Shown in pieces: positions 1 through 64,000 of a stretch of 64,000 nucleotides of DNA. The stretch is from contig MU394129.1 of the NCBI GenBank assembly GCA_022578605.1, positions 1 through 64,000 of the forward strand, written 5' to 3'. Position 1 is the stretch's first letter. Each line of letters starts with the position of its first letter. The notes beneath the pieces are model-generated. The model was not told the DNA's origin, searched no databases, and saw only the letters and a list, made by a program, of their open reading frames with translations. The stretch is from Camillea tinctor (Eukaryota > Ascomycota > Sordariomycetes > Xylariales > Xylariaceae). The position numbers and the translations under genes are program-made.

Positions 1-100
1 ATGGTTGGGTGTCGTAGACTAGGGACATTAGTCCCTAGTCCCTCACAGCCTCATACAACTGTTGGTAGGGGGTCTCCTCTATCTCCAGTTCAATAATATA
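1..100 (+). repeat. Copy of a degraded dispersed repeat
   Basis: The first 100 bases resemble segments at about 37916-37990 and 39633-39725 in the same orientation. Shared blocks are GTTGGGTGYCGTAGA (with the 37.9 kb copy) and TAGTCYCTCACAGC followed by TCAT and later CCAGTTCA (with the 39.6 kb copy). The 16 bases at 37-52 also occur exactly, inverted, at 63967-63982. Several differences are C/T, as expected after RIP mutation. The element class is not recognised. Confidence 0.5.
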
Positions 101-1891
101 GCTTCAGATAAACCGAGTATCTGTATATTATATATACTCCTTATTGCCTATTCCAGCATTTCCAATACACACTCTATCTTATGTAGAATGCAAAATGTGT
201 TGCGTTTGCCACTTGAACACTAGAATACAATATTGCGTCTCGTATAAGTATATAAAATTGAGCTCTTTTTCGCCGACCTCTCTCTCATCTCGGGCTATCG
301 GGTATTATTTATCTACCAAGGTTCAAATCCCCCGACCTGATTGATATTCTCGGGAAAGAGAGTGGATATGACCTATTATATGCAAGCCAAAGCGGGGGAT
401 AGTAATATATACGATATAGGATTGAAATACAAAGAGCATCCTGTCATTGCGTGAAGCTTTAATCGCGGTATTATAGGTTGAAAAAATATTTTGTAACAAG
501 AGTATCACAAGTTAAGTGTTAGAAATACGAGAGCGACAACACCACATAACGAAGACGTAGTGTAGATAAGGTACAAAAGAACCGTAAATGACTTGAATGA
601 TGTTATGGAAAACTTTCAGCAATTCTATTTAGCCTAATAGTAACTGCTTGATTCGCATGTTCCTCACTCTGTTGGGTTCCCTTACGTACATGAGATGTAG
701 AGGGGAGCACAATAACACTAAGGGAGACACACGGAAATAAATACAAACGAGCACAGATCGCTACGGTACGTCGAAGTGAACTGTTAAAGCATAATTCTTA
801 GACCAATAGTCAATGGGTGTCACTTCCCTGAATATCTATTTATTAACCCACTATACACCTTTTTCAATCGTTCTTAGCTGGCGGATCAGGAAGTACAGGA
901 AGAAGAGGATATTACCAGTATATTGTTAAGAATGCTTGGTCCAGAGCTTTCTCTGAGATCCTCTGGAGTTATAGGGACTACCTTATATATGTTTTATAGT
1001 AAGAATTCTCTGTATTGTAATGCCAAAATCCCGCGAAAAGCCCCACTACAAGCCCGCGCCATCTGGTATGAGAGGAGCTGAAATAGGGGTCCCGTTTTTG
1101 TCCCCTAATCACTAGGTTCGGACTCTCAGGCTTTGCCAGGGGTTGGGCCGAAACAAAAGAAAGTTTTCCTATATGGGATACCTATATATAACGGTGACAT
1201 ATGTCGTCGTAGTCTATACTCCTCGCATAACAACATAGTGATTACCTAAGCATTTGCTTGGTCCGTCGTAGTAGATTTATAAGTTCATCAATATTATATC
1301 AGAAAGAAGCACGTATCGAAACGTATATATCTTTTCCTTAAGGAGCTTTCCATGTTGTGAAACAAGCTTCCTCATTTTTCCTCTAGAATCTCAAACTATC
1401 ATTGCTGGAAACATTAACATAAGATTTTGCTAGTTTAAATAATACGACCTAAAATAATGTATCCGTGCCCAAGTAAAGCATGTGACACTACCGGCAGCCA
1501 AGCTAAGCAGCTTCTATGTGAGTTATTTGGAATACCCATGACCATTAATATGTTAACATGTAGCAGCATAGGTCTGTCACTGGCTGGAGTGGGAACCGAT
1601 GACGAGTGTCGTTCTATCTTCTCTATAAAGGCGGCCGATGAATATTTTCTTCTGCCGTTAGAGAGCCTCATCAACACATGGTACATCGAAGCTACCACCG
1701 TCTAGTAAATACGGTATAGCAACTTGACGTGATTCTAACTAGCACAGTTTTGGTACCTTTCTAAAAAGTGCCTCATGTCCCCTTACTGGTTAATCGAAGA
1801 AGGTTGGGATGTCAACAATGAAAAGGCGGTTCAGCGCGTCGTTAAAGATCAATGATAAACCGTTTGAGACCCTTACTGACTGACATGACAA

Positions 1892-1900
1892 TTATCAGAT
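1892..1900 (-). promoter_or_regulatory. ATCWGATAA iron GATA-factor motif
   Basis: The plus strand reads TTATCAGAT, which is ATCTGATAA on the minus strand. This is the known consensus of SreA/SRE-type iron-sensing GATA repressors. It lies 1.1 kb upstream of the FAD oxidoreductase and is the weakest of the set because of distance. Confidence 0.35.
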
Positions 1901-2579
1901 CAGTCGAAATTTACATTCCATAGTGATGCGTCTTATATCGATAATCAACTCAACATATTCTATATTCTGGACCTCAGCTTCATTATCTTGCACTAGGGCG
2001 TCCCCTTTTTTCAAAAACCCGAGATCCTTAAGAGCATTTTTCATTACGTCAATCGTGAAATTTAGGATGAGCAAGTAATTGATGCCTTTTTCCTGAATAG
2101 ACTACGTAAGTCGTTACGTTATGATCAATTTGTCGAAAGCCAAGTACTTAGTTTCTTGAGATTCTCATTCCCTTTGGACTGCCTAGGTTAGGCTGTTGAC
2201 TGAAATGGTGTCGAGTTTCCCCAATTTACAACCCTAGGATGCTAGGCAGGTTAGAAGTAGGCAGGTATTTAATATAACAGCGGTGGTTTTATGTAGAACA
2301 CAAAGTTCCATTTTTCAACGGCTAACCATGTGGCTCGGTCCCAACTCCGAGAAAAGGAAGCTCGGAACTTCGATTCCTACAACGATGGGGTAGTATTTAT
2401 CATACTGTACACTACGTACATCGAAGTACCGAAAGGTCACTACATAGACATACGTATGTGAGGCTTGCAGGGATCAGCTGCTGTTCGTGGTCCAGTAGTA
2501 GTAAGTATTTCATACATATGGACTGACCGAAAGAAAGCGCTGCAAGCCACACCCCGGTAAGAACCCCTGTAGGGAGCGG

Positions 2580-2588
2580 ATCTGATAA
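2580..2588 (+). promoter_or_regulatory. ATCWGATAA iron GATA-factor motif
   Basis: ATCTGATAA in the context GCGGATCTGATAA, the same extended context as the copy at 20328. It is about 420 bp upstream of the FAD oxidoreductase start and 100 bp from a second, inverted site. Confidence 0.5.
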
Positions 2589-2684
2589 CTTTGTCCCCAC
2601 ATCAGGACCGTTCGGCCGGCCCCCCCTGGCCACACAAACCACTCAAGAACGAACTCCTGCGTGATTTTCATGTACATACTGACT

Positions 2685-2693
2685 TTATCAGAT
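2685..2693 (-). promoter_or_regulatory. ATCWGATAA iron GATA-factor motif
   Basis: TTATCAGAT on the plus strand, so ATCTGATAA on the minus strand. It is about 320 bp upstream of the FAD oxidoreductase and pairs with the opposite-strand site at 2580. Confidence 0.5.
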
Positions 2694-3009
2694 GGAAAAT
2701 TCCCGGATACGAATCCGTGCGAGTTGAGAGCAAAGAAGACTTTACCAATGTAGTGTACAAGGCATCACGGCTATGGCGGGATGAGTTGTTCGTCATCTTT
2801 TGGGTTTTTAAGTCATGAACTCACTTACACTAACCAGGAGTCTAATATGAATATGAGAGTAAGAGTCCGTGAAAATAACAACTCAACCCGACATCGGGGT
2901 ACGAGTTATAACATACAAGTTTAGGCCTTGGCCTTATGCAGAAGCGACCTACAATGTACACTACATACGTAGGTAGGTAGGTTACGTCTAAGCCTATGGA
3001 GCTACCATA

Positions 3010-4777
3010 ATGTTCAAATTGGATCCATGGACAACAGCAGTACAGGGGGCACTGGCACTCCAGAATTTTGGCCGGGGCACTGGGGCAGTCAGGTCATTTA
3101 GGCTGGCGCTATTCCGGGCCCCGAGTCACCGATTGTCTGGTTCCATTCGATGCCAATACTACTACTACCACCGCTGCCGCGTGGGGACTATTTGTGTTAA
3201 TTCTTCTTCCCACCCTCCACAAAGCCTCAGCAGAACAACGGTTTTTACAGCCTCAAAGCTCGCCAGCACCTTGCATCCACGCTATTTTTCTTCTCTCAGC
3301 ACCGGATACCACCACCGACAGCAGCAGCAGGTTAAGATGAGCTCAACTATTACTGAGGGTGTTCGCACAGCGGCGAACCCGTACAAGATCCTCATAGCAG
3401 GCGGTTGCTATGCTGGCTTATCCGCCGCTATCAACCTGCTAGAACGCTGCGACACTATCGAGTCGCCTATTCCCCTCGATATTACCATAGTAGACGAGCG
3501 CGATGGCTTCTGTAGGTCATCCGGAACTGCTATGCCTGTTATCTGTACCTCATCACCTCCGAAACTGACTCTCCATGACCCTACTAGACCACGTCATCGG
3601 CTCACCTCTAGCCCTGTCCTTAAAGAGCTACGCGGAGAAGGCGTGGGTAGACTACAAGGATGTCAAGATCCTGCAGAGACCCGACGTGCGGTTCGTCCAC
3701 GGCACCGTCTCTAAGGTAAACTGCGAGGCCAAGAGAGCTACCATTTCAGAGCGCGGAAGTCAGGAGCCCCGCGTGCAGGCTTACGACTACTTTATCACGG
3801 CCACCGGTCTTCGAAGAGTATGGCCCGTCGTGCCGCAGTCCGCGACCCGGAAGGAGTATCTGGAAGAAGCCGGTGCACACATCGATGCCGTGATGAAGAG
3901 CACGGCGCCGGTGCTCGTTGTTGGTGGGGGTAAGTTTAGGACCACATCCCTAACTACCCTCGGCTAGGGCATGGAGAGAATAGATCTTACTAATTAACCC
4001 CTTTCAGGTGCTGTTGGAATCGAAATGGCGGCTGAGCTGAAATACGTGCAGCCCAACGTCAAAGTCACCCTAGCCCACTCAAGAGACAAACTCCTCTCAG
4101 CAGAGCCGCTACCCGACATGGTAAAGGACTGTGCCCTAGAGATGACCCAACAAGCGGGCGTAGACGTCCTCCTCAGCCACCGTCTGCAGAGCAGCACACC
4201 CGTCAAGGGTGAAGACGGTGCAGATTTGTACGAAGTTGAGTTCACCAACGGCCACAAGATGACGGCCAGCCAGGTCATCATGGCCATCTCCAAGAGCATA
4301 CCCTCCACCGACTTCCTGCCCAAGGAGGCCCTCACGGAAGAGGGCTACGTCAAAGTGCTAGCGAACATGCAGTTTGCATCTCCTGACGTGCCAAACGCTG
4401 AGTCGCACTTCGCCGTCGGCGACCTGATCCACTGGTCAGGCATCAAGCGCTGCGGCGCCGCCATGTGGGAGGGTAAGCTCGCCGCGCTTAACATCCACCA
4501 GACCATGCTGCAGACCATAAAGGGCAAGGAGCCCGAGTTCACCGAGCTCAGTGAGATTCCGCCTATGATCGGTCTCGCTGTCGGTAAGAACGCCGTGTCT
4601 TACGGCCCTGAAGGAATGAACTCCGGACCGCAGGTCATGGAGCGGTTCTTCGAGAATGATCTGGGTTTCAGAAGTAAGTCTCCATTATTATACACTTATA
4701 CTCATTGCTATGGATAGTCACTGACCGTCATTTTTTCTACAGTTGTTTGGGATCACCTTCGTCTAGGGGGTGCTTAG
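3010..4777 (+). CDS. AIF/FSP1-like FAD-dependent NAD(P)H oxidoreductase
   Basis: Four exons: 3010-3511, 3588-3929, 4008-4673, 4743-4777, giving 514 aa. The introns restore conserved text: intron 1 joins DGF to YHVIGSPLAL, and intron 2 joins VVGG to GAVGIEMAAE. The first Rossmann motif, ILIAGGCYAGLSA (FAD), is near residue 126. A second, VVGGGAVGIEMA (NAD(P)H), lies mid-protein, as in pyridine nucleotide-disulphide oxidoreductases of the AIF/AMID/FSP1 group, which pass electrons from NAD(P)H to quinones. There are two candidate starts. The ATG at 3010 adds 109 residues rich in Ser, Arg and Gln, with an RYF-SS motif that looks like a mitochondrial processing site. The ATG at 3337 (context AAGATGA) gives 405 aa, the usual family length. 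Three ATCWGATAA sites upstream hint at iron control. The gene is convergent with the SidF-like gene. The substrate is not predictable. Confidence 0.85.
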
Positions 4778-5122
4778 GTGATGAGAGATATGCTAACTAT
4801 TTTTGGGATTGGAATTGGTGCAAATGGAGCGATATTATAAGACACACATATTATTTTGGGCACGTCGTACTTATGACATAGGTAGACAATCCACGATGTG
4901 AAGAAAGAAAAAAGTAAAAGAGTAAAAAGTAAAATAAGAAATTGAAAGAAATCAATATAAATGCCAATTGAAAAGACTACTTTTTGCTACTCTCTATGTG
5001 TGTGCATGTGTTGTCAATGATATAGTTGCTAAATATGCTGCCAATTTTGATTTCCCCCTTATATACTTCGCTCCTCCTTCTCGCATTACCGGTCCCCACT
5101 CCCCATCCTATCCCCAAACCAC
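4778..5122. other. Convergent 3' intergenic region
   Basis: About 345 bp of AT-rich DNA between the 3' ends of the FAD oxidoreductase and the SidF-like gene. It has A-rich runs at about 4905-4950 that would suit 3' end formation. Nothing else is visible. Confidence 0.5.
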
Positions 5123-6508
5123 CTACAGCTTCGGCACAAGTCCAACCAGCGTGCCACCAACGATCTTCTCGCTCTCATGGAAGGGGCAGAGCTGGAAGAA
5201 GCGCTCGCGGGAGCACTTCATGAAGGCGGAGCGCTTATGGGGCAGGTCGACGAACTTGTCCAGCCCGAAGCCGTGGATGAAGTCGTAGGCCAGCACGGAG
5301 CTGTTGGTGTACTTGGGCTCGCCCACCACCTCGGTCGTGCGCGGGTCGTCAAGGAATAGGTAGTGCATCAGGCTCGACCACCACGCCGTCACCCGGTGCG
5401 GGCCCCGGAACCTTATGTCACCCACCAACGAGTGCCGTCCCCGGTCGAAGTCGCCTGCGCTATAGTACGCGCCTAGTCGGTCCTCCTGGATAGTGAGAGA
5501 ATAGGTTAGTAATTGTATAATAGCCACAAAGCATGGTATCGTATGTGTCTCTATGTAACGTACCTTGGCCCAGTACACCTCGAAGTAGGCGAAATACGTA
5601 TCCTCAAACCGTGCCAGGATGGTGATCTGGTGGGGGTCGTCGTGGGCCTTGCGGAGGTACTCGCGGTGCTGGTCGAGTGTGCCGGTCTCGTTCCATCCCT
5701 GGGAGACGCGGGGGTCATTCTGCCAGGTGTGGAAGAGCCCGAGGTGCTCGTCGTCCGTGTAGTCGAGCGCAACCATGCTGAAGGTCTCGCGTAGATGCGG
5801 GATCCAGCGCGAATAGATGACCGAGCCCGGGCGAGGCTTCGCCGGCCGCCGCGGGTGCCACGTTAGCACGCTACCCGGCTCGTTGGTCATCTGGTGCTCC
5901 GCTGGCGTTAGAGGATACGCCGATAGTGGCTTGGGCAGTGGTGCTGCCACTGAGGAGGCGTCCTCGGGGATCCAGGCTGTGCGCGGTCCGAAGGGCGAGC
6001 CGGCGCCTTGCCAGAAGGTGCTGCGCAGCACGAGGAGCTCGTCGGTTAAGCCGCTGGCAATGGGGTGGTCGACGGCGAGCAAGACGGCTTTGAGCTGTGC
6101 GGCGAGGCCTTCGCGGCCTTTGCCGGAGAGGTCGAGGCGGAAGCCCTCCATCGCTGGGCGGATGGTGAAGAGCACGTAGATGAGTAGCCAGGCCTGGCCC
6201 AGCGTCGGCGGCGTCTCACCGTCCCATGTGAACGTTGAGCTGGGCGAGCGGCGGGCTCGTCCCCATGGCGTGTTGTTGGATACGGGCGGGCGCTCGCTGG
6301 ATTTGAGGTCGGCTGGTTCGGTGAAGAAGAGAGAGTCGTTGTGTAGAGACTCTGGGGGAGGTGTTGACTTGTCTCCGGCTTTCTGGGTCGTCAATTGGAG
6401 CAAGGGAGCCGAGGACTCGGTTTTTCGTGATGACTTCACGAGGTAGTAAGGTGTGAGATATGGGTGTGGGAGCCTGATCACAGGCTGGTTCTCTTGATTC
6501 CCTGCCAT
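5123..6508 (-). CDS. sidF-like: SidF-like N5-hydroxyornithine acyltransferase (siderophore biosynthesis)
   Basis: Two exons on the minus strand, 6508-5564 and 5485-5123, giving 435 aa. The intron, 5486-5563 (78 bp), has a GTACGT donor and CAG acceptor and is removed because family proteins read EVYWAKEDRLGAYY across the junction. Left in, it is in frame and stop-free and would add 26 residues. The C-terminal half is a GNAT-fold acyltransferase of the IucB/SidF siderophore class: HTWQNDPRVSQGWNETGT, QHREYLRKA, FRGPHRVTAWW, PRTTEVVGEPKYTN. Family role: transfer of (anhydro)mevalonyl or another acyl group from CoA to N5-hydroxyornithine for fusarinine- or coprogen-type hydroxamates. The protein ends in PKL, a peroxisomal PTS1-type tripeptide, matching the known peroxisomal location of SidF. 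Three iron-type GATA sites lie 0.5-0.65 kb upstream. Acyl specificity (mevalonyl or acetyl) is not proven. Confidence 0.85.
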   Translation of the reverse strand: MAGNQENQPVIRLPHPYLTPYYLVKSSRKTESSAPLLQLTTQKAGDKSTPPPESLHNDSLFFTEPADLKSSERPPVSNNTPWGRARRSPSSTFTWDGETPPTLGQAWLLIYVLFTIRPAMEGFRLDLSGKGREGLAAQLKAVLLAVDHPIASGLTDELLVLRSTFWQGAGSPFGPRTAWIPEDASSVAAPLPKPLSAYPLTPAEHQMTNEPGSVLTWHPRRPAKPRPGSVIYSRWIPHLRETFSMVALDYTDDEHLGLFHTWQNDPRVSQGWNETGTLDQHREYLRKAHDDPHQITILARFEDTYFAYFEVYWAKVRYIETHTIPCFVAIIQLLTYSLTIQEDRLGAYYSAGDFDRGRHSLVGDIRFRGPHRVTAWWSSLMHYLFLDDPRTTEVVGEPKYTNSSVLAYDFIHGFGLDKFVDLPHKRSAFMKCSRERFFQLCPFHESEKIVGGTLVGLVPKL

Positions 6509-7011
6509 TGTGTACGTCTAGAATACCTAAGGTACTGAAAGAATGTGACTTCAATTGGCGAATAACAACAACTAACTGACTGACTGTAAGGAAAATCCTT
6601 CCAAACAAAAACCCTCCGCCTCTCCCAAACTTCAACAGAGTTTTGTTTGTTTCCAAGAAACCCCAGAAGCTATTAACTACAGTGGAGCCATGCTTCTTGC
6701 GTTAGATGACCGTTGCTATTTCGTATACGACTTACCTTGCTTGTATCCATACTATGGACCGGTCCTGCATTGGTGGTCTGTATACTGCTGTACTCAACCT
6801 CCTCGGAGGTCCGTAGTCAGCGTAAGTAACCTTCATGTACCAGTCCATAGCTGTTACGACTAGCTTGAATCAGTGACAAACTCGTTTCCGTGGCATGAGA
6901 AATCAGAATTTTCGCCACTAACGCAGACGATCGTACGTGAAGCGGTCCAATCTTCTTGGTTTTCTAGAGGAGATCACTGCATCGTCGGTCTTGGCGTACA
7001 TGCAAGCACGG

Positions 7012-7020
7012 ATCTGATAA
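7012..7020 (+). promoter_or_regulatory. ATCWGATAA iron GATA-factor motif 1 of 3
   Basis: ATCTGATAA preceded by ACGG. First of three same-strand sites in 139 bp, about 505 bp upstream of the SidF-like start. A CCAAT box at 6947-6951 lies 60 bp closer to the gene. Confidence 0.6.
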
Positions 7021-7087
7021 CTTTAAGTGGATTGGACTAGGGGGTAGAGGGGGTCCCCTTTGGACCGGGCAGCCCGGCTTTGAGCGG

Positions 7088-7096
7088 ATCAGATAA
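7088..7096 (+). promoter_or_regulatory. ATCWGATAA iron GATA-factor motif 2 of 3
   Basis: ATCAGATAA in the context GCGGATCAGATAA, 67 bp from site 1 and 45 bp from site 3. Confidence 0.6.
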
Positions 7097-7141
7097 TTTT
7101 TTAAAAGGGCCAACCCGAGTTCGGCGTCGATCTATCCTCGG

Positions 7142-7150
7142 ATCAGATAA
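7142..7150 (+). promoter_or_regulatory. ATCWGATAA iron GATA-factor motif 3 of 3
   Basis: ATCAGATAA in the context TCGGATCAGATAA. All three copies share a CGG immediately before ATC, so the conserved word is longer than the known core. Confidence 0.6.
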
Positions 7151-7367
7151 CAAACCGCGGGCCGATGTCGGCCTCAACAACATGGTCCATAGTGGAATGC
7201 TCCTAACTTAACCCCTTACATATTTCAAGATACATATCACATACAATCTGGTGAAAGAAGTATTAGGTTTAGCATAGACTGAGTGGAGAAAACTACTAGT
7301 TCAGAGTTTGGTAGTTTTTGTAGATACTCTACCTATCTTTCTTTTCGACTTCTGAAGATTAAATCAC

Positions 7368-7387
7368 TAGGTACCTAGGTACCTAGC
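7368..7387. repeat. 20 bp perfect palindrome of GGTACCTA words
   Basis: Reads the same on both strands: CTAGGTACCTAGGTACCTAG. All but its first base recur at 32552-32570. Related GGTACCTA words occur singly elsewhere, for example near 25470 and 31165. Confidence 0.6.
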
Positions 7388-9837
7388 CTACGTAGGCAGT
7401 TCGAAACCACGACGATGTAAAGGACGACATGGAATATAGAATGACCTCGGACGGTGTAAATATACGTAATATAATACCTAACTCAGTCCGACCTAAGCTA
7501 TACATAAATAACACGGATCCATGATTTACTAGATACACAGCCAGTAAATAAAATTATCTAGGCTCTTTTGTAGTATTGAACGGGTGTCATAGATTCACTC
7601 ATAATCAAGATCTATCTTCCCGTTCTTGCTAACATGAGAGAGCCCTTGATTTCATAGTCCAGTTAAATGCACTATGCGTGAGATAGCTAAGAAGAGGACA
7701 TGCAGACTTCCTACGTATTGATCAGAATACAACAAGTTATAATTTCCGTACTATTTAAGCATAAGAAGGATATGATTAAAGTGAAAAAATACTTAATACC
7801 AACACAACTATACTAAATGACCGAACCAGCGTTCATCTTGGAAATGCAAAGGGGTTTAGCCTTCATAGTCATTAACATGTAAAGAGAGCTTCAACGAGAT
7901 AGTTTCAGATGTGGATCTCAGCCCTATGGTCAGAGCCTGATGCCAAGAATACGGGGTACGTAGCTAGTCATTGAGTTAATGTACAGCTACCTACCTACAT
8001 AGTTGGTGTTTCAACTGTTGATTTTGGGTTGCTATGCAGATGCCCTACGGACTAGGGTCATGCAGAAATTTTGAGCCGCCAAACGACAACCAATGAGGGT
8101 TACGGATATCAGACAGGGACTCTTTGTCACAGACTCTTCAGGTCAAGCTAGCGATTTGGGAGGGGCAAAGGGTCTTTATCTGGAGTGGCACAGCGTAGAT
8201 GAAGGATGTTGTAATTGTCCATGCATGATAACAGATCTTCGGATAAGAGGGATGCTGTTACAATTATCAAGCTTACCCCCACGTTCTTTAATGACGAACA
8301 GGTCTCTCTCCGTTGGTTCTGACGGTAATTGGTATGAATCCATATAAATGATGATATCTTTAGAATTTCTAATATAAGATTTCTGACAATTTCAATATAT
8401 GTACACTGCAGGAGAGAGCATAGATTAAGAGATATTTCTGAAGGAAAGTAGAGTAATTTGGATACATTTATAAATGAGTTAGAGATATAGGGTTCTTATG
8501 CTAGACATATCGAAGTTGCAGAGATACATACATTCTTAGGCGCTGCCACTCTTTTATGTCTCTCTGTAAATAGGGCTATATTAAATATAAACTAAATGGA
8601 CTATCGTGCTTCATTTAATATACTCGAACAGGTTGATTACCATTTCCAAGGTCTGTCTATACGACTTCCTATATCTAGGTCTAGTTTGGAATTTGCGTGT
8701 ATCACGTCTTAATGATTCCTTCGACATAATACCTACCTTGAAACATTTAACTTTCTCCTGGAGGAGGGTTTGAGTATACAAGACAAGAGAGGAATGAGAA
8801 ACAAGACTTACAGGATTTTATCCTTTGTGTATAGCTAGACTACATTTTCACAGACTGTGAGTCGATAGATAGGTTTAATGCATACAATGTTATCTGTCAC
8901 ACGTCACCGAACTGTTACCATACCAACAACATTAAAAGTCAAACTCATTGTGGATAATTATGAATAACCATTGCTGGAGTAACTCATTCACCCGGCCTTT
9001 AAAGAATAAGGTTGTTCAATTGTCTAAAAGCCCACCGAGCAAACAATAAAATAATTATTTATCGACATAAGTGCTTCTCAGTGTCGGCCTTAAAACTTTT
9101 CACTTTCTCATACACATACTCAATCATAATTGTCGACTCTGACACGCGGAGATGGTCGCGTACCATCTCTGCTACTATCATAACAGTCCACGCCTTGGAC
9201 TTATAATTATAACAATCTCTTTCTTGAGTCATATACTTCATAATACATATGAATCCTAACCATTGCCTCCAATATGGGATCTCTTCCATTGGCTTATTCC
9301 TGGCAATAAATCCATTGCTATGGCGAGCACCCGTCATATCGACCGCCTGTCGATGTCGACATATACGGTGTATCGACGATAGAGTCAAGAATAGCTCTAA
9401 ATATGGTATGTAATTGTCAATGAACTGAATTATCCCACGCATATTCTTCCTTCCAAATACAAAATTCACTTGCTACACAAATCTCGAGCCCCGTCTTCTG
9501 CTCTGAATTCAGACCCAAAGCACCATTTCAGGTCTTGATCAATTCCACATACTTTCAAGCCCGATTTACCAATAAAATCTACGCTGCATATCACCCCAAC
9601 TAGAGTGCATCTGTAAATAGATTCTATTGATTCCTCCTGGTTCCCGGACAACAGTGTCATCCCACAGAGGCGCATCCAAAGCCAGCAGTCTCATCTTATC
9701 CTAGTCGAGATATCCCCAAAAGTATCTTGCTACCTTGGATCCTAGAAGCTAAGAGCTCCTGCTAACAAAAACCCAATCACTACAGTTCTGAAACTCTATC
9801 AGTCGAGGGCGCTACTATCCCGACCCCCTAGGCGACC

Positions 9838-10242
9838 ATGGACGAAATGTACCGGCTCCGAGGCGTGAGGCGCAAGCTTCAAGATGGGGCCCAGATTCTT
9901 AACCTCCGGGAACAGGATCTCCTGTACCGACAGATCGACCCGAGCAGTGAGTATCTTTGGCCGTCGATTGAGCTTCTCGCCACGCAAGTCATCAACCGAA
10001 CACCCCAGCTCACGACGAAGGTCGCGTTCTGGTACCGCAACAACCGCCCCAGCGACAAGGACACAGTCGTGCGCCTTCTGCGTGAGCGCCTCAGCCTGCA
10101 CTCAGCTGACGATGTCTTCGGTGAGAGGCTGAGCGTCGATGAGGTGGGTGAGCTCATGGACTGCCAGATGTTGCTTGACCAGGTTCAGAGGGAAATCAAG
10201 GAGGAGAAGAACAAGAAGAACGAGAAGGATAAGAAAGACTGA
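9838..10242 (+). CDS. Small uncharacterised protein, paralogue of the protein at 15450
   Basis: Intronless, 134 aa. The ATG is in a strong context (GCGACCATGG). No known domain is recognised. The protein looks helical and ends in a very Lys/Glu-rich tail (EEKNKKNEKDKK). It aligns over most of its length with the 139 aa protein at 15450: shared features are IDP, then NxTPxL, AxWYR, a leucine-rich stretch, and LSxDExxxLMDxQxLxDxxxxxE, ending in an EKDK tail. The two genes flank the beta-galactosidase. High GC at third positions and the matching paralogue support it as a real gene. Its function is unknown. Confidence 0.65.
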   Translation: MDEMYRLRGVRRKLQDGAQILNLREQDLLYRQIDPSSEYLWPSIELLATQVINRTPQLTTKVAFWYRNNRPSDKDTVVRLLRERLSLHSADDVFGERLSVDEVGELMDCQMLLDQVQREIKEEKNKKNEKDKKD

Positions 10243-10518
10243 TTGTCTCTTATCATGGCGGGCATGATGCAGGAGAGGGAGGAGTCGGGTCGGGGGATAT
10301 GATATCTCAACCCCACGATAGTCACCGTACTTTCTCACGAGACACCCAATCAAGCTATGATTCCTAAGCACACAGCCTTTTCCCGTAATCATTAACATAT
10401 TACAGATTACCTTTGCCATATGTGATAATACTTAATCGATTCATAAATCTCTGACGCATAGTCATATAGCCATTGAATTCATTACCGAATTAACCTATTT
10501 CATTAATTCCTCTTTTCC

Positions 10519-13500
10519 CTAATAAGCCCCATCCCGAGCCTCCCACTCCGGCGCCTCCACAAGCTGCACCTCTTCCCTCCCCGTCCACACCGGCGTCCCC
10601 GCCACGAGCTCCAAACCCGGAACCTTCGCACCGCCCTCATCAAGCGCCCACACCGACAGCCCGATCCAGTTCGTGCCCTTGTAATTCAGAATACCCTCAG
10701 GCACGGGGTACTCCGTCTGCGGGCCAATATCGCTAGTGTACTTGCCGAACTGCCAGCCGTTGATGTACAGCTGCGCGCGGTACGCGCCGCTCGACGTATC
10801 GTTCGTGAACACGAACGAGAGCGGGATGTCCCACGCCTCGGACGGCAGGTCGAGCGTGAACGGCGCGGCGTAGAAGGCCACCCCCGCGCTGGAGATCCCG
10901 TCGAAGGGCGTGCTCGCCGACCAGCCCGCGTCAGAGACGGGTGGATTCGGCAGGTGGTACCCGTGGCGCTCAGCGAACAAGCCACCCTCGTTGAGCGGGC
11001 CCCGCGCCGCGTCGTGGTAGTCCTCGCCGCCGAGGTTGCCGGTGAGCTTCCAGGAGATGGGCGTGTTAGTGGCCTTGGTGGTGTCGAAGCGCCAGCCAAC
11101 GATGCCGCGCGGGGACTTCATGTCGTCCTCGCCGATGCTGAGCTCGTTGTGGCCGGTCTGGTCGACGACCACGGTGAAAACGTGCGCGGACCCGGCTTCG
11201 AGGGACGATATGTTGTAGCTCGCTTGGCTGTACTCGGAGGACCCGTCGCCGTGGAAGGAGGAAAGCAGCACGTCGTCGAGCCAGATCGACGCGCCGAAGC
11301 CGCTGCCGCCTTGGGTCCAGAGCGAGAAGCTGTTCTCCCAGCCTGTGGCGTTGAAGTGGCCGCGGTAGATTAGGATGCCGGCGTTAAAACCGTAGTCGGA
11401 ACCAAATAGCGAGACGGGGGTGTTGAGACGCTGGTAAGTGTTGTTTGACGAAGTCAGATCGGCAACGGGCCAGGCGGAGTCATCGTAATCTGTTTTAATC
11501 TCGGGGAGCGTGTCGATGTACTTCCACTCGAGGTCCTTGAGTGCCGGGATGTCGTACCTCGGCTCATCCAGCGTGATGTTAGCCGTCAACGATGAGCCAT
11601 TTCCGTTCAACGTGAATTCGCGGTCGTTCACGGTAAATTTGGTGACTCCAGATGGCGCGCCGATAATCTCGATGGACGTGGATTTGTTGAAGTCAGCACT
11701 AATTTGCAGTGCGTTGTCGGCAATGGAAGCTGAGCGCACGAGGTAAGGTCCGTTGATAATAATCTTCGAACCATCATCTCCAGTGCTAGTAACCCAGTAA
11801 TTGTAGGCCGAGTTACGATCTTCATTTCGTTAGCCATATACGATGACGATGTGATCCAGTATACTCACCTAAAAGATACACTTGAACATCCCCGATCTGA
11901 AGAATGGACCTCTGCGGCGATGCGGTCCAGCCAACTGTTACAAATTCCGTAGAGTTGTCGCCTGCGAGTACGTAGTCTGCCCCATTCTCGATTTCCTTCA
12001 CTGCGCTGCGTGAACCCTGAATGGCGAACTCGTTGTACTCACCAGCTCCAGCATAGAGGATGAGGATCACCCCACTCTCCGTCTTCTGATGGGTGAAGAT
12101 GTCTGAGGTAGAATAGAGAACCTTGGTGCCTTGCACATCGTAGTCGGTAACCATCACTTTTGAATCTCTTCCATTCAGGGTTAGGGTCTGGTTCGTGACC
12201 GGGGCCGAAATGGACCCCTTGGATGTGGAGAAAGTAACTCGGTAGTTGGTCGATGCGGTATTAGCGTAGTTAGTATGCCTGACAATGAAGAATGATGCAG
12301 CTGCTGTGTCATTTGCTAGGAGTGGCGTTACGGTGATATCTCCATTATTGCTGTATTCATTGACAGTATTGGTGCCCGGAGTGGCTGTGAGATAGTCTGG
12401 GCTAGACTGGATGAAGGTAGCTTGAAGCTTGAGCTCGGAATATTTCTCTCTTGTGATCGTGCGGTCTTCCTTTATGACACTGCCATAGTCATAAGAGGTA
12501 TATCCGCCGGGATGGCCGAGGTTGCCCCAGTTAGTTCCTCCATAAATCATGTACAAGTTCAAGATGGTTACTCCCTATACATTTGTGTCTAATTAGTATA
12601 CAGCTCCGAATGAATGCATCGATTATTGTACTTACAGCAGCGTAGTTGTTCTTATAAAACACTCGTTCGAACTCATGGTTGATAAGCTCGCTGCACTTCT
12701 CAAACCCCCAGCCTCCCCAGGGATCAAAGCTGCCTGCCTGAAACTCAACGAGGGAGTATGGCGTGCTTGGACTTTGCTGTAGATGGGTTGACCAATAATT
12801 CGTTCGAAGGTTGCCAGAAGGCCAAACTGTTGGGTTTGCGCAGTCAAAGCCAAGAGGGTAGTTGTCATGCCCGTAGATATCAACTTCACCCACTCCGGTA
12901 CCCGGTGCATTATGGCCAGAGGAACGTGCATCGTTGCTAATAATGGGTACCACGACACCGGCCTTCTTGGATTGCTGAATCACGTATTCCATGTAAGCTC
13001 CGTCGGGGAACGGGAGATAGCTGACTGCGCCTGTGTACTCGTTCTCAGGCTGTAGTAGGATGACCGGTCCGCCATTGGTGATTTGAGCGTCTGCGATGAT
13101 TTTGGCAATATTCGACATGTAGTTGTCGGTTGCGGCGAGATAATCAGGCGCCGAAGTTCTCAAAGTTCCTCGAACCCTTGAAACCCATCCCGGGAATCCT
13201 CCTCCGCTTGCCTATCCAGATGTATTAGCGCCGTGAGATCGACCTGGTAGCTATTTCAAGAGTTCTTCGAAATTTGAATAGGCGTTTTGATGACTTACCT
13301 CAGCATTGATATATGGTCCTGGGCGTGCGAGAAGGTAGAGACCTGCCTTTTGGGCAGCATCAAAGAATGGCTTGAGATCAAAGACTCCTTCAGCCTTGAA
13401 GTTCCCAGGTTTCCCTTCTAAGAGGGCCCAATCCACATAGAACGATACACAATTTAACCCCATCGCCTTCACTTTCTGGAAGATGTCTAGCCATAATGAA

Positions 13501-13706
13501 GGCACCGGGAGTCTGAACGGATGGAACTCCCCGCTGAAGATCATGAGCCTCTCGCCATTGATAAACAAAGAACGGTTGTCCCAGGTCACAATGTCCTGGT
13601 CAAGTTGTCTATCCTCAATTGTAGTTCCGAGTTTGCCTCCTGCACCTGAAGCAGCGCAAACCTGGAGAGCTTGGACCACTCCGGCTAAGATTAGCGATGG
13701 CTTCAT
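10519..13706 (-). CDS. lacA-like: Secreted GH35 beta-galactosidase
   Basis: Four exons on the minus strand: 13706-13299, 13211-12636, 12574-11869, 11819-10519, giving 996 aa, close to the ~1005 aa of Aspergillus LacA. I chose the ATG at 13706 because it begins a signal peptide ([20 protein letters not shown]); an in-frame ATG 14 codons upstream would bury it. The GH35 barrel contains LLQPENEY with the acid/base Glu near residue 194, and [14 protein letters not shown] with the nucleophile Glu near 292. The spacing equals that of the classical E200/E298 pair. Beta-galactosidase domains 2 and 3 follow, then two jelly-roll modules ([28 protein letters not shown]). Role: removes terminal beta-galactosyl residues from plant polysaccharides outside the cell. 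It is an ordinary catabolic gene lying inside a siderophore-gene region; no functional link is evident. Confidence 0.92.
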
Positions 13707-15449
13707 CTTGGAGAATGGTACAAGTGAAGACTCACGAAGACCCCTCACTCAGCAACAGGTGGGTGAATAGAGTTAATAAGTACGACAGCTCTCCTGCTTT
13801 GTGCCTTATAGACTAGGCAGGATGCAGCAGCTACATGGTTAGTTTAAGCATATCGTGTTGTTCGTGCGTATGATGGAGATCGTATTGGGGTCTGTGGGGT
13901 TCGGAAACCGGGATTAGGTTGGTCTCGAAGAGCCATTGTCTGTGTTGCTTGGTGGACAAATCAGCTCACCGTTGAGCCTGAATAATAAGCGAGTAGACGG
14001 ACCAAAGAATCTGAATGACGAAAAAACCGGCAAGCTGCAAGGTGATCTCAGTACACCCAAAATACCGAAATTAAATCCCCGCACGTTGATCATTGGGTGG
14101 TAGTCGATGCTATCGTTACTCCTCGATTGGGAAATACCTCGGTGAATATGGATCGTGCTATTCAGAAGGATCACCTTACTCGGTCTATTATCCTGCCGAT
14201 TTATTGGAGAAATGTGTGACGCCCCTGAGTATACTTGATCTAGATGCTTAATGTCACACTGCGTGGCTAAAGTAGCTAGATCCAATGCAGGTCCGTTCAC
14301 ATGTGCCGCATGCGCTCCTATGATCATCGAGATATTTGAGTTGCACCGCCTAACTTTAAGCTGTCGTTAATATGAACCAAATATTTATATGCTCAAGGGC
14401 ATAGTATAAGTTAGAAGGCTGGTGTAGTGATATTGTGTCGTATAAGAACATTTAAGTTTACAATCTGGTGTCTACTATTTTCAAAGACTCATCAATGGAA
14501 TTAAGACCAAAAGGAGGGATTGAAGGTATTCCGGGCATTCCGGAACTAGTAGCGCCTAAAGAAACTAAGATGCTTGATTTGACAGCAGAGATCATGGGTC
14601 GAGATATCAAAAAGAAGGCTCCTTTAGATCATTAGTGTCTATTTATACAAAGGGGCTTGTATGGGAAAGCCTTTGAGTATTTAGTTTCAATTAAATCAAT
14701 ATAATTATCATATTCTGATGAAAAAAAAAGATGTAAAAAAATCGTCTCCTTTAAAACTAATGCTACGTCAAATTCAATATTTCCATCAATCAACATGTGT
14801 ATTTCTACTGCGCAGCTCATTATATCCTACCAACTTAAGTCCAGAAAGTTACGTAGATGAATATCTATCTATTTATTTGATTCTTAGAGAATAACATAAT
14901 TACATCAGATTTGTTTCACATGACAGAGTGATCTTTATACTCGAAGACAAGTCCAAGGTAGTGACTTGATATCGACTCGAAACTATTGTGCATCGAACCA
15001 CAAGAAAGAGTTCTGTATCAATAAACAATATCCGAACTTACAAAACTAAATTTTTGTAACATCTAAAATTTGAGCTGAGAGGTTAAGAGCCATCATCATG
15101 ATAATCTCCTGGGAAATATTACAATGTTCTGTGTTTTCAGTAGATAGTTTCTGGTTTGCCTCTAAGTAGTAAGGCAAGTCCTCTCCTTCCACAGATGTAG
15201 ATTTTCCGCAAAACAACAATGTTGTTCGACCAAATTTATCCAAACTTCCGTTGCCTAGCAAGCAATCAAAATGGTTGCCAGTGCGATGGCATTAACTTCT
15301 TTCCACTCGTGCACCATCATTCACTTGCTTTGCTACCAGTAAAATATTCTCATAATCACCACCGCTATCCTTTCTACTGCATCACTACCACCGTCGCTAC
15401 CACCATTACTACCACTGCATCACGACTACTGCATCGCCTACAAACCAAG
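13707..15449. other. Intergenic region between beta-galactosidase and the second small gene
   Basis: Divergent promoters lie at its two ends. The inner part (about 13900-15200) is AT-rich with only short frames. The last ~130 bp before 15450 are rich in CACCAT/CACTAC repeats on the plus strand, typical of a transcribed fungal 5' leader. No RNA gene was found. Confidence 0.5.
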
Positions 15450-15869
15450 ATGTCTACAGCATCCGTCGCCGGTAACATGCACGCATCCAAGCAGCAAGAA
15501 GTCTTAGAATCGTTCGGAGTCTACCTCGCCAAAGGAGCGCGGGAAATCAGCAACAACCTGCAAGCCACGCTTGTCGAGCTGATCGACCCGAACAAGCCGG
15601 AGCAGCGGTCCAGCCTCGGGGTCATCAGACATAACATCACGAACCTGACACCTGTGCTTTCACTACACCTAGCTAAATGGTACCGCGCCCAGGGAAACAA
15701 CAGCATCGCTATCGAGGTCCTCAGAAAGGCACTGAACAACACAGACGGCGCCGAGAGCGAGGTTTTCATGTCCTTGGATGAGCTTGCTGATTTGATGGAC
15801 CTGCAAATCCTGCATGACGAGATCATGAATGCTGAGAAATACAAGAGCGCCGAGAAAGACAAACAATGA
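15450..15869 (+). CDS. Small uncharacterised protein, paralogue of the protein at 9838
   Basis: Intronless, 139 aa, starting at an ATG in context CCAAGATGTC. The frame stays open upstream to 15219, but that part is a Thr/His-rich leader of simple-sequence type and is taken as 5'UTR. There is no recognised domain. Residues from about 47 onward align with the 134 aa protein at 9838: IDP, NLTPVL, AKWYR, an Ile/Leu helix, SLDELADLMDLQILHDEI, and a charged EKDKQ end. No signal peptide or membrane segment is seen. The tail carries fewer Lys than its paralogue. Function unknown; an ancient local duplication is the simplest origin. Confidence 0.65.
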   Translation: MSTASVAGNMHASKQQEVLESFGVYLAKGAREISNNLQATLVELIDPNKPEQRSSLGVIRHNITNLTPVLSLHLAKWYRAQGNNSIAIEVLRKALNNTDGAESEVFMSLDELADLMDLQILHDEIMNAEKYKSAEKDKQ

Positions 15870-17190
15870 ATCCAGCCTCCGTTGCCTGCCCAACCATGTG
15901 TGAGAGACTGAAAGAAAAAGTTTCGATAGGTCACAGCTTGTCTAGTTCACTTGTCCAAGGTATGTTGACTCTCCTGCCCTATTCATTATAATTTTGACAG
16001 AGGGAGACTGACAATGAGTGCTTTGAAAAATAGGTCCATAACAATGAATCTAGGAAACCGATCACGGATGTGCGGGAGAATCGTCATGATGCAGTGGTAC
16101 TGTGTATATTATATGTATATCTCGGCGGCATAGGCACATATCAGTGCAACCAGGAAGCTTGGGAAAAGAGACAAAGGAAATGAAGAAGAATACGGCGGAC
16201 GCACGCATAATTACTATACTTAATAAGTAATAGTTACTCGAGAATTCCGGGTTGAAGGATTCGGCATAGAGTAGGGTGATAGGAAATTAGAGCTTCGGCA
16301 GTATATTAACAGAACTGGCTAATTTGACTTGTGAATTCGTCTTGTTTCTAATCCAATAAAACGCTCTTACAGATTCCTTAAGGATAAAGGGAAAGCTACT
16401 TAGGAAAGGTTAGACTCGTGATTCTGAATGCCCTCAATATCAGGCACCTGTAATTGCTATTCTACAATAACATACTGTTGGAATATGGGGTTACCACCCC
16501 ACTCTACGGTACTACACTACTACCACATGTACATATATATCGGGCTTCCGCCCTCCTCATAGACTCTCTCCTGTACTAATACACTTCATCCTTTTCCTCA
16601 CCTATCGTCTCACTCCAATACATACAATATCCCAACCAGCAGGGGTCTACAAGCTAACAATCTCCCTACCTCCTACATCAGAGATTTTTACCTTTTTCGG
16701 GGTTTTTCTTTCAATTTTCAGTTTTCCCACAAAGAAATCATACACCCATTCACCCTCACTCTCCTATCTTTATCAGTGAAGCAAACACCATGAACTGCAT
16801 ATATGAAAGAGTTCCTATAACAACTGATAAGAGTAATCGCGTAGAATGTTGTGCTAGGTAAAGCCTGTTGACTAAGGGAAAGTTAAATCATGACTGGGCA
16901 TGCATATACCGAGCTGTTATATCACCCCTTCCAGCTGCAAGCGAACAAAAAAAAACACCATGTAGACAATGAAGTTTATAATAGAAGCAATAAGCTAATA
17001 AATGAAGTTTCTCTTTTTGTTTATATAACCTGACCACCCAAACTCTTTTCTTCTGTGCGTTCCCCTCTATATACACCTCCCTTCTACCTCCTCTCCCTCA
17101 ACGCCCCATCCCCCCTTTTCATTTCTAATGCCTCCTTTTCTACCATTACCAACCCCTTCCCTCCCCCCTCAAAATAAAAAAGAAAAGCCT
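15870..17190. other. Intergenic region with a possible solo LTR
   Basis: AT-rich DNA between the small gene and the 3' end of the acyl-CoA ligase. Contains an LTR-like segment at 16476-16638 and a pyrimidine-rich stretch at 17080-17170 just past the ligase stop. No gene is visible. Confidence 0.5.
16476..16638 (+). repeat. Possible solo LTR (about 163 bp)
   Basis: Begins TGTTGGAATATGGGGTTACC, has a TATA-like ACATATATAT about 55 bp in, then a short GC hairpin (GGGCTTCCGCCC) and a CT-rich segment, and ends CAATATCCCAACCA. The TGTTGG...CCAACCA ends form an imperfect inverted repeat, as in fungal Copia LTRs. No clean target duplication is seen, so this is tentative. Confidence 0.35.
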
Positions 17191-19111
17191 CTACAGCTTC
17201 TCCAACCTCCTCTTCCGCAGCACCTCCTCCCCAAACCTCGCCATCTCATACTTCTTCACCTTCCCGCTCCCCGTCAGCGGGACATCAGCGGGGACGCCGT
17301 CCTCGCCAAGCCAGAACACGTGCGCGGGGCTCTTGTGGCGGCCGAGCTCCTGCTGCACCCACTCGCGCACCTGCTGGTCGGAGGGGCGGGGCTGGGTCCT
17401 ATCGTGCGGCAGCAGGAAGGCGCCGACGACCTCGCCGTAGTGCGCGTCCTTGAGCCCCGTGACGACGGCCTGGGCGATGGCGGGGTGCGCCACGAGGCGC
17501 TCTTCGATTTCGAGCGGGTAGATGTTTTCTCCGCCTATGTCTGGGGGTCAGTGAGGGACAGGGGAGGAAGGATAAAGGGGGGGGGGGGGGGGGGATTAGG
17601 GTGGTGGTAGGAGGAGGAGGGAATGCGAACTCACCTCGGATAATGATATCCTTGAACCGCCCCGTGATGCTGCAGTACCCCTGATCATCGAACACCGCCT
17701 CGTCCCCCGTGTGCAGCCACAGCACGCCCGCCTCGTCGCGCACCATGACCTCGGCCGTCTTCTCCGAGTTATTCCAGTAGCCGGCCTGGAGCTGGTACCC
17801 GGCGATGCACAGCTCGCCGCGCTCGCCGACGGGCACGATGTTGCCCGCGTGGTCGACGATCTTGGCGCGGGCGTGCGGCATCAGCGTGCCGACGGTGGTG
17901 AGGCGCCGCTCCACGGCGTCGTCGGTGAACGCGTTGAAGCACGTGGGCGACGCCTCGGTGAGCCCGTAGCTGCTGGTGAACTCGGTCATGCCGAAGCGCG
18001 AGACGAGCAGCTCCATGAGGTAGCGCGGGACGGGCGCGCCGGCGATGATCCCCGTGCGCAGGCGCGAGCAGTCGAAGCCGGGCGGCGTGGGCAGCGCGAA
18101 GAGCGTGTCGAACATGGCGGGCACGCCGTGCACGGCGGTGCAGCGCTCGTCGGAGATGGCGCGCAGCACGGCCGCCGGGTCGAAGGTCTCCTCGGGATAG
18201 ACGATCTTGGCGCCGTGGGTGAGCACGGCCATGAGCCCGAGGACGAGCCCGAAGCAGTGGAACAGCGGGGGCGGGCAGCAGAGCACGTCGTCGGGCGTGA
18301 GCCGCATGCGGTCGCCGATGAAGCGCGCGTTGTTGACGATGTTGTGGTGTGTGAGCATGGCTGCTTTGGGGAGCCCCGTCGTGCCGCTCGTGAACTGCAG
18401 GTTGCACACGTTGTGCGCGAGCACCTTGCGGCCCTGCCGGTAGAGCGGGCTGTTGCTCATGCGCTGCCCCTGCTTGATGAGGTCGGCGTACGTGGGGTAG
18501 GATCCCGAGTCTCCCCTGAGGATCACCACGTTGGGGGCCTTCTTCTGCTTGGCGAGCTCGGCTAGGAGTCTGCCATTGTCTGTCCTGCCGATCTTCTTGG
18601 TCGTGAAAAAGACCTTGCAATCTGAGATTGATGGTTAATTTGTTTATCCCTGCACTCTGTGTTGTTCAAGGTTGCTCTCAGAACGCTTGATAGGGGAAAA
18701 GTATATCTTACCAGAAAATGATAGAGCGTATAGAGCCTCCGTTGGCGTATACGTGTTGTTGAGGATCACCAAGATGGCACCGATCCGAGCGACGGCAAAG
18801 AACACGGCGGCGTACTGTTCGCAGTTCCCGGCCATTATACCGACGCGGTCACCGACTCCGATGCCGAGCGACATCAGCGCCCTGGCCAACTGCGAGCTCT
18901 GCTGGTTCAGCTCGTTATACGTCCATCTCGCCCCCGTCCACGGTGTAACAATGCACTCCTGTGTCCCGTGATGTTGGCATTGCAGCTCCAGCAGCTCCCC
19001 GAGAGTCAAGTCCACTAGCGGAGGGTCGACTGGGCCCTCCAGGAGCGATAGCTTCTGGCTCTGGAACCGTGCCTCGGTCACAGGCGAGGAGGTTTCTATC
19101 TGTGTAGCCAT
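17191..19111 (-). CDS. sidI-like: SidI-like acyl-CoA ligase (AMP-binding)
   Basis: Three exons on the minus strand: 19111-18712, 18621-17635, 17534-17191, giving 576 aa. The introns restore LSFSDCKVFF and DIIIRGGENIYPLEI. ANL-superfamily motifs appear in order: LQFTSGTTGLPK (P-loop, near residue 210), YGLTEASP (~350), LHTGDEA, GRFKDIIIRGGENIYP (~458-473), and LTGSGKVKKYEM with the C-terminal catalytic Lys near 553. It activates a carboxylic acid through an acyl-AMP to its CoA ester. Near a SidF-like enzyme and two siderophore-type transporters, the best guess is a mevalonyl-CoA ligase of the SidI type, which supplies SidF. That is inference: sequence alone cannot exclude a medium-chain acyl-CoA ligase. 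The protein ends in EKL, not a classical PTS1, and I see no clear PTS2. Intron 2 contains an 18-base C run on the coding strand. Confidence 0.8.
17577..17594. repeat. 18-base G homopolymer inside ligase intron 2
   Basis: An uninterrupted G run on the plus strand (C on the coding strand), wholly within the 100 bp intron 17535-17634. It is liable to length variation and sequencing error. Confidence 0.9.
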
Positions 19112-19844
19112 ATCGAAAGAGAAGAAGGAGGTAGCAAAAATGATAGGTAGGGGTATATACGATGAAGCAAAGGCAAAATAAAAAAGGCCAGCGGCAGAGC
19201 TAGGAAACCTAACGCAGATATTTCCGTCCCGTTTCTATCTTTATCATAAGCTCGTCACATTAAAGGATGCTGTGTCTACAATGCAATACCAAAATAAACA
19301 ATAGCTAAGCCAGCTCATCAGAGCACTTTTGGTGACAATACGTTGAATAAGGGCGAGAAGGGAAGAAATAGAGAAAAAGAAGTAGTCAGTTCATCAAGTA
19401 AAGTAAAAACTAGCTCGTGGCCGCGACGCATACCAGCAAAACAAGCATAGCAAGAAGGCAACCCTCCACTTCGGATTTGCATGGGGGTTCCCACTCCTGC
19501 TAGCTAGTTCTAGTTCGAGCTGAACAGAGAAGAGAGTGAGAGAAATTTTTTGTATGTAGTATATCGTATAATAGTATGATGTAAGTACGTATGTAGTGTA
19601 TGTATGTGTCAAACCCGGGGACTGCCCCTTGACTTCAAGGGAGACCCGGGCCCCGGAGAAAAACCCGACAAAAGGGAAAGGCGCGTGGTGATGGGGTAAT
19701 ATGGGTTGTGAAGACGCCATCGTTCGTTCGTGTATGTACCTACATATACTATATTTCAAGATTTTCCACTCTCTTCCCTCCTAAACTAAGGTGGCGATGG
19801 CCCCGGAACTAGGGGTAGCCATCTTAGTGTCTTAGTTCAGGGTT

Positions 19845-19878
19845 CATACATACATACATACATACATACATACATACA
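19845..19878 (+). repeat. (CATA)n microsatellite
   Basis: About eight perfect tandem CATA units. A short (GAT)n tract follows at 19935-19952. Confidence 0.95.
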
Positions 19879-20327
19879 GCTTTGTATATACGTATGTAAA
19901 AGACCTCAGGCCATAATTATTACTATTTTCGTTAGATGATGATGATGATGATATCGATGATGAACCTCTCGAACTAAGCAACCTAGGTCCTAGGCTCAAG
20001 GTTTTTTCATGCGTGATCTAGTCTAGTCCGGAAAACTAGAACAGGGGGCCAGGGAGAGAGGAAGCGTGCCGAGGCCGAGAATCATCGTATAATATATTTG
20101 GATTTCTAGACCGTTTTTAGGCATGAGTAAAGAGGGATAAAGTGGAAAAGAAAAACGAGTAAAGAAAATTCCCTCTAAGCCGGGCCAAGCATTGGCTTTA
20201 GGATAGATCGAAGGGTTAAAAAAAAAAAAAAACCCAAGCTTGTGGATCCAAATACCGGGAAAGAAACCCAAGACAAGAAAAATACTAAGCCATGAAAAAG
20301 AAAAATATAACAAAATCTAATCAGCGG

Positions 20328-20336
20328 ATCTGATAA
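20328..20336 (+). promoter_or_regulatory. ATCWGATAA iron GATA-factor motif
   Basis: ATCTGATAA in the context AGCGGATCTGATAAG, sharing GCGG with the copies at 2580 and 7088. It is 1.2 kb upstream of the SidI-like ligase start and 1.1 kb beyond the 3' end of the siderophore transporter, so the target is most likely the ligase. Confidence 0.45.
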
Positions 20337-21472
20337 GATTACGTTCGGGATTAGATGGGGAATTGGCTTGGAAGGTTTTTTGGTTCTGGCTCGAGTGACA
20401 TGTCGGTACATGATCTGTACATGAGTGGACCCACTGCGATGTCGGAGCGCGCAGTGTACCCTACGGTACAGTACGATACAAAGCGTGTACTTCGCCTAGC
20501 CAACGTACTAACCTAACCTACATCCCTACATAGACTATGTATACATATAGCGTAGTGTAGTGTAAGTGCAGTATAGTGCATGTTGTAGATCGACCACCTG
20601 CCCCTTGTGGAGATGTAAGACCGGATACGATGGCCGATTTTATTTTCTTTTACTTTTTATCTTTTATTTTGTTTGTCCCCAGAGGACCAGCTACTACTAA
20701 TAAATACTACCTACAATACAAATACTTGGGTTGCTCCATACTGTATGCATTGTATAGGGTGGCAGGTGGGTAGGGTAGGAGGGTAAGGTGGTTTTACATA
20801 GTATGTAGTACACAAAATCCCAGAGAACTCTATAAACCGCCTATGGGTTTCACACGTTCATGCGTGTGGGTAAAGTTCCGTTCGTATACTTAACCACTAC
20901 GTGTGCGAATACGGATTCTACCTAGCCTAACCTACCTAGAATTTGTGAAAAACGTTATGTAAACAACCTTGACCCAATACCTTATGCGCAGCAGCTTTTC
21001 TTAAACCCTGCCTAGCTACTTAGACCAGATTAAACTTGCCTGCTAGCATATGCATAAAAATAGAGAAGCTTGTGCAGAATGCTTGGTATATACACTAACT
21101 TAACTATATCGACGCCCTAAAATAGGGCCGCAGATATGAGGTCTTGTCCCATTTACATAGTACACATGCCTTATGAATAGAGACAGATACTCATGCTCAT
21201 CTCCAATAGCAAAACCAACCCAATTCTCTAGAAGATAAACCATCATGTCCAAAGTAGCCATACAACTGTGTCCATATGAATCTATATGTATGTACCTCTT
21301 GTAAAGAAAACGCATATGCATGCAATTCGATGTATACAACAATTCAAGCCATGTAGCCATGCTCTTGTCTATGCAACCTTACCTTCGAAATAAGAATAAG
21401 AATAAGAAATGTCAAAGTCCATGCCATGAACATGCCCCGTTGTGAAGTAAACAATAGAAAAACCTCTCCCCT

Positions 21473-24014
21473 CTAAATAACCATCCCCTTAACCTGCCTC
21501 GACCGACTCAGCCTCTTATCCCTCCACACCGCCACCGCCACGATCTCTAGCAGACTCACCGCCGTGCCCACGATGCACATGCGCAGCTGCGCCTTCCCGT
21601 ACGCCGCGATAATCGCGTCGCGCACGGGGCTGCCCACGGGATACGCAAGCTGCCTCTTCAGGTCCGCGGCGATGGCCGCTCGCTCCGCGGGCGTCATACC
21701 CGGCAGCAGCTCGGCGAGGGCGGCGGGCAGGGTGGAGTTCCAGATAGCGCCGCTGAGGGAGGACCCCATGGCGGAGCCGACGTACATAGCGAGGGATAGA
21801 AGGGCCATGGCAGACGCGAGCTCGCCGTGTTCGACGACGGACCACACCGCCATTTGGTCGCAGACGACGAGCGTGCTGCCGCCGATGGTTATGAGGATCT
21901 GGCACGCGACGACCCAGACGAGGCTCGAGTCGGGGCGGCGGAAGAAGATCATGAGGGCGCCGCCGAGGATGTGCACGGGCAGGGCGGCGACGGCGATCCA
22001 CTTGAAGCGGTCGGAGCGGCGGATGAGGTAGCCGACGACGATGGCCCAGATGCACGAGCCGAAGCCGTAGATGTGGCCGATGTAGCCGGCCTGCGTGATG
22101 TTGAGATCGTGCACCACCTGCAAGTACGACGTGTAGTACCCGTCCCACGAGAAGTAGGCCACGAAGATGGTGATACACAGCAGCCACGCGCCCGCCACGT
22201 TGCGCGACATCAGCAGCGAGAACTTCATGAATGGCCGCGGCGTGCGCCGCTCGTGCAACACGAACACCGCCATGCAGGCTACGCCCACCACGATCGCTGC
22301 CGTGTACGAATTCAGCCCGTGCTTAGTCTCTTGAGAGCCCGCGAGGGAAAAAGGCACTAGGATCAATGTGAGACCTGCGGTGATCAGGAGCATTCCCAGA
22401 GCTATTATCAACATATGGATTAGTTTTTTTTCGTCATTTCCTTTCTCACCCAGTCACCCCAATTTTCCCCATGAGGGGAAAAAGGGGGAAGGAATGAAAT
22501 AATAATTAGGGGGCAACGGGGGGTTAAGTTTGCTTGACCGATACGGACATACCATCGAAGTCCACCAAATGCCTCCTCACATTGCGCCATGTCCACCCGC
22601 TCGCGGCGCCATCCCCGGTCGCCGTCGCTGCAGTGCTCTTCTGCAGGACGCCTAGTTTCTTCGCGCGGGATGCGTTGAGCACGAGAATGGCGATAATGGG
22701 GACGCACAGGACGGCGAATAGAACGGCGAAGAACACGAAGGCGCCGCGCCAGGCATCCTTGGCGTAGAAGGCACCCGCGATGATGGGTCCCAGGAACGAG
22801 GTCATTAGGTTCGGCGTCGAGCTGAAGGCCATGGCCAGCACACGGTTCTGTAGCGACGACGTGTCCGCCACGATGATGTCGAGCACGTACGAGAACCCGC
22901 TGACGCCTACTTGATATATGACCTGCGAAGCAAGGGGTGGATTAACACTCATGGATTCGTTGGAGGAAAAGGGGGAAAATAGGGGGAAGGGGAGAAGGAG
23001 GGGTGATAGAGGTGATGCAAGCATGTTCATCATCATTATCACCTAAAAACTCCCCCCTGTCTCCATATGAAGAAGAACCCAAAGAGTCCAACTAACCTGT
23101 GAAGCAGCATACGTCTGCACACTCTGGCTAGCAGCCATGAGGACCAAGCCGAAGGTAGCCAAAGTCGTCATAGCCGTGAGACCCTGAGGGCGGCCCCACG
23201 TGTCAATAAGCTTGGCGACGGGCAGCTTGAGGATGCCGCTGAGGATGGAGGCCACGATGCCGATGGTGGGAATCAGGGAGTGAGAGGCGAACTCGCTGAC
23301 GACGAAGGGCATCAGGTTCGACATGACCTGGTACTGAAGATCGCGGGCGAACGCGCTTAGGAATATGCTATATAGGAGGTGGTGGTAATCACACACGATA
23401 TATCAATACATTGTTTTCATTTTCTCCATTTATTTTACTTTTTTTTTGTCTCGTTCGTTTTCTTGGTTCAATACTCGGGGGATTCATTATCATTACTCCA
23501 AATGCTCTAGCCGAAAAAGCAAGATGCAACGATGATAAAATAAAAGCACCGAAAATCATAGCGATCGTGTAACAAACAGAAAAAAAAACAAGAGGAAAAA
23601 CAGATGTCATTGCAACCTGACTCTGCATGGACTGACTTACAATAAGTAGGCCGTCACGAGCGCGGTCTTGGTCCAGACGAGGTTGATAGCATCAGCCTGC
23701 TGAACGCCATCTTGCGAGGCGATGGTTGACGAGTCCGCATCTCGAGCACTAGCAACGTCATCATCATCGCTGTCGTCGTCGTCTTTACTCGAGACGGAGC
23801 CATAGGTATCTGTGCGACGACGGCCATCAAATCCCTCACCGAATCGCCCTTCTTCTTCTTCCGTGTTACTGTTACTCCTACTCCTGTTCTTCCGGCTCGA
23901 CGATCGCGAACTTAGTAAGGGGGCCCGACTGCCCCGGGCTGCGGAATCGTCCATTTTGATAGATTCTGATGCTGACGCTGATGATGGGGGAACCCTTCGG
24001 TGCAGTTTGGACAT
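21473..24014 (-). CDS. MirB/Sit1-type siderophore-iron transporter (MFS)
   Basis: Four exons on the minus strand: 24014-23641, 23367-23097, 22922-22553, 22401-21473, giving 647 aa. Another ATG 14 codons upstream (24056) is possible. The N-terminal ~105 residues are cytosolic, Ser/Arg/Asp-rich with a run of acidic residues. About 14 hydrophobic segments follow, as in the siderophore-iron transporter family of the MFS. Family text is clear: IFLSAFARDLQYQ, FASHSLIPTIGIVASI, LPVAKLIDTWGRPQG, VLDIIVADTSSLQNRVLA, AFSSTPNLMTSFLGPIIAG, AKDAWRGAF. Role: proton-coupled uptake of ferric hydroxamate siderophores across the plasma membrane. Which siderophore cannot be read from the sequence. Two ATCWGATAA sites lie about 1.5 kb upstream, shared with the divergent ABC transporter. 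Intron 1 is 273 bp, long for this window; the others are 151-174 bp. Confidence 0.88.
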
Positions 24015-25510
24015 TCCCCAGTGGTTAGGAGGATGGGTAGGGTAGGGTAGGGCCAAGGTTACGGCACCACACCACCACCTGGGTTAGATTGGGTAGGTAT
24101 ATGAAACGACACGACAAATCAACAACCTCTGTCCAACCCAAGTTCGAGCTAGTCAGAAAGAGGGAGGAGCCGGGAAAGAAGAGAGCGACAGGCAATGATA
24201 GTAATAGAAAAAGAAAATAATATATATATATAAAAAAAAAAGAAAAAACACCCAAGAATATCCAAGGCAGGTGATGAGTAGGTATGGGTGAATACACTAC
24301 ATCGAAACTAGGTAATGTGAATAAATGAATGAATGGATGAGAATGGTCCCCTTCGGAGACAAATACTAGTAGGTAACATGGAATAACCCGGAGAGATGGT
24401 GACGGAACGATCATGGGAAATTGAAATGATGCGTCAGTCCGATGAACCCCATCAGCTGACGGGTTTCAGCTTTTTTTTTTTCGTGTGGTTTATTATATCC
24501 TTGGTACCCTGATTTAATTCCCGGAAGGATTTTCGACAGGAGACGGTTTAGAGACTTGGCCCCAAGCAAGACAACCTTGGGATGGGATAACTCGGCTTAG
24601 GTTGCGCAACACAGAGCGCGCATGGGTGGTGGGGCTGAACAGCTAAGAGGTCAGTAAGTCAGACTTTATTTTTTAATACATTTTAAACAACTAATCACAA
24701 CACTGGACTTGAGATCGACTAAACTGTGTGACTCTTCTCGGCTTTCCGTTTCGTTGGGCACGAGATGATACGATACATGCCTAAACGGGTATGAAACGGG
24801 CTGTGTTTATCGTTAGCTGAGCCCAATTAACGAGAAATAAAACGATACGGTAGAGCTGGTCTTTTCCCACCAACTGGGGTTAAAAACATATCAAAAATCA
24901 AAAGAAAGACAAAACAACCTTCTATCATACTAACAGAAAGTTATGTCATTTTTGATGGATGGTATCGTCAACTTCACGTCGTCAAGTCTCAATCCAATGA
25001 ATCCCCAAATTCCCTTTTGGGCAAAGTCTAGTCTACCCGGGAGAGCGGTTAAAAGGGGAGACAGTGCATCGCCGCGGTATCCTTGCTACCGCCAGCACCA
25101 AACCAAGTCAGCTGTTGCACTTGTGCTATTGCATTAAATCTATGTGTAATTGTTAGTTTACTTTACTGTATGCACGTGCAATTAGTAGTTAGTTTATCTA
25201 GTTATAAATACAACAAAAAATGAGCTGAACTAAGGTTAGTGAGGTTTTTTTGTTTTAATATAGTTGAAGAGACTTACAATTTCCATCCTTTCATTTAAAA
25301 GATATAGTGGTATGATGCCTCAAGAGCATATCAGTAACCTATAACCTATTATAATCAATAAACGTGATGCAGGGTAGTATGTGGCCTATACAGTTAATTG
25401 TACATACATATTGACATATGCATAGGTTACAGTATTGCTTCCAATACAGTGACAGGTAGGGGGATAAGTACGGTACCTAGCCGGGAGATAATGTGGCGTA
25501 ACTTAGCGCC

Positions 25511-25519
25511 ATCAGATAA
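25511..25519 (+). promoter_or_regulatory. ATCWGATAA iron GATA-factor motif
   Basis: ATCAGATAA, about 745 bp upstream of the ABC transporter and 1.5 kb upstream of the MFS transporter start. Confidence 0.5.
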
Positions 25520-25645
25520 CTCAGACCATCGACACGGGCTTGACGGGTCCCCCGTTTAGTAAGTTAAGGCGTTGCTGCGTGCTGTTGGTTGGCTTTGCAC
25601 TTGGTTGGGTCGCCTCGTCGGATTCCCCCTACAAAAAAAACAATC

Positions 25646-25654
25646 TTATCAGAT
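25646..25654 (-). promoter_or_regulatory. ATCWGATAA iron GATA-factor motif next to a CCAAT box
   Basis: TTATCAGAT on the plus strand. A CCAAT box follows at 25674-25678. Nearby GATA and CCAAT elements are the known arrangement for genes controlled by both SreA and the HapX/CCAAT-binding complex; the exact spacing of a HapX site was not established. Confidence 0.5.
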
Positions 25655-26263
25655 CATGCAGGCCAAGCAACACCCAATCGGCCATCGTGCGCATTGCCTA
25701 CCACGACCGGCCTAGCTCGTGTCCATCATACCCCGTTCTCGGCGACCGGGGGGTGGAGGACAAGTACATAGTGTCAAATTCACCATTCACCATTGTTTTC
25801 TCCTCTTCTCTCTCCAATGTACCGCCATGTACCCTACCATCTAGTCAAGGTAGTCGTAGTCTCCGCAAGTTCTGGGCGTGCTAACATCAACTGAGAAATG
25901 GGTTACATAACTCAATGGCAATGCGCCGAAATGAGTGGAGGATTCCTTTTTTGACAATTGTCGCCGCTACCGACTAACTAAAGGGGCTAGAATTTAGGCT
26001 TACTTGCCTGTTTTCTTGCATGTAGAGACGCTACCACATGCTGAATATGGAGTGTTCCTCGTACTTGGATGGGTAGTATTAAGGCGGGAGATCGTGCTTC
26101 CGCCAGCCGTGGAATGGGGGGCCCTAGATACGTAAGGTCGGCCCATCCTGTGATGGAGATCGCTTGAAAAAAGTTTTGTTCTCGAATTTTTCCATCTACG
26201 TAGAGTTCGTCCTTGAGCGAGCTTTCTAGACCTTCTTTCTTCTTCAAGGCCCAGATCGTCACC

Positions 26264-29200
26264 ATGGCCTCGAAGTCTGCTTCGCAACCCGAAGAAGGCG
26301 TCGTGCCTCAGAGCAACAGCTCTAGCGATAATGGCAGCACGAAGAACGGGCTAGTCCAGCAGATCAGGACCAACATTTCCAGCGTATGTTCACACCCTCC
26401 AATCAGAAATTTTGGTGCTGTGTTCACATGCCCACAATCACCAAAACGCTGACGACACCCTCAAGTCCCTAGGAAGTATCTTTAGCTACTTTCACCTCCT
26501 AACATATGGCGAGCCTACAAAAGTCGACATTGCGCTGCTGGTGGTAGGCACTATATGCGCAATCGGAGCCGGTATACCTTTTCCTCTTCTCGGTGTTCTC
26601 TTTGGCGAGCTCGTAGACGATCTCAACTCGGCATCATGTACAGCAGGGGCTACGGAGTCGCAATCCCCAGAGGAATATCAAGCCTCCGTCAACGAGAAGG
26701 TTCTTCTGGTCATGGCCGCCGCATTGGCTCAGTTCGGCCTTCTCCTCGTTAACACGACATGCTGGAATCTCTTTGGTGAAAGACACGCTCACCGTATAAG
26801 GGAGCGGTACTTCCGTTCTCTTCTACGCCAGGAAGTCTCCTTCTTTGACAAGCTGCCGGCTGGAGAGGTTTCTTCACGACTCAGTGCCGATATCGAGACA
26901 ATCAAGAGCGGAACAACTCAGAAAGTTGGTACTTACATCGGAGTAGTCGCGCTGTTTATAACCTCCTACATCATAGCTTTCATCAAAGGTGCCAGGCTCG
27001 CTGGTATTCTTGTCTGCCTTATCCCAGCATGTTTTTTCATGTCTATTGTCGGTGGCCATTACGTCGGAAAGTTCGCCAGTCTCGCCTCAGAACACGTTGC
27101 AAATGCCTCTTCCATTGCACTGGAAAGTTTGTCGAATGTCATGGTCGTGCATGCTTTCCGAGCCAATGACCGACTTGAAAACAAGTTTGCAAGCAAGCTT
27201 ACCGATGCAAAGAAAGCTGGAGTCAAGAAAGCTGTCGTTACTGCTCTCCAAGCCGGTCTTCTATACTTCATAGCCTTTGCGGCTAGCGGCCTGTCGTACT
27301 GGCAGGGTAGCAAAGCTATCGCGGACGTGATAGCAGGCCGCACTCACGGGACAACCGTGGGCTCCATTTACACCATCATATTCCTTCTGGTCGACGGTAA
27401 GATCCCGCTCGTGCAAAAGCGTGGTTACAATCTACTGACGTACCTCCTCTAGCTTCTATCGTCCTAAGCCAAGTATCGCCGTTCCTCCAGATCTTTGCTT
27501 CCGCTGCATCGACACTGAAGAAATTGGAGAAGGACATGGACCGTGAGTCCAAAATTGACGGAACGATTGATGCCCCCGAAGGCCAACTCGATGAATTCCA
27601 CGGCGATGTCAGACTTGAAGAAGTGGCCTTTACCTATCCATCACGACCCGACGTCCCAGTTATCAAAGGCGTTTCTCTTCACCTCCCGGCAGGAAAATCT
27701 ACAGCAGTTGTTGGTCTGTCCGGAAGTGGAAAGTCTACAATTGCGGGACTGCTCACACGTCTGTATGACCCTGATAGTGGAAGTGTCTATATCGATGGAA
27801 AAGATATCAAGGAAATAAATGTACGTCAGCTTAGAAGTCACATAGGACTTGTGCAGCAAGACCCTCTACTCTTGGACAGATCGGTCATGGAAAACATCGC
27901 ACTAGGACTTATCAACTCATCACGTCCCGAGCATGCTGCATTTCAACCGATACTTCTAGGCACGCAGCTGGAGAAGATCGCGGAATCTGTCCGTTCTGGC
28001 CAAGATATACTAGCTGCGGCGGAGTCGCACGGCCCAGAAGCCCTTGAGATTGTTCGCATGGTACAAAATGCAGCAGACCTAGCAGACGCCGCGATTTTTA
28101 TGGATCGTTTAGAGTTTGGGCTTGCAACTGGCGTTGGTCCCAATGGCGACCTCCTGAGTGGTGGTCAAAAGCAACGAGTAGCATTGGCCAGAGCTTTAGT
28201 AAAGGACCCGCGAATTCTGGTTCTTGACGAGGCAACGTCGTCGTTGGACTCAGCTAGTGAACAACGCATCCAAGGCGCTATTGAGAGGGTCTCCGCCGGT
28301 AGAACGGTCATTTCGATTGCACACCGTCTAGCCACCGTCAAAAATGCCGACAAGATCGTAGTTATGCGAAATGGAAAGGTTATAGAAGAAGGAAACCATA
28401 TGTACCTCATGGCTAAAGATGGAGAATATGCTGCTTTGGTGCGACTACAGAACATGGGCTCAGAAACTTCTAGTGTCAGCACTTCGAAAGAAGCAAGCCA
28501 CTCAGACCTAGACGTCGAAAAGGTCTCTGACGCCTTGATCATCGATGAAGAGAAGGCGGTGCTAGAAACTGATGCTAGAGGAGCCGAAAAGCAGGCACCG
28601 GAAGCGCCGCAAGAAGCTGGATCAAAAGACCCCCAAACCACGAGGCCCGCCTGGTCCACGATTAAGAGTATGGGCTCTATTACTCGCCCGTATCTCCTCA
28701 TGATTTTCGTCGCATTCTTTGCCGCTACCATTGTTGGTGGAACCTACCTAGGCTCGGCGCTCATCTTTGGCCATACAATCAGTGCCCTCAGCCCATGCAA
28801 CACAGAGCAGGCCATTCTGGCAGCCGGTAGCTTTTTCGGCCTCATGTTCTTTGTCCTTGCCATTATAGAGCTATTTGCCAACGGCGCGAGCTGGTCAGCA
28901 TTCGGATGGATAGCAGAAAAGGTCCTGTATACCATCCGAGTGCTCACCTTCCGATCGCTGTTCGAGCAAGACCTCCAGTGGCACCAGTCGGAGAATCGCA
29001 CCCCATCCATGTTGCTGTCTTTCATCACGAGCGATTCGGCCTCAGTCGGTGCACTAACGGGATCTATTGTCGGAAATATCTTCTCAATCTTTGTTAATTT
29101 CATTGCTGCCATTGTCGTGACTCACATCATCGCGTGGAAGATCGCGTTGGTTTGTCTCGCAGCGGTGCCTCTTATGCTGGGCTCCGGAATCATGAAGATG

Positions 29201-30463
29201 TGGATTCTTTCACGATTCGCCGAGCGACACGAGAAGGCCTTCTCCAAGTCGGTCAGCATCACCGTGGAGGCGGTCAACTCGATCAAGACAGTGGCCGCAC
29301 TCTCGTTGGAGAAGGAGGTCCTCGGAACTTACCACCGGTCCCTCGCTGGCCCACGCAAAGAGATAACCCGCTGGAGCATTTGGGCGAATTTCTGGTTTTC
29401 AATTGCCCAGAGTATTTCCAGCCTCATCTACGCTCTGGGGTACTGGTGGGGATCCAAGCAGATCATCGCAGGAACCTACTCGCAAACGCAGTTCTTCATC
29501 GTTTTGATCTCTCTCCTCGTCAGTGCCCAACAATGGGGTGCGCTATTTGCCCTTGCCCCCGAGATCACCAGGGCGGGTAGGGCCGTAGGACGTATCTTCG
29601 ACCTGATCGACCTTGGCTCGTCGCAGACATTGGCGCACAAAGGGTCCTCATCCTCCTCTGTGGGGGATGCGGAGGCAGCAGTCGAGTCCAAACCGCCCAC
29701 TTCCCCAAACGGACAGGGGCTTGCGGTGAAGTTCAAACAAGTCAGATTCTCATATCCCGCTCGACCGAACGTCCAGGTGCTAAAGGGGCTGGATATCGAC
29801 GTCAAACCAGGGCAGTTCTGCGCGTTGGTGGGTCCTAGTGGCGCTGGTAAATCCACCATTATCTCGCTGCTGGAGCGCATGTACTGGGCAGAGTCTGGGG
29901 TAATCGAAGTCGGGGGAATGGATATCTGCGCCAAGAAAGAGCCGTTGTTCCGGGACGACATTGGTCTCGTGCCCCAAGACAGCGTCCTCTTCGACGGCAG
30001 CATCCGTTTCAACGTGGCCCTAGGAGCGCGTCCGGGGGTTGAACCGTCAGACGCGGATGTGGAGGAAGCGTGCAGACTGGCCAATATCCACGAAACTATC
30101 GTCGCACTGCCGGACGGCTACGACACTCAATGCGGACCCAATGGCAGTCAGCTGTCCGGGGGCCAGAAGCAGAGACTGTCTATTGCCAGGGCCCTAGTGC
30201 GTAAACCCCGACTTTTGCTGCTCGACGAGTCAACTAGCGCATTGGATGCGGAGTCGGAGAGGCTGCTGCAAGATGGTCTGGAGAAGGCAACGCGGGGTAT
30301 TACGGTTATGGCCATTGCCCACCGGCTGCATACTATCAGACGTGCAGATGTGATCTTCATGATCGAGGATGGCCGGTGTGTGGAGAAGGGATCCCATGAG
30401 GAGTTGCTAGCGCGGAGTGAGAGCTATCGCGTTAATGTGCTGCACCAGACCTTGGACGGTTAG
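26264..30463 (+). CDS. SitT-like full-size ABC (ABCB/MDR) transporter
   Basis: Three exons: 26264-26383, 26466-27396, 27453-30463, giving 1353 aa. The start ATG has a strong context (GTCACCATGG). Intron 1 has a CTGAC branch site; intron 2 has ACTGAC. The layout is TMD1-NBD1-TMD2-NBD2. NBD1: GLSGSGKST near residue 437, LLSGGQKQRVALARAL near 583, ILVLDEATSSLD. NBD2: GPSGAGKST near 1143, LSGGQKQRLSIARAL near 1249, LLLLDESTSALD. All Walker A/B and signature motifs look intact, so both sites should bind ATP. A charged linker follows NBD1. Family role: ATP-driven export of lipophilic compounds. In Aspergillus fumigatus a transporter of this type (SitT) sits in the siderophore cluster, and the divergent MirB-type neighbour with shared GATA sites argues for the same setting. 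A general multidrug transporter is the alternative. Confidence 0.88.
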
Positions 30464-32551
30464 AGGAATGGGGAAAAGGATGGGTTGGGAATGGGGGGGA
30501 TGGGGAATGGGGTTGAAGATGGAGAAAGGTTGGTGAGGGGTACAGAGTAACAATAAGCAAAGAGAGACATGATGCTGCATTCTGTCATATATATAATTTT
30601 TTGTAATAAGATAAAGTACTGTTTTTTTGTTGTAGATACGAATAACTTGCTACACTGGAGTCGGCTGTAACCAATGATAATTAGAAAAGTAAAAAGGAAA
30701 TATGAAGGGAAAGAAAAAAAAAGAATATAGATAAATAAACGAAACACGATAGAATATTGTCATTGATGATAATTAGTACTTCGCTGTTGGGTATGTGCTG
30801 GGTATGTGCAGTTCAATAAAGGAAAATAACATGTGAAGCCATCGTGAAAGTGAAGCAAGGAGGGGAAGGATGGATTGAAGGTGGGAGGGAAAAGAAGTTT
30901 AGGTTAGCTAGGTAAGTTAGTGTAAAAGCCGTGCACTGACATGGCGAGGATCCCCTAAGGAAAAGATCCTCCGGCAGTATGCGATCGGTATATCGGGTGA
31001 TTATTTCCTCATATCTTAAAGTTTCATGACTCAAGCTTGCTCTTTGCTCTTGCCTATCTCCAATTCCTTCAAGTTCCAAAAGTGCTCTTTCCCTTCTGCA
31101 TGTCTGCATTGCCTGCCTGCTTCCAATGCTTATACGACCAGGTATCTCCTTGAAGACAGGTACTAGGTACCTAACCTGCATCTTTACTTCGTACATAGTA
31201 TGTCAGGTTTATCTCGTTTAGGAAGTGTTTGTTTTACTCGAGTTGAGGTCCCACCTTCTCCTTATTCAGCAGATTCGTAGCACATTTCTAGAAGCCAATT
31301 TCTCTTTCTCGACTCACAATAATTCGATCCATCAATCTGAGAGTACCTGACCTAGTACCACCACCATCCAAGATCATCAGATCACATGCATGATACTACA
31401 ATACAATGTGCCCATGGTCGGATCCGACTCGGTCATTCTCTAGCATTGAGTCCCGTAATTATAAGAGAGAAAAATGTGAGTATGGAGATTCTTGAAAAAA
31501 AAAAAAAAAAACAATTGCAATATCATGCTCTGGAATACTGCTACGAGTTAAACCTCTCAACTCAGCCACTGCACTTTTTAGGGTGTGGTTGTGTCTGATT
31601 GGCTGTTCTGTCCAGCTCTCGACCCCTGACAAGCCTGGAGAGAAGTGACGCCATGAGGGAGAATCATACGATTCAGGAGCTCGCTAATGCTGGAAAGCTT
31701 ACGCTAAAACGAACGCTAACCTGCCAACTCACGGCGGTTGCGGGCGGAGGGCAGCAGCGCAAAAACGTTCCACGCGCAGACGCCGGAACCCGAAGCGAAA
31801 AGGAACATTAGAACTCCACTCAAGCTATTTGTTTTTTTTTACCTATACCTACACCTGGTGCATTGATATTGATATAAGAGCATATGATAGCAAGTGCAGT
31901 GAAGTGCAGCCGAGAGTGATAAGTGCTGCAGGTGCTGTACGTATGTAGGTATGTATGTAGGTAAGTTCATCAAATTAGAACCTAGACAAGTGAATATCGC
32001 CGATATAAGTTACACCATATACGAAGATGATCGTACATAGGTAGTAGTAGTGTAGTGCGAACACGAACCTACATAGTGGTTTTACATGGAACAAAAACGT
32101 AAGCAGGTATTTCCATTTGTCCGTACGTACATACGGATATGGAATACGATCGATATACTCTCTAACCTAACAATGTACCTAAAGCAGGTTTACTTTTACC
32201 TGAGTTACACGTGTATGTAGGCAAGTGAATAGCAGGTACAATGCGAATAGGTAGTGCATAAGATAGGTTTATTTGAGGTAGTAAAAAAAGGAGACGTGAG
32301 GAGAGATGCAGACTGAACACAGGTAAAATGGAGCCGCCGTCGACCGATGGATGACGGATAATAGATGATAGGGATAAACGAACTTATGCTTACATCCGTG
32401 TCACCGAAACATCAACGCTACGCTCTCACTTCGGACACGGCCAGCCAGATACTAATCGCGAAATAGGGAGATAGGCGATTTAGGGGGTCCATCCCGGCGG
32501 GGACCTACATCAGCTGTAAGTCTAGCCACAGTGGACTCACCTATAACATGG

Positions 32552-32570
32552 TAGGTACCTAGGTACCTAG
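32552..32570. repeat. Second copy of the GGTACCTA palindrome
   Basis: Nineteen bases identical to 7369-7387, 25 kb away. Confidence 0.6.
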
Positions 32571-32816
32571 TACTCTGGGTTCTTCCATGTTAGTTCTAGA
32601 TTGGCGATCAGCTGTCGGGTTAGGGACCCATGTAACTGCGGTCCCTATCAAGCATTTTCGCTTCCAGACCATGACGGCAGCGATCCGGTCCTGTGGGATG
32701 CTCATCAGGAGGGGTATCGTGGTTTTCTGGTTTTATCGGCCAACGAATGATGCTTTCGTCACGACACAGATCTAGAGCCATGCAACTGGAAACCTAATGC
32801 TATGAAACATTTTATC

Positions 32817-32840
32817 ATTATTATTATTATTATTATTTTT
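32817..32840 (+). repeat. (TTA)n microsatellite
   Basis: About six to seven tandem ATT units ending in a T run, 220 bp upstream of the alcohol dehydrogenase start. Confidence 0.9.
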
Positions 32841-33059
32841 TACAAGCTGCACACCCCTCTCCACCAAGATTGTTACACTCTGAAGTCACACATACACAAA
32901 CTCAAACTCTTTGACTTGCACCACTTACACCACATACAATACTTACACGGTTACACTTTAGGGTTGCATGCAGTATACGCAGCATTACATACCTGCAGAT
33001 TCGCATACCTACATACACGCCTCTAATAACTATTACCTAAATCTAATAAACTCTATATA

Positions 33060-34541
33060 ATGAGAGCATTCCGCCACTTCGCTTCTCCTCGCTTTACACA
33101 AGCTTCCACAGCAAAGTTCTACAGAGCAACAACTCAAGCAACAACCCGAGCAACCACCCAAGCAACCACCATCAGAATATCACAGCTTTCGCGAGCTCCT
33201 TTTAGTTCAACCCCTATCACCAGAACACTCAGAATCATGAGCGTACCCGAGATCCCCAAGGAGCAATGGGCGCAGGTCGTCGAGACAGTTGGCGGACGTA
33301 TGTGTGATCCCATTGTTTTTCGTTTTCTTTTTTCTTTACATTGATTCGTGTTGCTATATCATCACCGCTAACAGAATACACTTCGCAGCCGTCGTCTACA
33401 AGAAGATCCCCGTGCCCACACCCGGGCCCGATGAGGTTCTCATCAACATCAAGTACTCAGGTGTCTGCCACACCGATCTTCACGCCAAGAACGGTGACTG
33501 GCCCCTCGAGGTCAAGATGCCGCTCGTCGGTGGCCACGAAGGCGCCGGTCTCGTTGTCTCCAAGGGCGAGCTGGTCACCGACATCCAGCTCGGTGACAAG
33601 GTCGGCATCAAGTGGCTCAATGGATCGTGCATGAACTGCAGCTTCTGCCGACAGACCGAGGAGGTAAGACCAGATATTGGAAAACCTTATTATGATAAAA
33701 AAACAATTATAGATCGCTAATTGCCATACCTATAGCCTCTCTGCCCCAGCGCATCCCTCTCCGGATACACCGTCGACGGTAGCTTCCAGCAGTACGCCAT
33801 CGGCAAGGCCGCGCACGTCGCCCGGATACCAGCCGAGTGCGACCTCGAGTCGATCGCGCCGATCCTGTGCGCCGGGCTGACGGTGTACAAGGGACTGAAG
33901 GAGTCGGGCGCGCGCCCAGGCGAGGAGGTAGCCATCGTGGGCGCCGGCGGCGGTCTCGGCACCATGGCCATCCAGTACGCCAAGGCGATGGGCCTGCGGA
34001 CCATCGCCATCGACGGCGGCGAGGAGAAGGAGAAGGTCACCCTCGAGCTCGGCGCCTCCAAGTACATCGACTTCACCAAGACCAAGAACCTGGTCCAGGA
34101 CGTGCAGAAGGCGTCCGCCGACGGCCTCGGCCCCAAGGCCGTGCTGCTGCTCGCCGTCAGCGAAAAGCCCTTCCAGCAGGCTAGCGAGTACGTGCGCAGC
34201 CGTGGTACCATCGTTTGCGTCGGCCTGCCCGCCGGTGCCTTCCTGAAGGCTCCCGTCTTTGACACGGTTGTTCGGTAAGCTTTTTATCATTCCTGTTTTG
34301 TCACATTTCACTACAAAGAAGCTAACCTCGGGTTTCTTTTCCCTCGTAACACAGCATGATCACAATCAAGGGCAGCTACGTCGGCAACCGACAGGACACG
34401 GTCGAGGCCATCGAGTTCTTCCGGAGAGGCCTCATCAAGGCCCCGTACAAGGTGGTCGGCCTCAGCGAGCTCCAGAGCGTGTACGACTTGATGGTCGAGC
34501 ACAAGATTGCTGGCCGCTACGTCGTGGACGTCAGCAGATAG
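33060..34541 (+). CDS. Zinc-dependent alcohol dehydrogenase, possibly dual-targeted
   Basis: Four exons: 33060-33297, 33389-33663, 33736-34274, 34355-34541, giving 412 aa. From the internal ATG at 33237 the product is 353 aa, the usual ADH1 length, beginning [11 protein letters not shown]. The 59-residue extension is rich in Arg, Thr and Ser, lacks acidic residues and carries [11 protein letters not shown], fitting a mitochondrial presequence like yeast ADH3. Catalytic zinc ligands are in GVCHTDLH and GGHEGAG. The structural zinc lobe is [18 protein letters not shown]; intron 2 falls between its third and fourth Cys. The NAD-binding motif is [11 protein letters not shown]. The C-terminal [16 protein letters not shown] and GRYVVDVS are typical of fungal ethanol dehydrogenases. 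Reaction: ethanol/acetaldehyde interconversion with NAD(H). No ATCWGATAA lies near its start, and it is probably unrelated to the siderophore genes. Confidence 0.93.
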
Positions 34542-35079
34542 ACATAGACATACAGGTACACATACACAGACAAAAAGGGTGTAACTAAACATAAAGGAGG
34601 AAGGCCGAGGCTGAAAGGGTGTTGGGATGATGTATTACAATTCGGTATTTCGGGTTTTTTTTATAACGGCTTCGGCAGGCGTCTCAATGGATTGATCTAG
34701 ATGTAGTATATTTGTCATGAGAGAAGGAGAAAGAGATCTAGGGTTTTTTTATCTACAATTTGCGTAACCTAGTGTTCTATGCTATTTTTGAGCTTCATGT
34801 TTTGAAAATGCTGTGTTTCCTCTTTGCCTATCCCCCCCTCCCCCTTTTTGTGCTCAAAGGTACGACTATGTTCAAACCGGTATTCACGATGCACAGTGGC
34901 AGGTAGTTCCGAGGTCTTACCAGCTCTATCAATTAAAGTGTCCGAAAGTTACACAACATCGAAGCAATTATCCTAGCTTAGAGTTACCCTCCCATCCTCC
35001 CCTCCAATGCGACGGAGGGGTAGCTGTGAGGTTTTGACACTACTGACGTAAGGTTTGCTAGAAAATGTAACGGTCTGAG

Positions 35080-35084
35080 CCAAT
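35080..35084 (+). promoter_or_regulatory. CCAAT box (plus strand) of the orphan promoter
   Basis: CCAATCAG context; a second, inverted CCAAT (ATTGG) lies at 35135-35139. CCAAT-binding complex sites next to GATA sites are usual in iron-regulated fungal promoters. Confidence 0.4.
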
Positions 35085-35181
35085 CAGAACGAAATCATTT
35101 GCTAGCGTTCCTCATCTTTTCCCTCACTGATTTGATTGGCCTGTTTTCTACCCTTCCTTATCGCTGATAAGCTATATTTCC

Positions 35182-35190
35182 TTATCAGAT
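35182..35190 (-). promoter_or_regulatory. ATCWGATAA iron GATA-factor motif (first of an adjacent pair)
   Basis: TTATCAGAT on the plus strand, starting 12 bp before the next copy. Confidence 0.5.
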
Positions 35191-35193
35191 AGG

Positions 35194-35202
35194 TTATCAG
35201 AT
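35194..35202 (-). promoter_or_regulatory. ATCWGATAA iron GATA-factor motif (second of an adjacent pair)
   Basis: TTATCAGAT, three bases after the previous copy and overlapping a further GATAAG on the opposite strand at about 35203. Additional GATAA cores are at about 35166. Confidence 0.5.
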
Positions 35203-37915
35203 GATAAGGTCCGCCCCTGCCCCTATTCAACACCCCACTAGAAGTCTTACGTATCGCTACTATTTTTACTGATCATCACATGTTACTATCATCCAACCCA
35301 ACAGTAAAAAAAAAACTTATACGAACGAATGATTCTGAAAATTTTCGAATCTCAATTTTTTTTTTCAAGATTGCAGGCCACCGCCTTTTTCTACAGCAAT
35401 GTAATGCAATTTCAATTCGATCAATGCGCGCGCAATGTTCAACGACGCCGCCTGACTCATCGACTTCGCTGAACTGACCACTGGCCTGATGGCATGACAT
35501 TTTCTTAGTATAGCATGGCATATGGCCCGATTGATTTATCGTTAGTTGGTTGAGGGATCCAGAAAAAAACAACGTATACACAGCCTCGGATCAAACAACA
35601 TAAGGTTATCCACTCCGGGATATCCATATCTCGATGACATGGCATAGCACACACGGGTCCGTCGGACGAAGAGCTCCTGAGGAGTGAATATTGCGTGAAT
35701 AAAGAATATTGGAATAAGAAAGAGGAACAACGGAAATCAATTCTACACGTTCAGGTCTCTTATCGACTCGTCGTTATTCCATTCTCCCTCCCCCTCTTCC
35801 TCCTACCTTTACTCATACTATTCCTAATGCTTATGCGAGGTGACGACCATAAAGCTTCCATGCTGTCATCGTCGTACATCTGGCCTGCGTGCTGCCGTGA
35901 AACCGACGTTATCGTTCGAGAAGCAGAGTTAAAGAGGGGGGAGGGGGGCCGGGCTAGTTTTTGTACGAGGGGAGAGAAGAAAAGAAGCTTCGATTGCGAC
36001 GGGATACAGAGATCCGTGCTCGAACTCCTCGTGTTCCTATTTTCTTCTTATCTTGCGTCTTCGTGCAAAGGCGGGCTACTGCGTCGGAAAGCAAGGTTTA
36101 TAAGAGATCGTCTTAGTTCTTGCATTGATAGAGTAGGTAAAAAACTCCCGGTATGCTGTTTATCTCGAGTGTGTCGACGAGAGCACAAGCGACTTTGCTC
36201 TGGCTACGTAGAAACGTTGCACGAATCAAATCGGCGATGGAATCGGGCTATAGCTTAGTCACAGAGCTATATAGAGTTGGTGACCACCAAAACTGATCAC
36301 AACGCACTTAGGAGAACATTTCGTGTCAGGGTGAAAGACCTGTTTTTACTTTGACTGGCCTCCTAGGTAACTCACACTATCAGTCTATTTTTCTTTTTTT
36401 CGCTATGGCGTTATAATGGGTTTGCGGCAGTTCATTATACCAAGTGAGTCATAAGTTTCACACAATAACCAACCGGCCATTGTATCTTAATTCCGCATTG
36501 TATATGCTACCCTCCTTGGATGGGGCGGAACAGGCACTGCTCGCTCTTATCTTATAGTCGTTACCATCTGATGTACGGAGTACGAGTGATGAGGTTGGTG
36601 GTCGCCAACAATAGCTATAACTAGATTCTATCGCTCACCATAACCACCCCAGTTTCTATTGGTAAAAGACGATAGTGGAGAATATGATGAAGGGTATTAG
36701 TCCAAGAGGGAGCCTACGAAGAGGGAGGAAAGCTTGATATATATGGCCATGGTGGGGTACAGTAGTAACCCTATATTCCAATCATTTCCATCGCTATCAG
36801 TCTTGCTAGTATAGATACTAAGTAGTTAGATTGGTGGTTACGGACAATAGTAGTTGTTGCCATTAAAACTATTAATTACTCATATAGTATGATGTTAGGA
36901 GGTTGGTAGTGGTCATTGGCTATGGCTATATAGGCTCTCATCAAATTCCATAGCCAACTTGATTGTGTTATATTAGCCATTAGGAAGACCTCAGGTCTTA
37001 TTTATTTTAATTGAAAGACGCTTAAGTATAATGGAGATATGCTAAAAGAAAATTGAGCTTACATTTTGAAAGCAAGCTTTTATAGGAAGAATAATATAAT
37101 ACCTTTCCTTTTATGTTTATGTTACAGACATACTATCCAGGATCCAATTTCTGAAGGGCATTAAGAACTCTGGTTTGCAATGGTTTATCTACTTAGAAAC
37201 TAAATAAAGGCCTATCAATGTTCATTAGAATAGGGATAGGGGGCACTAACTACCATTAGTTGTATGGGGCTGTGTGACTCGAGTCTTCCCTTAGTTTATG
37301 ACACCTTCCCATCATAACTGCTTTTCATTATTAACTTAGGATCTACTACCCTTTTGTTAAAGACCGGTATTTTCAAGTTCTTTATGGTCTCCTTGAAAAT
37401 AACAAGTCCTCCAGCGACATGTCAAGAGCACTAAGATTGCTTTCTTGTTCAGAACGGGGCTTTGCAGAAACGGATTTGGATATAAGAAACTCTATTTTCA
37501 CTAGTTTTGCCTTTTGGTTAAAGCGAGCGGTAGCCATTTAGTGCAAGGTAAATATGGATAGTGAATAAGAAAATGCATCGGTGTTTATACATTATAACTA
37601 GCTGTTTAAGAAAATGAAAAAGAGAGGATATTTTCTAAAGTCAAATCCATATATACATATTCACCAGTCTGCGCTCCTCGTTTTTGTCTGAGTTCGAGCA
37701 GCATTATACAATATTACTCTGTTGTATTTTTAAAAGTATTATGGTAGTAAATAGGGGAACCCTAAGCCATAGGAGTGCTTGAGCGTATACATATATATTG
37801 CGATGATTTACATAAATTTCTCTCCTCTCCTAGGCCGTCAGTCGAGTTATGATTATCAATTCATTCCTTTCTTACATTTTAATTTATTTCTTTTCTTTAA
37901 ACTCAACAATTAGAC

Positions 37916-37990
37916 AGTTGGGTGCCGTAGAACGAAGCTCGCCTGAAGTCCCACACAGTCTCTAACAGCTAAGGGTGTTAGGTTTCTATC
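37916..37990 (+). repeat. Degraded copy of the window-edge repeat
   Basis: Contains GTTGGGTGCCGTAGA, one base (C for T) different from 4-18, then a diverged GTCCCACACAGTCTC block equivalent to the CCTCACAGCCTC region of the first copy. Confidence 0.45.
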
Positions 37991-39632
37991 CTCAGAACAC
38001 TGTCTGGGAATAAAGCATCGTGAGGGTATTAAGGTACAATAAGCGGTAGTAATATAACTGGTTCGATTCCTAATTAATAATTATATTAGTATTATCGGCC
38101 TCGCCGTTCTCTTCTAGCAAGTGCTATCTGTTCAGTTCTTGTTACGTTTTGCTGTGGATGGAAAATTGATCCACGAATGGGAACTATGTCCGGTCAGGGA
38201 TCCTATTTTTACAATTCAGTTAGGCAACTGACTGAGGCAAGTGGGCAAAGTCTTTCACACAATGACTGAATGATCATTAAGTCACAATTCTATATTAAAT
38301 ATGTCACCCCCTGGCTGGGATGTAACACCTGTGAGGTTGGGAACTTTGAACTTCGCATAGAAGTGCTAGTGCGCGAGGGTTACAGGTAGACAAAGGGTTC
38401 ATCTAAATGTATATAAACAGGTTGACGTTGTATCCTTAGTTCGAATTTTGGGTACCATACCTACTGCAGTTTCCATTCATAGGGGTTGTACATCGTGCTA
38501 AAACCTAGTGAGTTACAAGATTCAGGCAAGAAAACTACAACAACACTCCGTCTGCAAGAATATATGCTTTGGTCTTTTAAATCCGAGCTCGGAGAAGCGC
38601 TATCCCAAGTCCCAAGATACTGATAACAAAAGAAAAAGAAAACAAGGAATTTTCAAGCATTGGATACATGCAAAGCAAATGCCATACAAAGCTGTTAGCT
38701 GTAATATAACTCGGGCAAATTAATCAACTTAGTCTGAAAGATTGGTCTGGAAACTTCCACAGTAACTGGCTTTCCACGTTCGAGCATGGATGAATGCACT
38801 AATAAATGCAAAAGAACTAAGTGTTTAACAGCCAAACACTTGCACAAATGTTCGACTCCTTGGTCCGTGTTTCAAGACAGGTCGTTAACGACCGTTACGC
38901 CGACATGCTTGCGAAAAGCGCAGTCCTCGGGTCCGGTAAAGGTCAGAAGGATCCAATTGCAGACGCCACATAATGGGAGATACCATTTAATTTCATGTGA
39001 TAAACTGGGTTGGGGCAAAATTGCCAGCTCAAACTACTCTGCCTGCCGTCAAGACACGTGGGTTTGATTCCCACGAATACGACATTCGGTCTCTCCGACC
39101 AGGTTAGCAACTTCAACAGCGGACAAGGGGTAAATCCCTGGAGTTTCCTGTTATATCCGGGAGGGGGGTGACACTTAATACCACCTTATACTTGCATAAA
39201 GACATGTTTTATGGAGAGAGGAACCCCATGGTGGAGTTACGGTCCAGGAAGAGGGGTGTCCTAGGGCAAACCGCTGAACCGGGTAAGACCTTTACATTGA
39301 CTAGCTACTGATTCTTCCCGAATTTGTCTTATATATGCTGCCCATCTTCTAGAGGAATAACTCTTCTAGCACCGAAGACTTAGCACGGATTTAGGTAATC
39401 AAGTGTTATTGTGCAAAGAACTAAAATTATAGCCACTTTTAATACTGTAACTTATATATTACAACACCATCCTTGTTTCTTAACGAAGCACGTGCTTCCA
39501 TGTACTTGAATACTTACCGCTTCTGATATATATATTGGCTTGATATAAGAGAGGCGATTGCGGCACACAAAATTCCATACATTCCTTTGCTTATTTTCTT
39601 ACAAGTCATATCTTTAAGATAAACAGTACGAT

Positions 39633-39725
39633 AGCTCGGTCCCGTAGATTGAAGCTTATCTTTAGTCTCTCACAGCATCATGCATACAACCGAGGGTGGT
39701 CGATCTTCTTCATCCCCAGTTCACA
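39633..39725 (+). repeat. Degraded copy of the window-edge repeat
   Basis: Contains CCGTAGA, then TTAGTCTCTCACAGCATCAT (17 of 20 bases as at 35-55) and CCCAGTTCACAAT near the end, in the same order as at 1-100. Confidence 0.5.
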
Positions 39726-41849
39726 ATGGCATCAAAAAGAAATCCCCGTGGGACCCCTTCTTAATTGGCTTCCATAGATTATTCTGTGGGACGTCTTGTA
39801 GAAAGAAATATTTTAATAGAATATTATAAATTTCTCATGATGTCATATTGTACAGTCGTAGTTTTATGTTCTCTTCGACAAGGGAATTCGGCTAAGCTGA
39901 AAAACCAGGGGAGCTGTTCCACGCGCAGATTCTTTCCGTTCTTTTCCTCATATTGCAAGTAAACCACGTGCAAGGCAATGTATACAAGCCACGTTATATC
40001 CATGTAAGAAAGCTTAAGTATATAATTAGTTAAGGTTGCAACCAAATTAGGTAATAGTACCGTAAAAGGAAGAATTAAGAATCTTCTACGCAGCTACTCT
40101 TATTTAGGAATGTGATTTGACATTACATAAAAGATCCGTGAAATGACATAGACACTATGCTATAACATGCCAATACATATGTATATGGAAGGGCGTGTAG
40201 GTGTATGATTGCTGTGCCGTATTATGCACCAACGGTATATTTCCATAATACGAGATATTTTCCCTACTGCCTGCTACCGTTACTTGTTTTTTACTCGTGG
40301 ATTCAGAGCTTACTTTATTATTCTAAAGCTATAGCTAAACTATTATAAAATCCCTTTAGCAGGAATATTGTAAGATGGCTTGAAGGTTAGAACTCGAGAA
40401 ATGAGGATTGATACTTAAGCGTATGTGTTATGGAAAAATAAGGGGCCTATTCGTATGTATGTTGCTTTGCATCAGCGTGTACTTTTGTTTCTAGTTCCTC
40501 ACACAAAAACCCCACCGTTTTCTCTTCAAATGGGATGCAAATCGTGCCACATACACCCAAGATATTCTGAACTGCAATATATTATCGTAACTTGAAATTA
40601 AAGAACCTTGGTATATGACCTCCTTGGAAGTGAGCCTAAGATTATATTTAGCACCGCAAGCCTAACAAGTATTCTAGACCCCAGTTCATAAACCCTTTAC
40701 ACGGAAATAACTTGCCAATCCCTTTCATCGTAGATCTGAAGTAAATTAGCATCTAGATAGACTTATAAAGGAACAGTTAGGATTTTGGTTAACACTCATA
40801 CTAGCAAGGAGATATGATAGACTATCATTACCGTTTTAGAACATCATAGCCCAGCTCAGCTGGATACAATCCGTTCCCTTACAGGCAATAGCCCTCCTAA
40901 GGATGCTGTACTTTTTATAGCGAATTTACATTTTGCATCATACAACTTGGCAACAATGTGTTATGTGATAAGACGCAGCAGGCATAACTATCTTGTTTTT
41001 CTTGCTACGGCGATAATGTGGATGTGAAGGAGAGTCACAAATGTCGGATGAAAGCTGAGTATTACTCATCTCAGTAAGGATGATGATAAGAAGTTAAAAT
41101 GCTTCGTAGAATTCGCGGGCTAATTACCCTTGGCTGAGCTTATACACTTCCGGGACTAAGTCCAGATGGTGTGCGCCACAGTCGAATTTTAATCCCGGAG
41201 GTTTACGGAGGATCGCGGGGTATGTAATGGTTTTTCTATGTACTAAGTTTTGAATGGGGGAAAGGCGGGATCAGCTCAAGTTTATCTATACATCTGTCCC
41301 AGGGGGGCCTTGCAAGTGCCTAGATAACCACGATGTCGTGTGAGAGGCTAGAATTGCAACTATCTCTCCCTGATACGACGGCTTATACGCCGTACACTTG
41401 CTTTTTTCTGTTATGGAGTGCATACTATCTCGCACCCAATGCCCTGGCACACCGCTCCCGACACAAGAACAGTAGGATTATTCAAGTGCTTAATTGAGAC
41501 TTGGGGGCATATATATAGATAAGTAGATATGTGTCCCTTTCTCCTTTTATTCTAACGATATCTTTTTAAAGTATTGTGATAGGTCATTATGGTCTGGATA
41601 TTACAAAACTCCTTTTTATTGTTGTAGACTGGGGCCTATGCAGATAGATAGGATTTAAGCGTTAGATGGCTCATCATGGTTATAACCACCGCTAACTGAT
41701 CCTCTGAGCACAAGGATGGAATAGCGAGGAGGGTATTCTTAGTAAATAACTATCAGGAAGAACTGACTACATATCTTTGACTATCTTTATTACGTCAGGA
41801 TGACTCAGCAGGCCCTAGATGTATTAGTTCTCCTTTTGGGTTCACTATC

Positions 41850-41889
41850 CTTTTCTCTCTTTCTCTCTCTCTTTCTCTTTCTCATTCTC
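41850..41889 (+). repeat. CT-rich simple tract
   Basis: About 40 bases of TTTCTC/CTCT units with no interruption by A or G. Confidence 0.85.
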
Positions 41890-44789
41890 ATGTATAGCTC
41901 CATAGCACGACAATATATCCCGTTGTGCCCAGAGCCCTGTGTGTGTCCTAAGGGGTTATCCCCCACAATCTTGTATGCATTGGAAATTCGTAGAGATTGA
42001 CTTATTAGATTAAGTCTGGTTCTATACATTTATATTAACAGCAGTCGACTGACGTCGTCTTCATCCAGGTTTTAGTATATAACCATAGTATACATGCCAA
42101 TATGTATCCTGCTTATAATTACCAGATAATTTCCTCTCCTTCACTCAGTATCAGCTTACGAAGTTCCATACATCGTATGCTAGAGTTATACTTCACGATA
42201 GACTAGGAATATATTCCTGTTTTACATTCGTGCCGCAAACAACCTCTTGCGTGCGTGTATGCCGGGACTAATGCCAGGTGTACAAGAGGCGCAGAGTAAA
42301 CTAACAAGATAAGTGGCTACTACTGGAATAAGAATAATCGCTAACGAAAATTTCCCTAAAAGGTTTCGGGCCGTCTCCGACTCCTTTTACATCTGATTCA
42401 TAATGAACCTCCGTCCTGTAGTGCTATCGTTGCCATATCTCTAGCTCTTAGCCCGTGATAATCCATCTATCATAAGAATTGTATGGTCATTACATACATA
42501 CCACGAAGAGCTAGCATACAATTCTCAACAATTACTTTCGTACTCGGGAATTCTTGGTAAGGTCGTATGGAGGACGACTTATGTTCTATCAAGCCAATTT
42601 CTAGCCATACAGCGCCACGGTACGCAATAGTTCAAGTTAGCTGACAATATCTGCCGCTGCACTCTAGGAGATGAACATGATGGCGACCTAAGGTTTATCG
42701 GGGTTTGGAAGGCATGATGAAGAATTTGCTAGAATATTCCTCGTCGAAGGCATCCTCATTTATCTCTCCACATATCTACCACCACATATGGGGGCACGAA
42801 ATATTGATCACCGGATCCAATTGGAAACCTAACAATGCAATAAGCCATAAGTTTGCTATTGTAAACACCACGTTTCCGTCTTACATCAGCGTGCACTGAA
42901 GTTTCAACTTGTCTAGTACCTATTTTCAAAAGCGGCCGAGGCCGACGAGTTTTGTCGTTGTCTATGTCGAAGAAGACCGCACATACGAACAAATATGTTA
43001 TCCTGCAACAAAGATATGCTCGCGCCAGTTCTAGAAGCGTATGATATTAGCAAACTGTTCTTCAAAGGAGTATATCTCCGAAACACTACTGATATTTTGA
43101 AATATGAAGGAATCCAAAGAAAGAAATAGAGCACTGTTTGACTTTTTTTAATCTGAAGTCATATCTATCAAAGTCCTTAAATCCTCACAGGATAGGGTAA
43201 GCAGCCAATAATGCATGGCTCGTGAGCTGTGTCGATTACACTTGACTATATCAAAAAGATGTAGTTGTGTGGCTAATGGGTAAATATGGCTTTTCTACAA
43301 AATGATTTGTAGGTAACGAGTGTATCTGCAGTATAAGCCTAGACTTTGCAGATCTAAGGATTTGTGTAAGAGCAATGTAAAAATACCCCTTCACTCCGTT
43401 TACAAAGGAAATATGTGGACGTTAGTTTCGGTTGTGACGGCTTCTGGATCTATTAGTGGTATATATGGCTATAGTCAGCAACTGTAACACCATCATCCTT
43501 TGCACTCGGAGGAGTTCGTCCTAAGCTGTACCGAGCTCCGAACCCCTTTATCGGGCGATTGTGCCGCTACCAGCAACCAACAGCCAACAGCTACCTTTAA
43601 GGGAACCCACATAAATACCGCAGATGGATCTTATCTTAATGACCTAATAAAACAAATAGAAACAATGCCTAGATTGGCTAATACACCGCGTTTTCGGAAT
43701 ACCATTGGCGAATTGTTGCTGCACTGACTTGATACCGTTATAGCAGGATCGTGGCTGGGTGAAAGAAACAACGTTAACTCCGGATGCTTGGTCATAAAAG
43801 ACTGATGAAAGCCACGTTCAGTAGAGTAGTATCAGAGTGCGACACAGGACTAGGGGCTCCATAGTGATGGATCTCACCCCTAGCGCTAAGGATTCTCTGC
43901 AATAAAACTTGCCCAGAGTAGCCAGGCCTGCCAGGAATATGCACAACCAACGCCCCTCCGTTGGCTCCATTGGCTTGGCCCATGTAGAAAGATGACCAAA
44001 CATAGACACGAAATAACGCTAGGCACCAACAGACTCATGAAGGATGAAAAACATGAACCACGAAGTACAACACGTGTAGGCTAGTTGGATTAAATAACGC
44101 GGGTAATTAGTCTATCTTAAATAACCTTATAAGTCCGGCACGTGTAAGCGAGGACTATAGGATTCTGTATAGTAAGTAGTCTATATACTAGCCTGTATAG
44201 TAGTCCGGTATTCCCTTCAGCGCTTTCCCATAGAGTCCTAGCCCTAGAACGAATCTCAGGGTCTTTTTTTTCTTTATTCAGGGTCTCATTAAGGGTCTCA
44301 GCCGCAGCCGAGCGACCGGAATTATTGGCTAATCAAGCTTACGTACCTAACCATGCATCTCGCTTCCTTCGTAAGCATGTGCTGAGGCGTTTGTCTCAGC
44401 AACTGCTTCAATTCCTCTGTTAGCTTTGCCGTCCAGACCAACCATGCGAGGCATGCTGCGCGCTGAGCAATCCTCGCTCATGGGTTCATGGATCAACAAC
44501 AGGCTGGGTCCTTTTGCCAGGGAAATGGCGTCTTGAATGTAAGAAATTCAGAGGTTTCAGAGAGATAAAGCAGCATGCATCCACTACTACTACGCCGTAC
44601 TAGTGCAGGATGATCACATGGCCTACTACATGCCTTCGGAAATACATACAAGATAAAGTCGGAGCCGGTATCAAAGTCAGGAAAAAAAGAGCCAGGAGAT
44701 TGACTGGTGGCGGGAACAATTATATAATGGCTATTAGTGTTGAAACAGATATTGCTGCTGTTAGTGTTGTTGTTGACGAGACAGGTACG

Positions 44790-47075
44790 ATGTCTTCTGC
44801 TGTGAACACCGAGTTTTCAGCTGGGCGGGCTAGGGCTGATAGTGCCAATCGCATGTCTCCGCCGGCTCATCGATCACGACAACAGCCAGGATCTGCGGTG
44901 CGTCTTCATCAGTCATCTTCCACCTCTACAACAAAAGAAAAGTAGGGAAGACGAAAAAGAAACCTATTCTGACCTGTTCTGAGAAATATAGTGTGAAGAA
45001 TGCCGGCGGAAACGGATCCGATGTGATCGGGGAACACCCCAATGTTTAGCCTGTGCTAACTCGGGCACCAAATGTGTTGTGACGACATGCGCGCCCCGGG
45101 GACCGAAAAAGGGACACCTCAGGTCGTTACAGAAGCAGATAGGTCAGTGGGCAAATTTCCTGCATGTGCCGTCGCGTGCAACTGAAATTTATTGAGTACT
45201 GTTCGCTGACCGAAGATGAAAAACGAACAGAAGAACTCGAGAATCGCCTTAAAAATCAAAGGGGCGATCTGGTAGCAGTCCAGACTCACGTTAAGTCGAG
45301 CTCCAGCTCAGACGGAGTTCCGGCTAGTGATATTGATAACGAAAGCAATCGGCGGTACAGCTTAATGGAAGATTCGTCTTTCTCCCCTCAGGACATGAAT
45401 GCTTTCTGCGATATGCCGAGCTGGACTCCATCTTTGGAAAGTCTAGGTATGGAGAACTTGGATCCAAATATCATGTTCTCGAGTTTACTCCCAGATGGCC
45501 ACGTTCAACCGGACCAACCTCTCGCTCCTCTGGGGTCTGTATTCCATCCCAATGGGATGATTTGCAATGATCTGTAAGTGACCAATCAACTTGGTTAGGG
45601 AAAGGCCAGTATATTTACTGTCTACTATAGAGATCAACTCTATTTCGATAGAGTTCACCCATTTGCGCCTATTCTACAGGAGCCTCGCTATATGTCTTGG
45701 TCTAAACGGCCAGACAAGACGAAACCCCAGATGTGCCTGCAGTATGCTATGTGGACATTAGCTTCATCCCTCTCTACACAATTCGAACTTGAACGGCGGG
45801 GGCTCTATACCGAGGCGCGACAACTTCTAGTCTCCCTCGAAGCCGAGAATCAGGCCAACCATATAAGCTTGAATTGCGTTTCCATAGAGCAGGTTCAAGC
45901 TTCGATTCTACTAGTACTATACGAATTGACCAACACCGACTGCAACTACCAGCGAGGAATATTATCTGCCGGAGGGGCTTTCCGCTTGGTGCAGATGAAA
46001 AAGCTGTACGAGATCGACGGATCAGGGGCAACACATTCTGGCTCTAGCCCTGGCGGCCAAGCTGATTGGGTTGAGTTAGAGTCTATGCGGCGAACCTTTT
46101 GGCTCGCGTATATGATCGACCGCTTTGCCAGCGCAATTGATGGCTTGCCTTTAGCCTTCAATGAACGACAAGTATGCTCCTAAAACCCCTTTTCTTCCTC
46201 GGCGTCGGATTGCAAATGACTGACTTTTAATTAGATTCGTACCCGTCTACCAGCCCCAGAGGCAAACTTCACGAGTGGACGGCCCATTACGACTTGTTTC
46301 CTCTCCGAAGTGATGAACGGGCTCGATGCAGACTATCCTTGCGACAACTCGAGCCCCTTCACCACATCTATCTTCATAGCTACCCTGTGCGGCCGGGCCC
46401 TGGAGCACAAGCACTTCCTGCCCTACGCGAGCCAGAGCCAAGGCATCGCCACATACGACTACTGTCATCAATTCCAATCGAGACAACCGCTCAACGCGCT
46501 ACTGAGCCAGCATATAAATCTGCTGTCGAATCACGTCTCGATCGCGTCCGAGAGACCGGACCCCACGCTCATTTTCCTAGCCCTACTTGCGCACATGGCG
46601 GTCTTCATTCTGTTTGAAACCATAGAATCTAAGCTGCCGCAAGGCGCGGAAGCCCAGTCCCAGGAGACCGACGCTCTGCTGGTGGACTATAAACAACGCT
46701 CGCTGAATATCGTCCATAATCTAGAGGCCCTTACTAGCATACTGGGGAACCTCAACCATTTTCGGGTATGTCATTTTTAAAAAAGAAATTCAATAATAAG
46801 AGAAATTTCTTCAGCGAACTCTATATAGGGGTATAATGAAGACTATGTCGGCTTGATAACAATACTAACATTGCTTATAGACACATCCTCTTACCCCAAT
46901 CCCCCTCCTGCTCAGCGCCAGGTTCTGCCTCGCGCGTACCGGAACAAACGATGCCTACGGTACCCTACTTCTTTCCCTCCACGCGGCATTGACGAGACTC
47001 GGAGAGTCCAACGGGCTCGCGCGAATTTGCTTGCAGCGGGTGAGCTTCGAATGCGACAACAAAGAAATGATATGA
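44790..47075 (+). CDS. Zn2Cys6 transcription factor, probable polyketide-cluster regulator
   Basis: Six exons: 44790-44897, 44992-45142, 45231-45573, 45631-46171, 46235-46765, 46881-47075, giving 622 aa. The zinc cluster, CEECRRKRIRCDRGTPQC followed by LACANSGTKC, matches CX2CX6CX6CX2CX6C exactly (Cys 37, 40, 47, 54, 57, 64). An intron ends directly before the first Cys; TAG there would be a stop if it were not spliced. RGPKKGHLRSLQKQIEELENRL forms the linker and dimerisation helix. The middle-homology domain starts near residue 205 with LYFDRVHPFAPIL and includes ESMRRTFWLAYMIDRFAS. The C-terminus is LTPIPLLLSARFCLAR onward. The start is uncertain: the ATG at 44727 would add 21 residues. Nuclear DNA-binding activator by family; its place beside the P450 and PKS suggests pathway control. 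Confidence 0.85.
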
Positions 47076-48396
47076 TGATGTGGGGGGTCTCGCAAAAAAA
47101 AAAAAGAGAAAAGAAAAAAAAACCTAAAGACGCGACGCCCGCCCCTTCTCCTTAACTATAAGATAGATTTCCCATCAAGACGTGTTTTATTCGTACTGGC
47201 GAAATCGGACACGACAACGATGTCCCCCCTTTGATAGAACATATATATAAACATAGAGCGAGCTAAAGAACAGATAGACTCGGGTCCGGCACCATCAGAG
47301 AGAGATGGAAGATGCCTTGTATGCTTATGTTGAGAGACGGAAAGACAACCACTGTTATTATTACTTGTTTATTCTAGATATCAAAGAACCTATCTATTTA
47401 GTTAAATACAAAGTGGAGCTTTGGAAAGGAGTTATATATGTGCTCCTTTTCTTGTGCCTCATCCATATTATCCAGCTCTATAGACCGACGGGAAAAGAAA
47501 GATTGCGTGACCCAATCTTTCGACCTGATGATCTTCCCTTGTGTAAAGTTATGACAGAGTCCAATAGTCGTGAGACATGTAGCTTTGGACGACAGAACAC
47601 GTCTCGCTTGTGAAAAGCTCCTATTGTGAAATCGCTACTTACATGGCCACGTAGTTTAAGCTTGAAATTAAGTGCGCCAGGGCATTACTCCCGTCCGGCG
47701 TGGCGTGTGCACAAAAATGGCGGGCGCCGCCACGTTCGCGGATAGGAGAATTACATAGTGAATAGTGCTACCATAGGCCAAGTCCGCCTTTTCCCATCGT
47801 CAAGCTCCCCATTCTCACTTTTTTTCCCCCCTTCTTCTCCTTGACCTATTCTGCATCGTACGAGCAATCCTACAAAGCGGAGCGAGATAAGCACAAAAGA
47901 ACTCTGTTCTTGGCAAGCGAAAACCGCTTTTTGCTTTTTGCTCCTGGAGAAATTGTATAGGCTGAATCATACGAGCTGAGTCAAAAAAGGTGAAATTATT
48001 TCCCCGGATGATAACTCCTGGACAGGGGTTTATACCCGCTACTGCAAAGTATCTCCGGTGGCGTAAGCTGTGCCGTGCCGTACACTGTCTGACTGTGCCG
48101 TAGGATGTGCTGTCCTGTATCTGGTCCGTCGGTCTTAGTATTCTCCAGCGAAGTGCCGTTCCAGGGTAAACCCATAAGAAGTTAAAAATACACACGGACA
48201 TAAGAATTACTATGCTTGGAGCTTACCTATACATAACATGTAAATCCATCTGCAGCCGTAATATGTACCCAAGAGGGACAGTTTTTTATCGTCATGTATT
48301 CGATAAAATTATCTTATTTGGCGCGTGGCTGTCATTCATGTGTGAATCGAAGTCGATTTTGATGTAAAGTCATGTCATGAATGAACAGGTTCACCC
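47076..48396. other. Intergenic region upstream of the P450
   Basis: Contains GTCCGG words at 47284 and 47692 and, near the P450 start, an ATTCA-N4-TGAAT inverted repeat at about 48334-48347. The open frame at 47305-47613 (102 codons) has one hydrophobic stretch but no family likeness and is not called. Confidence 0.5.
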
Positions 48397-50304
48397 ATGG
48401 CCAGAATGGAATACTCAGCACTCTTAGAATCCGTGCCCATCGCACAGGAGAACCTGCGGCTCATTGGCATTAGCGTCTTGTCCTGTCTGCTAATCTACAT
48501 TTTGTACCGGCTTGCGCTTCCGAAGCCTATTCCCGGAATCCCCTATGATCGCGATGCGGCACGACACATCCTGGGGAGTGTTCCCAGCCTGCTCAAGCTC
48601 GAAGCTGAGACGGGCGCGACTTTCGTCGACTACATGATCCACCAGAGCGAGAAGCTCAACTCTCCAATTTTCCAGGTCTTCCTAGGGCCTTTCGTGCGCC
48701 CTCATGTGGTGCTGGCCGATTTTCGGGAGTCGCAGGATATCCTCTTGCGACGCAGGGAGTTCGACCGCGCCGTGGAGTCGATGAGCGGTGTTTTCGCCGG
48801 TATGATACCGGATCACCACATCCACATGAAGACAAATGGCACCTGGAAAGCCCATCGCAAGCTGCTCCAGGATATGATGTTGCCCAATTCCTTGGCTAGC
48901 GTCGCGGGGCCCATGATCCACGCCAACACGTCAGAGCTCATCAAGCTTTGGCGTCTCAAGGCTAAGATCGGCGGCGGTCGGCCCTTCGACTCTCATAAGG
49001 ACGTTTTCCAAGGAGCCCTGGACGCCATCTTGGGCGTGGCGTTTGGCAAGGACTTTAAGCACCATGCGATACGACCCAAGGTCGAATACCTCAGCAGCCT
49101 GGACGATGCCGCAATTAAGGAACTAGGCTTGAACCGCACGGAAACGAATTATGATGAGCCAGTTACCTTCCCAGAGGGTCCAAAGGACAAGGTCATAGCT
49201 GCGATTCTGGACCTCGCAGATTCTCTCGACGGCATGCCAGGCTCAGCCTTCCCCAAGCTAAAATGGGCCTGGATTTCGCGAATGACCAACGCCCGGCACG
49301 CTATCAAGACGCGGAAGCAATTCATCGAGCGCGAGCTGAAACGCGCGGTCGAGCTACAAAAGACCAAAGAAGGCAGCGGGAAGGATCCGCGAGCCCGTGC
49401 CCAATCCGCAATCGAACTGATGGTCCGCAACGAGAGAGAGATGGCCAAGAGCAGCGGCAGAAAGCCAAACTACCTGTCACCAGTGATGAACGACGAGGTA
49501 TGCCTTACCCCTGACCGCCCCCACACATATGCCCCTCCCTACCTTGCCTATTGACCAACGACTGACGTGAACGAAACATTCTATTTTTAGATCTTCGGCT
49601 TCGTCGTCGCCGGCCACGACACCACCAGCACGACCGTAAACTGGGGCGTCAAGCTCCTCGCCGACCACCCGCAGATCACGACGCGCCTGCGCGCTGCGCT
49701 GCAGCGCAGCCACCCGGCCGCCGTGCGCGAGCGCCGCAGCCCCAACATCGACGAGATCCAGGGCTCGCGGATCCCGTACCTCGAGGCCACAATGGAGGAG
49801 CTCCTGCGGTGCGCGGGCACGACGCCCAGCGTCGACCGGGTGGCGCTCTCGGACACGGAGGTGCTGGGGCACCCGATCAAAAAGGGCACTATGGTTCTGA
49901 TGCTAGGCACGGGGCCGAGCGTGCTGCGGCCGGGCTTCGCCGTCGAGGAAGGGAGGCGCAGCGCGAGCTCGCAGGCGGCGCTGCGGGACGGCAAGGCGCG
50001 GGCGTGGGACCCGGCGGACATGGGGTTGTTCATGCCGGAGCGGTGGCTCGCGGGGGAGAACCAGGAGGTGTTCGACGCGACGGCGGGGCCGCAGCTGAGT
50101 TTCGGGCTGGGGGGCAGGTCGTGCTTCGGGAAGAAGATGGCGTACCTGGAGCTGCGGATCATACTCACGCTCATTGTGTGGAACTTCGAGCTGCTGCCGT
50201 GCCCGGCGGAGTTGTCGGGCTACGAGTCCATTATCGGGATTACGAATAAGCCGCTGAAGAGCTACGTACGGCTGCGGGAGGTAAAGCTCGGTGAAGATGC
50301 TTAG
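48397..50304 (+). CDS. Cytochrome P450 monooxygenase
   Basis: Two exons, 48397-49497 and 49591-50304, giving 604 aa, longer than the usual 500-550. The N-terminal anchor (LIGISVLSCLLIYILYRL) is followed by the proline-rich hinge PKPIPGIPYDRDAAR. The oxygen-binding I-helix is AGHDTTS at 374-380, the ExxR motif is E437-L-L-R440, and PERW follows. The haem loop FGLGGRSCFG has its Cys ligand at 545. All catalytic motifs are intact. The extra length comes mainly from a stretch before the I-helix (PVTFPEGPKDK to KPNYLSP) and one after GTGPSVLRPG. It needs a P450 reductase and NADPH, at the ER membrane. It sits between the Zn2Cys6 gene and the PKS, so it likely hydroxylates or epoxidises the polyketide. 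Exon 2 is clearly richer in GC than exon 1. I cannot assign a CYP family. Confidence 0.9.
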
Positions 50305-52872
50305 GTTATTTGAGGTATATAGGTAGTTATGAAGAATTTACGTATATAGATTGCTGTAACATTTCAGGGGGCGGATATCAAACCTATCTCCTATACTCCC
50401 TTGGCAACTTGGAGATGCATTGTAAAGTAGGTTACTACATAGACTAGTTAGAAAAAAAAATTGACTTGGTATTCTGAATAGGCCTATATTGTGGAATCCA
50501 TTCTGCTTTTTCAAAATAACTTATTACCTTGTGCTGTGTAGTGTACTTTGAAGAGAGCTATCCCAGAAGACCAAAACACATAATTTACATGTGAAATCTT
50601 GACGATCACAGTGCCGGTTCCCGCGACATAGGTCCTTATTAGCGCAGTTTACCTGCATAGTAGCGCCGTTAAGATACTTAGGTCGTACGTAATAGCGGCC
50701 GCGTAATAGGGCTGTGTAAATAAGATAGCATGGGAAACCCAACAACTCCCATGGGAATTGCTTTTTCCCATGGGGGCGTCCCACATATTTCTTGGCGGGG
50801 GGAATCCTATAGGATTCTCGCTATGAAACGTTGTTTTTGGAAGATTGTTCTTAAGTCTATAAGATTTTAGATGATCTGAGAGTCCGTAAGATTTTAGTGT
50901 CATGGGAAATGATGAGAATATTGTGGTGATAAGGGGATGAACCAAATTTAATTATACTCTTTTAAGCCTATAGCAAAACATATCATTTTGAGACATCGTC
51001 AGAATTTGTAAGGGGTAACAACCTCTTTACCGCGTTCCACGGGAAGTTCCCGGAATAAAACAAATCCCACGAATCCCCATAGGAGTTTATAGGACATAGA
51101 CAATTGTTAGTAGTCTAGGAATGTATACCCCTAGTATGTAAATTGTATGGAAACCAACGATCGACTAGTATTTGTGTTATTAAGGGTCATCTTATTACCG
51201 CCGAACCTAGCCACAGCAGGCCACAGTTAGCCATCTCCCCCTTTTTCTCAAAGTCAGCGATCGCCACCTATGTCGGCGACCACTGCCAATGATTACAACA
51301 TCATTGTCTGCAATTACTATTTTCCCAGTGTTGACAATAGATTTAATTTTGCCGGCAGTATATAGTGGTGGTGGTTGCAAATAATGAGGTGGTCGTCGCC
51401 GGTAATTGGAAGGTCGCTAACATGTATGTATAAAGGGAGGAGAGCCAATCTTGGTGATGGTCCCGTACCTTGAGACCATCGTACATATATGGGTATTATG
51501 TTATCTGTGAGAGGTTTGTACGCGATGAAGATTACATACAATGTATAAAAGTGTTCAGACGTATAATTCCTTTTTATTTCGACAGTCATATTGTCCCTGA
51601 TTATTTTCAAAAATATGCCGTTTCGAATATAGATAACTATGTACACTTAACATAATCAGCTATAACCATCTTTAAGACTGTGACCAACCTCTTGAATCGT
51701 CTCATGTCGGAGACGATCTCAGAGTCCTCCTTCCCCCGCTTCACTATAGCTAAAGGTTATGAGACTACATTATTACGATTATGAATAGAGCAATGAATAC
51801 TAGTACTATTCGAGTATGTCGATTTTGCAGCCACAGTCGAAAGAACAAAAGCAGGCCCAGACAATATAGTAAAGGGGGGTTAGGCAGTTGGCGATAGCAA
51901 CAACTAAGGAGGTGTGGCCAGCCATAGTAATGATTGACCACATCCCCCACCTTTTAATGGTTATGTGTGTATGTAAGTGATTATACAGAATAAGACCACA
52001 TGGCTTTCAGAAATTATTATACGTGTGTATGACGTCCTTGAAAATGATATGGTATGGGGTCTGGCATATTTTTATATGGCGTAAGACAGTTTTCTATGGG
52101 ATACCACATTGGAGAAATAGTAATAGGTATTGGATATAGACGTAATTACTCAGACAGCTGACAGTGCCTCAATAGTACTATGGGGGCAGTAGAGCCATAT
52201 ATCTTGTTCACCTGCAAAGATACTGTCATAGTATTGTTACACACACTTGTATATATAAGACCATCCACTGTTAGGCCTACCACTAGTAGCATGCCTCCAT
52301 TACATCTACATCTCAAATACAACACCATGACCACGATACTATGATAGATACAAACACCACTTACCCATGTAATGGTGTAAATATGATTATTAGATTCAGT
52401 ATGTAAGAGTGAAAGTCTTCTAGCTAACAAGCTGCAACTAACTGGAAGATTTTCTTTTTTTAATAATTATCGCAAACTACTCCAAGTTAATTCGTCCCAA
52501 CTCAGCAAAAGGTATGACATTAGATCGTCTAAGACGCGATTCGTTTTGCAGTCACGAAAGGCCTCAAGTTCCTGTATTCATTGTGAAATGGTATGAAATT
52601 GTAGAAAAATCTATAGCTAAGTAAATACAAAATCTCTAAACGTGAGAGAGCATAATAATACGTTAAAGGAAAACCCATAAATACATGATCCATAACATAA
52701 CTCCAAGATAGAAAGTCAGATAAAAGTGAAATATGTGAGTAGCTTCTTTTTTGTTGTGTGTGTGTGCAGTGCAGTAGTCGTCGTCGTCCTTTATCCAACA
52801 ATCTATCTTGTCTTATCATCCATCCGTCTCATCCCATCTCATCTTATTTTCTTTATATTTATATTTATTTAT
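50305..52872. other. AT-rich intergenic block between P450 and PKS
   Basis: About 2.6 kb, strongly AT-rich, with no convincing gene. At 51250-51460 it contains several GGTGGTCG/GGTCGC words resembling those near 36.6-36.9 kb, with an imperfect inverted arrangement. The last ~130 bp before the PKS stop are T-rich (TTTATTTATTTATTTA at about 52858-52878) and probably its 3'UTR. Confidence 0.5.
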
Positions 52873-55800
52873 TTATTTAGCAGGAGCAGCAGCCTGCTGC
52901 ATGATCAAGTCCTCGACGAACTCAGCCAAGACCTGGAGCGACTTCTGCGGGCTCATGATGTGCAAGAACGGCACGTCAGCGCGGAACGCCGCCCAGAACC
53001 ACGACCGGAACTCGGACGCAATCATGCTGTCGACACCAAACTCGGGCAGCGCCTTGCGCTGGTCCACCTGGTCCAGCGGCATCAGGATCAAGCTCGAGAA
53101 CCGCTTCTTCATCAGGTTGAGGATCGCCTCCTGCATGCTGGCCGCCGAAGCTTCGGGCGCCAGTGTTGGTGCCAAGCTAGCCGGCGCGTCCTTGAACCAC
53201 GGTGCCGCAGCGGCAGTGGCGGCCGCTGCGCCGGCACCCGAGGAGGATGCCTCTGAAGCCGCGGCGCGGGCTGCGGTCTCGGCCTGGAAGGAGGCCCGGA
53301 GCAGGGACGCGCGCGCCTCGACCATGACACCGTGGGTGGCGACGTCGAAGCCACGGGCGGCGAGGGAGCGGAGGCCGTCGGCCTCGAGACCGGTGAGCAG
53401 GTGGGACTCCTTGACAGCGGCGCTCTGCTCGCTAGCGAGCGCGAGGTCGACGACCTGGAGGAGCTCGTCTTCGTTGAGGGGCTGGATGCCCTTGCGCAGG
53501 AGCAGGGCTTCGATCTCGGGGTTCTCGTGCAGGTAGCCGACCTCGGAGATCATGCCCAGGCCGACGGAGACGCAGGGCTGGCCGCGGGACCGGCGCCAGC
53601 GTGCGAACGCATCGAGGAACCCGTTCGCCGCGCAGTAGTTGCTCTCAGTGGCGGTGCCGACGGTGCCCGAGATGGAGGAGGTCAGCAGGAAGAAGTCCAG
53701 CTCGTAGCCCACGGCGATGCGCTCCACCGCGTTGTGCAGGTTCCAGGTTCCCTGGTACTTGGGGTCGATGCCGGTGTGCCAGGCCTCGTTGGGCATGGTC
53801 GAGAAGAGGGCCTCGTGGAGACCCATGGCGGCCTGGATGACACCGCCGATCTGGCGGCCGGTGGCGACGCAGGCGGTAACCGCGGCGGTGACATCGGCCA
53901 CCTTGCAGACATCACCGCGGACTACGTCCACGGTAGCTCCGGCCTGAGTCAAGCGGAGGACGAGCTGCTGGGCACTGGGCTTGTCGGCACCAGAGCGGCC
54001 TAGGAAGACGAAGTGGCGAGCACCGCGCGACATCATCCATCGGCTCAAACTGCGGCCTAGACCACCGAGACAGCCGACCAGGAGGTAGATCTTGTCAGAG
54101 TCGAAGCGGCTGAGGTAAGGAGCCGGGGCGACGGGCACGCGGGCCTGGGGGTTCTCCATGGAGATGACCACCTTGCCGACACGGTCCTTGTTGCCGAAGA
54201 AGCGGTAGGCCTGCGAGACCTGGGTGATGTCGAACACTCGGCTGGGCAGGGGGTCGATCTTGCCGGCGCGGTAGAGATCGAGAGTCTCGACCATCAGGCG
54301 GTCCCAGATGGCGCGGTTGTAGGGGTCCTTGGCGTAGAAGAGCTCCGACAGGTCGAAGGCAGTGAAGGTGGCGTTCTTGAGGAAGACGCGCATGTCAAGT
54401 CTACCAGCGTCGATGAGCTCGCGCTTGCCGACCTCGACAAAGCGGCCGAAGTCCGCGAGACAGCTCTCCCAGCTGCTGTGCATGAGGTCGCCGACCAGCG
54501 AGTTAAGAACAACGTCGACGCCGCGGCCATTAGTGGCATCACGGACGCCCTGGACGAACGTGTCGTCGCGCGAGTTGAAGATGTGGGAAGCCGGCACGCC
54601 GAGCTCGTTGATCAGGTAGTCACGCTTGCCCTGAGAGCCGCAGGTGGTGTAGACCGTAGCGCCGATCTGTTGGGCCAGCTTGATGGCTGCGATACCGAAG
54701 CCGCCGGAGCCGGCGTGCACGAGGACCGACTCGCCCTTGCGGAGGTGAGCGCGGTCGTTAAGGGCGTATAGCGCGGTGGCGTAGACGACCAGGAGCGTGG
54801 GAACGACGGTGAACTCCTCGTGGTCAAGGAGCTGGTGCACGCAGCCGACGGGCACGCGGGCGGTGGTGCCGATGTGGAAGGGAGCGTAGGCGACGACGCG
54901 GTCGCCGACCTTGAGGCGCTGTTGCTCGCCATCGGCAGTGGGGCCAACAGCTGTCACGACACCGGAGAAGTCGAAGGCAGTGGTCTTGTTGCGGGTCTCG
55001 ACGCGGCCACCCATGGCGTACACGTCCTTGGCGTTGAGACTGACGGCCTTGACCTCGATATCGACAAAGCCCGTGGCGGGGGGCGCATCGTCACCTGGCT
55101 CGCACATCTGCTGGAAGTACATAGTGTCGGTGACACCGGGTCGGCCGATGGTGAGGCGGGCAGGGTTGGCCTCAGCCAGGGTCTGGGTCTCAGCCTTGAC
55201 GGTCTGGGGGTTCAGACGGCGGCGGAAGAGAGAGTTGGTCTCGGAGTCAGGGGCGTATCTGCTGACGTTGACAACACCGTCGACAGAGATGAACTCGCAG
55301 TCGTCCTGCTCGTAGAAGGCGACGAGGCCTGAGACAATGTTGCGGCACATGTTCTCGACCTCCTTAGGGTCGGGACGTTGTTGCTTCTGGGCGAAGGCAG
55401 GTCCAACATCCAGAATCGACCATCGGAGCCTGGGCTGCTCCAGCATCACAGCGCGCGAAAGGCCGCTGGACAGGGTGAGGTTAGGGTCGGGGGCGTTTCC
55501 AAGCATGTTCGCTCCAGTGACCCAGAGTAGGTCAGGTACCACATCGAGGACGGATCGGAGGCGGTCCATGTCCTTCGGGTTGATGCTGGCAAGGAATTCG
55601 GCCTCAACCTCGAGAAGTGACACGCACATGTCATCCTCCTTAACCTTCACAGTGTCGAGCTTGTCCAGTCCGATGATGTTCACTTTGTTTACGCCGGCCT
55701 TGACTTGCAAGTAGGGAGCCAATACCTTGGCGAAGTCGGCAGCGCAGCTCGAGGCTTGCTCAGGTAGCAGGATCACTGCGTTGCGGCCCTGCAGCTTGGT

Positions 55801-58800
55801 AGTCTGAACGTTACGGGCAGCCAATAGGACTGAAGTTCCAACATCCCAGACTTGGAAGCCAGCGTCTCGCAGAGCAGCCGCGGCGGCATCCGACTTGCGC
55901 ATCACGACGACACCGCGAGAGGATACGAGGGAAGCAAGACTTCCCTCCTCGGTAGTGTTCTTCGCCCAAGCGCGAGCACACTTAGTGCTGGTGCTCGGCT
56001 TAGGGACGACGACGACATCGAAGGGTCCTTCGGCGTCATCCTGCACTGAAACCTCCCCCTTCTCATTGAGAAGATCCCCGGCGTGCCATGACTGGCAGCG
56101 AGGGAAGGCAGTGTCCTTGCCGAGCATGTTCAGCCACTGCTTGGCCTTGTAGCCCTGGGCATCCCCACCAACTTCCAGAACGCGCATGTCAGGCTTCTTG
56201 TGGCCAGCGAGAGACAGAAGAGCGCCAATGACAGCGAGGCTCTCATCGTCGCGCACGTCGTCACTCTGCTTCTCTACGAAGTCACTTACGTACTTGCGTA
56301 GCGCCGCAGTGGACTCAGGGCCCAATCGAAGAACATCAGGCTGCCACTGTACTCTGAGAGTAGGTTGGCGCTCCATGTAGGCGGCCAAGGGGTCAACAAC
56401 CACATCAGCACCGTCTTCACCTGCTGCATCGGTCTGTGTCTGTTGCTGCTGGGCGACCGAGATTGCGTTCTTGCCAGTGTAGCGAGACATGCGGCCGTCT
56501 CTGTAGTCAACAACCAGGGCACCGCTTGCGTCCCGCATGGTGCAGTCGATGCGGCCACTCGAGAATCCCATATCTTCGGACTTCACGTGGATCTCGCCCT
56601 CACCCTCAGTGGTAGTAGGGGGCTGGATGGTCATCTCGGCGAAGAAAACGGGGAGCCAGGTCCTAAGAGAGGCGACATGGCCAGCGGTACCGCTCAAGCA
56701 AGCAGCTTGGAGACCGGCATCGATGGCGATGGGGTGCACCGGGTAGAACTCGTATGCTCCCTCAACGACGGGTGCCATCTTAGCAGTGGCGATAGCCTCA
56801 CGTCGCGATCGTGCACTGTCCGTTCGCAGGCTAGTCAGCGACCTGAACTGGGGGCCGAAGCACAGGCCCTCCTCCTGCCACTTGGAGTACCAGCGGCCGG
56901 TGGATCCCCAAAGGTCGAAGCCCTCGGCGTTGGCCACAGTAGTGCAAGTGTGGTCGACTCCCTTGCGGCTTCGGATCACACGGATGCTTCCGGTGCAGTG
57001 GACGGTGGTCTGACCAGAGGTCCAGTAGATGGACGACATGGAGAAGTCGTGCCAGTCAGAGGAGGTGTTGGCGCCCGAGATCTTGCGTCGGGACATGGTA
57101 GTGTGCAATTCCAAGTCCTTGGACGCCTCATCGGTCTCCTCGGGGATGACTAGAGCAGCGCTGATGTTCACGTTGCGGAGCTCGAAACCAATGTCGGTAC
57201 GTCCCTCCTTAAGTTCCTTCTTGATGCCGGTGGCCTGCGATACAGCTTCAATAGCCATGGCCATGTAGCCAGCACCCGGGAACACGACCTGGTCCTCGAG
57301 CTTGTGGTCCTCAATCCAAGGCATCTCCTTGGGCTTCAAGCAGTTGCGCCAGGTGAAGTCGATGCCGTTGCCAGTCAAGGCAGCCGTACCGAGAAGCTCG
57401 TGGCGGAGATACTTGCGGTTGCGTAGCTCGACACTGGTACGGGGCTCGTTCCAGAGCAACCCGGCGGAGTAGTCCCAGGGGTAAGTTGGTAGCGCGTGGA
57501 GGATCTCGACAGAGGAATCGAGCTCGTTCACTCCCTGCCACTCTAGCTCATGACCCTGCATGAAGAGAGTGCCAGCGAGGGTCTTGACACATGCGCTAGC
57601 ATCTTGGTTCCTGATCAGCATGGATGAGTATGGAACAGACTTCTCGTCCAACTTGATCGACTTGCGGATCTGCTGGATGGGTCCCTTAAGAGCGGAGTGA
57701 GGGCCAATCTCGATCAAGTGGATCTTCTTGCCAGGAGCATTCTGTACTAGCGAGGCCAGTGCTGCGCTGAATTGCACAGGTTGCTCGAGGTTGTTGCGCC
57801 AGTAGATAGCGTCTGTGGCATCTTGAGATGGGGTTGACTCAGACGAGCCCATGACACGAAGCTTCTCGGGGTTGTGGCCAACAGAAGAGTACATCTTGAC
57901 CTTCTGGGCCTTCTCGGACTTGGCGCTCGACGAAGCCGATTCAATACCAGAGTCAGAGGTGGAGCTAGAGATGTCGAACACAGGCGCCAAAAGCTCTTCG
58001 TATAGGGGTCCGATCTCCTGCATCATGTGGGAGTGGTAGGCACGCTCGTTGGTCTCCAGCTTGCGGGCGAACTTGCCCTGGCTCTTCAGCTCACCTTCCA
58101 ATACTTGGATGGCGTTGGGAGAGCCACTCAGAGTCACGCTTTCGGGAGAGTTGATGCAGGCCACGCGAGCCTGAGTATCCAGACCCTTGCTCTCAATGAT
58201 GGCCTTTGCGGCATCGGGACCCAAGCCAGCAGCCATCATGCGTCCCTTCCCTCGAAGCTCGCCCACAGCGTAGCCTCGGAAGTAGGCGGCCAAGATGGCT
58301 TGCTTTGCGCTGAGCAGACCAGCGGCGTAGGCAGCACCCATCTCACCTGAGGAGTGGCCGACGACGGAGGTAGGCTGAATGCCCCAGCTCTCAAGCATGT
58401 CCACAAGAGCGATCTGAACAGCAGTGCAGATCGGCTGGCTGCGAGTCGCGTTGTTAATCTGGCTAGTCGCTGGGCTGTCCAGAAGCGTCTGCTCGAGAGT
58501 CCAGCTCGGGGTGTAGGGAGCGGGGATCGCCTGGAGAACATCGTCAAGCTCACGGATCGTGCGGAGGAAAAGCTTGCTCTCAGACAGCAACTCCTTAGCC
58601 ATGCCGGCGTATTGAGCACCTTGACCTGTGAAGACGAAACCGAAAGGCAAAGCATCATCAGCCCGACGCTCTGCCACTGAGGTAGCCTCAACATTGGCTG
58701 CATCGCCGTAAGTCGCCACCAGGTACCCGCGGTAGGGCAGCTGGTCACGGCCCTTGGCGAGAGTGTGGCTCAAGCTTTGAAGCTTCTCAAGGCTGTCGCA

Positions 58801-60464
58801 TTTCGAGATTTCGCTGGAGATCTGTTCAGCCAACGTCTTGAGCGCACCAGCTGATGCCGCGGAGGCGGGTACAACAGCACGGTACTTGGTCTGTTCATCT
58901 GCTACTGGCATGATTTCCTTAGGTCGCGAGATAGCGAGGTCACGAAGGAAGCTCTCGGCAGATTCGAGAATGACGTGTGCGTTGGCACCACCGTAGCCGA
59001 AGGAGTTGATACTAGCACGGCGAAGAGCCCGTGGCCATTCCTCCATGGTGGTCGCGACCTTAACGTTACGCTCCTCCAGTATAAGCTTGGGGTTCAGCTT
59101 CTTCACTCCGTATGAAGGGGCGATTCGGCCTTCCTCGAAGGACTTGACCACCTTGATGATAGAGGTGAGACCGCTAGCTCCTTCGCTGTGTCCGACGTTC
59201 GACTTGACACTTCCGATTAGGAGAGGAGGACCATCAGGTCGGCCGAAGGTTCTGCCAACGGCATTCACTTCGATAGGGTCTCCGACCGGGGTACCGGTAC
59301 CGTGGCACTCGACATAGTCGGTGTCCATGGGGTTGAGGCCGGCATTTCTGTAGGCCTCGCGCATGACTATCTCTTGCATCTCACCGCTGGGTAGCGAGAT
59401 ACCCGGCGTCCGTCCGTTCGCATTCACGGCACTGCCGCGAATGATGGCCCTGATAGGGTTGCCGTCACGCAGGGCGGCAGAGAGGCGCTTCACGTAGATA
59501 GCGTTGACACCCTCGGCACGACCATAGCCATCTGCTGAAGCATCGAAAGTGTGGCAAGTTCCAGTGGGTGAGAGGACACCGCTCTTGGCGGCTCCGATGT
59601 GTGGCTCAGGGGACATGATCAGGTTAGCGCTGGCCACGATGGCGCTCTCGCAGTCACCAGCCCTCAGGGCGGTGACAGCTTGATGAAGGGCATATACGGA
59701 TGAGGAACAAGCCGTGTCAACCGTAAAGCTGTACAAAGTTAGCAGGTGTTCGTAGATGAAGTAGACGGGGTGTAAGAGGTGGAGATGCCTACCTAGGTCC
59801 CTTGAGGTTGAAAACATGGCTGATTCTGTTCGACATAATAGTGGCTCCTGATCCTGAAGCCTGGTATCTATGTATGTAGTCGGGGTCGCGGGCTTGCATC
59901 GGCTGGAAGTCAACCGAGAAGTTTCCAACGAAGACACCGGTGTTGGACTCAGAGACGCTGCTCATGGTCGTGCCAGAGCTTGCAAGACATTCGTAGACGA
60001 CCTGGAGCAGCTTGCGCTGCTGGGGGTCCATGTATGTGGCCTCGATGTTGTTGATACCGAAAAAGGTGTTGTCGAACTGGCGGATATCTTCGTTGATGAA
60101 GTAGCCGCCGGGAACGTTCATGCTACCGCTTCGGTTGGCGGCAGGGTGATAGAAGCCCTCGATGTTGTATCGCTCAGGGGGGACAGTACCCTGAGCTGAC
60201 TTCTGCTCGACGAGGAACTTCCAAAGATCGGAAGGAGAGCAGATATCACCGGGGAGGCGGCAAGCTGTAAACGGTTAGTCGGAAGCTGAAGTTCTAGTAA
60301 GAGATCTAAGGAGTAATACCCATTCCCACGATGCACAGCACATCGTCTTGTGGTGGAATGCTATCAGCATAGCTCACAGATGGCTCGCGTTCGTTTTGGT
60401 TTCCAATAACGACGACACTGGAGTTCTCGCTCATAGCGACGTTCGGGGTCTCAACGTTAAGCAT
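52873..60464 (-). CDS. Highly reducing type I polyketide synthase (HR-PKS)
   Basis: Three exons on the minus strand: 60464-60320, 60264-59793, 59728-52873, giving 2490 aa. The introns restore VGMGACRLPGD and LKGPSFTVDTACSSS. Domains: KS (Cys 212 in DTACSSS, then ECHGTGT and KSNVGH); MAT (FTGQGAQYAGM ~570, GHSSGEMGAAYAAG with the Ser ~663); DH (DHKLEDQVVFPGAGY ~1012, IDAGLQ ~1206); a remnant CMeT (~1386) without a normal SAM loop; ER (HAGSGGFG ~1876); KR (VGCLGGLG ~2087, Tyr in NYCAANGF ~2235); an Ala-rich linker; ACP (FGVDSMIASEF, Ser ~2437). There is no thioesterase, reductase or acyltransferase at the end. It builds a reduced chain from malonyl-CoA, with NADPH. In the DH motif HxxxGxxxxP the Gly is Asp, so dehydration may need testing. 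The ATG at 60464 is chosen over an upstream in-frame one because the upstream text is hydrophobic leader-like sequence. Confidence 0.95.
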
Positions 60465-61375
60465 GGTTGCGGTAGGGGGGTATGGATATCTAAAGAGGAG
60501 TCTAATGAGTCTAATGAAGAAAGAAATGAGATAATATAAACAAGACAGATAAATTCTGTTAATAACTTGAATCTCTATAAGTCTATTCAAGAATGGAGAT
60601 AGAAATGATTGGAAGACGACGACGACTGAGTCTACTGTACTGCACAGGTAAGAGAAGCTGGTGTTCAAAAAAAATTATCATCACATTGTCGTCGAGAGTG
60701 AAGCTTAATATATTTCGAAGTTGTCAACATAGTAGTTGCTATGGAGTATCATGAGTTTCTTCTTAGCTTGACCAGGACTTGCGCCTCCGTACGAGAATAG
60801 CAAACAGGAAAGCATTTTTTCTAAGCCAAGCACTATACCCAGAAGCTTCGTGATCCTTACAAGCTAGATACTCCGCATAAGCAGACCGCGCCGTTTTCTG
60901 TTAGTCACGTCCGGGCCGCCTAGTAGCTGAATCCATCCGGACATATTACTGTCCGGTATAATAGGTGAGCATCAGCAATTGATTGAAGCATGGGCTGGAG
61001 CGCGATAAGGCGACATGGGTGATATCAAACCGGGGCAGCTGGAACACAGCCTCAATATGTCCGGGCGCGATATGTTCGCAGGCCTCGTTCGCTGTGGATA
61101 TACGATACACCATGAGCGAAATACAGCTATCTCCGCTCCAGGACAATGTTTCGGCTAGGATGCGATGTAAGCGAACATCGCGCATGGTGAGCGACGAAGA
61201 ATGAACAGGCGAATCTATCTCCGGGAGGAGTACAGACTTGCTGAGATTCTGCGATTGATACTGTAAGATCAAATTCTAATCTTCCATATCACTTATCTCT
61301 TTCTTTCTGCCTCGCATACATCCATACACACACATTCTCAGTCCTAAGTTTTACACCCAGGTGCTTCTCATAATC
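60465..61375. promoter_or_regulatory. Shared divergent promoter of PKS and SDR
   Basis: 911 bp between two divergent genes of the same cluster. Contains GTCCGGG half-sites at 60909 and 61059 and a perfect inverted repeat at 60937-60956. On the SDR side a pyrimidine-rich leader with CACACACA precedes the ATG. No gene is visible inside. Confidence 0.6.
60937..60956. promoter_or_regulatory. Perfect inverted repeat CCGGACA-N6-TGTCCGG
   Basis: Two 7 bp arms separated by TATTAC. Paired CGG-type triplets are the known form of Zn2Cys6 dimer sites. GTCCGGTAT also occurs at 44203 upstream of the regulator gene, and further GTCCGG words are at 44134, 47284, 47692, 60909 and 61059. Confidence 0.55.
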
Positions 61376-62424
61376 ATGGATATCAGCGGAAATGCACTCG
61401 TGGTGGGTGGAGGTGAGTAGTGCCCACATATTGCCCTATGCAACGAGATGCATGCATGCACTCTAAGAACTATTGATGACCAACAATAATCAATATCTTC
61501 TTCTCAGGTAGTGGCATTGGCAAGGCTTGCGCCGTTTCCCTTGCTAAAGAGGGTGCAGCGGCGGTTATGATCGCTGATCTGAACGTCGACACCGCAAGAG
61601 AAACAGTAGCAGAATGCCAGGCCGTCGCCACGAACCCGAAGTTCAAGGGCTCGGCTGTGCACGTCGACGTGACAAACGAAGAGTCAGTTGTTAGCCTCTT
61701 CAGCGAGACGACCAGAGAGCTCGGCCGCATCGACTACTGTGTCAATTCTGCTGGTGTAAGTCAAAGCGCCTGTGGAGACCTAACAGCTTTTCTCATCCTT
61801 ACTCTCTTCTTCCTTCCAGATTGGCGCCCAAGAAGGCACCGACGTGACCAAGCTCTCTGTCGCCGAGTTCCAGCGCTTCCTCAACGTCAATGCCGGCGGA
61901 ATGTTCCTTGTCACGCGGGAAGCCTCCATCGCGATGCGGGCCCAGGAGCCTCTCTCCATCTCGGCCACTAAGGGAACCACACGCGGCGCCATCGTGAACG
62001 TCGCTTCGGCTTCATCCGTAGTAGCCACCCCAGGCCTCCTGGCCTATACTACATCCAAGCATGCGGTGCTGGGTCTAACGAAAAACAGCGGTATGTGTAT
62101 ATGCTTTGCCAAACGGTTACCTACCTACCATACGTAGGATCAAGCTGACACGCAGAAATCCACTTAGCACTTGACAACGCTGCACATGGAGTGAAGGTCA
62201 ACTGCGTGTGTCCATCGTGGGTTGACACGCCAATGGTGCGGCGGGCGATCGAAGGGGTGGAGGGCCTGGGAAAGCTGATCGAGAGCGTAGTGCCCATGGG
62301 CAGGATCGCGCAGCCTGAGGAGGTCGCCGATTCGGTGGTTTTCCTGTGCAGTCCTAGATCTAGCTATATTACTGGAGCGGCGTTGCTTATTGATGGGGGT
62401 GTGACACTGACTTCGATGAGATAG
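61376..62424 (+). CDS. Short-chain dehydrogenase/reductase (SDR)
   Basis: Four exons: 61376-61412, 61508-61755, 61820-62090, 62156-62424, giving 274 aa, a classical SDR length. The introns restore GGGSGIGKA (coenzyme motif TGxxxGIG), NSAGIGAQEGT (the NNAG motif, with Ser for the second Asn) and [10 protein letters not shown]. The active site is Ser in NVASASSV, Tyr171 and Lys175 in [16 protein letters not shown] after the second strand begins with Asp, which in this family usually favours NAD(H). The C-terminal text [18 protein letters not shown] and [12 protein letters not shown] is standard. It interconverts alcohol and ketone. Divergent from the PKS with a shared promoter, it is likely a tailoring enzyme of the polyketide, for example oxidising a P450-made alcohol; the substrate is not predictable. 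Confidence 0.88.
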
Positions 62425-64000
62425 ATATATTTATAGATAATTGTGGAATTAAAGCCGTTTCTTTATGATCATCAAACTCGCATTGTGTCCCATTGTATCT
62501 CTGTAATTGCTAGTCATAGTTGTTAACAACCTTGGGTTCTATAGAATTTATTTGGTCGTTGTCTGTACTAAGGGTTACTAGAGACTGCCACGTGAAGCCG
62601 ACGGATTTTGACTTTAGCATAATAAACCCAATTACATTTAAAAAGATGTTTCAAGGGCCCTCGAGGTCGCCTTTCGTATGACTAGTTACATATATATAAG
62701 TATAGACAATATTTAATATTGAGCAGTTTGGGGGATTTTCTTTACATGCTATGAATCAAATATTATGCGACTTTCAGGTTAACTAGGTTAGACACTGAGG
62801 AGTAATGAACTTATTTAAATAATGATATATTAATGGTAATTTTTATATTTGAATAGTTGTAACACTCTATTTCTTAGTGTCACTTGTTAGAAGATATTAA
62901 ATTTGCTGAATTATAATCAATTGATCTTATTTTTGCTAAAACAAGTATCACTCAATATATAATATGTTTATTCACTTTCCTTTCTTACTTTAGTATAATA
63001 GTTACTATCAAACCAACTACAGATACATTAAGATCAGAAAGATATTCTATAATGTTATAGTATAACTGTGTGCGTGTTCAATAATATGTGTCTAGCTGTT
63101 AATGCCACGGAAGTCCTTGGGGGCTACTCTAAACTCTAGACACTCTTGTGTAGTTTATGAAAGCATAATGTACGATAACTTCAATAAATGAAAGGACGTC
63201 TATGAGAGGAAGCAGTAGTCGCGATTCCGGCCACTTCTAGGCAGCTTGTAGGGAGGCACATCAATTCTCAAAAATGCAGAGCATTACACAAGAGTTATGC
63301 GGAATGCTAAGTATGATAGAGGAAGTTGATTCCCCCAATTTTAACGAAAGATGAAGATCTACGATGTGTTGAATCGAGATTATGAGGTTGCTTGATTAGG
63401 TGACTATCTATGTCTGGATGATGGGAGGACCTGTACCTTGACAGATACCCCTTATCACCTATTTCAGCACGATGTTTGTAAATATACGAAAGCTACCGTT
63501 ATAGTAAAGTCAACAAAGGGTTAACATTGGATCCATATCATTACACATAATTCGGTATCCCATTAAAAGATTAAATGTTCTTATTGAGACACAGATATGT
63601 TTCTGCGTTGTATAGATCTAGTCGGGTAAAATAAGTTTCGTCCCATTTTTGGAATATACTACCTAGGACATTCGCGCCATATAGTAAAGTCAACATTACG
63701 TTCTTTTAAAGGAAAAAGTTATCCTTTTATTTTCCACGCCATGAAGTGAAATCCATGTTTATACACGCATTATCCTTCTTTAATCTGATAGTTTAGTAGT
63801 AAAAGATAAAAGGTGGTATATTTTAAACTGGACCAAATTTATTTCACTTCACTATATTCCCAAATACCTACTTTGACCTCATTTCTTTTGAGACGGAAAC
63901 GGCACATGGTTACGATTTCACAATGTTATCTCTTTTTAACGAAAGACCAACTACTCTCAGTTATGCGAGGCTGTGAGGGACTGGAAGTTGTCATCTGTCA
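62425..64000. other. AT-rich gene-empty right edge
   Basis: No open frame of note and no RNA gene seen. Very AT-rich (for example 62640-63080). TATAGTAAAGTCAACA occurs at about 63499 and 63681, so even this short stretch contains small dispersed repeats. It ends in an inverted copy of the window-edge repeat. Confidence 0.6.
63967..63982 (-). repeat. Inverted copy of window-edge repeat
   Basis: GAGGCTGTGAGGGACT is the exact reverse complement of bases 37-52. Flanking TTATGC resembles the reverse complement of the CATAC beyond the first copy. The element probably continues beyond the window. Confidence 0.5.

Follow-up and report, generated by a model that had tools for sequence, protein, structure and literature searches.

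The 64,000-nucleotide stretch of DNA analysed here (the window) comes from the wood-dwelling fungus Camillea tinctor and starts at base 1 of contig C79 in the 44.7-Mb genome. It is very likely one of several loci that jointly supply an ordinary pathway for an extracellular hydroxamate siderophore, with coprogen or dimerumic acid as the most likely product. Gene identities, gene positions and motif enrichment were taken from the sequence, and from these we infer which reactions take place, how the genes are regulated and what is produced. Split clusters of this kind are already known; the present one is a clean case, a siderophore pathway distributed among four or more loci in which most genes are preceded by a common iron-repressor motif.

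Siderophore genes in the window

A preliminary description of this DNA had placed SidF-like, SidI-like, MirB-type and SitT-like genes together, and all four were recovered by gene modelling and homology searches. The sidF gene (6508-5123, minus strand, one intron) codes for a predicted N5-hydroxyornithine:anhydromevalonyl-CoA transacylase of 435 aa that ends in PKL, a PTS1 variant. Its best match in the PDB was A. fumigatus SidF (7qf6; 440 bits, 1e-130, residues 3-417 of 435), against 72 bits (long first exon only) for the SidL-like paralogue on contig C9, the other Acetyltransf_8 gene of the genome. A grouping of the acyltransferase away from SidF, which had been considered possible, was thus not borne out and, on these comparisons, we regard its identity as the SidF orthologue as firm.

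The sidI gene (19111-17191, minus strand; exons 19111-18712, 18621-17635 and 17534-17191) codes for a predicted mevalonyl-CoA ligase of 576 aa with the C-terminus RRLEKL. Among the 120 matches listed, SidI was 73-94% identical to its homologues, some of which bear the name sidI. Identity to a Metarhizium protein named sidI was 74% overall and 66-75% per exon; with the same Metarhizium query the next best gene by score was 40% identical and no other piece of the genome exceeded 43%. By this comparison the ligase is the SidI orthologue and the sole close SidI match in the genome, and we consider its identity firm. The earlier concern that it might be an ordinary acyl-CoA ligase did not hold up against these values. 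In a search against NCBIfam, SidI matched 107 families, and general acyl-CoA ligases were among the 25 listed, none of which passed its cut-off. This result would suit a reading of the ligase and acyltransferase as genes of ordinary acyl-CoA metabolism that are neighbours by chance. We consider such a reading practically negligible in view of the orthology to SidF and SidI, the iron motifs common to the genes, the adjoining transporters and the comparable gene set published for Scedosporium (PMC5932178).

The putative MirB-type siderophore-iron transporter of the major facilitator superfamily (MFS; 23954-21473, minus strand, three introns) has 627 aa. MFS_1 was found by Pfam for the frame of the last exon and no relative was found in the PDB at E 0.001. 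Paralogues are present on contigs C9 and C11, and roughly 10 kb separates the C9 copy from the gene for the SidL-like protein. The neighbouring SitT-like gene (26264-30463, plus strand; exons 26264-26383, 26466-27396 and 27453-30463) codes for a full-length ABCB-type transporter with two transmembrane regions and two nucleotide-binding domains. This domain layout is the one expected of a SitT-type transporter, for which orthology to Afu3g03430 and not to Afu3g03670 is the further criterion, and the gene is a candidate for that type. Both transporter assignments are weaker than those of SidF and SidI, as they draw on architecture, homologue names or setting rather than on direct comparison with characterised Aspergillus proteins.

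The genes sidF and sidI lie 10.7 kb apart. The interleaved beta-galactosidase that had been described between them is a GH35 protein by Pfam (10519-13706, minus strand), and the two interleaved genes that had been called unknown (gene A, 9835-10242, and gene B, 15450-15869, both plus strand) had no match in Pfam. Genes A and B are paralogues, with a local score of 128 compared with a mean of 28 and a maximum of 55 in 500 shuffles, and genome-wide they matched only each other. On the far side of sidF, the left edge set previously at 5123 proved too far in, as it omits an oxidoreductase gene at 3337-4777 (plus strand; exons 3337-3511, 3588-3929, 4008-4673 and 4743-4777, spliced by hand). Its 405-aa product is an FSP1/AMID-like FAD/NAD(P)H oxidoreductase, with Pyr_redox_2 in Pfam and a PDB match to FSP1 at 4e-16; its other matches in the genome were 25-31% identical.

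Pathway genes on other contigs

The absence of SidD and SidH from the window, as described previously, was confirmed by genome-wide domain searches, since neither Condensation (34 matches on other contigs) nor ECH_1 (11 matches on other contigs) gave any match on contig C79. Genes for SidD/NPS6 (C66), SidH (C57), SidA together with a SidC-like NRPS (C22) and a SidL-like protein (C9) were located elsewhere in the genome. Of the two terms proposed earlier, partial or split, the second is therefore the appropriate one, because the genes missing from the window exist on other contigs.

The C66 NRPS comprises one AMP-binding, two PP-binding and two Condensation domains, found in three pieces of one open frame; with the first carrier domain placed before the first C domain by reading the sequence, the order is A-T-C-T-C, which is the architecture published for NPS6/SidD (PMC6737921). 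Of the 120 homologues listed, four carry the name fusarinine C synthase or NRPS4(-like); most of the names are generic, and in a few cases (“surfactin synthetase subunit 3”, “nps1”) they mislead. Its assignment as SidD/NPS6 is accordingly a weaker one, which draws on architecture and homologue names rather than on direct comparison with characterised Aspergillus proteins. Three further NRPSs with two condensation domains were set aside as SidD candidates by domains and neighbours rather than by a tree. The C14 enzyme is encoded beside an ABC gene of the TMD0 type, and its main frame contains three AMP-binding stretches. The C27 enzyme reads T-C-A-T-C from pieces and adjoins a flavin mono-oxygenase-like frame, and for the C48 enzyme the domain pattern alone was considered. 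No ATCWGATAA motif was found in the C14 and C27 NRPS pieces examined.

Among seven ECH loci retrieved from the genome, the PDB search covered the C57 gene and returned A. fumigatus SidH as its best match (7oeq; 288 bits, compared with 152 for the next). By this match we regard its identity as SidH as firm; the protein ends in SKL. On C22, SidA lies within 20 kb of an NRPS with six condensation-domain matches, here called SidC-like, while the C9 gene is more tentatively assigned as SidL-like.

The location of SidD and SidH outside the window, and the beta-galactosidase and two unrelated genes between sidF and sidI, might also be expected of a decayed or partial cluster, its pathway having become incomplete. 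This is very improbable given that SidD, SidH and SidA were found on other contigs, that the promoters retain iron motifs (see below) and that the spliced sidF, sidI, mirB and AMID-like models and the SidD ORF contain no internal stop.

Iron-repressor motifs

The SreA-type motif ATCWGATAA occurs 11 times in the window, compared with 1.2 in shuffled sequence and 1.13 expected from the genome rate (Poisson P 3.5e-8), and in none of the nine window genes checked did it fall inside the gene. Three copies (1892, 2580 and 2685, spanning 1892-2693) are 1445, 757 and 652 bp upstream of the start codon of the AMID-like gene, three (7012-7150) are 504, 580 and 634 bp upstream of sidF, a single one (20328-20336, plus strand) is 1217 bp upstream of the sidI start codon, and two (25511-25654) lie in the divergent promoter between mirB and the ABC transporter gene. 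The remaining two (35182-35202) could be assigned to no gene. Within 2 kb upstream of the GH35 gene, gene A and gene B no copy was found. The motifs thus suggest that the beta-galactosidase and the two paralogues are passengers and that the AMID-like oxidoreductase is a probable member of the set.

Outside the window, two copies were found upstream of sidD, one upstream of sidA and one upstream of each of the SIT-like genes on C11 and C9. The sequence preceding the sidH region (2.1 kb) and that preceding the sidL region (1.7 kb) contained none; in Scedosporium, sidL is described as not iron-responsive and sidH as induced by starvation (PMC5932178). Across the genome the motif was found 790 times against 604 for the reversed control, an excess of only 1.3-fold. 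A 12-letter form with two mismatches allowed showed no enrichment in the window, where it matched 8 times against 6.1 in shuffled sequence (29 of 100 shuffles as high). The 12-letter motif CGGATCWGATAA has five of its 24 genomic copies in the window (reversed control, 6); the window copies are not independent evidence, because this motif was devised after seeing the window sites, whereas the copies that precede sidD and the C11 transporter gene do count as independent. An ORF on contig C61 carries two GATA fingers, which we take to be the SreA layout. A SreA-type GATA factor would probably repress the set via ATCWGATAA, the motif of the SreA-regulated clusters of A. fumigatus (PMC2610380), when iron is plentiful.

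The AMID-like oxidoreductase is probably a co-regulated accessory. In A. fumigatus, Afu1g17180 has been named AMID-like (PMC10455693) and is reported, along with ABC transporters, within SreA-regulated sets (PMC2610380). The C. tinctor gene adjoins sidF and its Aspergillus counterpart, matched by name only, belongs to an SreA-regulated siderophore cluster. A literature search linking FSP1 with siderophores returned nothing on point; we name the gene as a candidate for an accessory function, so far unassigned, in the use of siderophores by fungi.

The C-terminus of SidI

The peroxisomal signal expected for SidI is PTS1 in Sordariomycetes and PTS2 in other ascomycetes. The EKL tail of the window SidI falls outside the quoted PTS1 consensus (S/A/C)(K/H/R)(L/M), and no PTS2 pattern was found in its first 51 residues or in the first 60 residues of any of the 120 homologues listed. 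In the alignment rows, EKL was present in 47 of 60 rows of a xylarialean clade, where it sits inside a conserved RRLEKL end, and in none of 61 rows outside it. SidI, SidH and SidF are described as peroxisomal, and the published rule is that the three enzymes must share one compartment (PMC3709128). The only relevant literature found for EKL and PTS1 was the tail of human ACSVL5, called a non-canonical PTS1 (PMC7829553); a further search on non-canonical PTS1 gave nothing relevant.

We lean slightly towards the view that EKL bears on location in Xylariales and near relatives, either as a working, lineage-specific PTS1 or as a sign that SidI may no longer be peroxisomal although SidH (SKL) and SidF (PKL) still are; this estimate covers both options jointly, against a tail change irrelevant to location. 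Should SidI have left, the shared-compartment rule would be broken. With the xylarialean tail, this rule can be put to a direct test in a group for which coprogen production has been reported.

Proposed pathway and product

We propose that SidA would hydroxylate ornithine, while SidI, from its predicted activity, would supply mevalonyl-CoA for dehydration by SidH. SidF would then transfer the anhydromevalonyl group onto N5-hydroxyornithine and SidD/NPS6 would join the resulting units. The ABC transporter would probably export the product or move siderophore across a membrane, and the MirB-type transporter would take up the ferric siderophore.

The same anhydromevalonyl-hydroxyornithine could feed another product, namely a fusarinine or, via the SidC-like NRPS present on C22, an anhydromevalonyl ferrichrome. 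NPS6/SidD sequence is described as not predictive of coprogen versus fusarinine (PMC5932178). This alternative is unlikely, though it deserves more weight than the others considered here: relatives in the Hypoxylaceae are reported to make coprogen and dimerumic acid (PMC8403587), and a separate SidL-like acetylase for ferricrocin-type products exists on C9. Coprogen or dimerumic acid is thus our preferred product.

Comparison with known clusters

The preliminary description had likened the gene set to that of Aspergillus, which was off the mark, as Aspergillus sidI is described as sitting with sidC (PMC5932178). In the A. fumigatus SreA-regulated clusters SRGC2 and SRGC3, sidC/sidI are apart from sidF/sidD, and in C. 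tinctor the AMID-like gene adjoins sidF; the likeness to these clusters lies in the ATCWGATAA motif and, by name, in an AMID-like gene and ABC transporters within the set (PMC2610380). As tabulated for five Sordariomycetes, SidI ends in SKL or AKL, in contrast to EKL in C. tinctor, whereas the SKL end of its SidH agrees with all five and the PKL end of its SidF with four (Neurospora, Podospora, Magnaporthe and Gibberella) (PMC3709128).

The combination of sidF, sidI, sitT and mir is the Scedosporium arrangement, and a similar one has been described for Trichoderma and Colletotrichum (PMC5932178). The S. apiospermum cluster contains sidD, whose product belongs to the NPS6/SidD family (PMC7655970), with sidF, sidI, sidL, sitT and mir, and sidH is elsewhere (PMC5932178). 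C. tinctor likewise groups sidF and sidI with a single mir-type gene and a single sitT-type gene, and has sidA adjoining a SidC-type NRPS gene and sidH at another place, but differs in having sidD and sidL on other contigs and the GH35 gene and two paralogous unknowns between sidF and sidI. The coprogen/dimerumic acid clusters of Metarhizium robertsii include mrsidD, the sidF-like MAA_05336 and the sidI-like MAA_05335 (PMC8656255). There, too, the sidF-like and sidI-like genes are neighbours (by locus number), SidD has one full module and one without an A domain, and sidA is in the ferrichrome cluster (PMC8656255); the distance between sidF and sidI noted above sets C. tinctor apart.

Locus and gene models

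The window covers bases 1-64000 of contig C79 and begins at the contig end, in a genome of 44,688,122 bases in 154 contigs. Gene models for sidF, sidI, the MFS transporter, the ABC transporter and an AMID-like gene were spliced by hand. The sidF gene (6508-5123, minus strand) has one intron and encodes 435 residues, the closest solved relative of its product being A. fumigatus SidF (440 bits over residues 3-417). The sidI gene (19111-17191, minus strand) encodes 576 residues. Identity to the 120 SidI matches listed ranged from 73 to 94%, with Biscogniauxia mediterranea at the top (94%), and those named sidI came from Metarhizium (74%), Apiospora and Verticillium. When the Metarhizium sidI protein was searched against the genome, the window gene matched at 66-75% per exon, the runner-up gene by score was 40% identical and pieces elsewhere reached at most 43%. 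The SIT-like MFS transporter gene, mirB (23954-21473, minus strand, 627 residues), has two weaker paralogues, on contigs C9 and C11. The ABC transporter gene (26264-30463, plus strand) has a domain layout indicating a full ABCB protein, which may be the orthologue either of SitT or of Afu3g03670.

Between sidF and sidI, two genes, A (9835-10242, plus strand) and B (15450-15869, plus strand), flank a GH35 beta-galactosidase gene; A and B are mutual paralogues without Pfam matches, and a genome-wide search returned no further copies. A separate second biosynthetic region at 45600-62000 contains a highly reducing polyketide synthase (~52873-60274, minus strand), a cytochrome P450 (48385-50304), a fungal transcription factor (45599-46780) and a short-chain dehydrogenase (61480 onward).

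Pathway genes on other contigs

In the established fungal siderophore pathway, SidA hydroxylates ornithine, SidI activates mevalonate, SidH then dehydrates it, SidF transfers the anhydromevalonyl group and SidD joins the units; the siderophore is excreted, binds iron and re-enters through a SIT. The preliminary description had read the locus as a partial or split hydroxamate siderophore cluster without SidD or SidH. Their absence was borne out, as none of the 34 genome matches to PF00668 (Condensation, the NRPS domain sought for SidD) and none of the 11 to PF00378 (ECH_1, sought for SidH) fell on C79, and the reading itself was supported with corrections. A genome search for SidD, SidH and SidL homologues gave candidates on contigs C66, C57 and C9, respectively.

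The C66 NRPS is a single open frame of 1861 codons (1818 residues from the first methionine). Its single adenylation domain, two carrier domains and two condensation domains are arranged as A-T-C-T-C, the position of the first carrier domain being read from the sequence. This architecture is that published for the Scedosporium sidD product (PMC6737921) and agrees with the description of MrsidD (PMC8656255). Among the 120 matches listed, four are named fusarinine C synthase or nonribosomal peptide synthetase 4(-like), the remaining names being mostly generic, with a few pointing elsewhere. For the C57 gene, A. fumigatus SidH was the top solved relative (288 bits vs 152 for the next), and an SKL terminus is found in this candidate and in all 120 matches listed, its own database record counted. 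SidA lies on C22 near a candidate SidC-like NRPS, which has six condensation-domain matches. The other Acetyltransf_8 gene, located on C9, resembles SidF far less (72 bits, from its long first exon alone) and was read as a candidate SidL. Around C9:387620-389230, some 10 kb separates this SidL-like gene from a MirB-like transporter. Contig C45 carries near its end a large NRPS (C45:2986-16312) that has roughly six condensation domains, and a weak Lys/Orn oxygenase-family match lies 30 kb from it.

According to PMC5932178, SidD sequence cannot separate coprogen from fusarinine. A Hypoxylaceae study using one medium reported coprogen and dimerumic acid in every screened strain save Xylaria hypoxylon, the screen leaving out three of the sequenced strains (PMC8403587). 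On this basis, coprogen/dimerumic acid would be a first guess at the Camillea product.

An AMID-like oxidoreductase gene beside sidF

The genes listed in the preliminary description were all found, but it had overlooked an AMID-like oxidoreductase gene at 3337-4777 (plus strand; four exons, 405 residues), related to FSP1 (4e-16). This gene and sidF are convergent, with ~345 bp between them, and elsewhere in the genome the AMID-like gene has only distant matches (25-31% identity). In A. fumigatus, Afu1g17180 is annotated as 'pyridine nucleotide-disulphide oxidoreductase AMID-like' (PMC10455693). It is described as belonging to SRGC2, an SreA-regulated cluster. Its orthologue in A. nidulans, An0403, forms a pair with An0404, which is orthologous to Afu3g03670; Afu3g03670 is one of the ABC transporters named in PMC2610380, the source of these statements, and the second SreA-regulated Aspergillus transporter. 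Judged by locus number, Afu1g17180 adjoins sidI (Afu1g17190) and sidC (Afu1g17200; PMC5932178). By name and setting, rather than by sequence comparison, the window gene may be the orthologue of Afu1g17180.

Iron-repressor motifs

The SreA motif of PMC2610380, ATCWGATAA, occurs 11 times in the window, whereas 100 shuffles averaged 1.20 and reached 5 at most. There are 790 occurrences genome-wide (vs 604 for the pattern read backwards), a rate that gives 1.13 expected per 64 kb and a Poisson P (≥11) of 3.5e-8. When two mismatches were tolerated, a 12-letter form showed no enrichment in the window (8 vs 6.1). None of the 11 exact sites falls within any of the nine genes checked. Upstream of the AMID-like gene and of sidF there are three sites each, and upstream of sidI a single one, at 1217 bp; the interval from mirB to the ABC gene holds two more. 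The 2 kb preceding the GH35 gene, gene A and gene B contained no site. Two further sites, spaced 12 bases apart at 35182 and 35194 (35182-35202), are not explained by any gene identified close by.

On other contigs, the C66 NRPS has two upstream sites, and sidA, the C9 transporter and the C11 transporter have one each. Of seven GATA matches in the genome, one ORF, on C61, carries two GATA fingers, the layout of SreA. Upstream sequence of 2.1 kb for the sidH region and 1.7 kb for the sidL region contained no site. These motif-free regions would agree in part with Scedosporium, where sidL is reported not to be iron-responsive and sidH to be induced under starvation, with no repression when iron is in excess (PMC5932178).

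The C-terminal tail of SidI

SidI is reported to end in SKL or AKL in five Sordariomycetes, and siderophore production to fall when one or two of the three enzymes SidI, SidH and SidF are put in the cytosol but not when all three are (PMC3709128). The window SidI ends in RRLEKL (17191-17211, minus strand). In the 120 matches listed out of 7995 above threshold, the tails were EKL (46), SKL (40), AKL (23) and other (11). These 120 homologues and the window protein were placed in an unrooted tree (quick IQ-TREE, SH-aLRT, no bootstrap, tail columns kept), in which a supported group of 60 rows held 47 EKL, 10 SKL/AKL and three other tails; EKL was absent from the remaining 61 rows. By row names (four of its database rows being nameless), the group is xylarialean in a broad sense. 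Counting from the C-terminus, 57 of its 60 rows end in KL (K at -2 and L at -1), and these have R at -5 in all 57 and L at -4 in 55; rows elsewhere in the tree are variable at -4 and -5. Within the 60-row group the tree shows four label changes, with SKL/AKL regained or kept at least three times. E at -3 falls outside the PTS1 consensus quoted in PMC3709128. Since a purposeless tail would be expected to drift, EKL would, more likely than not, act as an import signal in this lineage. The open-access literature searched contained no mention of EKL in SidI.

Comparison with other siderophore loci

Overall, sidF, sidI, one SIT-like transporter, one ABC transporter and the AMID-like gene lie together in the window, and sidD, sidH, sidA and sidL lie apart. 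The modest interest of the locus lies in a split pathway mapped under a single motif, in the AMID-like neighbour and in a testable EKL tail. Scedosporium, Trichoderma and Colletotrichum are described as having clustered siderophore genes of variable content (PMC5932178), and a single ancestral cluster, later reorganised and separated, has been proposed (PMC2610380). The SidI and SidF accession numbers are consecutive in two of five tabulated Sordariomycetes, Neurospora and Podospora (PMC3709128), which suggests that sidI and sidF are neighbours there, whereas in the window they are 10.7 kb apart with three passenger genes between them.
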